Source of the DNA: Muricea muricata | Taxonomy: Eukaryota; Cnidaria; Anthozoa; Malacalcyonacea; Plexauridae | Length of the DNA stretch: 64,000 nt | NCBI GenBank assembly: GCA_963855995.1 | Contig: OY979716.1 | Span: 52,130,846-52,194,845 of the forward strand | Direction of reading: 5' to 3' | Shown: piece by piece, positions 1-64,000 of the stretch | How positions within the stretch are numbered: position 1 is the first letter of the stretch | Layout of the letters: each line of letters opens with the position of its first letter | Notes under the pieces: generated by a model | The model's database searches: none | Seen by the model: the letters and a program-made list of their open reading frames with translations, nothing else | What the model was told of the DNA's origin: nothing | Program-made: the position numbers and the translations under genes

Positions 1-1
1 T

Positions 2-343
2 GGGGTTCCTACAGAGGTGTTTTGGGCAGAAGTAGCTCGTTTAAATTCGGAAAAGTATCAAAATTTATTGGCATTCATCAAGGTAATGTTTACAATCCCC
101 GTCAGCAACGCTGATAGCGAACGTGTCTTTTCGCAAGTGAACTTGATTAAAACCGTTCACAGGAACCGATTCTCTGTCGAAGGTGTTGCATCACTCATAT
201 TTGTGAAAGAAGGTGTTAAAAATGAAGCAGATTCTTGTGCTCATTTCAAGCCATCCCAGGAAATGATTCTGAAGTGCAACAAAGAGATTTATCACAACGT
301 TGAAGCTGTGTACGGGACTGAAGAAGTAATTGAGGAAGAGTGA
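2..343 (+). CDS. hAT transposase, C-terminal dimerisation region (partial)
   Basis: This reading frame is open to the left window edge, so only the C-terminal ~113 residues are seen. It shows the hAT-family dimerisation signature: a PVSNADSERVFS block followed by basic residues (KTVHRNRFS) and a leucine/valine-rich helix. In hAT transposases this region pairs monomers and supplies part of the catalytic fold. It ends with an acidic tail (EEVIEEE) and a normal stop. It is a different hAT lineage from the OTU-containing genes at 0.8-5.7 kb and 11-13 kb, since its ADSERVFS block differs from the TTCKCERSVS block there. No terminal inverted repeat was found downstream, so the 3' end of the element is undefined. 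The catalytic part lies outside the window. Confidence 0.8.
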   Translation, partial: GVPTEVFWAEVARLNSEKYQNLLAFIKVMFTIPVSNADSERVFSQVNLIKTVHRNRFSVEGVASLIFVKEGVKNEADSCAHFKPSQEMILKCNKEIYHNVEAVYGTEEVIEEE

Positions 344-840
344 AAGGCAGTGTAAAAAAAACCACAACGGATTCATATGTACATGATATCCGGCAATCTG
401 AGGCATTGATTTTAATTGCTGTAAAAAAATTTATCATAATGCGAAAGTCATGTACGGGACTGATGAACCTAATGTGGCAGAAAATAGTTTGCAAGGGCAT
501 ATTTGAAAGACCTATCTTATTAATATTGTTACTTTGTTCACTTTTACTTTGTTAAACTCTGTTGCAAAATAACTGCGAAGCTATTAAAAATATAAATTTG
601 CTATTAAAAAACTTACAGGTAACCTCATCACATGACTCATGAAATTTTTGCTTTGGGAATTGGCTCAATTTCAACACCCCCCCCCCCAATAATCTAGTAA
701 AATTTTGGCCAATTTAGTAAAATTTTAGCGAAGGTTTAGTAAAATCCGCTGACGAACATCTGGTCACACTGAATCAACCGATCACCGAAGCCACACGATG
801 ACACGAAGCTTGTTCTTTCGACCCACGCTTTCTCGAAGTC
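344..840. other. Non-coding interval with short TTTAGTAAAAT repeats
   Basis: No convincing coding sequence. A C homopolymer lies near 677-690. Three copies of AGTAAAAT(T/C) occur between about 699 and 745. Short clustered motifs like this are common near the ends of hAT elements, so this may be the 5' subterminal region of the gene that follows, but no terminal inverted repeat was identified. Confidence 0.3.
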
Positions 841-1085
841 ATGGCAGCAAACAAAGATATGCAAATGAAGTACGATCTATTGTGCTTGCTTCGAGAGGAA
901 AATGCCTTCGAAATCGAAGCGGTAAGGAGACAGTGTGAAATGAAAGTCACTGATTTCATTTCGAAATCTAAAGCTTGGAATCCATTCATGAAGGGCAAGA
1001 ATGGAAGGGATACTTTGACTGAACTGTTGATTCCCAAACATATTGTCCAGAATTGGCAGCTATGTGGAGAATTGAGAGCTCTAAA
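841..1085 (+). CDS. First exon of the OTU-hAT transposase gene
   Basis: Begins at the ATG at 841 (MAANKDMQMKYDLL) and stays open to a strong splice donor, AAA/GTAAGT, at 1086; the reading frame stops one codon later. The exon is helical and charged, and I do not recognise the domain. Its position, length and splice structure match the first exon (10719-10948) of the other OTU-hAT copy, which starts MNDVHFKNVRSLF and is also followed by an OTU exon. I infer that this is a conserved N-terminal module of the same transposase family. Exon 2 cannot be joined here without a frame problem, in keeping with a decayed copy. Confidence 0.5.
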
Positions 1086-1509
1086 GTAAGTGAAAGTGCC
1101 TCTGTAATAAGTGCCATTTATTCCATTTATTCCATATACTTGATATACAATATTATTTATCTGTGCACTATATAAAATTACTGGCAAAAATATTCCCTAG
1201 CTTGTGGGAGGGGGGGGGGTATCCTGCATTTACCTACTAGACAATTTAATAGTGCCTTAGTTTAGGACTTGGGATTGTCTATTTGATTTGTTTCAATTTA
1301 TAGGCAAATTTCAATTTCAATTATAGTACATTATAGGGAAATGATTATTGAGTTTTTGTAAGCATGAGTTCAGTTCCACTATCTGGGGCTGTATGCCTTA
1401 TCCAGAGACCATAGAAAGTATGTTAATTGGCCCTGTTTTTCTGTGCTAGTTTATTATAAATTTAGGTTCATGAGTTCTTCATTATCAATTTTATTTTGTA
1501 CTCACTAAA

Positions 1510-2158
1510 GGTGATGGAAATTGCCTCTATAGAGCATGCTCAAAGTTACTTTGTGGCAAGTAAGATCTGTGTGGGTATCTTAGAGACTTGACAAGTATCG
1601 AGCTTTTCAACAATCAAGAGTTCTATGCTTTGCACCCATACATCAAAGAAAAGTCTAACATATTCCAATCAGATAATACTGCATTTTCTGCCACAGTATC
1701 TGATTCTGCATTGTGTGATGGATATGACAGGAAGGATTCTAGCAGCAGGGTGATGGTTGTTAAACGAGAAGCGATCAGAAATTCTACTTCTGGGACCTAT
1801 GCCTCCCTTATGTGTGTATTTGCCTTGTCGTCAGTTGTCGGAATGAATATTACTTCGGTTTATCCAGAAAAGTTGGAGCAGGTGACCAAATACTCGCAAT
1901 TTCAAAATGGTACTGTATTGCCACGACTGATCCATGACAACTTTAAAAATAAGCTAGTTCAGGAAGTTAAACTAATTCTGATGTGGACTACTGATGGCAT
2001 TCATACTCTTCCTGGAATGAGTGAGAACTTTCAACCTAATCACTTTGTACCACTTGTGGAATTTATTGTGAAGAATATGCCGAAGAAAAAAATTCAACCT
2101 AAGATTACTGACCTATTCAGATCTGACAGCTTACAGAACGACCAGGGCACTTCTGAAG
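1510..2158 (+). CDS. OTU-like cysteine protease domain exon of a hAT transposase
   Basis: The exon holds the OTU deubiquitinase-like pattern: GDGNCLYRA at its start, with the nucleophile cysteine position, and NHFVPLVEF near 2040-2060, with the histidine position. OTU enzymes remove ubiquitin, and the domain is known fused to mobile-element proteins. A single in-frame TAA at 1561-1563 interrupts the domain; everything from 1564 on is open. The stretch TSIELFNNQEFYALHPYI aligns closely with TSIELFLNANFYAQHPYF in the copy at 11.4 kb. The exon ends at a consensus donor, GAAG/GTAAGT, at 2159. The premature stop suggests a pseudogene. Whether the domain was ever an active protease cannot be told from sequence. 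Confidence 0.7.
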
Positions 2159-2705
2159 GTAAGTTGATGATGCAAGTGTTTCATATACAATGTAACTATG
2201 TCATTTGAAATTGCATTGGAAATGAGTCATTTCCACTGCAATGTACCATAGCGTCTGGGAGAGAGCCAGGCAGGATTATACGTTATATAGTATGTTTACT
2301 TTTGCATGACTCATTAATTTCTCACATGATTAGTGATTACATTTATCAATAACATTGATTTCTTAATCTTGTTGGGGTTTACCTGGCTAATGGTTTATGG
2401 GTTTATTGTGAATTAATTTCCAACAAAATATGTATTGTTATGGTTGCATTGCAGCATAATGGGTTGAATTGTATTTGTAATAATTAATTAGCCATGGAAG
2501 TAGTAAAATCTGTGTATACAAAATTTGCAACTAATTTGGGCAAAAACATTCATGTTTTTGCTTGCTAGTTGCTATACTCCTGTATATGTGAATAAATGCA
2601 ACAGCTCAAATAGACTTTGCATCAGAGTAGCAAGCAAAAGCATGAGTGATATGATTATGCCTGGATGCACATGTATGATATTTTTTGGTGCATTTTTTTC
2701 TCTAG

Positions 2706-2846
2706 GGGGTTCTGTACCTATAGGCAAGGTTGATGTAATTAAAGATATTCCAACAGCAGCAAAAAAGCCTTCTGTGCACCAAACAATTGCAAATGATGGC
2801 AAGATCATTAAAATGGAGTGTGCTCCTTTAGGGACCATGCTTAAAC
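2706..2846 (+). CDS. Linker exon of the OTU-hAT gene
   Basis: A short open segment bounded by TTTCTCTAG at 2705 and AAAC/GTGAGT at 2847. It encodes a lysine-rich, low-complexity linker (IPTAAKKPSVHQTIAN) between the OTU exon and the zinc-finger exon. The equivalent region in the second copy is a serine/lysine-rich linker within one long exon. No domain is recognised. The assignment rests on splice signals and position only. Confidence 0.4.
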
Positions 2847-3297
2847 GTGAGTTAAAGGTTAATTTAGTCAGCTAGGTTAATTCCCCTAATTGAGTTTTGG
2901 TGCAACCCTAGTAAAGCCTCTGGTGAACTCCTACGGTTTTTTTACCAAACCCTAGGGACCAGAGTTCTGTCATTATTGTTGTTGTTTAAAATTAGTTGCT
3001 CAAGGATAGAACTTTCTGAAATTGCCTAGTGCTCACTTCTTGGTATAACCCAGATCACAGTTCAGTATTTTAAGTTGAATCTTAAAAGGGAGTTCGAGAT
3101 CTGTTGGCCCTTGCTTTTCAATAATTTGTATGACAATTAAAAAAAATCACTTTTCGTATTTCGTACAACTGGCCCCAGTTAATCTACCCTACGTTTTCAA
3201 ATATTTTTCAATTACTGGTTACTGGTATGTTCAATAGTGTTTATCTATAATAGCACCAACCTGACCATAATTCAAAATGTCCTAAAATTTTATTCAG

Positions 3298-3759
3298 GAC
3301 CGTCAAATGAAACGAAATGAAAATGCATGTGAATTGCTTAAGAAACGAGTAAAAGCCGAGCTTTCCGATGTAGATCCCTTGGACATTGGACGATTTGTTT
3401 CCATGGGAGCAATTGCTGATGACACCAAACTTAATTTAATAAACAATCACTGGAAGCCACCCTCAGAATTCCAATTTTCTTTTTCTCAAACTTTGCGTCG
3501 AAAATTTTGTGCAAGCTGGTTGAATCGTTGGTCTTGGTTGTGCTATTCTAAAATGTATGACGGAGCTTTTTGTCTTTCTTGTGTTTTGTTTGGCCATCAA
3601 TGTGGGCATAATGGCTCGAAATTGTCAAAATTATTTAAGGATCCTTTAACCAACTGGCAAAGTGCTGCAACAAGACTGGAACAACATCAGAAACATTCCG
3701 TTTGGTGCATGAACATGTTACGTTACATTACGAAACATGTTACGTTTGGTGCAGTTTAG
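3298..3759 (+). CDS. TTF-type zinc finger portion of the OTU-hAT transposase
   Basis: Opens at a splice acceptor (TTATTCAG, 3297). It shows the TTF-type zinc finger found before the DUF4371/hAT core in ZMYM1-like transposases: FCASWLNRWSWLCYSK, then GAFCLSCVLFG with the CxxC pair, then KLFKDPLTNWQSA and a histidine-rich end (LEQHQKHSVWCMN). This module binds DNA. The frame ends at TAG (3757-3759) within a local disruption: a ~44-bp segment between two copies of GTTTGGTGCA has been inserted at about 3702-3754, containing an AACATGTTACG repeat. After it the protein continues in the next frame from 3761, reading SVMTEETKGIDEQ. Confidence 0.75.
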   Translation, partial: DRQMKRNENACELLKKRVKAELSDVDPLDIGRFVSMGAIADDTKLNLINNHWKPPSEFQFSFSQTLRRKFCASWLNRWSWLCYSKMYDGAFCLSCVLFGHQCGHNGSKLSKLFKDPLTNWQSAATRLEQHQKHSVWCMNMLRYITKHVTFGAV

Positions 3760-3760
3760 A

Positions 3761-5673
3761 AGCGTGATGACAGAAGAAACTAAAGGCATAGATGAGCAAG
3801 CCGACAACATGAGAAGTTCACGTATTCAACACAATCGAGAGATCCTTACTTCTATCATCAAAACAGTTATGCTGGCTGGCAGAATCTTTCTTTGAGAGGT
3901 CATCGCGACGATTTCCAACATTATGCCTCAACCAATCCTGGGAACTTTCAAGCTCTTTTATATTTCAGGGTCGATTCAGGTGATGTAAAGCTCAGACAAC
4001 ATTTTGAAATGGGAAAGAAGAATGCTACTTACCGCTCCAAGACAGTACAGAACAAACTGATTAAAATCTGTGGGAACCAAGTCCGAGAAAAATTCGTGGC
4101 AGAAATTGGCAACAGCAATTGTCCTATTTATTCGGTTCTGGGAGATGAGGCAACTGATTGCGCCAGTATTGAACAAATGCCAATTGTCTTGCGTTATGTT
4201 GATTCGAACAAAGAACTTAACGAAAGATTTGTAAAGTTTGTTGAGTGTGAAGGAGTGACGGGTGAGGCACTAGCGAAGAACATCGAAGACACGTTACAAG
4301 AAGTTGGCTTACCCCTTGGAAATTGTCGTGGCCAAGGTTATGATGGCGCCAGTTCAATGTCTAGCAAGATAAAGGGAGTTTCTGGTCGGATTTTAAACAA
4401 AAACCCAAAAGCTTTGTACGTCCATTGTTCTAGTCATCGCTTGAATTTAGTTGTTGCCAAAGCATGTACACTGCCGTCAGTAGTCCAAATGTTAAGAGTT
4501 GCCCAAAAGATTACAGCTTTTTATACCCCCTCACCTCAACGTATGCTGTTGTTGAAGAAAAAAATCGCAGAAATTGGTTTAAAGCGACAAAAACTGGCAG
4601 CTCCTTCAACGACACGCTGGGTCCAACGAATAGCTTCTCTAGATGGAATTGTTGAGGCGTTTGAAGCTATCTTCGAAAGCTTATGGTACATGAAGTCGAA
4701 TGACAATCGCGATTTTGACAACTCCACTAGGGATGCCGCGCTTCATTACAATGCAATAACCTCGTTTGAATTCATCGCATCTCTTGTTATTACGTCTAAT
4801 GTCCTTCATCACACTTTATCACTGACCCTTCAGTTACAAGAAAGAAAGATCGACATTGTTGAGTCCCTCAAGCATGTTAATCTTTTAAAGGCATGTCTCA
4901 AAGACTTGCGCGAGTCAGTCGATGATATTCACGACGAATACTATAATCAAGCCCTCGAGTTGGCCAGTACTGTTAGGGTAGCAGAAAAGATTCCTCGAAT
5001 ATGCAAGGTTCAAAATGCTCGTGAAAATAATCCTGCTGCTAGCGGCTGTGATTACTACCAAGTGAAATTAACCATCCCACTTCTTGACCACCTCATTGAG
5101 CAAATTGAGTTTCGATTTCCGTCAGAAATGTGTAACCTCTACAATGGATTTTACATTATACCTGGTATTTTTCTTAAGTGCACAGGCGTTAACTGGAAAA
5201 CAGAATTCATGAAGTTCGTTTCCGCGTATCAAGATGACATGCCAAATTATCGGGCCATCCATGCAGAATTAGGGCTGTGGGAAAGCAGTTGGAGAAAGGG
5301 CTTCGAACAAATTGAGTACGATTCAGTTGCTGATACTTTGCGCAATTGTAACGAACTTGCATTTCCAAATATTTTTACCGCTCTCAAGATTCTTGCAGTT
5401 GTACCAGTTACTACATGTAAATGCGAACGATCAGTTTCTGCTCTTCGTCGAATGAAAACTTGGCTTCGAAGCACAATGGTTAACGAGAGGTTAAATGGGC
5501 TTGCTCAGATGCACATTAACGACGATATAACCGTTGATGTTGACGAAGTCATCAACACTTTCGCCAGACAGAACCCCACAAGAATGCAATTTCTTGACAT
5601 CCTGACGACAATGAAGAAAATAAACAAACAACTTCCAAAACGACGGAAAAATAATTTCAACCAATGTTGTTGA
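3761..5673 (+). CDS. hAT transposase catalytic core and dimerisation domain (DUF4371 type)
   Basis: The RNase H-like hAT transposase core. Visible are LSLRGHRDD, the first acidic motif DEATDCASIEQ, the second CRGQGYDGASSMS, the HCSSHRLNLVV block, the TTRW motif, and the C-terminal CERSVSALRRMKTWLRS dimerisation block. Related animal proteins are ZMYM1 and the 52 kDa repressor-type THAP0 relatives. The segment 3761-3884 is in a different frame from 3889-5673. The junction at VMLAGR / NLSLRGH is explained by a 4-base loss near 3884. From 3892 on, 593 residues are uninterrupted. The gene as a whole has one nonsense codon (1561), an insertion (about 3702-3754) and this deletion, so it is probably inactive though the core itself is intact. 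Confidence 0.85.
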
Positions 5674-5713
5674 CATGAACAAATCTCGTATTGTATTTTG
5701 AACATTTAAGTTG

Positions 5714-6445
5714 ATGATCCAATAATCGTCCTGCTGTTGGAATAACCTTAACTTTGAACATATATTACGTGATGATCCTGTCATCCTGCTGCCTTTAAAA
5801 GATACTTTACTATGAACATATTATGTGATGATCCTGTCATCCTGCTGCCTTTAAAAGATACTTTACTATGAACATATTACATGATGATCCTGTCATCCTG
5901 CTGCCTTTAAAAGATACTTTACTATGAACATATTACGTGATGATCCTGTCATCCTGCTGCCTTTAAAAGATACTTTACTATGAACATATTACATGATGAT
6001 CCTGTCATCCTGCTGCCTTTAAAAGATACTTTACTATGAACATATTACGTGATGATCCTGTCATCCTGCTGCCTTTAAAAGATACTTTACTATGAACATA
6101 TTACATGATGATCCTGTCATCCTGCTGCCTTTAAAAGATACTTTACTATGAACATATTACGTGATGATCCTGTCATCCTGCTGCCTTTAAAAGATACTTT
6201 ACTATGAACATATTACGTGATGATCCTGTCATCTTGCTGCCTTTAAAAGATACTTTACTATGAACATATTACGTGATGATCCTGTGCGTCCTCCTGCTGC
6301 CTTTAAAAGATACTTTACTATGAACGTATTACTTGATGATCCTGTCATCCTGCTGTCATTTTACCTCTTCTAATCCCGCTGCTGTTGGAACATTATTTAC
6401 TATCAATATTTTGCCTCGTCTAATCCTGCTGCTGTTGGAACATTA
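5714..6445. repeat. 56-bp minisatellite directly after the hAT stop codon
   Basis: About ten near-identical 56-bp units, each with GATGATCCTGTCATCCTGCT and CTTTAAAAGATACTTTACTA, start at 5771, 5827, 5883, 5939, 5995, 6051, 6107, 6163, 6219 and 6275. A variant unit follows at 6333. Diverged half-units flank it on both sides (5714-5770 and 6356-6445, with CTGCTGTTGGAA). Across the middle of the array the units alternate between ACGTGATG and ACATGATG, so the array grew partly as 112-bp dimers. The 6275 unit carries a small internal change (CCTGTGCGTCCTCC). Confidence 0.95.
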
Positions 6446-8729
6446 TCCTATGAATATGGTAGACGGGAAAGGCGGCGCTTGATCAGTCGCTTTGCTGTTT
6501 TACACAGAAATGTAATGATCATGGGCCTACTTTTCATTATTCATGTATTGAGGGTGGTTTAAATGCTGAAATCTATGCGGAAAACGCTGTGGGTATGTTG
6601 TCCTTTTAAAAGTACATTCATTTCGATGTATTGTATGATTGCTCGTTAAGGTAAGCAGTACAAATTCTTGCAATACATTTTTGATATTTTTTCTCTTTTT
6701 TTCCAATTGTACATGTTAAATTTTTTTTCTTTAAAAAATGTATGTGATTTAGAAATATGTCTGAAATTCAGAAATATTTATAAAAAAGCCTTGATTTTTA
6801 ACCATCGTTCAGTGCTAAATGTTGCTCTCAAAACGCAGGAAATCGCATTTCCGAGACTCTAGATTGTTTTATGTGAATACTAAATGTACATGCTATTGCT
6901 ACTACAGCCTGCTCCATTGGTATAGTTGTGTTCATTCTTTATCCATATGGTTCTCAGCCACTCATAACACAGCAACTGACTTTAGTTGCAATTCACATTA
7001 CCACAAGCTGTAACATTTACTCTATATGGTGATGAGCACTCTATATTAAACATATATTGAATGAGGTTGGAGTGGGATGTGAGGAATTGTCAAGCCATAG
7101 GTTTGTGTTATCTGCCTAAGGCTGAGGCAGATAAGACAAACGGAGTCCTTAATTTAACAAGATGCCTGCTAAGGCGTTCACTCTGCCTGCCAAAACGAAA
7201 ATGGACACAAGGCCAGGCAGAGATGTAACTAGAGAGTTCATTGGGGTGGGGTATATTCACTTATTTCTGTTCTGCCCAACTAATTCCTTTTTAAATCAAT
7301 TATTATTAGGGTACCTTCCAAGGCATTTTACCAGTAAGACATTGCCAGCACATCTTATGTAATCACTAAGATAACCAAAAATCAATGTCTCAGTGACTTG
7401 CCAGGCACTCTGTCCAGAGTCCTGGTAGGATTGCATTTTTTAGTGCATTTCATTGCATTTGCATTTCATTTACTTTCATAGTGCATATGTTAAACAAGAT
7501 TCTTTTGTCATAATACCACCAACATATAGCTGTTTTATTTTGCAAGTAAAGAAAATTTTACTAAAAGTCTATACAATACATCCGTATATTAACCTGATAG
7601 CATCATTTAAATCTATTCTATAGCACACTGCCTGAAGTCTCCATGATATAATTTGTTGGGAACTTTAGACTAACATATGTATTTCTGGAATTGGAATGTA
7701 AAATGTCTCTTACCTGTTATAATGATATGAGATCCCACAAGCAAATAAATAGTTTTGAACGAAATATTAGCATCTCAACATAGGTAGAAATAGAAAACCA
7801 AGGAAAGAAATCACAATGTGTTTAGAATTAGGAACACATTTCCTAGACTCACTCCTTAATCATGGAATGATGGAGTCTACCAGAATTTGCCGTTTTAAAA
7901 CATTTCTGGAGCAATGTTTTGATAAAGAACCTTCCTGTTCCTTTTTGTCAACTATTACATGTTAAAAATTGTATATAGATATTTCAATAGAATTTGCATT
8001 TGATTCTTGTGTAGAAATTTCTAAATTTCCTTAAAAGTGGAAACACAACAGAAAATGACGAAAACACACTCAAAAACTTTACCATCGCTCCTCGGTAAAG
8101 TTTCGCTGTGGAATTTGTCGTTTTAAAACATTTTGCATGAGAATCTTTGCACGTAAAACCTTCTTGCGGTTTAGATGTTCTAGCATGCATGTTTTGTTGA
8201 CATATTCCGCTAGAAATTGAGTTTAAACGCCGTGTTTAGGTCGGCTCACGCAGCTTGTGCCCAGCAGTATTACCCATGAGCGCTGTGCCAACTTGAGACA
8301 CCGAAAAAAATTTTAAAAACCAGAAACGGGGCAAATTTAAAACTCTGCCTTGCCTACGGCAGGCGGAGTAATAATTCCTCATATCCTACGACAACCGAAT
8401 TCAATAATTGTTTTATTATTTTTCTGTATTTGAGTACCCTTCCCTTCCAAGAAGTCATTTGTATTTGGCATAAGCAGCATAAATTAGTGTGACATCATAA
8501 GGTCACATAAGTGCTTTCAATATACAAATAAATTACATCATAATGTCGTATATGTGTTTTCAGTATTCTACGATGATGTCATAACTCCAACTTTACGCAA
8601 CTGCTGAACGGGTATGACAATTTCATCTACCGCTCAAATTCAATAAATAATAAACAGTATTATTACATGTATCTTTTCTATTTAAATGTACCAGTAAATA
8701 AATGGAGCATGTTTAATTATTTAATAGCC
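6446..8729. other. AT-rich interval without a recognisable gene
   Basis: Only short open frames are present and none shows a domain. A small hairpin (TTATCTGCCT / AGGCAGATAA) lies at about 7109-7135. The stretch 7214-7300 resembles one arm of the MITE at 23143-23308 (shared pattern: ACTAGAG...TTCATTG(A)GGGG...TATTC...TCTGCC(C/T)AACTAATT), so it is probably an old fragment of that family. Confidence 0.5.
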
Positions 8730-9103
8730 TCACCAATTACTAGTTTGCATCTTTTTAGTGTACTGATAGTCTTCATCACATATTTGGCAGCGAAACCAGT
8801 CAATACAGCAATGGGCAGTTAAAAACTTACAAGCTTCACGATTTAGGGATTCATTGCACCTTCCTTTACAAAACAGTCGTAACTCACTGTTAACTGGGTC
8901 ACAACACTCGCCTCTAGAGCACACACATTTAAATTTTGCATATTTGTGATATGCAGAAACACGGTAATAAGGGCATAAGTACGGTAGAAGGTACATGACT
9001 TCTGAAATTTGTGCTATATCAAAATCATCCATACAGGTTTTTTTTAAGTATCTGGCAGCTGACAACTTGTCTTCATGTTTTGGGTCTTGCAAAGATAAGG
9101 CAG
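8730..9103 (-). CDS. Cysteine-rich C-terminal exon, unrecognised protein
   Basis: The C-terminal part of a minus-strand gene. It has a dense cysteine pattern (CVCSRGECCDP, FCKGRCNES, HCCIDWFRCQICDEDY) that looks like a metal-binding fold. Upstream, the frame is open through RATALSLQDPKHED to a splice acceptor near 9105-9110. It can be joined to the 9150-9633 exon across a very short intron (donor AAA/GTAAGG at about 9150), although a frameshift is the alternative. No catalytic motif is visible and I do not recognise the family. No terminal repeats were found around it, so it could be host or transposon. Confidence 0.45.
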
Positions 9104-9132
9104 TGGCTCTAACTTGATACCATGACTTAATT

Positions 9133-9635
9133 TTATGTGTATAGTACCTTACTTTTTCTTCCGCATGATATCTTTTTGTAGGTTTTTTTGCATTTGCCTG
9201 ATTTTAGCCTTGAAACATACTTTTTCTCAATTTCCAACATTGCTTCATGTAAGGTCTTTCTTGGTGTTGTTTGTCCAATAGTCAAGGTGTCATGTTTTGG
9301 GGAAATTTCAAAATATTTTTTTACTACTGTTTCATCTGTACTTGAACAACTGTCAGTGGTCATATTAGATGATTCTTTGTCGTATTCTTCCCTGGAAAAT
9401 ATCGTATGTGTTGTCTTCAAGTGTGGTAAAAGTAATGTCTTGTTGCTTTTCTTCCTGTATTTCATATACTTTGGTGTGTGAATCTTTTGTGGAGATGGAT
9501 TTTTTAAATAGCGATGATCTTTCATTGAAATATTTGGGTGGTTTCTTCTGAAATGTTTGCCCAATTGCTTAAGGTGTTGGCTAAACTTCACACACCCCTT
9601 CACATTACAAACCCCATCACATTCCTGCAGAGCTA
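9133..9635 (-). CDS. Exon with C2HC/C2H2-like motif and basic linker, unrecognised
   Basis: Upstream exon of the same minus-strand gene. In frame above the first methionine is ECDGVCNVKGCVKFS, followed by LGKHFRRNHP: cysteines and histidines spaced like a single zinc finger. A basic, serine-rich linker follows (KYRKKSNKTLLL), then a predicted helix (KTLHEAMLEIEKKYVSRLK). It probably binds nucleic acid through the finger. The exon begins with an open frame running past 9633, so its true 5' end is not fixed. Family unknown. Confidence 0.4.
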
Positions 9636-9639
9636 GTGA

Positions 9640-10133
9640 AGAAAATCAAAGAAAAGTGAGAAAGAAGGGAATGGAAAACAAGGCAAAAGGAAAGAGAACC
9701 GATACAAAAGGAAAGGAAGGAGCAAAAGAAAAATGACAGGAAAGGAATGAACTAGGAAAATTTAGGATCAGTGTGATAATACATGAGGGAAGGCTATCAG
9801 GGGTGTATATTCTTCTATGTTTCTCATCCAAGGGTAGCAGAAACGAAGTGAGTGAAAAAAAAGAAGAGCAATGGGATTGGGCACACAAATGAGAGGGGAG
9901 GGGGAGAAGAAAGAAAGGAAAAGAAGAGAAAGTAAAAGGTTAAACCTGATGATTTTTCTCAAATGTGCATTTTCAGTTGTGCTGTCCATCTATGTTGGGG
10001 TTCTTACTTCTAAACAAACTGTAAAATTGTTTCCAAAAACAGTATTTTATTCCTCTATACATGGAAGCATGTGTAATGAAATAAACACTATTATTTATTT
10101 TCAAGCATATTTCTTTATCCATGGTTTATAGAA
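9640..10133. repeat. Purine-rich tract and short non-coding interval
   Basis: 9640-9945 is strongly purine-biased on the plus strand (repeated AAAGGAAAG, GAGAAGAAAGAAAGG), which creates spurious pyrimidine-strand reading frames. The rest up to the hAT insertion has no feature I can support. Confidence 0.6.
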
Positions 10134-10141
10134 GTATACCT
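10134..10141. repeat. 8-bp target site duplication, left copy (GTATACCT)
   Basis: GTATACCT immediately precedes the left terminus CAGGGG of the hAT element and is repeated exactly at 13564-13571. Confidence 0.95.
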
Positions 10142-10718
10142 CAGGGGCAGATCTAGGGGTAGTCAGATTAGTCACGCGACTAACGTAAAAAATAGCATAC
10201 GAAAAAATTGAAATTGTGTCCCGGCACGCAAACCTTTCTCCAATTTCAGTTACGCATCAAAATTCAATCACACTCCAGCATCAAAACGTCGATCAGTTCT
10301 TGCACTCTGAGCCAGCGATTGATTAGTTAAACAATTAGTCAAATAAGCGGTATTCAAATGAGAACTGACTATTCTGCCTTTTAGTTCATGTTATTTGATT
10401 GGTTAAATCTTACATAACATGCATACTGATTGGTTAAACTATTTTGACTAACATTTGCAAAATTTTGACTAATCCATGTGGGGTATTTGACTAATCTTGC
10501 CAATAGATGGCAGCTTGTGATTGGTGTATTTGCGTAACAGATTGAGCAGAAGTTAAACTAAGAACACTTCTGATTGGGCTTCTAATGTTTCATTTTGGAA
10601 GCATACCATATCAAGCATTGTCGGCTTCGCGTTGTTCTTTACAAACTGCTCCTTGATGCGATATTGTGAGCGCAATTTTATAGGCAAGCTTGTTTGTGTT
10701 TCATCTACTGTTATCGAA

Positions 10719-10948
10719 ATGAACGACGTACATTTCAAGAACGTTAGGTCGTTATTTGAAAATAACGATAAGGAGGGATTACTAGCATTAAGTACAAAAT
10801 ATTTTAAGCAGATTCATTCTGCCAAATTTCTGTCTGTGAGTGATCTTTTGGCGAGGATGCAAGGAAATTTTCTCGGCCGAAACCATCAAGCTGAGATGCA
10901 ATTTCCCCGCTGTCTTTTTCAAGAGACAAAGAAGTGTATGGCAATAAG
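10719..10948 (+). CDS. First exon of the OTU-hAT gene (copy 2)
   Basis: Starts at ATG 10719 (MNDVHFKNVRSLFENN) and ends at a textbook donor, ATAAG/GTAAGT, at 10949. Spliced to the acceptor TTTTTAG at 11439 it reads A-I-R-S-D-A-T-G-N-C in frame (phase 2 intron), leading straight into the OTU cysteine motif. The gene structure is therefore intact at this junction, unlike the copy at 0.84 kb. The domain is an unrecognised short helical module shared by both copies. Confidence 0.7.
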
Positions 10949-11439
10949 GTAAGTTCGAATAAATTTTATTCTTAAGGTTTTGAACACCGATAAATTTAGT
11001 AAACCTAAGTTTAAGCTCTTAACAATATTTGCATATTTGTGCGAGATGAGGTCCAAAGGTCAATTATTTAGCGCATGCATTGATGCATAATTTCACAGTA
11101 GGATTATCAGATTTTAACTTTGCTCTCTGACGTTGTAACGTGTAAAGCGTTTACTATTAGACTACGGGTATATACATTTATCAATTTTAATAATTTACTT
11201 TGCAATTTATCACTTTAACCTTATGAGAAGAGTGAGTAAAATATAAATAAACGCATCAAATGGCTGAAGTTTAAGTATGCTGCATACAAAATACCTATTC
11301 TACTTGTAAGGACAGTAGGGTATAATCTGTATATAAGTTCAAAATGCTGAGAACTGACAAACATGATTATAGGTGCAAAAGACTTGAAGTGGCTGTACAC
11401 AACATTTATTAATCCCCAAATCTTTGGTTGTATTTTTAG

Positions 11440-12820
11440 ATCAGATGCAACTGGCAATTGCCTGTATAGCTCTGTTTCTTTGGCATTGACAGGTACCAAT
11501 GGCCTACTTAAATGTTTGAGAATTTTAACATCTATTGAACTTTTTTTAAATGCCAATTTTTATGCTCAACACCCTTATTTTCGTACTTTAGTAGAAGAGC
11601 AGACTGAGCACTTTGCAAATTCTGCCAAAAATCTTTTGCCTTTATCTGTATCAATGACATCTGTAGATACCAACTTAACTGATGATGCACTGGTTAAACA
11701 AGAAGCAATTTCTAATTGCCATGATAGCAGATGGTCATCATTTTTATGTATATTGGGTCTATCATCAGTGATAAAATGCAATATTTATACTTATTACCCT
11801 GGTTATGGTCAGCAGCGTTCAAAAGTACTATTTAATGCCATTATTAATCCTCGTGTACCAGAGATCTACACTGTTGAACCAATTTATATTTTGTTTTGTT
11901 ATGAAGGGTCTGTAAAGCCTGGGGAGGCCTTTAAACATAACCACTTTGTTTCTCCTTTGTTTCATACATCATCACAAAAGCGAAAATCAGTTGCAGCTAC
12001 AACAACTGCAAAAAAACAGAAGGTAATCACTGTTGCTATGCCATCTAACTCTAAGGTGATAAAAACTTTGGAAGGAAAGTCAAGGAATCTGCCTGATACT
12101 GGTATTAAAAATTTTTTTACTGTTTCAAAGAAGTCTGAAAGCAGCCAGTCTTCAAGTACCAGTAATACTGTTGCAGGGGTGGCCACTAGTAACTCTGTTC
12201 CAAGGGCAGCCACAAGTGATGCAAGGGTGGGATCCTCTACTAACTCTACTCTGCATGGCACTAATTTAGATAAACCTAGTGAACCTAGTTTTTTTTATAA
12301 ATTTGATGTTGCACACTATCGAGACATGGTTAAAGGTATGTCTGATTCTGAAGTTAATAATTTAATTCAAAATGTTATTAAACCAGACAAAAAATATGCA
12401 TTCCCCAAGACAAATGGCGGAGCTTTTAGGCATGAGTGGCTAGATATGTTTAAATGGCTATGTTATTCACCTTCTACTAATGGTGCTTTTTGTTTATCTT
12501 GTGTTCTATTTGGTGATAGATTTCCTGGCAAGGCTGGTAAGATTTCTAAACTGTTTTCTCAACCTTTATTGCACTGGAATAATGCAGTATTTACTTTTAA
12601 AAAACATTCAGGTCATGGGACTGGGGCTGAAATGGGATTACATGCTTCTACTTTTCCCATTCTTCAAGCATTGCTTTCTCAAATTCCTGGGGCAGCCCAG
12701 CCAATTGATGTAATTTTAGATGCCAAACTTCAAAAAGAGGTTGAGGATAACAGGGCAAAACTGTCATCTATTGTTGATACTGTTATTCTTTGTGGTCGTG
12801 GAGGTATGGCTTTATTATAA
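11440..12820 (+). CDS. OTU domain + TTF zinc finger protein (truncated hAT transposase)
   Basis: A single long exon. The OTU-like part runs from ATGNCLYSSVSLAL, with the cysteine position, to NHFVSPLFH, with the histidine position. A lysine/serine-rich linker with candidate nuclear localisation signals (AKKQKVIT) follows. The TTF-type zinc finger (FKWLCYSPSTNGAFCLSCVLFG) then runs into KLFSQPLLHWNNA and a basic stretch. The frame ends with SSIVDTVILCGRGGMALL; in full-length relatives VxxCGR is followed by QNxxLRGHRDD and the catalytic core. So the deletion breakpoint is at about 12801 and the stop is fortuitous. What remains (OTU plus DNA-binding finger) is open across ~460 residues without a stop and could still make a protein able to bind element ends. 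Confidence 0.8.
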
Positions 12821-13563
12821 GGCTATACGGTGGTATAGAATACTTCAAAATGCAGTAAAATCTCTACTCCCTACTTAAACGATACAATATATTTCGAGCA
12901 AAGGCTCTTCATCAGGAATGCGGAGATACTACTCCATAATTCATTTCATTGATTATGAAAACGAATCTTTATTAGTGCACTCCTTAATACGTTAATACGT
13001 CTTTACAAACTCAGTAATTAAGTTGGCCATAATGTAAATTTAGCAGGAAAAATACTAGAGGAAACGTGAATAATGACATTTCCATAGTTGACATGGTTAA
13101 TTAGGTTAGGACATAGGGGGCCCGGGGAGGGGGGTAAAGGGTTAGAATTGACTTGGGATGGTGTGAAAAATTTAAAACGGAGCAATTTCACATCCATGAA
13201 ATGTCCCATATTGTCACCCATTTCTAACCAAACTCCTTTTGGTCTTGCAAAAGGTGTGAAGGCGGGCTTCTGGCGCCTAAAAACCAGATTTTGTGCTCGT
13301 ATTAGGCCTTTTTAATTAAAGGGCTGTCCATGTCGGATCACAGTTAAGTGTTTCCTAGGCATGCTGATAAGCCCTGACATAGGGTGAAACAGTCTTTTAC
13401 ATGTCGGACATTGTTTAGTTACATTTTAAGCATCTTTAGTTTTATTCTATAACGTATACGTCTACGAAAAATGTATATCATGTCAGTGATGACGTCACGT
13501 GTTACGTCATCAATGACATCTAGAATTTTGACTAACGTACGAAAAATCCTAGATCCGCCCCTG

Positions 13564-13571
13564 GTATACCT
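13564..13571. repeat. 8-bp target site duplication, right copy (GTATACCT)
   Basis: Exact repeat of 10134-10141, directly after the terminal CCCCTG of the hAT element. Confidence 0.95.
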
Positions 13572-13911
13572 ATCACCTCTAGAAGAGTCAGCATTGCTGG
13601 AAAAATGGTGGGACAAACTGAACAAATCTAATCGGGGGGAGGGGAGTATTTAAAGTGCTTATAAACTCAAAATGGGTTATTGGTGATTCAGACAGAGCTA
13701 AAAAAGTTAGTTAGTAAGTTATCATTTAGTTTTTTCGTAAAGCGTTTAGTTACGGAGATAACCGGGCTCAAAGAAGCCAGCTCGTTGAAAAAGTGCGCAC
13801 CTGTGGGAGACTGGATCCCAGGATCATGTTTACGTAGACTTGATATACAATTACATAGTAATTTTAGTCTCGAAGCTCAAAGATCAGCTATTTTTGCGTA
13901 AAAAAGTTGGA

Positions 13912-14174
13912 ATGTCTAGCTCAAATTCATTCTCAAGTACACATAGCAAGGCTTCTACGAGCACGCCTCTTGAAAAATTTAATTGAAAAATCACACGATG
14001 AAGGCACTCAAGGTAGCCATGATGGGCATGGCGAAAACTATTACATGGATGCTTACCCAGATGAGCCAATTGCTGACGAAAATTGGCTTCAAGAGTATTA
14101 CCGGAGGCAGGAGAGGAAGCTGAAAAAGTTAAAGAATTACAACTTTGATGGAATGAGAGTAAACCTGTAACATC
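13912..14174 (+). pseudogene. P2X7-tail (P2RX7_C) gene copy 1, exon 1
   Basis: N-terminal exon of a stand-alone protein related to the cytosolic tail of vertebrate P2X7. It begins ATG TCT AGC (MSSSNSF), like MSNSSSF in the copy at 59897. The acidic linker ends in DEPIADENWLQEYYRRQE, matching DEPIADKVWLAEYNRRQE there. Two single-base shifts break the frame: one between about 13960 and 13990 and one near 14153, where a lost A before ATGAGAG hides the expected end PVTSW. With that base the exon would run to donor TCATG/GTAATT at 14175 and join W-C-T-C-G-N-C in exon 2. These lesions make this copy a likely pseudogene. Confidence 0.7.
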
Positions 14175-14368
14175 ATGGTAATTTTCGTACAATTTTCATT
14201 TTTTGCCATGCACGTCACTTGGTATGTGTTTTACATAATATGCGCAAATTAAATTTTCGGCAAACTGAGAGTTGCCTTATTAATTAAAGAGCATTGTCAT
14301 TTACATTTCATAATTACAGTACAGTGGGTTTATTTAAAATCATTCTACCATCAATATTCGTTCCATAG

Positions 14369-14617
14369 GTGCACTTGTGGCAATTGTAGCACTGGATTGT
14401 TGCAAAATGCCAAAGAATGCTGTTGTTGCCTGGAGATTGAAAATTGCTTACAATTCATTGAAGTTTATTGTAAAGATGGTAAAGGAGCACTGAAATTTAT
14501 AACAGATCACCCCGGTTTTCCAGCTGTTTGCCTCAACGAGTGGTCGTTAGAGATTGTGGCTGATAGTTATAAAACTCGAGATGGTCGACGTTACAGACAG
14601 AGTGGTTCAAAAGAAAG
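14369..14617 (+). pseudogene. P2X7-tail domain copy 1, exon 2 (zinc cysteine cluster)
   Basis: Opens after TTCCATAG with G-TGC, completing W-C-T-C-G-N-C, the hallmark start of the P2X7 intracellular domain. LLQNAKECCCCLEIENC and WSLEIVADSYKTRDGRRY follow. In rat P2X7 this cytosolic 'ballast' holds a two-zinc cluster and binds a guanine nucleotide; the cysteines here are in the same order. It ends at donor GAAAG/GTAGAC, phase 2, and splices correctly into exon 3. There is no transmembrane segment or ATP-binding ectodomain anywhere nearby, so this is the tail alone, not a channel. Confidence 0.8.
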
Positions 14618-14691
14618 GTAGACTTATTACCATTCATTTTAGCTGAAGATGTAACTATTACATAACCTTGATATGTATTTTTCCAATATAG

Positions 14692-14863
14692 GTTTCTTCG
14701 AGGTGTTGCATATAGACAGTTCACACGAATGGTACATGGTCGGTTAAGGGATAAAAGAATACCATTGCCTTCTTGTGCATATACTGCTATTCGTTCCACT
14801 TTTAAGCTTGATCATGCATTTACTGGCTATGATGATATTGGAACAGATGACGAGAGTCAATAA
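14692..14863 (+). pseudogene. P2X7-tail domain copy 1, exon 3
   Basis: From acceptor CCAATATAG, reading (R)FLRGVAYRQFTRMVHGRL, then RIPLPSCAYTAIRSTF, FTGYDDIGTDDE and stop TAA. This is the family's C-terminal block: LRxxAYRxF, hydrophobic-G, PSCxxxxIRxxF, YxGF/Y. Phase and sequence fit exon 2 exactly. It ends naturally 56 codons in. The three exons together give a protein of about 220 residues, were exon 1 in frame. Confidence 0.8.
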
Positions 14864-15735
14864 TTATCTTTGAATGGGTACAGACATGTTTTTAATATGC
14901 TAGCTCACTATTGGAAGTTCAAAGACTTAAGTATCTGAAGTATATAAAATCTTTTAACAGCTACAATAATTTCTGTTAATTATGTCTCTACACAATTGCA
15001 AATAAATGTTACATGTGCTCTGAGAAATAGCATCTTGCATAAAAATGAACAAACTTGTTTGACAATATTTTCTAGTTATACTACATGAAAATTAATTTTT
15101 CACCTTGAATGAATTTGAATTTTATCATCATCCCCCTGCCCTCCCCCTACTAATTATTGATTCTATCGGCCACTCAAGAATCTTGAGCATCTCAAAATAC
15201 TGGGTCAAACAGTGTTATTATTAAGTTCTTCGTAAGTTTGCACGGTGAGCATCAATATCAGTTATTATTACCTAAAGTTTGTTTTCATAACCCAGCTTGA
15301 CAAGATGCTATATCTTGGGAGTATATTTTCCATTGACTGGCAGGTTTTTACATTCAGAGACATCTGTGTTAGATTAATATGTGCATAATATATTATTATT
15401 TCATTAAAGGACTACTGGCATTGTGTTCTCAATTTGCTTATGGCAGCCATTTTATCTGGGACACCAAGATAAAAACTTTTTATAATCCATCTAATAACAA
15501 ATCAATTTATTTGCAAATCTTTGCTTATTTAACCTGATTGTTACTGGTATGGAAGCAAACAAAGACTTTTTGATATTATTTTTAATTTTTGACAAAATTT
15601 AACAAAATGTAAACAATAACAAAAGCCTGCAATACTATGGTGTGACAGTAATCCTTTAAACAAGAAAAATATTTTTGGTAATGGCAAACAAGTGCTTCTG
15701 TAATATATACATTCCAAATGCAATGCAGTGCAACT
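14864..15735. other. Intergenic part of Kolobok copy 1
   Basis: Between two convergent gene ends. No open frame with a domain; probably 3' untranslated sequence and deletion-joined transposase introns. Confidence 0.5.
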
Positions 15736-15857
15736 TTAGTTTGCTTTATTTCTTGGACAAGAAGCTACATTTTTGTGGCCTTTCATAGGCTGCTTGCACA
15801 TCTTGCATTTTGGTGCATTTCTTTTTGGTTTGGTGCTGGTAGTTGATGCGGTTGGAA
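15736..15857 (-). pseudogene. Last exon of Kolobok transposase (C-terminal zinc knuckle), remnant
   Basis: Minus-strand exon after acceptor TTTTACACAG, encoding KPKRNAPKCKMCKQPMKGH then KNVASCPRNK and stop. The C-x2-C-...-H-x5-C pattern is a small zinc knuckle. The same tail closes the transposase genes of the other two Kolobok elements here: CKAPMKGHPRGHCP at 29.2 kb and KCTLCKQPMTRHKNVTNCP at 61.8 kb. No other transposase exon survives in this element, so the exon identifies what was deleted. Confidence 0.75.
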
Positions 15858-16379
15858 CTGTGTAAAATAACATATGAAGCATCAGTACTGGGTATGATAC
15901 TCGAAACATTCTGGCATAAAGTGTTTTGAGCAAACAACAGACGAACGTGTTGGCGTCCATTTATCTCGCCTCCGTCAAACGAAGTCCATCCATTTCTTCC
16001 TTCGTTTTACTGCTTCGGATGAGCTTTAATCCCAAAATGGTATCTGGTACAAGAATATATCATTTTCCTTGTCTGTAGTATTAGAACACCCATAAACAAT
16101 GCATCTTTCAGGCATTTTTCCACAAAAAACTACGGTGACACATGTATTCGCAATAGAACGCGCCTAGTGACTGTGAAAATTGGTTCTTGGGACCCAGGCC
16201 TCTAAGCATAAAATTTGGATGCGCACTTTTTTTTCCAAATGTGGCCAAACTAGCACGTTTGACTGCATTTATCTTCACAACTAAACGCTCAACAAAAAAC
16301 TAAATTATAACTTACCAACTAACTTTTTGAGCTCTATTTGGATCACCAAAAAACCATTTTGGGTTTATAAGCACTTTAA

Positions 16380-17249
16380 CATATTCAATACATGTCATTA
16401 ATGCTGATATAAGTCATGAAATTAGTTGATATTCAATATTCATGTGATCACGTTGGCATGTGAATAAACAATGGAGGTGGGGGTGAAATCAAAGGCAGTT
16501 GAAGAATGTACACCCCTGTATGTTTATGTACTGTTGTCAGGCTGCATGCATAGCTTTAGTTTGTTAATTTTGTCATAATATATTCAGAGTTTCCGATTAT
16601 TAATTTCTGTGGAAATAAATTTTTTAAGGCTTGTGAACATCAGTACAAATTCTAATTCTTTTTGTAAGAAATTTATTTGTATATATATACACACAAAAAT
16701 CAGTGACCTTCCCAGTGGAAGTATAGACATAAATTAACAAATAATGATTGCCCCAATTAATGACCAAAAATGCCATATCATTCATGAAACTGGAAGATTT
16801 CCCCAGGCCCTTTCTCACAAATTATTAGCCATTCACTAAACAAAAAATAAAAACAATGATGTTCAATAATTTCTTTAGCTTGAAGGGTTATGTGTCTTAG
16901 TTCGAGTGGAAATCACACACATTGCCGTTCAGAAAGTAGGTGTATTTTATGTACTGCTTGATTAATTTTATAGCGAGTCAAAATGCCATATAATTCTTTA
17001 TAAATTTAACGACTCAATAAAGATGCAGAAAATGCAAATGACTTACCGTCATTGTACAAGGTGTTCCTACGTTCCAAAATGCAATAATTGGCAAGTACTA
17101 GCCGCTTAAAACTTCTATAAACACTTTTACCACAGCTGTATATATTTACACAACTCAATGGCTTACAACCTTACAACAAACGATATTGGCACCAAATTAA
17201 ACAAGATTATAATATTCCTTAGTGTGAGCTCAAAAATTCCTCATTAATA
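16380..17249. other. Non-coding interval
   Basis: AT-rich, no supported coding frame or repeat structure seen. Confidence 0.5.
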
Positions 17250-17455
17250 AGACCACATTCACACGTGACTGGATCCGTATGGTCACCATATCAATTTGAA
17301 AAGTCTCAAGACGAGAATGACTCTTAAATTTGTGGTAATATTACAGAACAGAATTAAACTGTATCAGAGGAAAAGATGTAAGAGTAAATATGACCGTAAA
17401 CTGACCAAACTAGATGTCGAGACCACACGGATCCGGTCCCATGTGAACAGGGTCT
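17250..17455. mobile_element. Short MITE with ~34-bp inverted ends
   Basis: Left end AGACCACATTCACACGTGAC and right end (reverse complement) AGACCCTGTTCACATGGGAC. Both continue with (T/C)GGATCCGT(A/G)TGGTC. The 206-bp length and lack of coding are typical of a MITE. Target duplication not resolved; superfamily unknown. Confidence 0.75.
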
Positions 17456-17461
17456 AAAAGT

Positions 17462-17513
17462 ACCATATAACTACCATATTATACTACCATATTATACTAC
17501 CATATATAAGCAA
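17462..17513. repeat. Short tandem repeat of ACTACCATATTAT
   Basis: Three to four imperfect copies of TACTACCATATTATAC between 17462 and 17513. Confidence 0.7.
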
Positions 17514-17610
17514 TATAAGGCATTAATAGGCCCTGTGATCATACAAGCCTTAATTGTTCCTTCTTTTACAAAAGCATCTCTTGCGTTAATGTTTTACCTA
17601 AAATATGAAA

Positions 17611-18063
17611 ACGACCACACCCATGTGAATTTAGACAAATTCTACAACATGCATCAAGTTATCACTATTGATTTACGATGCTGATCGTCATTATGGTACT
17701 TTTTCACACAAAATATGAATTTTTTATAAATATGTCAACTGAACGACCACGCCCATGTAAATTTGGACATATTCAACGAGATGCACCACGTTATCACTAT
17801 TGATTTACTACGCTCATCGTCATTGTGGTACTTTTTTACACAAAAAATGAATTTTTAATAAATAAGGCAACTGAACGACCACACCCATGTAAATTTGGAC
17901 ATATTATACGGCATACACCATGTTGTCACTACTGATTTACCATGCTCATTGTCATTGTGTACTTTTTCAAACAAAATATGAGTTTTTAATATATATGCCA
18001 ACTGAACGACCACACCCCATGTAAATTTGGACATATTCTACAATATGGACCATGTTATCACTA
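17611..18063. repeat. 132-bp tandem repeat, about 3.4 copies
   Basis: ACGACCAC(A/G)CCCATGTAAATTTGG recurs at 17611, 17743, 17875 and 18006 (spacing 132, 132, 131). Each is followed by TTATCACTATTGATTTAC, TCGTCATTGTGGTAC and ATGAATTTTTAATAAAT. Copies differ by several substitutions, so the array is old. No coding. Confidence 0.9.
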
Positions 18064-18789
18064 AGAGAGAGTATGTGTAAAATAGGTTAATTGCATTTTA
18101 CAGAAGTAATTCAATTGTATGGGAGATAATATATCTACAGCATATACAATATGTATAAAAAAGGTAATCGAAATTTGCACTGTTCTACCACACTCAATAT
18201 TTCATTTACAGAAATAATTCTTCCACAGAAGGTAAGGCCAGGCTTTTAGCATTTGAATGTCATCGTTGTCATGTAATTTGAGGGGGAAATGAGGAAGTCA
18301 TTAAGCATTATTATTGTAGCGCATAAGAAGGGAAAATCGTATTTAGTAATAAAAATTTCAAATTGGATAGTTTTCACGAAGATTTTCAATCAATTCTCAA
18401 TGGCAGCTAGCGATTTCGACGGCAATGTTCGTTTGACACGTATTTGGTCATTTTTTTACAAATATTAAAACACAAGAAAAATTATAATACTGGGTAAATA
18501 AAATGGATGACGAGGAGCAGTTTCCGAGTAAATTTTGTCAATCATAAAAACACCACAGATGAAAATGACTTTTTTGGAACATGCCATTAATTACCCATAT
18601 AATAGACAGTTTATTGACCCCTTGTTTGCTCTCTCCATACTAAAGCAGGTAAATGACCTTCAATGAGCCAGTAGATAGGGAAATAACAATCGAAAACTAG
18701 CAGCTAAACAGAAAAATTGCGCAGTCTCCACCTTGGATAATCGGTGTTTAAAGTTTTAGACAGTAATAGGTATGAGAGGTGCTGGCAAA
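18064..18789. other. Non-coding interval
   Basis: No supported gene or repeat. Confidence 0.45.
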
Positions 18790-19500
18790 AATGCAAACAA
18801 CTCTATAGACAACTGGCCAACTTCCCGAACGTTTACCTCTGATGGCATTTTTTGTGACAGACTGCTAACAAGCATTTTCTGTGAGTACATGCATTGATAA
18901 AGAAGACTGTGTTTGTTGGCAACTCTGATTTGATTTTAAAACTGAAAATTTAAAAATTTCAAGATATTTCCTATGAAAATTACTATCCTAGAACAAATGA
19001 AAAATTTCAAGTTCACTTTTCACAAAAATGAATTACACCATTAGAAAGATCGCAAAAAAGATATATAAGTTGTCTCAATGAGTAATGGAAATTTTCAAGT
19101 CGGTTTTGAGTTATAGGAGCTCAAAGTTGGCAAAATAGTAACATTTTGCATAAATTAACGTATTCTCTTCATTTTTGAACGTTAAAAACTCAGAATTGGC
19201 TACGAAATTCTTACCACTCATCCAGAGGGCTTACATCTACTTTTTGCAATCTTTCTAATGGTGTAATTCATTTTTGTGAAAAGTGAACTTGAAATTTTTC
19301 GTTTTTCCCAAGATAGTAACTTTCATAGGAAATATCTTTAAAATTCTCAAATTTTCAGTTAGAAAACTAAATTAGTGTTGCCAACAGGCATAGCCTTCTT
19401 TATTAATGCATATACTTGAATAAAATTTCAGTTGTCAGTTTGTTACAAAAATTGCCATCAAACAAATTTTAGTGTACATTTTCAGCCTTTGGCCAGTCGT
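18790..19500. mobile_element. Large foldback (imperfect palindrome), centre near 19150
   Basis: Arms of roughly 250-300 bp. Best-conserved part: 19018-19058 (TTTCACAAAAATGAATTACA...) is the reverse complement of 19241-19281 with one mismatch over 41 bases. Other paired blocks are TTCCTATGAAA / TTTCATAGGAA, GTTGGCAAC / GTTGCCAAC and GATGGCATTTTTTGTGACA / TTACAAAAATTGCCATC. No coding. Likely a non-autonomous foldback transposon. Confidence 0.75.
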
Positions 19501-19586
19501 CTACTAGTTACAAAATGCTGACTGTTATCGAAAGACTTTTGTGCTAAGCAGCCAATTTCACTGAATTACAACTTTGTGCAATGTCG

Positions 19587-20745
19587 TTAGGCCACCCCGT
19601 TTTTTGGCTTTCACATAAAGCGTCACATCTAACCCAAAATAGAACCAGTTACAATGAAATTTTTACATGTGATAGAGCAAAACGATATCTCTAACTTGCT
19701 TACAACAATGTTACTTAAAAAATGGATATTGCATACCCAAAGTTCAGTTATAACTAGTGTTAGCCAGTGTTAGCCAGTAACAAAGTACGACTTTTGGTTA
19801 ACATTTACTTTTTTACTTCGTTACTTTTGTGATTAATACTTTGGCGAAGTAAAAAAGTTTAAGTTATTCTCAAAGTCAGCGATCAGGAGACTAGTGAGAA
19901 TGGGCTTGGCAGAGCTGTTACCTCTGGTTTACTACCGCCGACATATAAACATCTATTGAATTCCATTTCAGTAGTGTGAAGTAGAAATCACACAAACAAC
20001 CCCAAACAAATCTCACACGTCTTATTTAACATTTAGCACAGTATTTTATGAAATTTATGTTAAAATTACGAAGCGTTCTCACAAGCCGCAAGTCACATTG
20101 CTCGTTTTCTTGTCCTTCGCAACGGTCTCTAGGGGGCATGCTGTGGGCCTGTGTTCGGCTCAGTAGTACTTTTACAGTTTTACTTAAGTAAAATTCTCAG
20201 GCAACAGTTTTCCTTTAACTTACAATTTCTGACAATACTTTTTACTTAAGTAAAAATCTTAGTACTTTAACTTGAGCACTTTTTACTTTTACTTAAGTAA
20301 AAATTTTGAGTACTTTGCTGAACACTGGTTATAACCGAAATAGTGGTTTACTATTATTTTTTGAGAAATCATCATTATATCCAAGTACAACTTTTGAATA
20401 ATTAATCTTTTTTAAAGTAATACTATATTAAAGTGACTAAATTATTTTAGAAGCGTTGATAACTTTGGAGCAACATATGCAGTTTTCTTTTAAACCTGAT
20501 TGAATAGTGATCAAATTTAAAACCACGTTTCACACCAAAGACTTTTGTCATTTCTGTAACACTGTAAACACAAGTACTTCAAATAATAGCTGAACTTCCG
20601 GTTTGCATTATCAATTTCCAATTTTTAAAAGTAAGAAGTGACAGATAATGTTTAGCTCTACCACATGTAAAACTTTTGTTGAAATTGGATCTATTTTGAA
20701 TTAGATGTCAGCTTTCATGTGAGAAGCAGAAAGAGAGTGACCTAA
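19587..20745. mobile_element. Inverted-repeat element hosting a nested hAT MITE
   Basis: Left end TTAGGCCACCCCGTTTTTTG, right end (reverse complement) TTAGGTCACTCTCTTTCTGC. Both continue with TTCACAT(A/G)AAGC, ACATCTAA, AAAATAGA(A/T)CCA and TTTTACATGTG over ~110 bp. No coding. It is interrupted by the 19755-20327 insertion. Confidence 0.7.
19755..20327. mobile_element. Non-autonomous hAT MITE with 8-bp duplication GTTATAAC
   Basis: GTTATAAC occurs at 19747-19754 and 20328-20335. Ends: left TAGTGTTAGCCAGTG, right (reverse complement) CAGTGTTCAGCAAAGTACTC. Interior is rich in TTTTTACTTAAGTAAAA palindromes. The exact 8-bp duplication identifies hAT. 573 bp, no coding. It lies inside the 19587-20745 element and is therefore younger. 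Confidence 0.88.
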
Positions 20746-20905
20746 AACTTTTTCACAGTACTGTATATTTTCCACACCATTCACTGCGAAAAATACAACA
20801 TATCTAGACAAGCAATGTTTCAAACTGTTCGTTTATCACTTGTTTAAATAAATCTGTGTGTTTCTAAGCAGGAAACGATGCTGTTGTGAAATTCCATTGA
20901 GATAT

Positions 20906-21590
20906 TTACCACAGCACTCTCTTCCAACGGAATTTTTTTTGTGGGGGAAAGAGATAGCTAGCTTGGTCGTTTTCATCACTTTTCACTATGTTGGTAGCCC
21001 GGATCGTTGCTTTTTCTTTTGACACAAGTAACCTATATTCGTGTTCCTTATTAGTTCCACCAAGCCAATACCCAGAAATCACAGAGTCAGCCTGCAGGAT
21101 ACCAAATTGAGAAAGCTGTAATGGGTAATAAAATAGCCAGTAAGGGTCATCAGTATCCGTATAAACAGGAAATATATATCCTTCATGTTTGTGCACACTT
21201 CATAGTTGGATGCAAGCAAATTAAATGTGTCTTGGAAAAAATACTTCTTCCCCACTCCTTCCAAAATTTGAAACTGAGAATCTGTAAGATTCAAATCCGC
21301 CACTTCCAAATCTTCTTCCTGAATTATGTATTTTTCAGTTAAGGTTTCCTCCATCTTACCCACGTCCACAATCTTCTATAGCACACTGCAAAGAGATTCA
21401 AAGTTCTCACTGCATAACTGAAAAAAATATCGTCTTTTTGTTCCATAATTGCCTTGATTTGATCCACACCATAACTGTGTGGCTTTTTAAATGGTATATT
21501 GGTGGGCATGCCAGTGACAGTAAACCTGCCGTTTTGGTATGGTACTTTAGAGCCAGGCTTCCCACATGCATCATCTGCAGAAAATTAGGG
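20906..21590 (-). pseudogene. Unrecognised protein-coding fragment, frameshifted
   Basis: Minus-strand coding-like sequence in at least three open stretches. An exon opens after TTTTCTGCAG near 21581 and reads DACGKPGSKVPYQNGRFTV, TGMPTNIPFKKPHSYGVDQI. A second piece (21369-21190) contains LNLTDSQFQILEGVGKKYFF. A third (21196-20906) contains GYIFPVYTDTDDPYWLFYYP and ISGYWLGGTNKEHEYRLL, ending at a stop. The second and third join by a one-base shift at about 21190 (NYEV to HKHEGY). The composition is that of a soluble globular protein and no transposon motif is seen, so it may be a decayed host gene or unknown element protein. Confidence 0.4.
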
Positions 21591-21599
21591 TTTTAAACA

Positions 21600-23142
21600 A
21601 ATTGATATAACTTTAAAGACTGTATAGTTAGCATAACCATATCACTTTTTCTCTCTACACTAGATTTCTCGAAATGGCTTTTGAAAGTCATTTCACATTC
21701 TGTGATCATCGAATAACTTCGATTAACGATTTTCAACTACTCTCTAAGCTAAAATTTCGTCACGTGTCTCAAACATTTAAGAACTACATTCAAATTATGT
21801 TTCTGTGCTTTATCAGCAAAATATCTTATATAATAAGTACAGTGAAACACACAATCTGATTGGTCAATGCCCGTGCAGGATGAGACAATCCTACACGGGA
21901 AATTTGAAAGTTGACATCGCTTTGCATTTTACGAGCTGGTCATGGGCTTAAAATTGCCGACAAAAAACCATTTCAACTTCTGAAATTAGCTGGGAGTGAA
22001 GACAAAAGCCAAATGCTAAAGCACAAAGTACAGAAACTATAAGCTTTTACGTTGTCAAACGTCTATAATGTCTTGTATGCTCGTATTTTTGTTTTGTTTA
22101 CTTTATAAATTTAACTGAAATACTTTAATAATTTAACTGATTTTTGGCACTCACATATGTTTGTTTTAGTTTATGCTGTAGCGATAAAAGTACAACCGTT
22201 CGAATCAGCATACAATGGTGCCCATAAAGGACTAAATTTTATTTGCCTGCTATGCTTTCTTACACACATACTTCACTTCAAATGCCATTAATTTTTTAGT
22301 TTTTTGTTTACAAAAAAAAATACAAAATTACAAAATGAAACTAGTATATCTACCACTTTTGGTTGTTAATAACATAGTTTTTTTACAACATCTGCTCTTT
22401 GGTTTAGTACCAGTCTATGTCCCTGTTAAAATACTATATTTTCACTAAGTTTTAGAGCAAAAGAACAAAAAGCAAAAAAGTTATGCGAAAAGTTTTAAAA
22501 TTGTGTAAATTGCAGCGCATGGTCGAACGCCGACAAGGCTAAAGTTGACGATTCTTGGGAGAATTGCGTACTTCATCAATAGTGTAAAAAGTGTAAACCA
22601 TTGTTTTATTGTATAAAACAACTACTAAATGGTTCTCCATGCAGGATAGCGTGATTCGTGCACTTGGCTCGCGTATTTTTTCGCTTTCCAAAAATCTCGC
22701 AACATCCCACGTGCATGGATCATGCTATCCGGCACAAAAAATATTTCAGTAATCCTTCAATAATCGTTGTGTTACATGACCATAATAAAACTGACATCAT
22801 TTTATTAGTCACTGTATTTTCTGTTAAACATGTCTTGCACATCTTTGCGGGAATAAGAGAAACCAGAACCATCTTCATGTTCTGCAAAGAGGAGTGACCA
22901 ATTACAATGCATAAATTCCCGTTTTCTAGGATACTGTACACGGTCTGGATCACGATCTACATATAAGATCTATTAAATATCATATTCAATTCTGATTATC
23001 GAATATGAATAAAAGTATAGTTTCAATTAGCTCAAAAACTTACAATCATGGCTTATGTAGAAAAATATAAAAGTGTCAAACAGGTAGCAGTTAATATTAA
23101 GATTTAGATAAGAGGTTAATTGTGACCATAAGTTCCACTCTG
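21600..23142. other. Non-coding interval
   Basis: Small hairpin CCCGTGCAGGAT / ATCCTACACGGG at about 21869-21898. Otherwise AT-rich with no supported gene. Confidence 0.4.
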
Positions 23143-23308
23143 CAGAGGTGGATCTAGAGTGTTAATTGAGGGGGTGCATATTCATATATTTGGGTTCTGC
23201 CTGACTAATTTCTATTGAAATAAGGTTGATTTCAAAAGAAATTAGTTGGGTAAAACCTGAATATACGAATATGCACCCCCTCAATTAGTGCTTTAGATCA
23301 ACCACTTT
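23143..23308. mobile_element. Foldback MITE (GAGGTGGATCTAG / CTTTAGATCAACCAC)
   Basis: Arms: AATTGAGGGGGTGCATATTC (left) pairs with GAATATGCACCCCCTCAATT (right), plus inner TAATTTCT / AGAAATTA. CACTCTG flanks both sides (about 23136-23142 and 23309-23315), a possible target duplication of 7-8 bp. No coding. Confidence 0.7.
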
Positions 23309-23855
23309 CACTCTGTCTACTGTAAATAATGTTGAGCACTTCGTATTCTCATTATATTTAACTAACGGCAGAGCCGTAGAAAGATGGATAATTGAAAGGG
23401 GGCTGGACGCCGAAGAACGTCGACCTTTATGTATCAAATGTAAAGCCTTCAAATGTCTCGGTTGACAATTTTTTAATGTTAACTCTCACAAACTCTCATC
23501 CTCGGTAGACCCGCCTTAAGTTGAGTTGGTTTCTTAATCTCGATTAAATTTGCTGAAACCACATAATAGTAAACAACCAGAAAGACCACTCAGCATTTCA
23601 CCATGTTCCTCTATCATTATGCACCTTGCTGGCCAGAAAAATGGCAGAAAAGCCAGTGCAGCATTTCTATTAATCTATTGACCAGAATTTGACTGGCCAG
23701 AACCTGCATAATGAACATGCTAAATGCAACGTGCCTGATGATATAAACTTTAAAGACCCCGACTTGAGGAGCCCTTTACTTCTGTCTATTCTGCCTTAAT
23801 ACTAAATATACATTACCGTTGCAACCTCAAGGGTACGTTTTCATTTTTCAGCAAA

Positions 23856-23912
23856 AAGCGAGTGCCTTTTTCTGATCCGAACTGGTTCACAAATCCACAG
23901 TCAGGCTCGAGG
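23856..23912 (+). CDS. Possible orphan exon
   Basis: Bounded by TCATTTTTCAG and CGAG/GTATGA and open in one frame, reading KKRVPFSDPNWFTNPQSGS. No neighbouring exon is identified, so this rests only on splice signals and plausible composition. Confidence 0.2.
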
Positions 23913-24152
23913 TATGAAAACTAAAAAAAATACACGGGATTAGTCTCATGTGGTGCCATCAAATGTTTAATTAGTATACCAGAAACCTAAATAATGGAAC
24001 AGATGTGTGTATCGGAAAACCCTTTTACGAACGTATTGAGAGTTTGCGTGTGACATGTGTAAGAAGTGTTAACAACAAATGTTTTATGCCAGTTAAACCA
24101 TTGTGGAATACATACAACGAAATTTCATCCAAAAGTTTCGGGGGTCTCAGTG

Positions 24153-25147
24153 TACACAGCCAAAAACGCGACAGACTTGTTGCAAGTTGTCCATTTTACC
24201 GGTTTGTTGCAACTTGTCAACAAATTGCAACAAGCTTGTCAGCTTTATCAATTTGCTAAAAGTGTGTGAAGATCATGCTTGCCGCAACTTGTCATTTTCA
24301 GATTTCATACAACTTGTAGTTGTAAAGATAACGTACACAGCCAAAAATGCCCAAGCTGCAACAAGTCTGTTGACGCCTTGCAACAACTTGTTACAACAAG
24401 CCAATATCAGGATGCGTTCGCAAGGCTTGCAACAGACCTGTTGCAAGTTGATTTCAACAGGCTTGTTGCAATAACCTTCAACAAGTTGTCACCAGTCTGC
24501 CATCACAAGTTGCAAAAATCTTTTTTAACAGGCTTGTTGCAACTTGATGAAATTGAGAAGCTTGTTGCAATTAGATGAGAAGTTGCAACAAGCCGGTAAA
24601 AATTGACAACTTGCAACAAGTCGGTTGACAACTTGCAACAAGTCTGTGGCATTTTTGGCTGAGTAAAATAAGTTGGTAATTTAATGAATTTCATGATTTT
24701 GCTTCTTTCTGGAGATATTTCGTTTTGAATAATATGAAAGTATCGTACTTGTGACATTACAGAATAAATAGAATAAAACAAATTTTGAAAATGAACGTGT
24801 TGTATTCTCGATATTCAAGAAAAAACAAAAAAGAGTGCGCAAGAAAAACACGCAAGTTGTAACAAGCCTGTTGACATCTTGCAACAATTTGTTACAACAA
24901 GCCGACACCAGGATGCGTTCGCATGGCTTGGGACAGCCTGTGACAACAAGTCTGTTGCAATTTGTCAACAGGATTGTTGCAAGTTGATTATTTCAACAGG
25001 CTTGCTGCAACTTCTTTCAAAAAGTTGAAACAAGTCTGCAAATGACAAGTTGCAAAGCGGCTGATCTTAACAGACTTGTTGCAACTTGATGAAATTGACA
25101 AGCTTGGTGCAACTTGTTGACAAGTCTTTGGCGTTCTTGGCTGTGTA
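24153..25147. mobile_element. Nested foldback region rich in TTGCAACAAG
   Basis: Outer ends TACACAGCCAAAAACGC (24153) and its inverse GCGTTCTTGGCTGTGTA (25131-25147). A second pair lies inside: TACACAGCCAAAAATGC (about 24336) and GCATTTTTGGCTGAGTA (about 24648-24664). Between them are dozens of GCAACAAG / CTTGTTGC words on both strands, giving heavy self-complementarity. The same terminal word (TACAC(A/G)GC-AAAAA) bounds the 38041-38283 MITE, so they form one superfamily of foldback elements. Translations in this region are artefacts of the repeat. Confidence 0.8.
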
Positions 25148-25340
25148 CATCACAGCAAGTCAATTATTAAAGTGTACATGAAATGTCGGGGACGCTCCTC
25201 ATTTTTGTGTTTTCTTTGAGATAGTACCATTCTTTATTTTTTACATATTTTTTAACAGCGAGAAAACAAACAGAAAGCTAAATATTTAACCTTCTTTGTC
25301 ATGCCTTCAGTCATATATATGTCAACCGACAGCTTTTGCG

Positions 25341-25348
25341 TGACGTCA
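25341..25348. promoter_or_regulatory. CRE-like palindrome TGACGTCA in the left terminal repeat
   Basis: An exact TGACGTCA, the CREB/ATF consensus, lies 80 bp before the transposase ATG. An identical site lies at 41116-41123 in the right repeat, about 100 bp before the other gene's ATG. Each terminal repeat therefore probably acts as an inward promoter. Motif identity is seen; function is inference. Confidence 0.45.
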
Positions 25349-25427
25349 CAGTATGGATCATATTTCGTTCACGAGCTTTATTTACAATTCGCGCGGTGTT
25401 AAAATAAGCTTAGGAAAAGCCTTCGTG

Positions 25428-25792
25428 ATGGAATCGCAATTAAAAACAAAGACTAAACACCGTGGGGGAAGTTATTGTGTTGCTGGTGGTCCTGGCAATA
25501 TTAGTTGCACCAATGGAGCATACACAGAGGGAATTTCCATGCACAAATTTCCGTCAGAGAAGCGCAAGAATTTGAGGGCACAATGGATCAAGTTCGTGCA
25601 ACGGCATCGGCCAATGTGGCAACCTTCTGCAACATCCCGCCTGTGTTCTGCCCATTTCACCGAAGAGTCGTTCACGCAACAATATAGCTCCAATGAGGCA
25701 TCGAGTTTGCGACGAGTTTTGCTTCAACACGCCGTTCCCTCTGTGGACGTTGCTGGCATTCCAGTGGCATCAACTTCAATTTCCTCCCAGTG
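25428..25792 (+). CDS. Kolobok transposase, THAP zinc finger exon
   Basis: N-terminal DNA-binding exon of the element's transposase. From ATG 25428 (MESQLKTK) it shows a THAP finger: SYCVAGGPGNISCTN, then MHKFPSEK, AQWIKFVQRHRPMW, SRLCSAHFTEESF (the C-x2-H pair) and HAVPSV, the AVP box. The first cysteine pair has an unusually long spacing (C-x9-C) against the usual C-x2-4-C. THAP domains bind element ends in P and Kolobok transposases. The frame stops at TGA 25790-25792; the overlapping CA/GTGAGAG is a probable donor. A longer frame begins at 25353, but the 25428 start sits outside the terminal repeat and fits the THAP consensus. Confidence 0.8.
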
Positions 25793-25893
25793 AGAGCGCA
25801 GAAAGGTAAAATACAAAGCATGAGATTCATGTTTGTGAAATATTTATGCGCATCAATGTCTTTTTGTAAACTGTATTTTTAAAACTGTTTAGA

Positions 25894-26151
25894 TTTTGTG
25901 TGACGCACTTCAACCCTCGACTACAACATCCACAGACAAACCCGAGACATGTGAGGTTGGGGAAACTGTGATCCCTGAAGTCGCAAGCGCCAGTTATATT
26001 GGACCGGTGCAAGAATCTTGTGAAAATTGCGCAAAGTTTAAGAAGCAAATAAACAGTCTTCGTAGCGCATTTATCAAAAGCAAAAAAAGAAACAAAACAA
26101 AACAGGAAAAGATAAGACAACTTACATCACAACTGAAAGAATATGAAAAGG
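25894..26151 (+). CDS. Kolobok transposase, linker and coiled-coil exon
   Basis: Follows acceptor CTGTTTAG. It has a threonine/proline-rich linker, then SCENCAKFKKQINSLRSAF and a lysine-rich heptad-like helix (KQEKIRQLTSQLKEYEK), typical of the coiled coil that follows THAP domains and mediates oligomerisation. The end is near the AAG/GTTTGC step at about 26151. The splice phase to the THAP exon is not clean, so the boundary is approximate. Confidence 0.55.
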
Positions 26152-26412
26152 TTTGCAATTTTAGAACTGGTGTAATATAATATATTAATAATATTTCGAC
26201 AATGTGCATGAATATAGGAAACCATCTCTTTAGGCATCCCTCTTTCGACTGTTTGCCCTGGGAGTAAAGGGAGTTTTTAGCGCAACTTGGGTACAGGTTA
26301 TTCTGAAAATTCAAGTAATAAAAAAAAACTAATAATATATTTACATAAAAAAATTGGTAAATCTAGATTTCAATGAAAAAAATCATTTCAATAGATTTAT
26401 TCTCAACATGAA

Positions 26413-26640
26413 GTGGCTACTACCAGTATGGATACTGGTGGTGAGGCATTCCCTGATGCAGATGACGACGAGTGCATGTCAGAGATTTTAGTGGAAATGG
26501 ATTGGTCTGAGGAAGAGGAGGACATCAGCAGAGATCCAGACTGGGCAGAGTTGGAAGAAATTGTCTCTGAATCTGATGATGATAGTGATAGTAAAGATAC
26601 CAGAATGAGGGATGACCAGCAAACTAAAAATTTCATATCG
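26413..26640 (+). CDS. Kolobok transposase, acidic linker exon
   Basis: A highly acidic segment (MDWSEEEEDISRDPDW, IVSESDDDSDSK) ending QTKNFIS before a GTAAGA-like donor at about 26640. Acidic linkers of this type lie between the coiled coil and catalytic region in THAP-Kolobok proteins. Function is not known. Confidence 0.5.
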
Positions 26641-26784
26641 TAAGACATACATGTAATTTACTTCTTCAGTGTATGTGATTTACCAAGTCAAATTGTAAAT
26701 ATTTGATATTATTAGTTAATTAATGTTGTCTAGGATGAAAGCATAATTGCCAGGCAACTAAGTATCTGGGTTTTTTCTTTTTTA

Positions 26785-27315
26785 GAGCCACTGATACCAC
26801 TCCTGAAAAAGAACCTAAATTTCTTATTTTCTATTCCTGTTTGTTATCACTGTTTTCATTGTTTTGCTTTAACTGCAAGCAAGGAAAATTTGATGTTGCC
26901 ATGAAGAGTAATGGAACACTGGTAACAGTCCTCCAAACATGCAGTTCATGTGCAAAGGAGTTTGTATGGAAGAGCCAGCCCTACATCCTTGGCAAACATC
27001 CTGCTGGAAACATGTTACTAAGCAATGCAATACTTATGGCAGGTGCATCTGTTTCAAAGGTGCTGTTGGTATGTCAACACCTTGGACTTGAAGTCTATAG
27101 TGTTCGGACATATTTCTACCACCAGAAGAACTATTTATTTTCTGCAGTCGTTAAACACTGGAAGAATTATCACTCATAGAGTCACTAAAGTTGAAAAAAG
27201 CATTGACTGGTGTGGAGATGGAAGGTTTGTCTCAATGGGACATTGTGCCAAGTATGGGGTATACACCATGTTTTGTAGTGACATTGATAAATGTGTGCAC
27301 TTCGAATTGATTCAG
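26785..27315 (+). CDS. Kolobok transposase, first catalytic exon
   Basis: From acceptor TTTTTTAG, reading EPKFLIFYSCLLSLFSLF, CFNCKQGKFD, LQTCSSCAKEFVWKSQP, AGNMLLSNAILMAGASVSKV and VVKHWKNYHS. All are hallmarks of Kolobok transposases. The frame then shifts by one base near 27170 and continues as SIDWCGDGRFVSMGHCAKYG, which supplies the first catalytic aspartate (GDGR), ending at donor TTCAG/GTATAG. The CxxC pairs may hold zinc. The shift is a lesion unless explained by an unseen intron. Confidence 0.8.
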
Positions 27316-27797
27316 GTATAGTATATCCAAAAAGATAAACTGTTGAGATGCAGCTTGCTTCTGAATAGGGGCAGGTCTTTGGATGTTAATTAAATGCTCA
27401 CAGTGTATACACATTTTCACAATTTACATGTGGGGACTGGGGACCTTAATCTTGTCGACACTAAAACTAGGAGATTAACAATAACATATAGTATTACAGT
27501 TGCCAAATAGGAGTGGGTCATGTACATTTGTGTGTAAGTTCATGTGTCTCATTAAATTGGCTCCTTGATTTACAAATGAATTTAAAATTTTAAATATTTA
27601 TTAAACAAAAAAAAGAATTTCTATGCTCCTCTCCCTTCCATTATGTGATCGTCACAACATATCTAAAGTCTAGTCCTGACCCTGTACTACACAACAATAA
27701 CCACACAGATGGGACAAAAAGTATACTTATCTTCTGTTGTGTCTACTAGCTGCACTTCAATCATGAGGAATATAAATACTTGTATTCTATCTTATAG

Positions 27798-28232
27798 TCT
27801 AATGAAACTGGAGGCAGCACACAAATGGAGCTTGAGGGTGCAAAGAGAAGTTTCAGCTTTCTTGGTTCTTCTGGAGTGGTTATTTCTAAATTTGTCTCTG
27901 ATCGTCACAAAGGCATAGCAAAGTGGTTAAGATTACAACACCCGGATGTAACACACCTGTATGATATCTGGCATGTGATCCGGTCTTGCATTAAGAAATT
28001 GGTGAAAGCAAGCAAAACAAAGGGTTTAGAAGTTCTAAAGGAATGGACTAAAGGTGTTCAGAATCACCTTTACTGATGCATTCAGTCTACAAAAGCAGGA
28101 TTTCACCAACTTGTTATTGCAAAATGGATATCCCTACTTCGTCATGCATCAAACAAACATGAAGGTCATGGTGAACTATTCCCTAATATGCATATGGTGA
28201 AGACATCCAAAAACGGAAGTGGATTAAAGTTG
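27798..28232 (+). CDS. Kolobok transposase, second catalytic exon (with TGA nonsense)
   Basis: From acceptor CTTATAG: SNETGGSTQMELEGAKRSF, FLGSSGVVISKF, VSDRHKGIAKWL (the DRH motif with the second catalytic aspartate), HLYDIWHVIRSC and GVQNHLY. At 28073-28075 a TGA stands where relatives have TGG (NHLYW). In-frame reading resumes as IAKWISLLRHASNKHEG and ends at donor AGTTG/GTAGGC. The point nonsense codon shows the gene is dead or needs read-through. Confidence 0.85.
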
Positions 28233-28311
28233 GTAGGCAAGAATTATTAAAAAAACACATGTAGTTAAATTGTACACTACTTAACATTTAATATTTTTTG
28301 CATTTTCACAG

Positions 28312-28979
28312 GTACTCCTGCTTATGACAAATTCCAACAGATCATAACAGATACTAAACTGAAGAAGGATATAACAAAGCTGTCTCCAGATCATCAGACC
28401 AGTGAACTTGAAGGCCTGCACTCAACAATAAACCATTGGCACCCAAAGATGTTGCATTTTTCATGGCTTGGAACATACTGCAGGTACAGATCATGTGACT
28501 TGTTGCATATGCTCCATCTAGTTTAATATACTGTAGTTAATATTTATTGTTTTGGATCTCCCATTTTAGACATGTATTGGCATGTTTGCATTATAATGAA
28601 AACTTAAAGAGGATGACAAAGAAAACAAAAAAAGGAAAGGTGTACACTAAAGTGTCATACCCCAAATATAAACTGGGTGAGGAAGTAGTACGAGATGTCA
28701 AAGTGCAACCCACATACAGTAAGTGCAAAAGTTAAAAAAGTACTATAATTTCTAATTCATTTGATAACTGATAAATATGTATTATGTGTTCACAGAATAT
28801 GTTGACGATTTGACTGCTGTGTTACTAACAACTACTAAAGATGACCTTTTAAAAGTGAGGCAAGACATGAGCAAAAATATACCTGAACAACAAATCAGTT
28901 CACAGAAAGAAGAGCTAGAGAAGCTGCAATAAAAAACCAAATGGAGAGAAAGAGTAAAGTTCAGCAACTTTATCCTGAA
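28312..28979 (+). CDS. Kolobok transposase, exons with catalytic glutamate and C-terminal region
   Basis: Three exons. 28312-28483 reads GTPAYDKFQQIITDTKLKK, LSPDHQTSELEGLHSTIN (the E of the DDE triad) and HFSWLGTYCR. 28570-28718 reads HVLACLHYNENLKRM and VSYPKYKLGEE. 28796-28979 reads KYVDDLTAVLLTTTKDDLL, then a helical tail with an in-frame TAA at about 28929-28931. Each boundary has GT/AG signals (GCAG/GTACAG, ACA/GTAAGT, GAAG/GTATAT), and the last two boundaries join in frame. The order and motifs match THAP-Kolobok transposases. Confidence 0.82.
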
Positions 28980-29135
28980 GGTATATAGGAATCAAATCTA
29001 ATCATTTCCATAGCAGCATGTGTTTAGAAATTAAATCATACCATGCATTTAGGTGGTATAGTAAAAAATAATGACTTGTCCCTAATGGTTTTAATTATTT
29101 CAAAGCAATTGTATCACTTTTTGTTTTTTGAACAG

Positions 29136-29267
29136 CTTCTGAACAAGAAACTCAAGAAAGAGAGTTGCAGACACCCCCAAGAAACTTTTCAATGTGCCAA
29201 AAAAGAAAGAAGGAGCAGAACATGCAAAGCTCCAATGAAAGGCCATCCTAGAGGGCATTGCCCATAG
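29136..29267 (+). CDS. Kolobok transposase, last exon with zinc knuckle
   Basis: From TTTTGAACAG, a lysine-rich tail followed by RSRTCKAPMKGHPRGHCP and stop TAG. It corresponds to the C-terminal zinc knuckle of the other copies, but the first cysteine of the pair is missing here, in line with decay. Confidence 0.65.
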   Translation, partial: LLNKKLKKESCRHPQETFQCAKKERRSRTCKAPMKGHPRGHCP

Positions 29268-31022
29268 ATTATTACAACTGGATAGGCTATTGAATAAGAT
29301 TTAATAATTTGTTCTAAAAATTGTTTAGTTGTTTATAATAGTTTTATGATTACAATCTATTTACCTGAACCTCTTCATTCACCCGCCCCCACCCCTGTTT
29401 TGTTTGTTGTTACTGGCTTTTATTTAAATTTATTTACAGCTTATTTAATAAACTATGAGCATGCAAGGAATGACAGGTTAATTCTAATTTAACCTCTAAA
29501 CATGACATTATTTCTTTTTAACAGCATTTAGGACTTGCTACGAAAACAATAGGCCTTGGCCTGATTCTAAAATATATAAACAATAATCTATCATCCCTTG
29601 CATGCTCATAGTTCACAGTTTATGCTTTTGGAAAGACAACCTTAAGGGCTCCTAAACATAGGATTCCTAAATCAGTCTTCAGGGGGGGGGGGTGTGATGA
29701 AGAGATGATGGTGTACATATAGATTTCTTAATGGGAAGTGCTGACGTATGGTATTTACACACGCGTTAATTTGTTTTTGCAAAACGAACGAGCGAGTGAG
29801 TTTGGCGAAAACAAATTAACAAGTGCGTAAATACCGTACATAAGCACTTTCCATTAAGAAATTTGTTTATTTTATAGAAACTGATATTTTCTATTCAAAA
29901 GATCGCCTTTACCCAACCTAAATTTGGCTCACTTAAACGTCAAGCGCCTGGCAAAGAGGACTTTGCTTTTGCAAAAACCAAGAACAAAACGTCATCTTGC
30001 ACGATGCCGTATGTACAGTATATGAAAATTACTTTGCTTTTTGAAGCCAGATCTAATAATATAAACCCTAATAAACCAGCAGTTTTTAATTTTTCCTTCA
30101 AATAAGCAAAGAATACAAAGCCTATCTTTTCAAAATCTTAAAAAGTTAATATAATGTAAATGCAACTTACCTAGCTGTTTGTTTTGGTATAACTGCCGTG
30201 TCTTTTGCTTGCATATTTCTCTTTCAAAAATATATTTTCGGTTTTTTATAAAATTGTAAATCTTTGTAAACATGGGAAATTGCCCAATGTGTCGAATTAA
30301 ATCTAAAATAGACTTTCAGGCACAAGACACACCCAGCAACTTGAAAAAAATCTCGCCGAAAAGTTTGCCGGCTGTGAACGAATTCACTGCTATGTAAACA
30401 CAGGCTCGCACTGATTGGACAAAACGGTTTTTCACGTGTGAAAAAATCGTTTCATGATTCTGATTGGATAACGCTCGTTAAGAACAAATCACGAAACGGC
30501 TTTTCATACAAGAAAAATCGTGCGTAAATATCAGTATCTATATAATAAATAATTATTCCGGACTGCATTCCATGCACTCAATGCTGAAGATCTTCAGCGT
30601 GGATTAAACAAATCACAATAGTAAATACCAGAATGCAGAGTACGACAGTTTTCAACAAGATCTCGGGTGCGGAGAAGGCACAAATCTTAGGTGCGGGTGT
30701 GCAAAACAGTTGCCAAGTGCAGATCAGGAGTGAGTTAAGGGGCAAAAGTAACAAAGTATGTGTTAAAAACAATGAAAATTAGAGCTTTGGGGGCAGATTT
30801 TCTCTATAAAAAATCTTGGGGCACCGTTGACATACTCTGCAGTCTGGAGTAAATATAATAAATATTTGCGTAGCTTCGGCATGGAGTTTACATGGAATGT
30901 ATCCTGGTAATACTTGATGTATATAAGAAACAATTTACTAAAAATATGACACTCAACAAAGTTAAATAACCTCAAATAAATGCTTTCAATAAGGTTATGT
31001 TAGCAGTTATGCTATTAAAGTT
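29268..31022. other. Intergenic region between the two convergent Kolobok genes, with small foldbacks
   Basis: Contains two inverted-repeat structures. In one, AACTATGAGCATGCAAGGAA (29451) pairs with the inverse of TTGCATGCTCATAGTT (about 29598-29613). In the other, TTCTTAATGGGAAGTGCTGA...GTATTTAC (from about 29727) pairs with GTAAATAC...AGCACTTTCCATTAAGAA (to about 29861). Both look like MITE insertions. No gene seen. Confidence 0.55.
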
Positions 31023-31186
31023 TTAGTCTCTGTCTTCAGCTGCTAAATATCCAGTATGAGCACCCTGAGTAGAAAATCGTTCTCGAATTTCATGATAAAT
31101 ACATGCTGGCAGTGATCTGGTATTTCCCACCCCATTAATCCACAAACCCAGCGAATAATGAATCGATAAGCCACAGCACGTAGAAC
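31023..31186 (-). pseudogene. P2X7-tail gene of the 16-kb Kolobok element, exon 3
   Basis: Minus strand, from acceptor CTATAG. It reads LRAVAYRFIIRWVCGLMG, then after a one-base shift SLPACIYHEIRERF, THTGYL-type ending AHTGYLAAEDRD and stop. These are the LRxxAYR, PSC/PAC-x4-IRxxF and YxGY landmarks of the domain. Two single-base deletions are inferred: one just after the acceptor, since exon 2 joins in the wrong phase, and one in ATGGGGTGGG. Confidence 0.72.
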
Positions 31187-31345
31187 CTATAGATAATAAT
31201 AATATATTGTGATAATACCCATATAAGTTAATTCAAGTGTCTTCGTCTTCAAAATAGAAATGGCATGTTTACTCTTAGTAATATTTTGTTTGAAATAATG
31301 CCAATGACTGGTGTGTTAATGTATTTTTATATAAGATCAACTTAC

Positions 31346-31585
31346 TGGTTCATTGTCATGTTTTCTCCCCGTTTCATTGTGCGACCATCTTTTCGCTTTA
31401 AAAGAGGTGCAACCTGTTCTAAAACCACCTTTTCTGTAAGGGGTCTGTAATGTTGATGACTTACAATACAAGAAGGATCAAGACCTTCGGAAGTGTATTT
31501 TTTAACAACTTCAACGACTTCTTGGCAACAACGAAATTCCATTGAGCCTACTAAATTCTTGTCGCTGCAATGGCCACAAGTACAC
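31346..31585 (-). pseudogene. P2X7-tail gene of the 16-kb Kolobok element, exon 2 (zinc cluster)
   Basis: Reads C-T-C-G-H-C, SMEFRCCQEVVEVVKKYTSE, LDPSCIVSHQHYRPLTEKVV and MKRGENMTMN before donor CCA/GTAAGT. The order CxCGxC, CC-x-E, CI, L-x3-VL follows the P2X7 tail closely, even more so than the 14.4 kb copy. The expected acceptor AG immediately before G-TGT-ACT is GG here, so splicing of this exon is probably lost. No channel domains nearby. Confidence 0.78.
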
Positions 31586-31656
31586 CCACACACAAAAAAT
31601 AGTATTTAGTTGATCACAGTAAAATATTCAAAATAAACATCCATTGCCATACATAC

Positions 31657-31708
31657 CAGTTTTGAACGGAAATAACTCGATCAAAGCGTTGTTCCAAAAC
31701 TTCTCTTG
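31657..31708 (-). pseudogene. P2X7-tail gene, exon 1 distal half (downstream of the EnSpm insertion)
   Basis: Reads REVLEQRFDRVISVQNW, ending at donor AACTG/GTATGT so that W-C-T-C-G-H-C is formed with exon 2. Its upstream edge is exactly the EnSpm end (31709). Joined to 40828-41013 minus one copy of the TG duplication, the frame reads KIP-REV without a stop. Confidence 0.75.
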
Positions 31709-31729
31709 CCCTTACGAAAATGTTCAATA

Positions 31730-31860
31730 GAATCCTATAGAATATGGTATAGAATATTCTATATCCTATAGAATATTCTATAGGACGTTCATATTCCATA
31801 GAATATTCCATTGAGCTACTCTATAGGATTCTAAATCCTATAGAATATTCTATTCCACAT
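31730..31860. repeat. Left subterminal array of the EnSpm-like element
   Basis: Dense repeats of TATAGAATATTCTATAGGA and variants in both orientations, potential transposase binding sites, mirrored by the 40540-40815 array. Confidence 0.8.
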
Positions 31861-32726
31861 TCATGTCAATTGCAATTTTGTAACAATGTCGATATCGAAA
31901 AACAATACTAGTAATATTGACACATTCAATATTTCGTCTGCATGCTCCATATTCAGCATCATACACATGTTTTTTAGCAACTTTCATGAAACATGTGTCG
32001 CAGCAATACTATACATGCATTCCTGAAAACTTACTAGGATTATTTTAGATTTATTTGGCAACTTGCGTTTTAACTGCAGTTTCCTTAAGGGATGTGTAAG
32101 TGTTTGGAGATTCCACTAATATTAATTTTAAAAATGTTAATTTTTTTAAATAGGAAATACATAGAAGCATAGCATAACATCCCCAAAATTTTTTATTAAA
32201 ATAGATTCTAAAATTTACAGGAGATTTTATATACATAGTGAGCACCCATATGGTAGATTGTAAGCAAAGAAATATGTCATATCTGAATATTCTGGCTTTC
32301 CATTCACTTTTTTTAAATTCAAATTTTAGGACAAAGTGAGTAGATGAAAATTTTGCAAGACATTTGTGAAAAATAGGAAACCCCTATGTAATTTTTGCGT
32401 TTTCATCCTTTCTGTAAAACGTGCTTAACATTGCTTTCTACTTTCAACGCATTTCTTTGCTAATTTTATCTTACTATTTGACTAGTTAATACTTAGTTTG
32501 AATAGTTGTTTGCAATTGATGTAATCTGTGATTTAGTTGAATATAGGTGTTTACTATAAACTCTACATTTCCTTACAGTTTTTCAGAAGAAATGTGCTAG
32601 ATGTAAGAACTGAATCCACTAAATGTAGTCAAGTCAAAATTTTAGGTTCAAGATTGATATTCAATCTAAGTCAATAAATAACAGACAACACCAATTGCAA
32701 TCTGGGTAATTATATACATATTTACA
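31861..32726. other. Non-coding 3' region of the EnSpm-like element
   Basis: AT-rich; no gene. Lies between the subterminal array and the transposase stop codon. Confidence 0.5.
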
Positions 32727-34760
32727 CTAATCATCATAAATTCTATAGGGCAATGGACAGAAATATGCTTTGCTGCCCAAGCTTACACAGATACACTTAC
32801 GAATTATATCCGATGGATATATTGCAATTATGTCCTCGCTTTCCTCAACTTCCACAATAAAATTGCTTGAAACTTTAAAATCTACGTCTCTAAATAACAT
32901 TCTATGGCTAGCATGCATTAGTTTTACAAAGACTACATTATATATAGTGCAATGACAATATTGTGAGGCTTCTAAAGCACAACGACACAGTGGCTTAATG
33001 CTTAAAAGACCTAAAATTCTACCATATTTCGATGCTGGGTGCTGAATTGATACATCATGGTTTGTGTGACGTTTAGATCGAGTGTAACTAAGAGAAGAAT
33101 ACAACTTATGGCTGAACAAAAATCTATCATACATCTTTCCACAACGGTTGTTAACAGTTAGATTTAGAAGAGCTTCCAAAGCAACTAACATACGTGCATT
33201 CAAAGTGACCGGTTTTGCAGATCCTAAAGATACCAATCCACCAGAGGCATTATTATGAGCAAATCTAGCATTTTCAGTTAGTTTATCGATTGCCTCTTTT
33301 ACACTAGCAGAAGAATCGTCATCAACACAAGTTCTTGCAAGTAAAGAAATCTTGTTTCTTAGCAAAAACGTAGCTGTTATTTGCTGTGGGACACACTGTG
33401 TCCCATGAAACATACTAATGAGTACATGATTATGTGACTCAAAAGTGAAGGTAGAAGTCGCCCACAAGGGACCACAATCCTTAACACAATGTGCCAAATG
33501 TGTCAAGCAATGAACATTGAATTTGCAGCTTGACAAACCATACAATTCCTCTATCTTGATGACAAACTTTGTCAAACAAACCTCAGCAAGACAAATTGAA
33601 GACCTAGAAATTGAATCACCTAACAGTGTATAAATACCATACACAAAAAGAAAGTAGTGGTTCAAGAAGGGATGAGGGAGAATTCCTTGAAGAACAACAA
33701 GGCTGTAAAAAATGAAAGCCCTCCACTCAGATGCCTTCCAGTAATGACGTTGGGACATGCTACGAGGGCTTCTGTGTATTTCACTAGGAGGGCTAATCAG
33801 CTGCAATCGCTCATCAACTAACTTGACCTTTTGGCCAATATAGAAGTCTTCACCATGATGTTTGCTCTCGAACCAAAGATCAACCATTTGCCTCATGACC
33901 CCTTGGCAGACAGAATGCATGTAATCTGTCACCGTTCCTCTAACGGTATCAAATGATGGTAATAGATCAGCTACTGTGATACCTTTCACTCCCTTAACTG
34001 AATGAGCTGCTGTAGCCTGCAGTGCATAAGATGCTTGTTTTTTAGAACTCCGCATCACCACTGGCATTCTATGGGGATAATAACGAACTGGCGGACCACC
34101 TGCTGTTGACACAGCTACTCCTTCAAACTCACACCAATCACACCCAAACTGACCATTGAATTGTTTTACATTTCGAATAATAGCCCGAGCTGGTGAATCA
34201 GCAGACAAAAGAAAAGCAAACACCCTCCTTCGCTGAGCCTCACTGCCAAACAGAAAACCCTCAGTCTCTAACTTTATGCACTCTTCAACAAAAGGAACCA
34301 AGAAAACATTCATATTTGGTTTCTGACCAAACCACAGACCTAGTAGCAAGATGTTTTTGTGGCGAAGATGAGGAGGAAGCTCATTCACAGAAGCTTGCAA
34401 TGGCCATATTGCATAGTTGGAAGATTTAAATACAGGAATGCCATCTGAATTCCACATTAAGGATATGTCATTTGAACTAAGGCCTTGTTCATTTATAAGT
34501 TCTTTGTACAAGTCAGAAGTTATTACATCAGTTACAACTAATGAATTAAGACTTTCTTCTATATTTCTATTAGTTAAATAGGAGAATAATTTTGCATTAC
34601 CAAGCAATGACTCAATCTGTTTCTGCAGGGGAATATACAGAAAATAATTTCCACTCTTGATGCTTTCTTTTTCATTGAATAACCTTCTACATGACTTGCA
34701 AGCTGCTATAGAGGTGTCCTTTCCCAAGTATGCTGTACATGTGGAGCAGTAAAAATGTTT
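32727..34760 (-). CDS. EnSpm transposase (Tnp2 type), main exon
   Basis: Nearly 680 uninterrupted residues after acceptor AATTTGTAG at 34761. A cysteine pair at the start (STCTAYLGK, ACKSCRRLF) is followed by the Tnp2 family core: LMWNSDGIPVFKSSNYAIWP (first acidic motif), LLGLWFGQKPNMNVFLVPFV, then FGCDWCEFEG, DYMHSVCQGVMRQM, HYWKASEWRAFIFY, NVHCLTHLAHCVKDCGPLW and FTFESHNHVLISM. These are the landmarks of plant and animal En/Spm (CACTA) transposases and of DUF4218-like domains. It performs cut-and-paste transposition via a DDE fold. No stops or shifts were found, unlike every other transposase in this window. Confidence 0.85.
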   Translation of the reverse strand, partial: KHFYCSTCTAYLGKDTSIAACKSCRRLFNEKESIKSGNYFLYIPLQKQIESLLGNAKLFSYLTNRNIEESLNSLVVTDVITSDLYKELINEQGLSSNDISLMWNSDGIPVFKSSNYAIWPLQASVNELPPHLRHKNILLLGLWFGQKPNMNVFLVPFVEECIKLETEGFLFGSEAQRRRVFAFLLSADSPARAIIRNVKQFNGQFGCDWCEFEGVAVSTAGGPPVRYYPHRMPVVMRSSKKQASYALQATAAHSVKGVKGITVADLLPSFDTVRGTVTDYMHSVCQGVMRQMVDLWFESKHHGEDFYIGQKVKLVDERLQLISPPSEIHRSPRSMSQRHYWKASEWRAFIFYSLVVLQGILPHPFLNHYFLFVYGIYTLLGDSISRSSICLAEVCLTKFVIKIEELYGLSSCKFNVHCLTHLAHCVKDCGPLWATSTFTFESHNHVLISMFHGTQCVPQQITATFLLRNKISLLARTCVDDDSSASVKEAIDKLTENARFAHNNASGGLVSLGSAKPVTLNARMLVALEALLNLTVNNRCGKMYDRFLFSHKLYSSLSYTRSKRHTNHDVSIQHPASKYGRILGLLSIKPLCRCALEASQYCHCTIYNVVFVKLMHASHRMLFRDVDFKVSSNFIVEVEESEDIIAIYPSDIIRKCICVSLGSKAYFCPLPYRIYDD

Positions 34761-34995
34761 CTACAAATTAAAATATAAAGGTTGGACCAGTTTCTGCTAA
34801 ATAAGAAGAGGATGATTCGGTGGCACATATTGAACCCCAGGATATTATGCTGCTCTTCAATTTTTTTCATTCCAAAATGAAGAAAGTGACAAGTGGCAAA
34901 TCCAAGCTTTTTGAACTTTGGGGGAAAATTTACTAGAGTATACATCTGCTTAATGACATAAGTCACCAACAGTAATTAAAATTTAAATAACATAC

Positions 34996-35205
34996 CTCTG
35001 ATTGCTCTAGCTGGAATGATTTGTAAAATTTGTATTTGCTGGTTGGAACTATATTTGGAAATAAAGTGTTAAACACCAGCAGCAGATCCTCTATGGCCAC
35101 ATCTGTAAGTTTGTGCCTCAGCACAAAACAAAGAATCAGAAGGAGACTTTGGGCCTTCGTGACATTCGAGCCAGGATAAATAGGACCATTTCTATCTTCC
35201 AAGTT
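34996..35205 (-). CDS. EnSpm transposase, upstream exon
   Basis: Reads NLEDRNGPIYPGSNVTKAQS, LLLILCFVLRHKLTDVAIED, LLLVFNTLFPN, ending YKSFQLEQSE at donor CAGAG/GTATGT. The block YPGSxxTxxQSxxLI...RHxLTxxAxxDLL is the conserved N-terminal region of animal Tnp2-type transposases. The acceptor is TTATTTCAG at 35206. Confidence 0.82.
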
Positions 35206-35487
35206 CTGAAATAAGTACATGTTTTTATGTTTAGTGAAAATGGTTGCACAAGGCAAAATATACATAAACAAGATTGATGGGAAAAACAAAATAAATAGGC
35301 AATCTATCTATAATACAATGTGTAAAATACAATTCTTAAAATTCAATTCAATCATTTCAACCATTAATAAGAAAAAGGGACAATTCATGTAGCATAATGT
35401 CTTGAGTGGTCACAAATAAGGCAGACATAAGTTCTATTTCCAAATATAGGAGTCGAAAAATATACTGGGTACTATACTTTGATATAA

Positions 35488-35828
35488 GGGACAGTTCATT
35501 ATTTATGGCCGGGGGTGGGCTGGTAAGAATGTAGGGGGGGATCCAAAATTTTAGGCAATTTGAGGGGGGTCATAAAAAATATGCCAGTAGGTTGGGGGGT
35601 ATCACCTGCTATTGAATAATTTGTTCAGTGATATGTTCATCAAAGCTAATATTTATTATAATATGAATGTAAATACAAAATGGAGGGCTAGTTTAATAAT
35701 TTGTATTTATATCAAGGGGAGTCATGGATTTTTTGTTTTTCAAATAAGAGGGGTCAAGAAGTTTCTTTTTGGTTTATGATAGATATTACCAGCCCACCCC
35801 CCCCGGCCATAAATAATGAATGGTCCCC
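35488..35828. mobile_element. Foldback MITE in a transposase intron
   Basis: Left GGGACAGTTCATTATTTATG and right (reverse complement) GGGACCATTCATTATTTATG, both continuing GCCGGGGG...GGTGGGCTGGTAA. About 340 bp, no coding. Located in the intron between the 34996 and 36217 exons. Confidence 0.8.
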
Positions 35829-35883
35829 AAACCATACACAAAATACATAAATTATGTGTGAAATATATTTAAAGATTATATAT

Positions 35884-36076
<193 letters not shown>

Positions 36077-36216
36077 CTTCGGTATTGAGCACTATAAACT
36101 ATATATGATTCCGCCATCCACAATCATATATATATATATATTTTATTCGAACAAGGGTAACAATTCCTATTTCCTAACATTGCTATACCATATGGCCAAA
36201 TTTAAACTATAAATAC

Positions 36217-36363
36217 CTGTTGATTGTCAACACTGTTCCTGTCATCGCTTACAACATTGATGCCTGGATCAGCATTATTATCTAAATCATCACCATCCAA
36301 ATTCTCATCTGCACCACTAAAATATTCACTTTGATCTTCTAAATCTTCATTCATACACTGAGC
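36217..36363 (-). CDS. EnSpm transposase, acidic exon
   Basis: From acceptor CATATATAG: QCMNEDLEDQSEYFSGADEN, LDGDDLDNNADPGINV, ending DNQQ at donor CAACAG/GTATTT. Acidic, probably disordered N-terminal segment; no domain. Confidence 0.65.
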
Positions 36364-36480
36364 CTATATATGTAGCCATAAAATACGAACGCATTGTTAA
36401 ATAGTTATTGTGATTAGCTTTTAAAATTTGTAAATGAGCAAGACACAAAAAAACACATTAAAAATCCCGCCACACTTTAC

Positions 36481-36555
36481 CTGAAAAGCTAATGCTTGAA
36501 AGTTCTCTTGATCATGTTCAATTACATTCCCATCAGAACTTTCCGCAGAATACCT
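36481..36555 (-). CDS. EnSpm transposase, short exon
   Basis: From acceptor TTATTTTAG: RYSAESSDGNVIEHDQENFQ ending ALAFQ at donor TTTCAG/GTAAAG. Supported by clean splice signals and continuous acidic character with the neighbouring exons. Confidence 0.6.
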
Positions 36556-36815
36556 CTAAAATAATATTATATATATATTACATATATAGAAAGGTTGCAA
36601 GCAAGTAAACAAATATGAACACCTAAATGAAAAATACGCTGCATTCCATACATGTGTTAATAGAAAATATTTATCCCTAGGTGTCAATTATATACTAATT
36701 TCAAAGCAAAATATATGAATTTTAGATATACATATACAAAATATTTCAGGAGTCTATAGTATATAGAGATATAACAAAATGTCAGAATACTATATGATAC
36801 TAAAATATTACTCAC

Positions 36816-36959
36816 TGGGAGACGCTCATCGCAAATATCGCCGAAACATTCAGCCACTGATGTCTCGTAGTTTTGACGTTTTCGTTTGTTGTATGATGTA
36901 GTTTTCGGCACAGATGCAGTGGGATCGTATTCGTAGCGCTTATAAGATCCTCGCGACAT
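36816..36959 (-). CDS. EnSpm transposase, first exon
   Basis: ATG at 36957-36959: MSRGSYKRYEYDPTASVPKT, then KRKRQNYETSVAECFGD (basic, a likely nuclear signal), ending LP at donor CTCCCA/GTGAGT. It faces the BEN gene start at 37246, leaving a 286-bp divergent promoter region. Intact. Confidence 0.7.
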
Positions 36960-37245
36960 TTGCTTTTGAATTATTGTTTGATTATTTTACATATCGTTTA
37001 TTACCCAACAGTGTTTCAACTTTCGATGATGTTTCAACTTGTGTTTCGCTCAGTGTTTTAATTAGCCTGCGTGGCCACTGATTATAGCCAATCATATTGT
37101 CGGATGTGCTCACGTGTTAGTGTATCAAATTCCATCACACTATTTAAATTTTCATTTGTGATCAAGAAACAAGCTACAGAAGCATTCAAAGGTTTTCATA
37201 CGATATTTATTTGTAATTTTCGGATATAACTTTTCTTCTTTCATT
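36960..37245. promoter_or_regulatory. Divergent promoter region of the EnSpm element's two genes
   Basis: Only 286 bp separate the two start codons, which point away from each other. Contains repeated GTGTTTCAACTT/CAGTGTTT words and a CAAT-like ATTATAGCCAATCA at about 37080. No TATA box was assigned. Inference from geometry. Confidence 0.45.
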
Positions 37246-37483
37246 ATGAAGTATGCTCTGTTTGAATTTGTGAACGAGAAGGCATGTGAGGTCGGCGAAA
37301 CACGGTGGATTACTCGCGAAAATCCTGAAAATTTTAACAACAAAACCTGGGACACTGACAGAGAAGTGATGGTGTCATGGCCACTTGAATTCACCAAAGT
37401 CTCTAAAAAGATCGTAAAAGGGTCTATTGATCCTTTAACGGTTTCAACAACAAGATGTGTGGCTAGAGTGCTTAAATTTAGTG
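37246..37483 (+). CDS. BEN-domain protein, exon 1
   Basis: ATG 37246: MKYALFEFVNEKACEVGETR, then WITRENPENFNNKTWDTDRE, VMVSWPLEFTKVSKKIVKGS, ending VLKFSG at donor GTG/GTAAGT. This N-terminal block is typical of BEN-domain proteins of the coral/anemone type (a V-G-E-x-x-W-I pattern with VxVxWP), where it forms a small globular module before the coiled coil. In frame with exon 2. Confidence 0.65.
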
Positions 37484-37775
37484 GTAAGTGTCCAAATTTG
37501 TGTTATGATTCTTAATGGTAGCAATATAAATTATATATATATCAATACACGTGTATCCAGTATATGGAATGAAATGTTACAGTTTTAATTGAGACACACT
37601 CAAAGCTTATTAGAAATTACATACTGTGAATTATCCGCTAATAGTAGAAATATTTTATGCACAAGATGTGTTAAAATATATTAAAAAAAGGATAAAAATA
37701 TTGCCATTAAATGCAATTCAATGTAGTAGGCAAAATGCCTAAAGCACACATGTATATAAACTTTAATGTTTTCAG

Positions 37776-38796
37776 ATGACTATGAAAGTATACGGCAGCA
37801 TATGAAGCAATATATTGAAACTGGTTCAACAACCACTCCTAGTCACGGAAGAGGGCAACGAACATCAAGGAAGAACAGCAGATTTGATGAGTTTGAAGAC
37901 GAACCAGAGTTTGAGAATTCAAAGGTAACCCCTTTGTCTGGAATATGCAAATTGGCCTTCCCTTGCATGGCCCAAAATAATGTCTATTTTTTTCCATATT
38001 TCCCAGGTAGTCTAGGTATTATTCACAGGGCTACTAGCACTACACGGCAAAAAACGCACAACCTGTTCTGGCCTGATGAAAACAGGATTGAACAATGTTG
38101 TGCTGCCCACATTGTTCGAGGTTGTCAACAACACTGAACAAGTTGATGAGCCTGAACTAGCCTGCAATCAGGTGTAACAATGTTGAACAATATTGTTGAC
38201 AACCTTGAACAATGTGGGCAGCAAAACATTGTTCAATGCTGTTTTCATCAGGCCAGAACAGGTTGTGCGTTTTTTGCTGTGTATACTTTAATTTTCACAA
38301 TATTTCGCTAGACTAGTACTGCTACACTGGTATTCAAGCCAAAAATGTTCACTTCATAGTGCTACAGTTTTTATAACGATATAATTTCTTTTCAGACACC
38401 CAAACGAAAAAGAACTCAAATGCATTCACATGATGAATTGCCAAGCACTGCAGCAATTGATGCCTTGAAAGCAAAATACAATTTAGCTAAAGGAAAGGTC
38501 AGTGTCGTGATCCTAAAACTATAATTATTTAACCTATTTAACAGTCAATATGTGGCATTTTCAATCTAATGCAAGTGGGTTTTCACTGTTTCCATCAAAG
38601 ACTAATTAGTAGCATGTCTGCTGATTGCTTATGTGGACCCAATGCAATTAAGTACTCAAACATGGTACCTGAAATGCATTTAAATCCATCAGGCGATTAA
38701 TAATACCAGTATTATTATATGAGTTTATTACTAAAACTTTCCATTTCCTTCTAGCTTTTCCATAATAGTCAAAAGCAGTTGAATGAGTCTGACAAT
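37776..38796 (+). CDS. BEN-domain protein, exons 2-4 (linker)
   Basis: Exon 2 (37776-37924): DDYESIRQHMKQYIETGSTT, then an SRKNSRFDEFEDEPEFENSK linker. Exon 3 (38396-38497): TPKRKRTQMHSHDELPSTAA and IDALKAKYNLAKGK; the KRKR run is a candidate nuclear signal. Exon 4 (38755-38796): LFHNSQKQLNESDN. All have GT/AG borders (AAAG/GTAACC, AAAG/GTCAGT, CAAT/GTAAGT). Intron 2 holds a MITE (38041-38283). No domain in this linker. Confidence 0.6.
38041..38283. mobile_element. Near-perfect foldback MITE inside the BEN gene intron
   Basis: Left TACACGGCAAAAAACGCACA and right (reverse complement) TACACAGCAAAAAACGCACA; pairing continues for ~100 bp through CCTGTTCTGGCCTGATGAAA and GCCCACATTGTTC. Terminal word shared with the 24.15-25.15 kb foldback. 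Confidence 0.88.
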
Positions 38797-39017
38797 GTAA
38801 GTTTATGCTGACAGTAAATATACAGTGTGTCTCTAAATAAAGCCAACCATTTCAAATTAAAATTGAAATGAGCTGCAAATTTTATCGATTAATTTGAAGA
38901 ACATCCAACTGTAGGCTAAATACTGTATATACTCCATGAAACGAATTCCAATCACTTTGAATGTATGGTTTAAGTCGATATGTGTCAGTATTATTTTCCT
39001 TCCCTTGCTATTACTAG

Positions 39018-39410
39018 GACACTTCCATTTCTGGATCAGAGGATGAGGAAGTAGTTGAGTTAAAGAAAGAGAATTCTGAGCTTCGTCGACAAATTAAAAG
39101 CAAAGATAAAGAAATTAGAAATTTGCACTGCATTATTAACAACCTTAAAGGTACAATGTAATTTTTAATTTATTGTTTGACTTGCTGTGTACTTTTTATA
39201 CAACCATGCTCTACAAAATCATATTAATTTTTTTAATCTCATATTTTAGAAATCTCATCTCTACCTGATATTGTCAGCGATTTGAGAAAACAAGTAGAAA
39301 AACTCAAAGATGGCAGAAACAGCAGCAGCAGTTCTGTTGCCAGTTCTCCTGTTATGTCTGGAAGCCCTTCTGTAAGAGAATCAGCTGACTTTGATAATGA
39401 ATCTGACATG
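39018..39410 (+). CDS. BEN-domain protein, coiled-coil exons 5-6
   Basis: Exon 5 (39018-39150): DTSISGSEDEEVVELKKENS, then ELRRQIKSKDKEIRNLHCII, a leucine-zipper-like coiled coil. Exon 6 (39250-39410): EISSLPDIVSDLRKQVEKLK followed by a serine-rich stretch, ending ESDM at donor CATG/GTAAGT. A coiled coil before the DNA-binding BEN domain is a common arrangement. Confidence 0.65.
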
Positions 39411-39583
39411 GTAAGTAATATAAATTTTACAATAGAACCTATTTTAGTAGAATACTGGGGGTTTAGTTGACTAACTGTTTTAAACTTTTGGGGGGTTTTC
39501 AATGTTTGTTATTATAGTTAAAAAATTGCTGTTTTGAATTTAAATATTTATTTACACCTTATTTTGTATAACTATAATTGCAG

Positions 39584-40257
39584 ATATCATTTGGTCCAAA
39601 TACCTTTATAACAAAGGCACAATACCAAATTATCAAGTCTAAAGGAACCCTTAAAGAGTATGTTTATTCTATCATGGGTATGCTGTGGAGCAGAGAAACT
39701 TTATGCACACACTCAATGACAGGAAGGGTGTCAAATGCATTTAAAGAGAAAGAGGCTAAACCTCAACTTGATAAAGAGAAAGTGCAGGGTATATGTGGTA
39801 AGCTGCTGTACGTCTTATTTGAACTCAGATCATCTATTAATTGATTAATTATATCATTTCTCTGAGTTTCATTATTTCTGGATCATCAGGCAAATGTCCA
39901 AATTTGATTTGTCAAATTTAGCCACCAAATATCCAACCTGATTCTCAGGGTCTTCACCTCCGCTACCCGCGCTGGTAGGGGAGGTGAAGACCCTGAGAAT
40001 CAGGTTGCCAGATATCGTGAAACTCGGAGTTACTGTTAAAAGGATTTGTATTGAATATTAATATCTATTTTGAAATTGTCTACAATATGTATATAATATA
40101 TTCAATGTAACATAATTTTATTTACATTCTAATTTCTCTAGAATTTGGCTGTAAAAGGTTTGGATGCAAAACAGAGGATGTCCGGAAAGTGATGATTACA
40201 AGAATCAACAATATTTATAAGGCAGAAAAAGTAAAAGAGAAAACAGCCCAAAAATAG
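39584..40257 (+). CDS. BEN-domain protein, BEN domain exons 7-8
   Basis: Exon 7 (39584-39797): ISFGPNTFITKAQYQIIKSK, LKEYVYSIMGMLWSRETLCT, SMTGRVSNAFKEKEAKPQLD, KEKVQGICG. Exon 8 (40142-40257): EFGCKRFGCKTEDVRKVMIT, RINNIYKAEKVKE, stop TAG. This is the BEN domain, an all-helical DNA-binding domain: the LW/LF-x-REEL/ETL, S-TG-x-x-S and LD-x-x-KV blocks, then the final helix. The summed exons give about 384 residues without a stop or shift. As the partner of Tnp2 it could play the role TnpA has in plant En/Spm, binding subterminal repeats; that is inference. Confidence 0.78.
39934..40007. repeat. Perfect 28-bp hairpin in the last BEN intron
   Basis: 39934-39961 (CAACCTGATTCTCAGGGTCT...) is the exact inverse of 39980-40007, with an 18-bp GC-rich loop. 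Perfect pairing in an AT-rich intron suggests recent origin. Confidence 0.9.
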
Positions 40258-40827
40258 CTATGCTGAACATGTGAGACAAAAACTGAACTTTTAAATTTTT
40301 TTGTTTATTTTCCAGTAATTTTGTATATACTTTTATATGTTTTATGTAGGATTTATATAGGTTATTATAAGATTTTACCATGTGTATTTAAAAAATGAAA
40401 AATATATATTTATGGAACTTATGTTTGCTCCAAATTGGACAAATCTTATGCTAGTGTTACTTTTATCCTGTGACTCATGAATCACCTGTTATGCTCGTAG
40501 AAATTTCTTTCATTTCAGATATTTTATAGAACTTGAATTGAATGTGTTATGGAATATTCCACAGAATTTCAAATAAATATGCTATCAGATATTTTATTGA
40601 ATGTGTTATAGAATATTCCATAGAACATCAATTGAATGTGCTGTATGATATTCCATAGAACATCAATTGAATAAGCTATATGATATTCTATATAACTTCA
40701 ATTGAATGTACCATAGAACATCCTATAGAATATCCCATAGAATAGGTTCCAATATCCTTTCGAATATTCTATAGAACATGTCATAGAATATTTCAATGTA
40801 ATATTCTATAGAATATTTTCGTAAGGG
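40258..40827. repeat. 3' region and right subterminal array of the EnSpm-like element
   Basis: After the BEN stop codon, repeats of TATTCCATAGAACATCAATTGAATGTG(C/T) and ATTCTATAGAATATT run to the inverted end at 40827. Confidence 0.8.
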
Positions 40828-40829
40828 TG

Positions 40830-41013
40830 GTATCTTATCAGGGTCTGAAATGTCGTCTGCATTGCTTTCAGAATCCGAACTAGTTTCGGACGCAAGAGCC
40901 TCGTCTTGATACGATTCTACGGCGCCAATATCCACGTCTGATTCAAGCAAACTGCTATCACCTGACATATCCAAGTCACTGCTGGTTGTTGAAGCATTGT
41001 CCGATTCTGACAT
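40830..41013 (-). pseudogene. P2X7-tail gene of the 16-kb Kolobok element, exon 1 proximal half
   Basis: ATG at 41011-41013: MSESDNASTTSSDLDMSGDS, SLLESDVDIGAVESYQDEAL, ending ISDPDKIP where the EnSpm element interrupts. It is acidic, like the first exon of the copy at 59.9 kb. It lies about 100 bp inside the right terminal repeat's CRE site. The remainder of the exon is at 31657-31708, 9 kb away. Confidence 0.7.
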
Positions 41014-41115
41014 TGTGTCTAAAAGTCTGAAAATCGCTTTTGAACCTTGTGTTTACAACAATATAGTTGAATTACGTGACAAACACCAAGGTGAATTAAA
41101 ATATGATCCATACTG

Positions 41116-41123
41116 TGACGTCA
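41116..41123. promoter_or_regulatory. CRE-like palindrome TGACGTCA in the right terminal repeat
   Basis: Mirror copy of the site at 25341-25348, about 100 bp upstream of the P2X7-tail start codon on the minus strand. Confidence 0.45.
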
Positions 41124-41313
41124 CACAGTAGAAACTGTCAGTTTACTTCCGGTTGACATATATTTGACTGAATGCGTGACAAAGAAGGCTAAATATGTAG
41201 CTTTCTGTTTGTTTTCTCGCCGTTAAAAAACATGTAAAAAATAAAGAATTGAACTATCTCGAAGAAAACATACAAAAATTAGTAGCGTCCCCGACATTTC
41301 ATGTACACTTTAA

Positions 41314-43789
41314 AATCCCACAAAAAGAAGTTACCAAATTATCTTTGCAATGAGACCATAATCAAGACAATTTCGTTGGGGTGAAATGTCGTTGCATAGG
41401 CACTTGTTACTGGCAATTTTGTAGCAGAACCGAATAACTTACAGTGATTCTATAATCTTGGGTATAGAGAAATTCCATCAAAAAATTATACCGCATGCAA
41501 ATGAAGTTTGTTTTGGTCTCACTACTATAGGTTTATCACCAGTAGAATGATATCAGCTCAGCCCATCTGAATCAGAGCGCTGGATTTGTATGTAGTATAT
41601 ATAGGTTATACCATATTAAGATTACAGTTGAATATTCTACATTGATTTTTTTTGGTTTTATTTCGCTGATCACTTTACTTTAGTCTTCATACCGTGTAAA
41701 TACCTTGCTTCGCTAACTGTATGTTACATTACCATTATGATATCAGTTAATGACTTAGCTACAGTGTAAATTTACAACATGTAAATGTTTTTGCTGTTTA
41801 GAAATGGCTATTTACTACATTTTTATAAATGTCCAGCTTTCTACTTTCTTCTTTCCATGTCTATATAATGTATGTAGCTAAACTAAATTACCTGTTTAAC
41901 TAAATTGTTCTTTTCTTTTTGATTATTTTTTCCCTCTCTTCATTGGTTAATGTTTGCACGTCAGCCTTTCCAGCCTTTCTGGCTTCTTGCCATTTTTTTG
42001 TGATCTTCATCGCTTTACTCTCGCCACTTGGAGGCAACCATTTTCATTTCTTCTTGCTTCGATGAAATACCTTTTCAAGCTTCTAAAAATTCATATGCAC
42101 CATATTACATACTATAAAGCTGAAACATGACATTTACTGGCGGGAAGAATTACCAATAAGGTGATGTCTTGGGAACGAAGGGAAAATTGAAGTATATATG
42201 TATACTGATAAGAATTTCTTTTTGTTTTAAAACACAAAAGTATTACATTGCAAGGCATCACTGGACAAGTTGCAACAATGTATTGCCACTATGATTTGTG
42301 ACCGTACTTTCTGGAATTTACTGTCAAATATTTTACTCATCACATAACATATAATTCATAGGAGTCAGAACATAATGCTTAATAACAATATTCAGTCTGT
42401 ATTTCAGTTTTAATTGTAACACATAAAAAATGTTTTAAAAAGAAATATTGAAAAAATGCACATGATTAGTTGATTGAAATTATGCGACGATGTGGTCTTG
42501 TTTAGATCTATCACAGCTCATTTTTGGCTGACCATGCTTGATTGGTTACACTGTTCTGAATCTCAGTCAAATTTAGTCTTGGTCTACATTCTATTATATG
42601 CTTCTGCTCCATCCATCTTTACATAATCAGATAATCTTGCATTTTCCCTTTTTTTAAACAATTAGTGTTCAAGAACTCAAGGTGCAATATTAATAGCATG
42701 AAACACTGAGGTGCAATATTGATAGCATGAAATGTTGAACTTTTCACCTGTGCTCAATAACTTTGAAGTGAACATGTATCCAGAAGCAACACGTTTGATA
42801 GGGGGACACCTAATTTGGCATGACATATCTTGCTCTGACTCAGATTCCATTGTTTTTTCCCTCTCTTTCTTCGTTCATTTCCAATCCATTTCTAAAGTAG
42901 AAGATATGAAAATATTCTAAGCTAGGTACAGCAATCAAGAAAAAAATTTTCCTTGATGGAAAAAGGACCACGTGCATGCATGACTACTAACCTAAAGCAA
43001 ACAAATTAACGCAGCTTCGATACTTTGAAGAAAGACCTACATCTCACAACTTTATTACCTAGGCCTGCTTAAAACGTAAAAGCTTTGTTCGAGTTGGAGT
43101 TGCTACCACGTCTTTGCTTCATATATTGTTAACTTAACAATCAGCAGTCGTGTTGCAGTAAAAATAATATCTCTCTATCTTTTACCTCAGCTATTAATTC
43201 AGTAAAGTGTTACATACATAAAGGTTAGTGTTATATAAAAGTCAAAACTTCAAACTCCTGAAATATTTTTCCCATTCCAAAAAGTGACAATAGAAGCTTA
43301 GAATAATCCCTGTAGGTACATGTGAGACACATGCTGCAAACGTACTGGTGCATTGCCTTGTACATGCATAACAAGTTACCACCTGTAATTTACACTACAG
43401 TGTTTTTATTATAATTTTACTTTAATTTACAATTCAGTACCCCAGGAATATGGCTGGTTTTATCAAGTAACATAATGTATTTATCTGCAATTTTTTATAT
43501 TCATAATACTCTAATTGTCAAATTAATCTAAATCACAAGAATACATTTTTGCAAAACTCATGCCATATAAAAAAAAATAGGTAGAGAACCACAATAAATT
43601 TAACTTACAGCTCTTTAAAAACTTGTATAAATCTTTAATTTGCTTATAATTACTTCTTTCAACTAGAGTTCATTTTAATTACTTGATAAATTTTGCAAGT
43701 TAAGTTTATACCAATTTGATTTTACTTGCCAGCCTTCATAAAGTACTATATATGTAGGTTATACATAACACCTCATTCTAAAACTGCCG
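41314..43789. other. Non-coding interval
   Basis: No supported gene. A ~30-bp duplication (AGGTGCAATATT(A/G)ATAGCATGAAA) occurs at about 42680-42732. Confidence 0.45.
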
Positions 43790-43892
43790 ATATGGAGTAT
43801 GACTTCATGTGTAACTTGTGTTAATATATGATCTTCGTTCACTGTTCAAAATCCACGCACGCAATTGGTCAAAATCGATCACGTGTGTTTTG

Positions 43893-43905
43893 GTTACCTG
43901 GCAAC
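43893..43905 (+). promoter_or_regulatory. X-box-like motif upstream of a small exon
   Basis: GTTACCTGGCAAC fits the RFX-factor X-box half-site pattern (GTTRCC-N-RGCAAC) and lies 58 bp before the ATG at 43963. Motif match only. Confidence 0.3.
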
Positions 43906-43962
43906 AACGAGTTGTATGAGTGCGTTATCACAATAATGCACGAAAAGTGTGCAGTATTGAAA

Positions 43963-44093
43963 ATGGCCAGGAGTAAAACGTCAAGAAAACTGTATTTACA
44001 AGTGGATAAAGCTAACAAGTTGATGAAAATATCGATGAATTCTACTATAAAGACCAAAAAGGAAAACAATCTTGAGAATTTCTATCGTCAGAG
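43963..44093 (+). CDS. Possible first exon of a small basic protein
   Basis: ATG 43963: MARSKTSRKLYLQVDKANKL, then MKISMNSTIKTKKENNLENF and YRQR before donor TCAGAG/GTAATT. Very basic, and not recognised. The X-box-like motif 58 bp upstream and the clean donor support a real promoter and first exon, possibly of a host gene, but no second exon was identified before the DIRS element. Confidence 0.35.
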
Positions 44094-44367
44094 GTAATTA
44101 AACTTAGTAAACACCGATTATTCGCATTTTTTCGTCTGTGAACTCTCGCATGAAAGCTCATTTAACAGGCTATTTTTTGACGTATCGTTGTGTTTATTCG
44201 CTTGACTTAGCTTGTAAAGGTTGTTCGCTACAATTCTTCAAATTTGTTGTACTTTTTTCACATATGTTTTTAAAATCAGATTTGTTTTATTTTGTTTTGG
44301 TAGCGAAAGCGTACGGCTTTTGCTTGCGAGCACGACCAGTGAACTCAGATCATATATTAAATGTGTT

Positions 44368-44438
44368 ACAAATACACGCACGAGCTGAATGTACAAAACT
44401 TTTCGTTCATTGTACATTCAGCTCGTGCGTGTATTTGT
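44368..44438. repeat. Perfect 29-bp hairpin
   Basis: 44368-44396 (ACAAATACACGCACGAGCTG...) is the exact inverse of 44410-44438, with a 13-bp loop. No coding. Confidence 0.92.
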
Positions 44439-45090
44439 AAACAAAACACTCACAACAGTCTCTAACCCTCAATTAATGCATCCTGATATCTCTTATTTTT
44501 GTTGCTGGGCACATTTAGTAGCAAATACAATATATATATATATGACAAAAACAATATAAAGATCTTTTTCTTGTTTTACTGAGATAAAATGCTACATGAG
44601 GCATAAAACTCAGGAAAATACAACTGCACACAGCTAACAAGACATAAAAATGTAAACAGGAAAGAGTAACTTTAATCTGCTCAGCTGATAGCTCTAATTC
44701 CCCCTAACCCCCCCCCCCCAAAAAAAAAAAATCTGCCTGTGGTGCAGCAGGCTTACATGTACACAGACAACTTATATGCTTACCTTGTCTGGACCTCAAG
44801 GAAATATCAATGACATAATATGATTGTGTGAAAATTAAGGTAGAATAACAATATTATAACTATAGAATTGCTAGTTCTTGAATAAATATTTATATTCTTA
44901 AAACAAAATTATCAGATATTTTACGAGTATTAAACAAGAGAGGTTGATCAGCTATCTGTAAAGTAGCTAGTGCTAATTATTATAATTAAGCCTGCACAAT
45001 ACTGTCACACAATTTTGCTACACTAAACAAATTGCTTGCTGTAAAAAGAATACCAGCAAAAGTTCTTAATTTATCGATCAAGATTACAAT
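44439..45090. other. Non-coding interval before the DIRS element
   Basis: AT-rich; a C9/A11 homopolymer pair near 44708-44731. No supported gene. Confidence 0.45.
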
Positions 45091-45503
45091 ATTCTACCAA
45101 ATCACTACACACATCCGGGTTATCATGAGATGCGCACGCACCGCCGCAAATCAGTGCATTGTTTATCGCCGTTGGATCAACATGTGGCTTGCTTTCAGGA
45201 GCATTTCTGTCGTTAATTTGTATCCCTAGTTTACGAAATTTATTGTATATTTCAGGTAGGTACATTTGTTCGTTTCTGATTTCCTTATTTTATCGATGTA
45301 GTAGACGAGTTCTGCTATATTGTCTTTTACAACGTTGAATTGCCGGTTTTGTGACGTGTCACATTGCCAAGCTCGGTTGCTTGCAGGACGTGTCCTGTAT
45401 CTACCGCTTAAATTCAGGCGAGTGTAAGATGTGTCTTCGCTCCTTCTTGTTGGGCTTGTACACATAAGTGCCCACTTAGCCTCCACACCTGTCTGTTTAG
45501 GTC

Positions 45504-46523
45504 ATGGAGCCAACGAGAGCTGTCAGAGTTGAATCTAAAGCTAATGCCGACCTCAAAAGCGGTCCTTCTACGAGCCAGTTAAAAAATATGTTTAAAGAAT
45601 TGCTCGATGAGACTAAGCAGGATATCTTGACACAGGTCCAGGATAATATTAATCAAATTTATTCAGATTTTGAAAGGGTTACACTTGATAATGAAGTGGC
45701 AGACTCCCTTGCAGGAGTTTCTGACCCTGGACTCACAGATAAAATTGAAAGCTTTGTGCAACCGGTACAGGCTGATACGCTGCCTGACGATCAGGGCAGT
45801 TCAAGTGTAGATGCGTCCTTTCAGACTTTGGCAGACGAGTTTTCTGTGTCTGAACGAACATCTGCCCCTATTTCTATAGGCTTAGCTGAGATTGTTAATG
45901 GTCTTTTAAAGGATAAACTGCCCAAAGAAAAATTACAGGAGGTGCAACCCAAATATGTCAGACCTGAAAATTGCCCCAATTTCGTTCCTCCTAAAGTGAA
46001 CAAACAGATTTGGCAGCAAATGCGTCAAGACACTAGAAATACTGACTCTGCTCTACAGAAAGCTCAAGGGCTAATGATTGCAGGCCTTTGTGCTGTTCTC
46101 GAAGTATGTAACAAATCCGTTGGGGACCAGAAACGCATCCTTACTCATTCTGCTGTCTTACCTCTTGCAGCAAATAGAGAATTTAACCTAAAACGTAGAG
46201 ACTTAATTTGGCCCGATTTAAACAAGCATTATGGCTCATTGTGTAATCTCTCTGTGGCTATATCAACCCAGTTGTTTGGGGATGATCTTAACAAGGAAGT
46301 GGAAGAGGTTACAAAATCTAATAAACTTAGCGGTAAAGTTACCTCTAAACCACATTCCAATTATCAATTCGAGCCCTATAAGTTATCCTGTGGCAGGGGC
46401 ACTCGTGGGCGTTTTCACCAGCCCACTGGTCGAGGCCGAGCATGTTCTTTTTTAGGCGCAGGCCGGGGTCAAACCCGGCCACCATCCAATCCACCCAAGA
46501 CCCCATACACCAAAAGTCAGTAG
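45504..46523 (+). CDS. DIRS Gag-like protein
   Basis: ATG 45504 gives 339 residues: MEPTRAVRVES, a helical middle (LKNMFKELLDETKQDILTQV), the conserved block KYVRPENCPNFVPPKVNKQI, WQQMRQDTRNTDSALQKAQ, then a basic glycine/arginine-rich tail (GRGTRGRFHQPTGRGR) that could bind RNA. This matches the ORF1 layout of animal DIRS elements. No zinc knuckle. Intact. Confidence 0.85.
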   Translation: MEPTRAVRVESKANADLKSGPSTSQLKNMFKELLDETKQDILTQVQDNINQIYSDFERVTLDNEVADSLAGVSDPGLTDKIESFVQPVQADTLPDDQGSSSVDASFQTLADEFSVSERTSAPISIGLAEIVNGLLKDKLPKEKLQEVQPKYVRPENCPNFVPPKVNKQIWQQMRQDTRNTDSALQKAQGLMIAGLCAVLEVCNKSVGDQKRILTHSAVLPLAANREFNLKRRDLIWPDLNKHYGSLCNLSVAISTQLFGDDLNKEVEEVTKSNKLSGKVTSKPHSNYQFEPYKLSCGRGTRGRFHQPTGRGRACSFLGAGRGQTRPPSNPPKTPYTKSQ

Positions 46524-48606
46524 GATCACCAAATACGGTAAGTAATGATCTTGCCTCTATTATTGATAATCAACCTCCATTTTCAGCGAGGAGTTTAAAA
46601 CATTGTGTGCATGCATGGGCAGAAATTACATCAGACCCATTTATCCTGGATGCTGTTACCCACTGTCACATTGAGTTTGATGCTCTGCCTGGTTCCGATA
46701 TTAATAAGACTAAACCCTATTTCACTTTTAATAAGTCTAAGCAATTGATCATTGATGCTGAGATTGCAAAATTTCTTCAAAAAGGAATAATTAAGCTGTC
46801 AGCCTCAAAACCTGGTGAAGTTATCTCACCAATTTTCATTACTTCCAAAAAAGATGGGTCTAGTAGAGTAATATTTAACCTTAAAGGTTTGAATGAATTT
46901 GTGTCCTATCACCATTTTAAGATGGATACTCTAGAAACGGCTATTAAGCTCATGAGGCCAGGATGTTTTATGACACCATTGACCTTAAAGATGCATATTA
47001 CTCCATTCCAGTTGCACCTGAGTGCCAAAAGTATCTTAAATTCGTCTGGAAAGAAACATTATATTGTTTCACTTGTTTACCTATGGGCTTGACCAGTAGT
47101 CCTCGTATATTTACTAAGGTACTGAAGCCCGCTTTTGCGTCATTATGAACTAAATTTGGCCACACCTGCTTAGGATATATAGATGATTCTCTTTATATGG
47201 AAGACACACAGGAAGATTGACTGTGGGCCACATTGCATGCTGTTCAGCTGATCAGTAAATTAGGGTTTCAGATTCATCCAGAAAAGTCTGTTCTTATGCC
47301 CACTCAGTGCATTGAATTCCTGGGTTTTCTACTAGATTCTACTTCCATGACGGTAAGACTTACCTCCCAAAAAAGGGATAAACTTGTGCAGATGTGTCAA
47401 AAATTTCTACAGCCCAACAAATTATACACCATTCGTCAAGTGGCATCATTAATTGGGTCATTAGTTTCTTCGTTTCCTGGGGTTGAGTTTGGTCCCCTCC
47501 ATTATCGTGCTTTGGAGGTAGATAAAGATTCTCACCTCCGAATGCATCAAGGTCATTTTGATGCATTAATGTCTCTTTCGGCTGGGAGTTTAGAAGACTT
47601 AAATTGGTGGGTATTCCACCTCCCATCAGCCAGTAAGAATATTTACCATTCCCCACCCAATCTAATATTACACACTGATGCATCAGGCATTGGCTGGGGT
47701 GCTACGCTAAGTAATGGGAGTACTACACACGGTATTTGGTCTCAAACTGAGGCTTCTCGGCATATCAATTATCTTGAGTTACAGTCTGTTTATTTGGCCC
47801 TCTCATCATTGTTAAATAATGAAACGAATGTTCATGTTCGTGTTATGTGCGATAATGTTACTGCAGTGACTTATATCAACGAGATGGGTGGATGTAAGTC
47901 TGAGCAGTGTAATTCTGTTGCTAAATTGATTTGGAATTGGGCTATTGCCCGACGTATTTGGGTGTCAGCAGCTCACGTTGCTGGATCGGCCAACATTAAT
48001 GCTGACCATTTGTCCCGCAATGTTAGTTTAAATTTAGAATGGATGTTGTCGACTGCCACGTTTCAAGCTATTGTTAACATGTTTGGTCAGCCTGACATCA
48101 ACCTTTTCGCTAGCAGACTGAATGCCCAACTTGAGACGTATGTCTCCTGGCAACCAGACCCAAAGGCGAAATATATAGATGCCTTTTCAATTGTATGGTC
48201 AGGTTTCTTTTACGCTTTTCCACCATTTTGCCTTGCCTCTAGATGTGTACAGAAAATTATAGAAGACAAAGCAACAGGAATTCTAGTAATTCCGTTATGG
48301 CCAACACAACCGTTTTTCTCTGTGGTGCTCAGCCTGCTGATGGAAGTGCCACGTATGCTCAAGGTGACTCGTCACAACTTAGTTCATCCTACCTTGGCGA
48401 GTCCTCATCCACTTCAGGATCAACTGAAGCTCCTGGTATGCAAATTATCCGGAGATCCTTGGAGGACGCAGACATTCCACCAGACGTTACAGACGTCATC
48501 ATGCATTCCTGGCGACGCAGTACTCACAAACAGTATGATCACTACATCGCAAAATGGGTGCAGTTTTGTAGTCAAGGGACGGGTGATCCCCTGCGTCCCA
48601 CTGTGA
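46442..48606 (+). CDS. DIRS reverse transcriptase / RNase H
   Basis: RT begins around 46700 (KSKQLIIDAEIAKFLQKGII) with SPIFITSKKDGSSRVIFNLK. After a one-base shift at about 46967 it continues FYDTIDLKDAYYSIPVAPEC, LPMGLTSSPRIFTKVLKP and GYIDDSLYMED (the YxDD box). Two TGA codons (47146-47148 and 47218-47220) interrupt it. From 47233 the frame is clean: IEFLGFLLDSTSMTV, then RNase H with LHTDASGIGWGATL, NYLELQSVYLALSSL, VMCDNVTAVTYIN and GSANINADHLSR (D-E-D-D). The final part overlaps the recombinase ORF from 48243. Confidence 0.88.
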
Positions 48607-49418
48607 AAGGTCTATTGATGTTTCTACATTCATTATACCGGAAAGGTATGAGCTATTCGTCTCTTAATACAGCTCGGTCTGCAGTTTCGAATCTTGATTT
48701 TGGTATTGGACAGAATCCAAATCATTTATCTATCGGTAAACATTTTTTGGTTTCCAAATACCTCAAGGGCGTATTTCATGAAATTAAACCAGTTCCGAAA
48801 TATCGTTCTATTTGGTCGGTCGATCCTGTGCTAGATTATTTGTTTTCTTTATGGCCGTTAGACAAGTTACCGCTCAAGGAACTTTCGCTCAAATTAGTAT
48901 TACTGGTTGCTTTAACGACTGGACAGCGGTGTCAGACGTTGACATTTTTGGACGTCTCGGCGAAGTACATGGCTAAATCAGTGGATTGTTATCGTTTTTC
49001 TCTTACTGAACACATTAAGCAGGACAGACCGAGCAGGGTTTATGGAAGCTTATGTCTGTACAAATATACTGTTAAAGAACTATGTGTGTATGAAACTTTA
49101 GAATGTTATTTAAATGTCACTGTTAAGCTGAGATCTTCTACGAAGTTATTTGTGTCCTATATTAAACCTTATAGTGCTGTGACAGCATCGACTATTGGAC
49201 GATGGATTAAGACTTTGTTAGAGAAAGCTGGTGTTGATACAAAACAGTTTTCTGCTCACAGCACTCGAAGTGCTTCGACTAGCAAAGCGGCGGCTTCAAT
49301 CCCAGTGGACATAATCTTAGCCACTGCGGGCTGGAAAGAAGAGTCTACATTTCGACGTTTTTACAACAAGCCAGTGGCAGTTACAAATCAAATGAGTTTA
49401 GCTGTGTTAGATCGATAA
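48243..49418 (+). CDS. DIRS tyrosine recombinase
   Basis: 391-residue frame; the recognisable enzyme starts near 48480. An N-terminal SAM-like core-binding part (WRRSTHKQYDHYIAKWVQFC, LMFLHSLYRKGMSYSSLNTA) is followed by the catalytic domain: ALTTGQRCQTLTFLDV (first Arg), FSAHSTRSASTSKAA (HxxR) and FRRFYNKPV (the Tyr nucleophile). It would join circular cDNA to the genome. Intact, overlapping the RNase H frame by ~360 bp, as is usual in DIRS. Confidence 0.9.
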   Translation: MCTENYRRQSNRNSSNSVMANTTVFLCGAQPADGSATYAQGDSSQLSSSYLGESSSTSGSTEAPGMQIIRRSLEDADIPPDVTDVIMHSWRRSTHKQYDHYIAKWVQFCSQGTGDPLRPTVKGLLMFLHSLYRKGMSYSSLNTARSAVSNLDFGIGQNPNHLSIGKHFLVSKYLKGVFHEIKPVPKYRSIWSVDPVLDYLFSLWPLDKLPLKELSLKLVLLVALTTGQRCQTLTFLDVSAKYMAKSVDCYRFSLTEHIKQDRPSRVYGSLCLYKYTVKELCVYETLECYLNVTVKLRSSTKLFVSYIKPYSAVTASTIGRWIKTLLEKAGVDTKQFSAHSTRSASTSKAAASIPVDIILATAGWKEESTFRRFYNKPVAVTNQMSLAVLDR

Positions 49419-49555
49419 TTTTGATCGTAGTGTATGTTGTCGGTCAACTTATCAATATACAAATTTCTCTTTTTACATTTGAATGTTTCTATTCAATTTT
49501 GTGCTCACAGCTTTGAAATCTCATGATAACCCGGATGTGTGTAGTGATTTGGTAG

Positions 49556-49843
49556 AATTAAAAATTAGACGAGACTTACCTGAAGTTGAAGTTTGATTAA
49601 AATTCTGACAAATCACTACAGCACAGAAGGGTTAACATGCCCTTTTCTGTCCCATCTACGTTTTTCCCGTCCCATGCAATTTAGTTGCTAGTTTGTGTTT
49701 TTAAGTGACCACAAAATCATTGACTTCGAAAGCTGATCCGCGGCGATGCGTGCGCATCTCATGTTAACCCTTCTGTGCTGTAGTGATTTGTCAGAATTTT
49801 AATCAAACTTCAACTTCAGGTAAGTCTCGTTTAATTTTTAATT
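49556..49843. repeat. Second DIRS-type palindrome abutting the first element
   Basis: Arms of about 84 bp (49556-49639 and 49760-49843) match with one difference: AATTAAAAATTAGACGAGAC / AAACGAGAC, through TTCTGACAAATCACTACAGC to GGGTTAACATG. The spacer is 120 bp and contains GATGCGTGCGCATCTC, also found in the first element's left end. The terminus is related to, but distinct from, the 40-bp repeat of the DIRS element (CTGACAAATCACTAC versus CTACCAAATCACTAC). Confidence 0.85.
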
Positions 49844-50175
49844 AAGGCTAAACTATCACTAGATGACAATTGCTGCAAAATACACATTATAAAATTAATG
49901 GAAACTGGGTTTTCTTAGTTACGCCATGACAAACGTTTATGCAAATTTTGCACATACTTCGGGAATCAGGATACATGCAAATTTATAGATGTATATATCG
50001 TTCAACGCAGCCTAACATTTTTTCGCACCATTGCTATTACTCATAAAAATCGATAAATTATAATTACACATTAAATAACTGCTAATGATAATAATGAGAA
50101 ATTTCAATAGAAATTCGAGGAAATTCATTGAACATCTCTATTAAAATGGGCATACTGTATAAACAAAATGCCCAC

Positions 50176-50325
50176 CTTAACTTTTTTAAATGTCGTTCCT
50201 GCTTCATCTGAAGCCTTTTGAATAGTTTCGCTAACCTCAGTTGCCATGGAGGTAATACCGCTTTCGTAAAAAGTGCTTAAAATCCGCTTTTGCTTGTCAG
50301 ATAATACCTCCTCATGCCAGCCATT
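50176..50325 (-). CDS. Possible orphan exon with homeodomain-like helices
   Basis: Minus-strand open segment: HEEVLSDKQKRILSTFYESG, then EVSETIQKASDEAGTTFKKV before donor TTAAG/GTGGGC. The pattern (L-x-x-x-Q-K-x-I-L-x-x-F-Y, later A-G-x-x-x-x-x-V-K) resembles the first helices of a divergent homeodomain-like fold seen in invertebrate orphan proteins. Upstream acceptor not found. Weak. Confidence 0.25.
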
Positions 50326-50429
50326 TTATCTGATATATAGATAGATACATTGTTGTGTTACTATAATAAAGCCCTGGTCAGGTTAGCAAGGTGATCACCT
50401 GGTTCGGATATATGTGGATATATCTAAAT

Positions 50430-52110
50430 TTTAGAATACTCGGTTTATATGATTTAGAACATGAGAAACGGGTGGGAGCGAAGAATTTGTGCAAGCTTAA
50501 ATTTAACATATTTCTAATCTACGGAGCATGGGGTGTCTACATGCAGATATGTTTTCAAGTCGATTGTCGGACGAGTTCAGTCGAGGGACGAAAGGCATGT
50601 GATGGAATTCCGAATCGGTGGCAGACATTTTATTGCGTTTCCTGTGCTGTAAAATGTATGGATGAATTTGTGCCAGTTTAAATATTGCATAATCATAATC
50701 TACTATGTATTAGCTTTCTATTGATAGCTCATTCAAGTGGAAAGAAGCTGTTTCTGAGGACGAAAATCATTCATTTTGGAAGGGCGTACAAAACTATCGA
50801 ACATTGTTATGTGTGTATTCTTTGTTGTTTTGGGCTTCATAGAATGAAGGCACAAATTTGTGCCAGGCTAAAAATTATATCTTTGTAATATACAGCCACA
50901 GGCTTCGTATCGATATGTTACTCAAGGAGATATGAACCTTCCTCGTGGAAAAAAATTTTTTTGTTTCGCAGTACTTATACATGATTTTTTTATTCAGTTT
51001 ATTTCGGAAGTACATGAATATATATAAAAACGTGAGATTATGATTAAAAATTAAAATTACCTAAAAAATATTTGCGACATTAACATTCACATTAAAATCA
51101 TCTTCAAAATCATTAGTGTTCTTAAAGGGCCTTCTGGATCCCCTAACACAGATGTTCACTGATCTTAAAATCTCAAAGGATAAACATGTTCTAAGCCATG
51201 AAATGACTGCGTGGTAAGGTTCCCCGTCCTTTCTTGAAAGCTTATCAGCAAGGTGCTTCAGGAACATTTGGCATTCTGGAAAAACATCGTGGAAAAAATT
51301 GCATATATTTAGCATTGCTGGAAAATAATTAACATCTCAAACATGCCTTCCGTCCCCTTTGACTGCCCCTAGATTAAAACGGCAAGTTTGTGCCAGACTA
51401 GAAACTACGTATTTGTAATCTATGCAATATGGGCTTTTGATCGATATGTTATTGAAGCAAATAAGAACTGTTTCTCTTGACAAAAATCACTTGTTCTTCC
51501 GATTGAGCAAAAATAATTATTATGAAGTTACAAGTCTCAAGCGTGTGTTCCCCCTCGTTTGACGGCCCATAGAATGAAGACACGAATTTGTGCCAGGCTA
51601 AAAAATATATCCTTGTAATCTAAGCAATATGGGCTTTCGATTGATATGTTATTGAAGCAAATAAGAACTGTTTCTTTTGACAAAAATCACTTGTTTTTTC
51701 GATTGAGCAAAAATTATTATTATGCAGTTACAAGTCTCAAGCGTGCGTTCTCTCTCGTTTGACACCCCATAGAATTATGACACGAATTTGTGCCAGGCTA
51801 AAAAATATATCCTTGTAATCTATGAAATATGGGCTTTCGATCGATATGTTATTCAATCAGATAAGAGCCATTTCTCTTTTCAAAAACCACTTGTTTTTCT
51901 GATTGCGTGAAATAATATTGCAATATAAATTATACGCAGTTTATTGTGCAGGGAAGCGTTCATCCCGTTTGTCGTCCTGTATAGTGAAGCCACCAATTTG
52001 TACCAAATTAAAAATGATATATTTGTAAAGTACAAACAATGGGCTTTCGTTAATGTGTTATTTGAGTACATAGGATGTTCCCATGCCCTTTAATTTCAAA
52101 AACATTGCCT
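50430..52110. repeat. ~200-bp diverged tandem satellite
   Basis: The word AATTTGTGCCAG(G/A)CTAAAAA recurs near 50664, 50856, 51388, 51587, 51788 and (as TTTGTACCAAATTAAAAA) 51994, with an early copy near 50488. Each is followed by GTAATCTA...GGGCTTTCGATCGATATGTTATT and later AAAAATCACTTGTTTTTC. Spacing is about 190-206 bp. The array is split at about 50950-51360 by unrelated sequence. Confidence 0.85.
51061..51315 (-). CDS. C-terminal fragment of a mobile-element protein (uncertain)
   Basis: Minus-strand frame within the segment that splits the satellite: FHDVFPECQMFLKHLADKLS, then YHAVISWLRTCLSFEILRSV, NICVRGSRRP. The block W-x-R-x-x-L-SF-x-x-L-RS-x-x-x-C-x-RGSR closes many animal transposable-element ORFs, but I cannot name the superfamily. 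It probably marks an insertion or capture in the satellite. Confidence 0.35.
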   Translation of the reverse strand: MLNICNFFHDVFPECQMFLKHLADKLSRKDGEPYHAVISWLRTCLSFEILRSVNICVRGSRRPFKNTNDFEDDFNVNVNVANIF

Positions 52111-54175
52111 GGTTCACTCATGGTTCAGTTCGTGATAATTAACCAGGCTATGACGGGATCTGAATCCTGTCCTAAGCTCGCATTCGTCTAATTTTGGGAT
52201 GAACGAATGACACTGAGTCCTGTGGTAGGTTCATATTGGTCAATTTTAGGAAAGAGCGAATCTTGTGGTCAATCCTGTGGTAGTTTCACAGAAGTAATCA
52301 GAGTATTGAGAACAAATTATGACTGACAGCATACTGGGAAAATAAGGTCATATGGATTCCATAGCAGAACATTCAGCAGGCAGCCATTCCATTACGTTCC
52401 CTTGGATGAAGTTTTCTGAGGGGTTTCTCGAAAGAAACTTCTAGGGGGTTCTGGTTCTTAGCTTTGTTTAATATTTGTGATTTTTCTGGGGGTTAAGATG
52501 AAAAGTTCCAAATTTTGAGGAGTATTTTGAGTCCACACTGATCTTTTTTTCTGATGGGTTAGACATGTTCAAAGCTCATTCGCATGGGCTGTGTGGATAT
52601 TACATCTAATGGCAAAGCTGATGTGTACAATTTCCTTATAAATAAAACAACATACCTGTTACCAAACATACTATTACTGCCAAAATTATATATTATTAAA
52701 AAACTATAAAAATTATGACGCCAGTCATATTGAATACTCTTTGCAAATGCAGATGATAATTCCTTGATATTTAAACAGGTATATGCCAACATTCTCAAAA
52801 AGCTGACGTTTCCCCTGTCTTTATAGCTATTTTTTGTTTAAATAGTATGGTTTCCATTGAACCCTCTGATCAAAACAATACAAAAGTTCATGTAACCACA
52901 TGTAAGCCCCTGCCAAGAGACTTGGACTAGTGGAATAATTGCAAATAACATGACGTTTCCTCACCAAAATGGCAGAAAATTAAATAAAAAGTATCGATGT
53001 TTAATCGTAAATTACAAAACTACAGGTTTTTAGAAGTGACAACATTAAAATTCGGACTCAGCATATAAAAATCTATAGAATCATAAAGAAAAAAATTGGA
53101 TGTGAACCAATGGGAGCGAAAATCACTCTTTGAGATACTTTTGGTATTACAGAATATGGCCTACTCCTTTTTCATGCATCAGTTTAATTCTTGGATAACT
53201 TTCATAGTATTGAGCATTTTGATACAACTCAATACTTAGACATCGTAAAACAGCTGTGGAGCAAGCATTGTACAGGTAATTCCCATCATCTAAGGTGCTA
53301 TATTGATTTTATACCGAACAATTATTATGCAGGAGTTTTGATCATTCATTTTCCAAGTCCAAAGAACTAGTATTTGAATAACCATGCATAGTCATGTCAC
53401 TAGATACCAATTTTTAATAAAGTATTTACCCCCTAATAAATCACACTGAAAAAATGATCTTATGATGTTTTTTAAAATACACATATCCTTAAATTAATTC
53501 CATTATTGTAGTAAAAACTCAAGCACATAGAAGTTAGCATTGTTTATAATTTACTAAATTAATTCTAGTGCGCAGTCAAATGGTAGTATGTTTGGCATGG
53601 TATTACATGCCTAATGGTCTAATGGAAATCTTGGCACACTGGCACACTATTTTAACTTGGCATATGGCAACACAAAGTTGACTATAAAAACTGACCCTAA
53701 AACCCATACAATTTTTCCATAAATACTTTCACCCCTAACCCCAACCCCAAAAAGCCAATAGATTAAGTTTTGGCAGGGTTGACATACCCTTGCAATTATT
53801 CTTTCAGATATTCACCATAGCATAGACACAATGTCCTACATGCCATTGTTGTGTTACATAATAAGTGTAATAAATACTAAATAGGAAATAGAAAATTTGC
53901 AGCTTCAAATTACTTCTGAGCTCTGAACTATAGTGAAACCAGTTGTGCTTGTGCAAACAACATTGCAATGCTAGTTTGGCTATAATTGATAAATTTAACA
54001 AGTTAGTTTGGCTATAATTGATAAATTTAACTACTGGTAAGTTGTATAGCAGCAAGTGTAGCAGTGTTTGCTAATGAGTAATGTCCAAGAACAATTGGGT
54101 TTAGAGAATCCTAATTACACTGCAATAATCTCATGAATAAAAACTCCAATTTGTGCTTGTGTAATCTTAATACAG
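52111..54175. other. Non-coding interval
   Basis: No supported gene. A ~31-bp direct duplication (TAGTTTGGCTATAATTGATA...) lies at 53970-54032. Confidence 0.45.
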
Positions 54176-54178
54176 TAA

Positions 54179-54859
54179 GGGGCCGATTACATGGACCGGG
54201 CTAGCCCGCTTTGCCGGGCTGGCCCGCTTTATCGCGCTGGCCCGCTTTATCGGGCTGAGATGACTTAGCGATTACATGAGGGTTTTCAGCCCGGTAGTAT
54301 GTTTTGGCGGGAAATCTTTGAAAACAAATTTCGCTGCTTCTCGCGACTGTAAAATGCTTGGCCTGCAGGTAAAAATACTTATTGCAGTTTTATTTCAGTT
54401 TTACGGTGTTATTTTCGTACTTTTACTATTCCGGAAGTTTAAGTATGCTCAACCATTGGCTTATTACGCGTTGAAACGTAGCGTTGCTCGAAGGCGAGCA
54501 TGATATATCAAAATGAGAAGGCTTGCAAGAAAAAGCGTTCAAAGAGAGTGGAAAGTGGGAGAAGTGACGCTTGGTGGCAAAATATGGTAAATGGTTTGTC
54601 TGCCGACAATGGTTTGACTGCATGTATGTTGGTACTATGCATGCGTTAAAGTTTTTCAGCCCGGCTTGACGGGATGAAAACGATTACATGGGAAATTTCA
54701 TCCCGGCAAAGCGAGCTAGCCCGCTTGCAACAAGCGAGATCTCGCCAAAGCGGGCTAGCCCGGCTGACATGTAATCGTAATGCAAAATTAATATAAGATT
54801 ATTAAGTAAAGCGAGCTAGCCCGTTTTACCGGGCTAGCCCGGTCCATGTAATCGGCCCC
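54179..54859. mobile_element. Harbinger-like MITE, TAA duplication
   Basis: GGGGCCGATTACATGGACCG at the left and its inverse at the right, 30 bp perfect, with TAA flanking both sides (54176-54178, 54860-54862). A 3-bp TWA duplication and G-rich ends suggest PIF/Harbinger. Inside are repeated GGGCTAGCCCGCTTT(G/A) blocks in both orientations near each end. A small frame (54276-54503) has a hydrophobic stretch (MLGLQVKILIAVLFQFYGVI) but no known domain. Confidence 0.85.
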
Positions 54860-54862
54860 TAA

Positions 54863-55808
54863 ATTGCTAATTTTTTGTTTTTTACCTTATTGTTAAAAAT
54901 ATGGCCTTTAAACAAAATTATCAAATAGATCAGTGATTAAATGCTCATGAATTTTAATCAGTCATTATTAATTTATCACAGAATGTTTTACTATGATTAT
55001 CCATACAGTCATTTGGGGCTATATAACCTGTATTTTGTAAATTATACTTAAAATCTTTCACACAATTCAGCAATATAAAATCACATTTTTTTAATGAACC
55101 TGTTGATACAGCCCAACCCACGCCTGATCAATTCATGTTTGAATCAATTATCTCTCAAACATTGCTTTTGCTTTTCATTTTACTTTGAGACTTACTATAC
55201 AGTATAATAATTTGTTTTATTGTGAACCACCAAAAGTGGTTCTTATGAACAAACAATTATCTAACATGTATTAATATTATTACATTATTTACATCCTACT
55301 TCAATGTAAATCACTAATACAAATATACTGATGCCAGAATTGATACAAATTTGTATATAGCTTGTGAAGAACAAATTTACTTCAACCCAAACAATGCCGA
55401 TATAATTTCTATATTTTCCACTTGTTTGAGAGACATGACTGCCACAAACAGAATCCTTGCCTTTTGTTCAAACCATTTAACATCAGTTTATATTCTGTAA
55501 GAGCATTGTAGTATTCAGGTTAGTGAAAATAACATCACCAAAAACCATTTGCCAAAGAGTTGTGCCAAAAATAGACTTCAAGTCGCAAGTTGCCAAACAT
55601 CTTCAGCAGGGATACTTTGATAAAATTTAGAAAAATATCCCTTCAAAAGAGAAAATATTTTGTTTTGTTTATACCCAGAGCAACCATTCAGCCCAGCGCT
55701 TGAAAATGCCTCAAAATTGCAATAAATTTGACTCATTCGTAATGCAACTCCATATTGTTTTCACTACAAGGTGGTAACTGGAAGTAATCTTGCCTGGTTG
55801 AAATTTGC
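54863..55808. other. Non-coding interval
   Basis: No supported gene or repeat. Confidence 0.45.
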
Positions 55809-55948
55809 TTAAGGTGACTCGATACACTTTTCTACAAGAAGTCTGGGCTTTAGGAGCTGCTTTAATCCCTCGCGTGTAATTTGTGGGACAAAATACTAAA
55901 TCCACGCGAGTTTAAATCGCCTTGCGGGAAATTTAAAAAACAAACAAA

Positions 55949-56369
55949 ATGAATCCTTCATTGCGATATTTTCGCTCTCTTACAACAAGTTTTGATGCTT
56001 TTGTTAATGTAGAAAATCGTGCAAATGTATTTTTATGTGGTTTTAAACGTGGGAAAGGCCAGAGCAGATGGAGCGTTTGAGATCGGTAAAAAGAAAACTA
56101 AAATATCCATAAGAAACTGAATCTGCCAATTACTATTTGATGCGGAAAAAGACAAGAAAATTAATTTTACTTTGCACAACAATAAGTACATAAATATTAT
56201 TATCTAAAACATTACCAAGTATTGAACAGAATGTCAGTAACATTTTAATTACCTTTTTAGAAAGAAAAATGTGAAAGTGCATCTGCTACTCGACTGCTTT
56301 ATGGTAGCCGTATTATTGACCTAGACCTTTTGAGGGGTGGCCTCTCAAATTGTACACATTGTTCAAAAG
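55949..56369 (+). CDS. Mutator-like transposase, first exons
   Basis: A candidate first exon from ATG 55949 (MNPSLRYFRSLTTSFDAFVN) to a donor near 56084, and a second, better exon 56261-56369 between TTTTTAG and AAAAG/GTTTAT: YGSRIIDLDLLRGGLSNCTH, CSK. The block G-x-R-I-I-D-x-D-x-L...L-x-x-C-x-x-C opens this transposase family and begins a zinc-binding module. Confidence 0.6.
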
Positions 56370-56637
56370 GTTTATACAAAATTTATTGTAAAATACAACA
56401 AGTCTTAAATACAACAAGTGCATTTAGCAGTGACAACCCAGCATTTTGGGAAATACTTAGCTGATAAAGTGATAAAAGCATGCATCTATATGGCTGTAGT
56501 GTCACATAATTATGATTATGCACATAACGAACTGCTGAAAACAAATGCAAATGCGCTAAATTCAACTTTGGACTTAAAAAGCACTGGTTAATTGATTGAG
56601 GAGTAAGGGGTAAATAAATATTACTTGCTTTCCGTAG

Positions 56638-57859
56638 GTCCACTGTCTGTAAACTGCTTTGTCAGTGAAGAAAGTGTTGGTCTTGCCAGTGTTTTCAGCA
56701 TCAAATGTCATATGTGTAGTTCCGTAAACCACATCAAAACATCTCAAAGTCACAGATCAGGCAAACGTGGAAAAACAACATTTAACATCAATACACAAGC
56801 TGCATTGGCTTGTCTCCACACTGGACTGGGTAATACACACTTAAACAATCTTCTGGCAACAATGAACATTCCTACCATGAACAATCCCACTTTTAAAGCA
56901 CAGGAACGGGAAACCAGAAAAGCTGTTGAGCATGTGGCACAAACAAGCTGCAAAGAAAATATGAAAATTGAAAGAGATAATGCTTTACTGTCTGGGGCTG
57001 CATCAGATAAGGATGGTTTAGTTGGCATACCAGTTTCTTATGACACGGGGTGGCAAAAGAGGGGAAAGGGCCACAATTCATTAACTGGACAAGGTGCTGC
57101 AATATGACTTCAAACAGGAAAGGTTTTAGCGTATGCTACTAGATGTAAACTCTGTCGAACGTGTAAGAAAAAGGTATACATCCTCGACTGCATGATTGCC
57201 GAAGTAATCATACTGGTTCGTCAAAGGCTATGGAACCTAATGTTGCATGTGCACTTTGGAATGCTGGACCAGAGCAGAATGTAAAATTTTCAACGTATGT
57301 CGGGGATGATGATACTACAACACTGAGCCATCTGCACCAAAATGTACCTTATGGAGTTCAAACATGGTCGGATATAGTACATGCCAAACGATCGCTCACA
57401 ACGAGATTATATAATCTTTCAAGCAGGTGCAAATTCAAGAACTGTTCTTCACTGAGTAAAAAAGTAATTATCTTGGAAAATGTTTTCGTATTGTATTGCT
57501 CAGAATTGAAAACTGCTCTTACTTCATTACTAGATGAGTATGCAACCGACACTGAAGCTAAAAAACTTGTGCCGTTTGCAAACTCCCAACGAAATGAGGC
57601 TTTTAACAGCATTGTAGGAACCAAAAACCCAAAGATACAGTTTTACGGTGGGAGTGAGAGTAGTGACTTTCTGGTTGCATGCGCAGTAGCACAAAAGAAT
57701 ATAGGTTATGGATACATTAACAAAACACTAACCCATCTTGGTATAGAGCCTGGAAGTCACTGTATATCATACAACATCAGCCTAGACAAAAAAAGAGAAG
57801 AAGATAAAAAGCGCAAATCAGAAAAAAAAATGCAAAGTAAGACGTCACTTCCTTTATAA
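56638..57859 (+). CDS. Mutator-like transposase, main region
   Basis: From TTTCCGTAG: SIKCHMCSSVN, NINTQAALACLHTGLGNTHL, LLATMNIPTMNNPTFKAQER, VSYDTGWQKRGKGHNSLTGQ (catalytic D), then a TGA at 57104-57106 where relatives have a Gly codon, then KVLAYATRCKLCRTCK. After a frame change at about 57170-57190: HDCRSNHTGSSKAMEPNVAC, TYVGDDDTTTLSHL (second acidic motif), TWSDIVHAKRSLTTRLYNLS, FANSQRNEAFNSIVGTKNPK. These are the landmarks of the large invertebrate 'Mutator-like' transposase family. One nonsense codon and about two shifts suggest decay. Confidence 0.8.
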
Positions 57860-58724
57860 TGAAAGGTTATCAAAAAATGCTAGAATTGAATGCAAAGAAG
57901 GCAAGACATATGAAACTGCTATTGGTCTTAATTTGGTTTCGACACCATCAGCTGAGATATCACCACACAAGGAGACCCAGAAAAACCAAAAATATGTTGA
58001 TATTGACAATTTGTTGAAAAATATTACCAAAACACAGTGTGAAGGATTTGCAAAACTATTACCCAATTGCATGGACAGGCCCCAAAAAGTTTACAAAATG
58101 TACAATCCTACAGAGCCCTACCAGTTGATTATTTTTGACTTGGAGACCACAGACAAAGGTCGTGCAGCAGAAATATGTCAATTATCTGCAATAACTCAAG
58201 ATGGTCATACATATTCTTCATATGTCCTGCCTAAAGGCAATGTAAGTTTTGGTGCTTCAAGAATTAACAATCTAACAGTTGAGAACATTAACGGATCAAG
58301 GTTTTTGTGCAAAAACTCACTTCCTGTTGTGGCTGACTCTCTTGGGAAGGCACTATCTTCCTTCAGTAACTTTATTAAACAGCATTGTTGCACCAACGGG
58401 AAGAGATTTATACCAATTATTATTGGTCATAATGCAGCTGTCTTTGATGTTCCCATACTTTTACGAAATGCTGGAAGATCGTATGATGAAGAACTTCAAA
58501 GCTTGAATGTCCATTTTGGAGACAGTTTGCCATTGATAAAATCCTTACTTCAACGTAAACATACCTCGCTGCAGCTTCCGAATGGAGAGAATTGTCGTGC
58601 TAATATAGGAAGTATTTACAGGTGCCAATTTCGCGAAGATTTTAATGCCCACGACGCACTGGAGGACGTCAAAGCATTGAGAAAGATTTTAGTCAGGAAC
58701 TTGGAATCGACATCGAAGCTGTAG
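57860..58724 (+). CDS. DEDDh exonuclease domain fused to the transposase
   Basis: Frame 57933-58724, preceded in frame by RRHFLYNERLSKNARIECKE from 57840. Exonuclease motifs: LIIFDLETTDKGRAAEICQL (D-x-E), IIGHNAAVFDVPILLRN (middle D) and FNAHDALEDVKALRKIL (H-x4-D). This is the DEDDh 3'-5' exonuclease family (DNA polymerase III epsilon / ExoX-like). It lies directly C-terminal to the transposase within the same TTAA element, with only a small frame slip at about 57838 between them, so the two act as one polypeptide in relatives. Its role in transposition is not established. Confidence 0.82.
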
Positions 58725-59025
58725 TGAACGGAAGCCAAATCATGTCCGTCTGTGAGCCAGATCAGATTTGGATTTTCTTGACAAAAAGCATGATATCTTG
58801 CAAACATTTGCGGGAAAGACCATGGCTGATAAAATTGCTGGTTCTGGTTTGTCGTATGAAAACCTTTCCTCTGTGTACCAAACATTCGGTGATGCAGGCA
58901 TTGTCGGGATATTATCTGGCCCTCACAACTACCAACGACAGCCACAGTGTTCACGATCTGGTGACAAAGCACCGCGAATAACAAACAATAAAAGAATCCT
59001 TGAAAGTATTTTAATATCTTTTTAG
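58725..59025 (+). CDS. C-terminal tail of the transposase-exonuclease protein
   Basis: After another slip near 58765: LDKKHDILQTFAGKTMADKI, AGSGLSYENLSSVYQTFGDA, GIVGILSG and PRITNNKRILESILISF before the stop. The M-A-x-K-I-A-x-SGLSY-x-x-L...PR(I/V)T-x-x-x-x-I pattern closes this protein family in invertebrates, so the C terminus is complete. Confidence 0.7.
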
Positions 59026-59640
59026 TCGAAGTCCACAGAAATTTAATAAATTGACAATTTTCGAATGTTTATTGCTGCGTGTACATTTTTGGATGTGTGG
59101 AAATTGCACCCGCAAACCAATGTTCGTGCATGTCATTTCAAGGATCTTGCAAAGGTGAAAAAACGATTGGCCGCGCAGTTTTTCAATAAAAAGACGTTAT
59201 TTTTTGCAAAACGACCTTGGTAAGGTGTCCTTAAATTTTGCACACAAGTACATAGATGTTTGCTCAGTGCAATAGTGAAAAATAAAAAATATTAAAAAAG
59301 ACAGAATTTGATTAAAAGCTCCATTTTCATTTCAAATATTTGGGCTGACAGATTTCCCTAAAATTTTCACAAGTGGTTCGCTCAGGTAAACAGAACCGAT
59401 AGAGAATTTAAAAAATAGTGGTTACCGAGCTCATTTCTGAAATAAGTCCTTCTATTTTTTCAAATCTCTGATATTTGCGTGCGTATTGTTGCTATGGTGA
59501 CGATGCAAACACAAATTTTACTAATGATTTTTAATTATTTGGATATTTTCTTCTGGAATGCAGATTTTTGTAAGTGTGTGATAAATGGAAGAGAAATTAT
59601 GGCACTTTCCACTTGTTCTTAAAAAGTGTATCGAGTCACC
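59026..59640. other. 3' non-coding end of the TTAA element
   Basis: No gene. Contains GTTGCTATGGTGAC at 59488-59501, close to an RFX X-box, probably by chance. Confidence 0.5.
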
Positions 59641-59644
59641 TTAA
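59641..59644. repeat. Single TTAA shared by two adjacent elements
   Basis: This TTAA ends the 55813-59640 element and begins the Kolobok copy starting AGCACTAATAGACCCAAAAT at 59645. One element has inserted into the target duplication of the other. Confidence 0.85.
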
Positions 59645-59896
59645 AGCACTAATAGACCCAAAATGGGTTTTTGATGATTCGGACAGGCCGTAAAAAGTTA
59701 GTAAGTTCAAGATTAGTTTTTGCGCTAAAAGCTTAGTTCCGGAGATATATCGGACCAAAGTCGGAAATTCGTAAAAAAAGTCGCCCACGCTGGGGGACTG
59801 GGTCTGTGGAACGGTCGTGTTTAAGTACTATAGAAATATATTGCAGTGCGAATAGACAAAGTAAAAAACAGCTATTTTTTCAAGAAAAAACCCGAA

Positions 59897-60174
59897 ATGT
59901 CTAATTCCAGCTCGTTCTTGAGTGTGCGTAGCAGTTCTTCTGCTAATAAGGATTATGAAATAGAAGAGGAAATGCTAGAAAGCGAAAAAAGCGACTTGGA
60001 AGTTCAGCACGAAGATGGCCATGTCGATGATGATTCCGACAGTGAGGCTTACTTTGATGAGCCAATTGCTGACAAAGTTTGGCTGGCAGAATACAATCGG
60101 AGGCAGGAGGAAGACAATGAAAGAATGAGAGAACTGCAACTTTGTTGGAATGGGGATAAGCCTTTAGTATCATG
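59897..60174 (+). CDS. P2X7-tail gene copy 3, exon 1
   Basis: ATG 59897: MSNSSSFLSVRSSSSANKDY, an acidic region (EIEEEMLESEKSDLEVQHED), then EAYFDEPIADKVWLAEYNRR, ending DKPLVSW across the donor CATG/GTAATT at 60175. An alternative upstream GTG start at 59846 is less likely. It is the best-preserved first exon of the three copies and matches copy 1 at DEPIADxxWLxEYxRRQE. Confidence 0.78.
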
Positions 60175-60288
60175 GTAATTTTTTCCTTCCTATTTGTTGA
60201 CTATGAGGAGTCGAAGACCACGTGTATATCAGACTGCTTAATAGACTTACTAGACTATATTTACTTACTTTATTGTTGCTTTTTTTAG

Positions 60289-60559
60289 GTGCGGTTGTGG
60301 TAACTGTAGAATTGAAATGCTACAAAACGCTAAAGAATGTTGCTGTTGCGAGGAGATAGAAAAGTGTGTAGAATTCCTTGCAGAATTTTCTGAGGTCTCA
60401 TATCAAACTGCCATGTCTGACAAAGGGATACCGAAATGTGTAAATAGAACACCCTGGTTTTCAAGCATTTTGCCTGAACAGATGGTCATTAGAGCTTGCT
60501 GCAGGCAATTGTAAAACTCGCAATGGGCATCGTTATGGCCAAATTGGTTCAAAGGAAAG
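60289..60559 (+). CDS. P2X7-tail gene copy 3, exon 2 (zinc cluster)
   Basis: After acceptor TTTTTTTAG the split codon gives W-C-G-C-G-N-C, then MLQNAKECCCCEEIEKCVEF, IPKCVNRTPWFSSILPE. A one-base slip near 60480 is needed to continue as WSLELAAGNCKTRNGHRYGQ and reach donor GAAAG/GTAAAA. Cysteine order matches the P2X7 ballast domain. The single slip could be a lesion or a sequence error. Confidence 0.8.
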
Positions 60560-60712
60560 GTAAAATCACATACTTTTTTTAATACTAACTGCATTTGATA
60601 TAGCATCGTGAATGACGAGAAATTCAAATAATAAAGGCCAGACAACCCATATGGTTGTGGCATAACATGTTTTATAATTTCTATAGTACTACAGAATATA
60701 TTTGCTCTTTAG

Positions 60713-60894
60713 GTTTCTTCGAGGTGTTGCATACAGGCAATTTACCTGTATGGTGCATGGTCAGTTGAAAAACAGAAGGGTACCATTGCCTTCTTGTGCA
60801 TATAACATAATTCGTACAACACATAAACCCAAACATGGTGCATGTACGGGTTTTGATGACATAGAAACAGATGTCGATAATACTTCATACAGGT
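60713..60894 (+). CDS. P2X7-tail gene copy 3, exon 3
   Basis: From acceptor TGCTCTTTAG: (R)FLRGVAYRQFTCMVHGQL, NRRVPLPSCAYNIIRTTHKP and CTGFDDIETDVDNTSY. Same phase and landmarks as copy 1. Either it reads on to a stop at 61035-61037, or it splices at ATACAG/GTATTT into a short last exon after TTTGACAG at 61083 (QCEGLMGKANWC, stop). Confidence 0.78.
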
Positions 60895-61037
60895 ATTTTT
60901 ATAGTGTACTGTATATATTAAATTATTCTTGCAATCATGCACAGTTTTGCACACAGGGTTTTTTTTGTCATGTCTGCATCATATATGGTTGTTTCAAAGA
61001 ACCCACCAAAATTGGTCAAAACAATGTGTGTGCATGA

Positions 61038-61776
61038 TTACAAAAATAGTGCACTGTCAGTTAATCTTTCTTTTGTTTGACAGACAGTGTGAAGGGTTGA
61101 TGGGGAAGGCAAACTGGTGCTAAATTTTATTTTCTAACTAGCTGTTTTGTTTGACCAAAACCTTTGGGTAACCATAATAAGTATACATATAAAAAATATG
61201 CAATAAGGACCCAAAACAGCATTTATATTCATTAATGAGTAATGTAAAAAAATAAGCCACCAACCATATACCTTACATGATGCAATGCACAAGCCATTGT
61301 CTGAAAAACAGTGTCCACCTACATAAGTCCTTCACAAAGTTTGGATGTTTTTTTGGATGTTTCAAAATAAATACTAATTAATGTATATATCTGCATTTAT
61401 TTTTGCTAAATATTAACTAATTGAATTGCTTTTTTTTTATCTAACTACTGTGCTGCTCATTTGATTCATAACATTTTTGCCTAAGAGTCATTCCAGAAAA
61501 GATGCATATGCCTTCCACAGAGAAATTTATCATGCCCAGAGGAACAGACAAAAAACTGTTTGAGGATGTCTTGTGTGTGTGTGTTTGGGGGGGGGTATTA
61601 ATGACTTCCATTAAAAAATTCCAGCTTTGACAACTGGAGAGGGATTGAACTGTTGTTGTGTGTCAAGAGGAAAAAAAAGGGTATTGCCCATTTCCTTTGT
61701 GGTAATGGTATGGATGTTTTATGGAATGACTGATTTTTACAGATCACCACATATAATTATTAAAGTACAAGTATTG
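61038..61776. other. Intergenic, convergent gene ends in Kolobok copy 3
   Basis: Possible last P2X7-tail exon at 61084-61122. Otherwise AT-rich with a G run at about 61588-61596; no other gene. Confidence 0.4.
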
Positions 61777-61910
61777 TCATTCCTTTTGGTTTCGTGGGCA
61801 GTTGGTGACATTTTTGTGGCGTGTCATTGGCTGCTTACATAATGTGCATTTGGAAGGATTTCTTGGTTTCACTGTATTGCTTGTTTTTTTGCCACGTGTG
61901 ACAGCAGGGA
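61777..61910 (-). CDS. Kolobok copy 3 transposase, last exon (zinc knuckle)
   Basis: From acceptor TTAATTTTAG: VKPRNPSKCTLCKQPMTRHK, NVTNCPRNQKE, stop. C-x2-C-x6-H-x5-C knuckle, complete here. Homologous to 15736-15857 and 29136-29267, converging on the P2X7-tail gene in each case. Confidence 0.75.
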
Positions 61911-62019
61911 CTAAAATTAAAAAATGAATATTTAAGATTGTAAACAAAAATATATGGTTGAAAAATGTGGGCTATGTTACAGTCAAAACTCAAATTTAAT
62001 GTACAGTCTTGTTGTGTGT

Positions 62020-62170
62020 ACCTGGGATAGTTGGAGGAACATCTACAAGCTATCTCGCATTGTCTTCTTTTAGATTGCTTCCTCCTGTGATTGTTTCACA
62101 AGCATAGTGTGCACAGGTGCTGGTGTTTGTTGCTTCAGCTCTGTAATTGCATCCTTTTGTTATGTATTCC
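62020..62170 (-). CDS. Kolobok copy 3 transposase, helical exon (decayed)
   Basis: Reads DAITELKQQTPAPVHTMLVK, QSQEEAI then a stop, corresponding to IPEQQISSQKEELEKLQ at 28.9 kb of the 16-kb element. Boundaries uncertain. Confidence 0.4.
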
Positions 62171-62876
62171 TTCTTTATTTCTATGTACGCAAGGTAGCTG
62201 ATCGTTACAGTTTTTTTCTACAGTCTCTATAGCTCAAGTTCTTCTTCTTCGTCCCTCTTGTCCTGTGTAGTCTTACCTTGCCTTCTTGAGTAGTGTTTTC
62301 GCTTCCTTTTGGCTACTCTGCAGCTACTCAGCAACTACTTTGCAGCTACTGCTTATTCAACTGTGGCGATCCTTTTATACTAACGGTTGTAACTTGCAGG
62401 TGTAAGTTCAAAGTTTTAGTTACATTGGAATTTCCTTATTTACAACAAAACAGTATTTAACAGTTCAAGTATCGTTAGTTATACTGCAGTGACGCTAAAC
62501 GGAAAAGATTACTGACATGTTTGCGCAAGGTACCAAATTAATTTCTCAAACATTGACAGTTCAAGTATCATTAATTACATTGTGATGTCAACAGAAGAGA
62601 TAACTGACATGTTTGTGCAAGATACCAATTTATAATTTCCTTTATGTACTTGCAAAAACAAACATGCCCATCATCTCTCTCGCTGACATACCTTGCCTGG
62701 GGAAATATAATTTGGCTATTTTTATGCTATTTATATACTGCTTCGTAACACTTTAATCTGTGGCTTTGTAATGCTTCGTACATGGTTTGAAAAATGTTAA
62801 AGAATAAAATATATTTGGCAATGTGATTGAGAACTTGATGGAACAATACATTGCATTAAAATGTTATCTTACATAC

Positions 62877-63031
62877 CAAAATTTTGTTTCACCGAAACCT
62901 TTTGGACCACAGCTTTCACCATTCACGAACTTTGGATACACTACATTGTACTGTTCTACACCATTTTTCATCTTCTTTTCTCTGCACAGATTTTTGTTGA
63001 AATGCATGACTGCAATTGCATGTCGGCAAGA
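62877..63031 (-). CDS. Kolobok copy 3 transposase, HFN exon
   Basis: Reads RHAIAVMHFNKNLCREKKMK, VEQYNVVYPKFVNGES before donor TTTTG/GTATGT. Equivalent to LACLHYNENLKRM...VSYPKYKLGEE in the other copy. Acceptor not certain. Confidence 0.6.
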
Positions 63032-63242
63032 AAAAAAGGGCTGTCAATTTCAAAATCATATAAAATATGACTTGCATCTGTATATATATACATACAGTAG
63101 GACTGGGCCATATATGTTTTGATTTCTGTGAAACATTTTTTTAAAGTAAAAGGGCACTTTGCCCAACAAAAAATCTCCTCCTGTATGAATACAATACCCT
63201 CAATAATACCTGCAAAACATTCCTGTGTATAACTAATTAATC

Positions 63243-63381
63243 ATTTTGGGTGCAAAATGATTCAGGACAGAGTGAAAGCCTTCCATGCAACGTGTCTGCT
63301 CTATGGGAGAGGTTTGCATAATCCCTTCCGTCAGTCTTTTGTTTGTCAGTGATGAGCACATTTTCTCATATGCAATTGAAT
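63243..63381 (-). CDS. Kolobok copy 3 transposase, catalytic glutamate exon
   Basis: From acceptor GTTATAG: SIAYEKMCSSLTNKRLTEGI, QTRCMEGFHSVLNHFAPKM. MEGFHS carries the third catalytic residue. No stop within the exon. Confidence 0.72.
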
Positions 63382-63592
63382 CTATAACAAATACCATCAA
63401 TTAATTAATTAATTATCAATTTCTATACCACATCTTCTATGTTTTCCACGCATTTAGATTTCTATCACTGTATACAGTATAAGCAGTCATGTTCCTATTC
63501 ATGTCCCAAATGCACTTTATTTGGTGAAACAAATGTAGTTTACTGTAACAAATGTTCAATAAATACATGCAATACAAACATATACAAGTTAC

Positions 63593-63843
63593 CTTTGTCC
63601 AACCATTTGCGTGGCTGAATTGTAGCAATGTGCCTACATTTATTGAACAATAGGTTATCCAGATTTTCATGTTCATTGACAACATGGCTAAGAAAAGATG
63701 AAAACTTGGCCCATATACTTCCCCATTGCCATCACAAGTTGCTCTTGCACTCCAGTAGTGATAGTTTTGGCAAGGCTTTATCCACTCTGCTATGGTCTCA
63801 CATCCACTCGCTTTTGCAATTTTTGATAAAACTTTTATGACCT
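63593..63843 (-). CDS. Kolobok copy 3 transposase, NHLYW-type exon
   Basis: From acceptor GCAATTTAG: VIKVLSKIAKASGCETIAEW, IKPCQNYHYWSARATCDGNG, EVY, then after a one-base slip near 63714: AKFSSFLSHVVNEHENLDNL, LFNKCRHIATIQPRKWLDK, donor AAAG/GTAACT. Here the tryptophan that is TGA at 28073 in the other copy is intact. Upstream exons (THAP, first and second aspartates) lie beyond the window edge. Confidence 0.75.
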
Positions 63844-64000
63844 CTAAATTGCAATGTAAATATGTTACCATAGCTACTACACATACTGTATGAGACTTAC
63901 ATATAGAGTGTCCCATGAGAAACAGATGCTACTGAATTTGCCTATTTTTAAAATTTCATTGGCCTAGTAAACTAAGCTGAATGTGAAGAAGGGTAAAATA

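Follow-up and report, generated by a model that had tools for sequence, protein, structure and literature searches.

A transposon source for the tail of the P2X7 receptor, an immune channel, has been in print since 2022. According to Kojima & Bao 2022 (PMC9587614), KolX of Kol0 Kolobok elements corresponds to the ballast domain, and P2X7 derived from a fusion with KolX. Kolobok elements as described there have ends of the form 5'-RR ... YY-3', unlike piggyBac, and a DDD/E transposase with a C/DxxH motif and a zinc finger before the last E; KolobokD, from the same article, is also a Kolobok with an accessory gene, but in its case the accessory encodes a DEDDh exonuclease. Rump 2020 (PMC7016195) had already found the ballast domain across Metazoa, where stand-alone ballast (ZCD, nanor-like) proteins resemble KolX in being short, carrying the domain C-terminally and having no channel, but are treated in that article as genes rather than as transposon genes. 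The original prediction offered as new both the domain as transposon cargo and the idea that it could be the source of the P2X7 tail; that claim of novelty falls to Kojima & Bao, and the link between KolX and the P2X7 tail, with its use to explain the origin of that tail, is already known. This analysis adds a three-exon KolX subfamily, the retention of seven cysteines and of R546, H547 and R578, co-divergence of KolX with the transposase, and purifying selection.

Three elements in the window

The window, the whole 64,000-nucleotide stretch of DNA analysed here, contains three elements (E1 to E3), each predicted to be bounded by TTAA. This stands at both ends of E1 (duplications at 13650-13653 and 16376-16379) and of E2 (25167-25170 and 41310-41313), and at the left end of E3; no right end of E3 came to light up to about 5 kb past the window, the best candidate having 9/25 mismatches and no TTAA, so that E3 is delimited at one end only. 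The inverted arms of E1 match over 86 nt at 90% and 42 nt at 74%, and those of E2 over 127 nt at 91%, with outermost bases that are the same as judged by eye. A likely KolobokD copy also lies in the window, at 56607-58724. The features of the three elements are as follows.

13654..16375, unstranded: E1, Kolobok-type, 2.7 kb; TTAA duplications at both ends, transposase reduced to its last exon
13912..14177, + strand: E1 KolX exon 1, acidic, ending in a split W codon; frame broken
14369..14617, + strand: E1 KolX exon 2, the cysteine exon
14692..14863, + strand: E1 KolX exon 3, with motifs LRGVAYR, PSC, IR and TGY
15739..15831, - strand: E1 zinc-knuckle exon, a transposase remnant tail to tail with KolX; labelled by eye, without a family match
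25171..41309, unstranded: E2, Kolobok-type, 16 kb; TTAA duplications at both ends, including a nested 9.1-kb insertion
25428..29264, + strand: E2 transposase gene, from THAP domain to zinc-knuckle exons; frame breaks
40830..41013, - strand: first portion of E2 KolX exon 1, with its ATG at 41013
31709..40827, unstranded: nested element within E2 KolX exon 1; 2-bp TG duplication, TG on each side
32727-34760, - strand: ORF of the nested element, with weak likeness to Transposase_21
31657..31708, - strand: remainder of E2 KolX exon 1, up to and including its split W codon
31346..31585, - strand: E2 KolX exon 2, the cysteine exon; GG at the expected intron-1 acceptor
31023..31186, - strand: E2 KolX exon 3; frame broken
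59645..64000 (right edge of window), unstranded: E3; TTAA directly before the left end at 59645
59897..60174, + strand: E3 KolX exon 1, acidic, ending in a split W codon
60289..60559, + strand: E3 KolX exon 2, the cysteine exon; frame broken
60713..60892, + strand: E3 KolX exon 3
61780..61869, - strand: zinc-knuckle exon of E3, facing KolX tail to tail; labelled by eye
63437..63928, - strand: E3 transposase fragment, a weak tblastn match to the E2 transposase (37 aa, 2.2e-4)

The predicted exon architecture (an acidic first exon with a split W codon, a cysteine exon and a third exon) is borne out by the sequence and its frames, as is the tail-to-tail placement of KolX and the transposase or its remnant; once the nested element is removed from E2, the empty site in KolX exon 1 is in frame. 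In each element the joined KolX exons match P2RX7_C (Pfam PF20478, curated cut-off 23.5 bits), above the cut-off in E1 (26.1 bits, 9.5e-6) and E2 (36.8 bits, 5e-9) and below it in E3 (19.6 bits, 9e-4). KolX is broken in all three, with frame changes in E1 exon 1, E2 exon 3 and E3 exon 2, and the window copies are dead. E1 does keep the domain after losing nearly all of its transposase, as had been stated, but because every KolX gene in the window is broken this retention is no sign of selection.

E1 and E3 have common blocks, among them the element ends, at 67-79% nucleotide identity. Neither of them matches E2 at the nucleotide level, and the copies show no similarity in the tested 1-kb flanks; the three therefore represent separate insertions belonging to two subfamilies rather than a single segmental duplication.

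Class membership and genome-wide linkage

Like the Kol0 elements of PMC9587614, those described here combine TTAA duplications, 5'-RR ends, a candidate DDD/E transposase and a second protein, KolX, that bears the ballast domain. Five complete TTAA elements of 6.1-7.3 kb found elsewhere in the genome each carry both the transposase and the KolX gene and have the target duplication, and the ends read AG...CT in E1, E2 and all five, in agreement with the 5'-RR ... YY-3' rule. We rejected membership in piggyBac on these ends and on the THAP exon and Mutator-like core of E2. The E2 transposase has a THAP domain (2.1e-15), matches the Kolobok transposases of the genome at 99.1% by profile, and aligns with the genome copies at two D motifs of the core. 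The Pfam Mutator model (PF20700) reaches E2 at 5.4e-5, under its cut-off, and has no match to the transposase of the common subfamily.

At least 150 matches to P2RX7_C are present in the genome, and all 150 of those listed exceed the cut-off. A listed Kolobok transposase lies within 10 kb of 94 of these 150, where shifted controls average 3.15, and the layout is tail to tail in 91 of the 94 linked cases. The ballast gene is thus a recurrent accessory gene of Kolobok, as proposed (91/150 listed matches are tail to tail, with about three linked by chance), and among the matches listed the domain is not found mostly outside such elements; no listed transposase lies within 10 kb of the other 56 of the 150. 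KolX and transposase co-diverge, a pattern expected for any two genes kept in one element and therefore evidence of stable linkage, not of function. Silent sites are saturated in 159/171 ballast pairs, and across 11 unsaturated pairs the median dN/dS of KolX is 0.13, indicating purifying selection.

The KolX protein and the P2X7 tail

In the commonest KolX subfamily seen, the N-terminal part is cysteine-rich and Arg/Gly-rich, where E1 to E3 are acidic instead. This KolX has three predicted exons (cysteine-rich, Arg/Gly-rich and ballast) and is open in 4/5 complete elements; a search for transcripts that span its cysteine-rich and ballast exons found none. N-terminal cysteine-rich or Arg/Gly-rich exons do not appear for the Kol0 KolX in the searched main text of PMC9587614.

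The ballast domain of KolX resembles that of vertebrate P2X7 in sequence (4.8e-25) and in predicted fold, with models of KolX relatives matching P2X7. By alignment, the seven P2X7 cysteines of the two-zinc site are kept in 57-59 of 59 KolX relatives. Guanine-nucleotide binding by the P2X7 ballast has been assigned to R546, H547, R574, R578 and K583 (PMC7016195). Three of these, R546, H547 and R578, are kept in 54-56/59 aligned relatives, and R574 and K583 are replaced, so that the full set of five is absent from KolX. H547, placed in deuterostomes only by PMC7016195, occurs here in 54/59. Unlike vertebrate P2X7, KolX is a separate small protein without a channel part. A P2X receptor gene was considered and rejected, since no P2X channel domain (PF00864) accompanies the ballast domain among the matches listed.

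Possible roles of KolX

The best account of these elements is probably that they are Kol0-type Kolobok in an animal genome, likely that of an octocoral, that KolX is their own second gene with a domain common to the P2X7 tail by descent, and that KolX acts in trans. We infer participation in transposition, every mechanistic step included: KolX would work in trans with the transposase of its own element, its N-terminal part, whether acidic or cysteine-rich and Arg/Gly-rich, would bind nucleic acid or some partner, and the complex responsible for cutting and insertion at TTAA may have the two-zinc ballast fold as its core for assembly or nucleotide sensing.

Were KolX instead a passenger, a host ballast-domain gene captured by the elements and without a role in transposition, a domain that outlasts the transposase in E1 and the 56/150 listed matches without a listed transposase within 10 kb would fit. 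We consider this unlikely: E1 is decayed, like the other window copies, and the single fixed layout in 91/94 linked cases listed, co-divergence in place of repeated capture and the low dN/dS in the 11 unsaturated pairs all speak against it. A self-regulatory or anti-host role for KolX, in which it represses its transposase or counters silencing rather than joining the transposition complex, also seems quite unlikely, although KolX is a separate gene on the opposite strand and its acidic or cysteine- and Arg/Gly-rich N-termini would suit contact with chromatin or RNA. That the window copies are one segmental duplication, or pieces of host P2X genes, is highly improbable despite their lying inside about 50 kb, given the dissimilarity of the tested 1-kb flanks, the lack of a nucleotide match between E2 and E1 or E3, and the location of all 17 P2X-receptor (PF00864) matches on another contig, C14, where none of the 150 listed ballast matches falls.

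A stronger version of the preferred account, in which Kolobok needs KolX as a dedicated cofactor and the guanine-nucleotide site of vertebrate P2X7 is an inherited transposition cofactor site, is doubtful. On that reading the fuller KolX would be a cysteine-rich, Arg/Gly-rich, two-zinc and putative guanine-nucleotide-binding protein, to which the P-element transposase, with its GTP cofactor, offers a loose parallel. Genome-wide linkage, co-divergence and the comparison of folds together serve as a test of the published transposon origin of the tail of a drug-target channel, and given a KolX of three putative modules and the presence of R546, H547 and R578 in cnidarian-type KolX, transposition assays could be used to probe the function of the ballast domain.

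KolX genes and other elements of the window

Three decayed Kolobok-type elements, E1, E2 and E3, lie in the window together with other mobile-element sequences:

13654-16375: E1, TTAA and inverted repeats at both bounds
25171-41309: E2, TTAA and inverted repeats at both bounds
59645 (left end): E3, starting directly after TTAA
1564-5673 and 11351-12820, + strand: hAT-like transposase (DUF4371, Dimer_Tnp_hAT) and an ORF only weakly matching OTU protease (0.001, under cut-off)
45501-49418, + strand: retroelement-like ORFs (weak RNase H match, 1.7e-4, under cut-off)
56607-58724, + strand: likely KolobokD-type element, Mutator-like transposase (2.8e-24) next to a DEDDh exonuclease

In each of E1, E2 and E3, KolX, the second Kolobok gene, which encodes the ballast domain of the P2X7 tail, has three exons and an acidic N-terminus, and in all three it stands tail to tail with the element's transposase, the last exon of that gene or fragments of it. 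The joined exons match Pfam P2RX7_C (PF20478) at 9.5e-6 in E1, 5e-9 in E2 and, under the curated cut-off, 9e-4 in E3; named relatives come from the octocorals Dendronephthya gigantea and Paramuricea clavata. In E2 the transposase includes a THAP exon (2.1e-15), and its core is Mutator-like (5.4e-5, under cut-off). No right end of E3 was found within the window or ~5 kb past its edge.

None of the three KolX copies is intact. Frame changes occur in E1 exon 1 and E3 exon 2; in E2, exon 1 is split by a nested element (31709-40827, TG at each side) and is in frame once this is removed, GG occupies the expected intron-1 acceptor, and exon 3 has a frame change. E1 and E3 belong to a single subfamily (blocks 67-79% identical), no nucleotide similarity was found between E2 and either, and no match was seen between the 1-kb flanks tested.

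The nested element has a 2-bp TG duplication and ends CCCTTACGAAAA, and holds an ORF weakly resembling Transposase_21 (2.2e-6, under cut-off). The DEDDh exonuclease at 56607-58724 is exuperantia-like (1.1e-5, slightly under cut-off), and its pairing with a transposase is described for KolobokD (PMC9587614). An OTU-hAT pairing is possible, and the last ORF of 45501-49418 is, by eye, a putative tyrosine recombinase.

Linkage of the ballast domain and transposase across the genome

A PF20478 search of the 453-Mb genome gave 741 candidates; scores were listed for 150 of them, each above the cut-off. A protein query, a KolX-linked transposase, gave 727, again with 150 scored and listed. Among the 150 listed domain matches, 94 lie within 10 kb of a listed transposase and 56 do not, against a mean of 3.15 (maximum 8) when domain positions were shifted by 0.05-2 Mb in 200 draws. 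The recurrent pairing of the original prediction is thus borne out. Because each search listed no more than 150 candidates, 94 is probably a lower bound. Of these 94 listed pairs, 91 face each other tail to tail, with a median gap of 2.7 kb, and 3 do not; by score rank, successive sets of 50 domain matches contain 41, 29 and 21 tail-to-tail pairs.

All 17 P2X-receptor matches of the genome, probably in a small number of genes, cluster on contig C14 (0.92-1.06 Mb), where none of the 150 listed ballast matches falls.

Complete elements and a three-exon KolX

Loci of 10 kb were fetched around 19 of the 150 listed matches (mainly top scores, non-random; 6 extended). Transposase similarity lies within 16; at L011 and L012 the listed transposase is beyond the fetched stretch, and the list shows none up to 10 kb from L009. 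Five elements are complete (6113, 6982, 7151, 7243 and 7270 bp): TTAA lies at both sides, 15 or 16 of 16 end bases match, and KolX runs tail to tail with the transposase in every one. Their ends are unlike one another, and they are therefore not the product of a single recent burst. The Pfam Mutator model does not match the common subfamily's transposase, which we call Kolobok on three grounds: the TTAA, ends that read AG...CT, and profile similarity to the E2 transposase spanning both D motifs (99.1%, 1e-18; E2 query joined across a frame break).

In the complete elements a cysteine-rich exon and then an Arg/Gly-rich exon precede the ballast exon on the same strand. In four of the five, joining the three at GT-AG sites in phase 0 yields an uninterrupted frame of 367-392 residues; the fifth, L010, has internal stops, and the cysteine exon of L016 is missing its CPC piece. 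Cysteine-exon similarity lies upstream of the ballast at 16 of the 19 fetched loci (weak in L014), the upstream stretch of L025 being left out of the comparison; it was not found upstream in L027 or in the fetched stretch of L009, where one match is listed ~8 kb upstream. Across the genome, when the best 72 of the 137 listed cysteine-exon matches are considered, at least 45 of the 150 listed ballast matches have one upstream within 6 kb and in the same orientation; the control gave 0.19 on average and 2 at most. No match to a known family was obtained, and a transcript search found none joining the cysteine-rich and ballast exons.

Ballast and transposase protein distances correlate across 15 loci (r=0.89; 0/10000 permutations reaching r), across 13 without the two most divergent (0.64; 0/10000) and across 9 (0.67; 18/10000), L019 being left out for coverage. 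This shows that ballast gene and transposase remain together and is silent on the role of KolX. pN is below pS in 171/171 ballast, 103/104 cysteine-exon and 119/120 transposase pairs. Saturation affects the majority of pairs; in the unsaturated ones the median dN/dS is 0.13 for the ballast (n=11), 0.37 for the cysteine exon (n=15) and 0.20 for the transposase (n=8; the two closest pairs 0.69 and 0.89).

Relation to the published account

The central claim of the original prediction, that the P2X7-tail domain is Kolobok cargo and could be the source of that tail, is correct and not new. According to Kojima & Bao 2022 (PMC9587614), KolX of Kol0 Kolobok elements has clear similarity to P2X7 476-595, a ballast fold and seven conserved cysteines; on their account P2X7 originated from a P2X4-like gene fused with KolX, and nanor is regarded as a domesticated KolX. 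Rump 2020 (PMC7016195) reports the ballast domain throughout Metazoa with two linked markers. We suggest that these markers may be transposon genes. The three-module KolX, and H547 of the guanine-nucleotide site beyond deuterostomes, are additions not found in the published main text searched. The identity of the elements and of the domain is well supported, and we infer a role for KolX in transposition.
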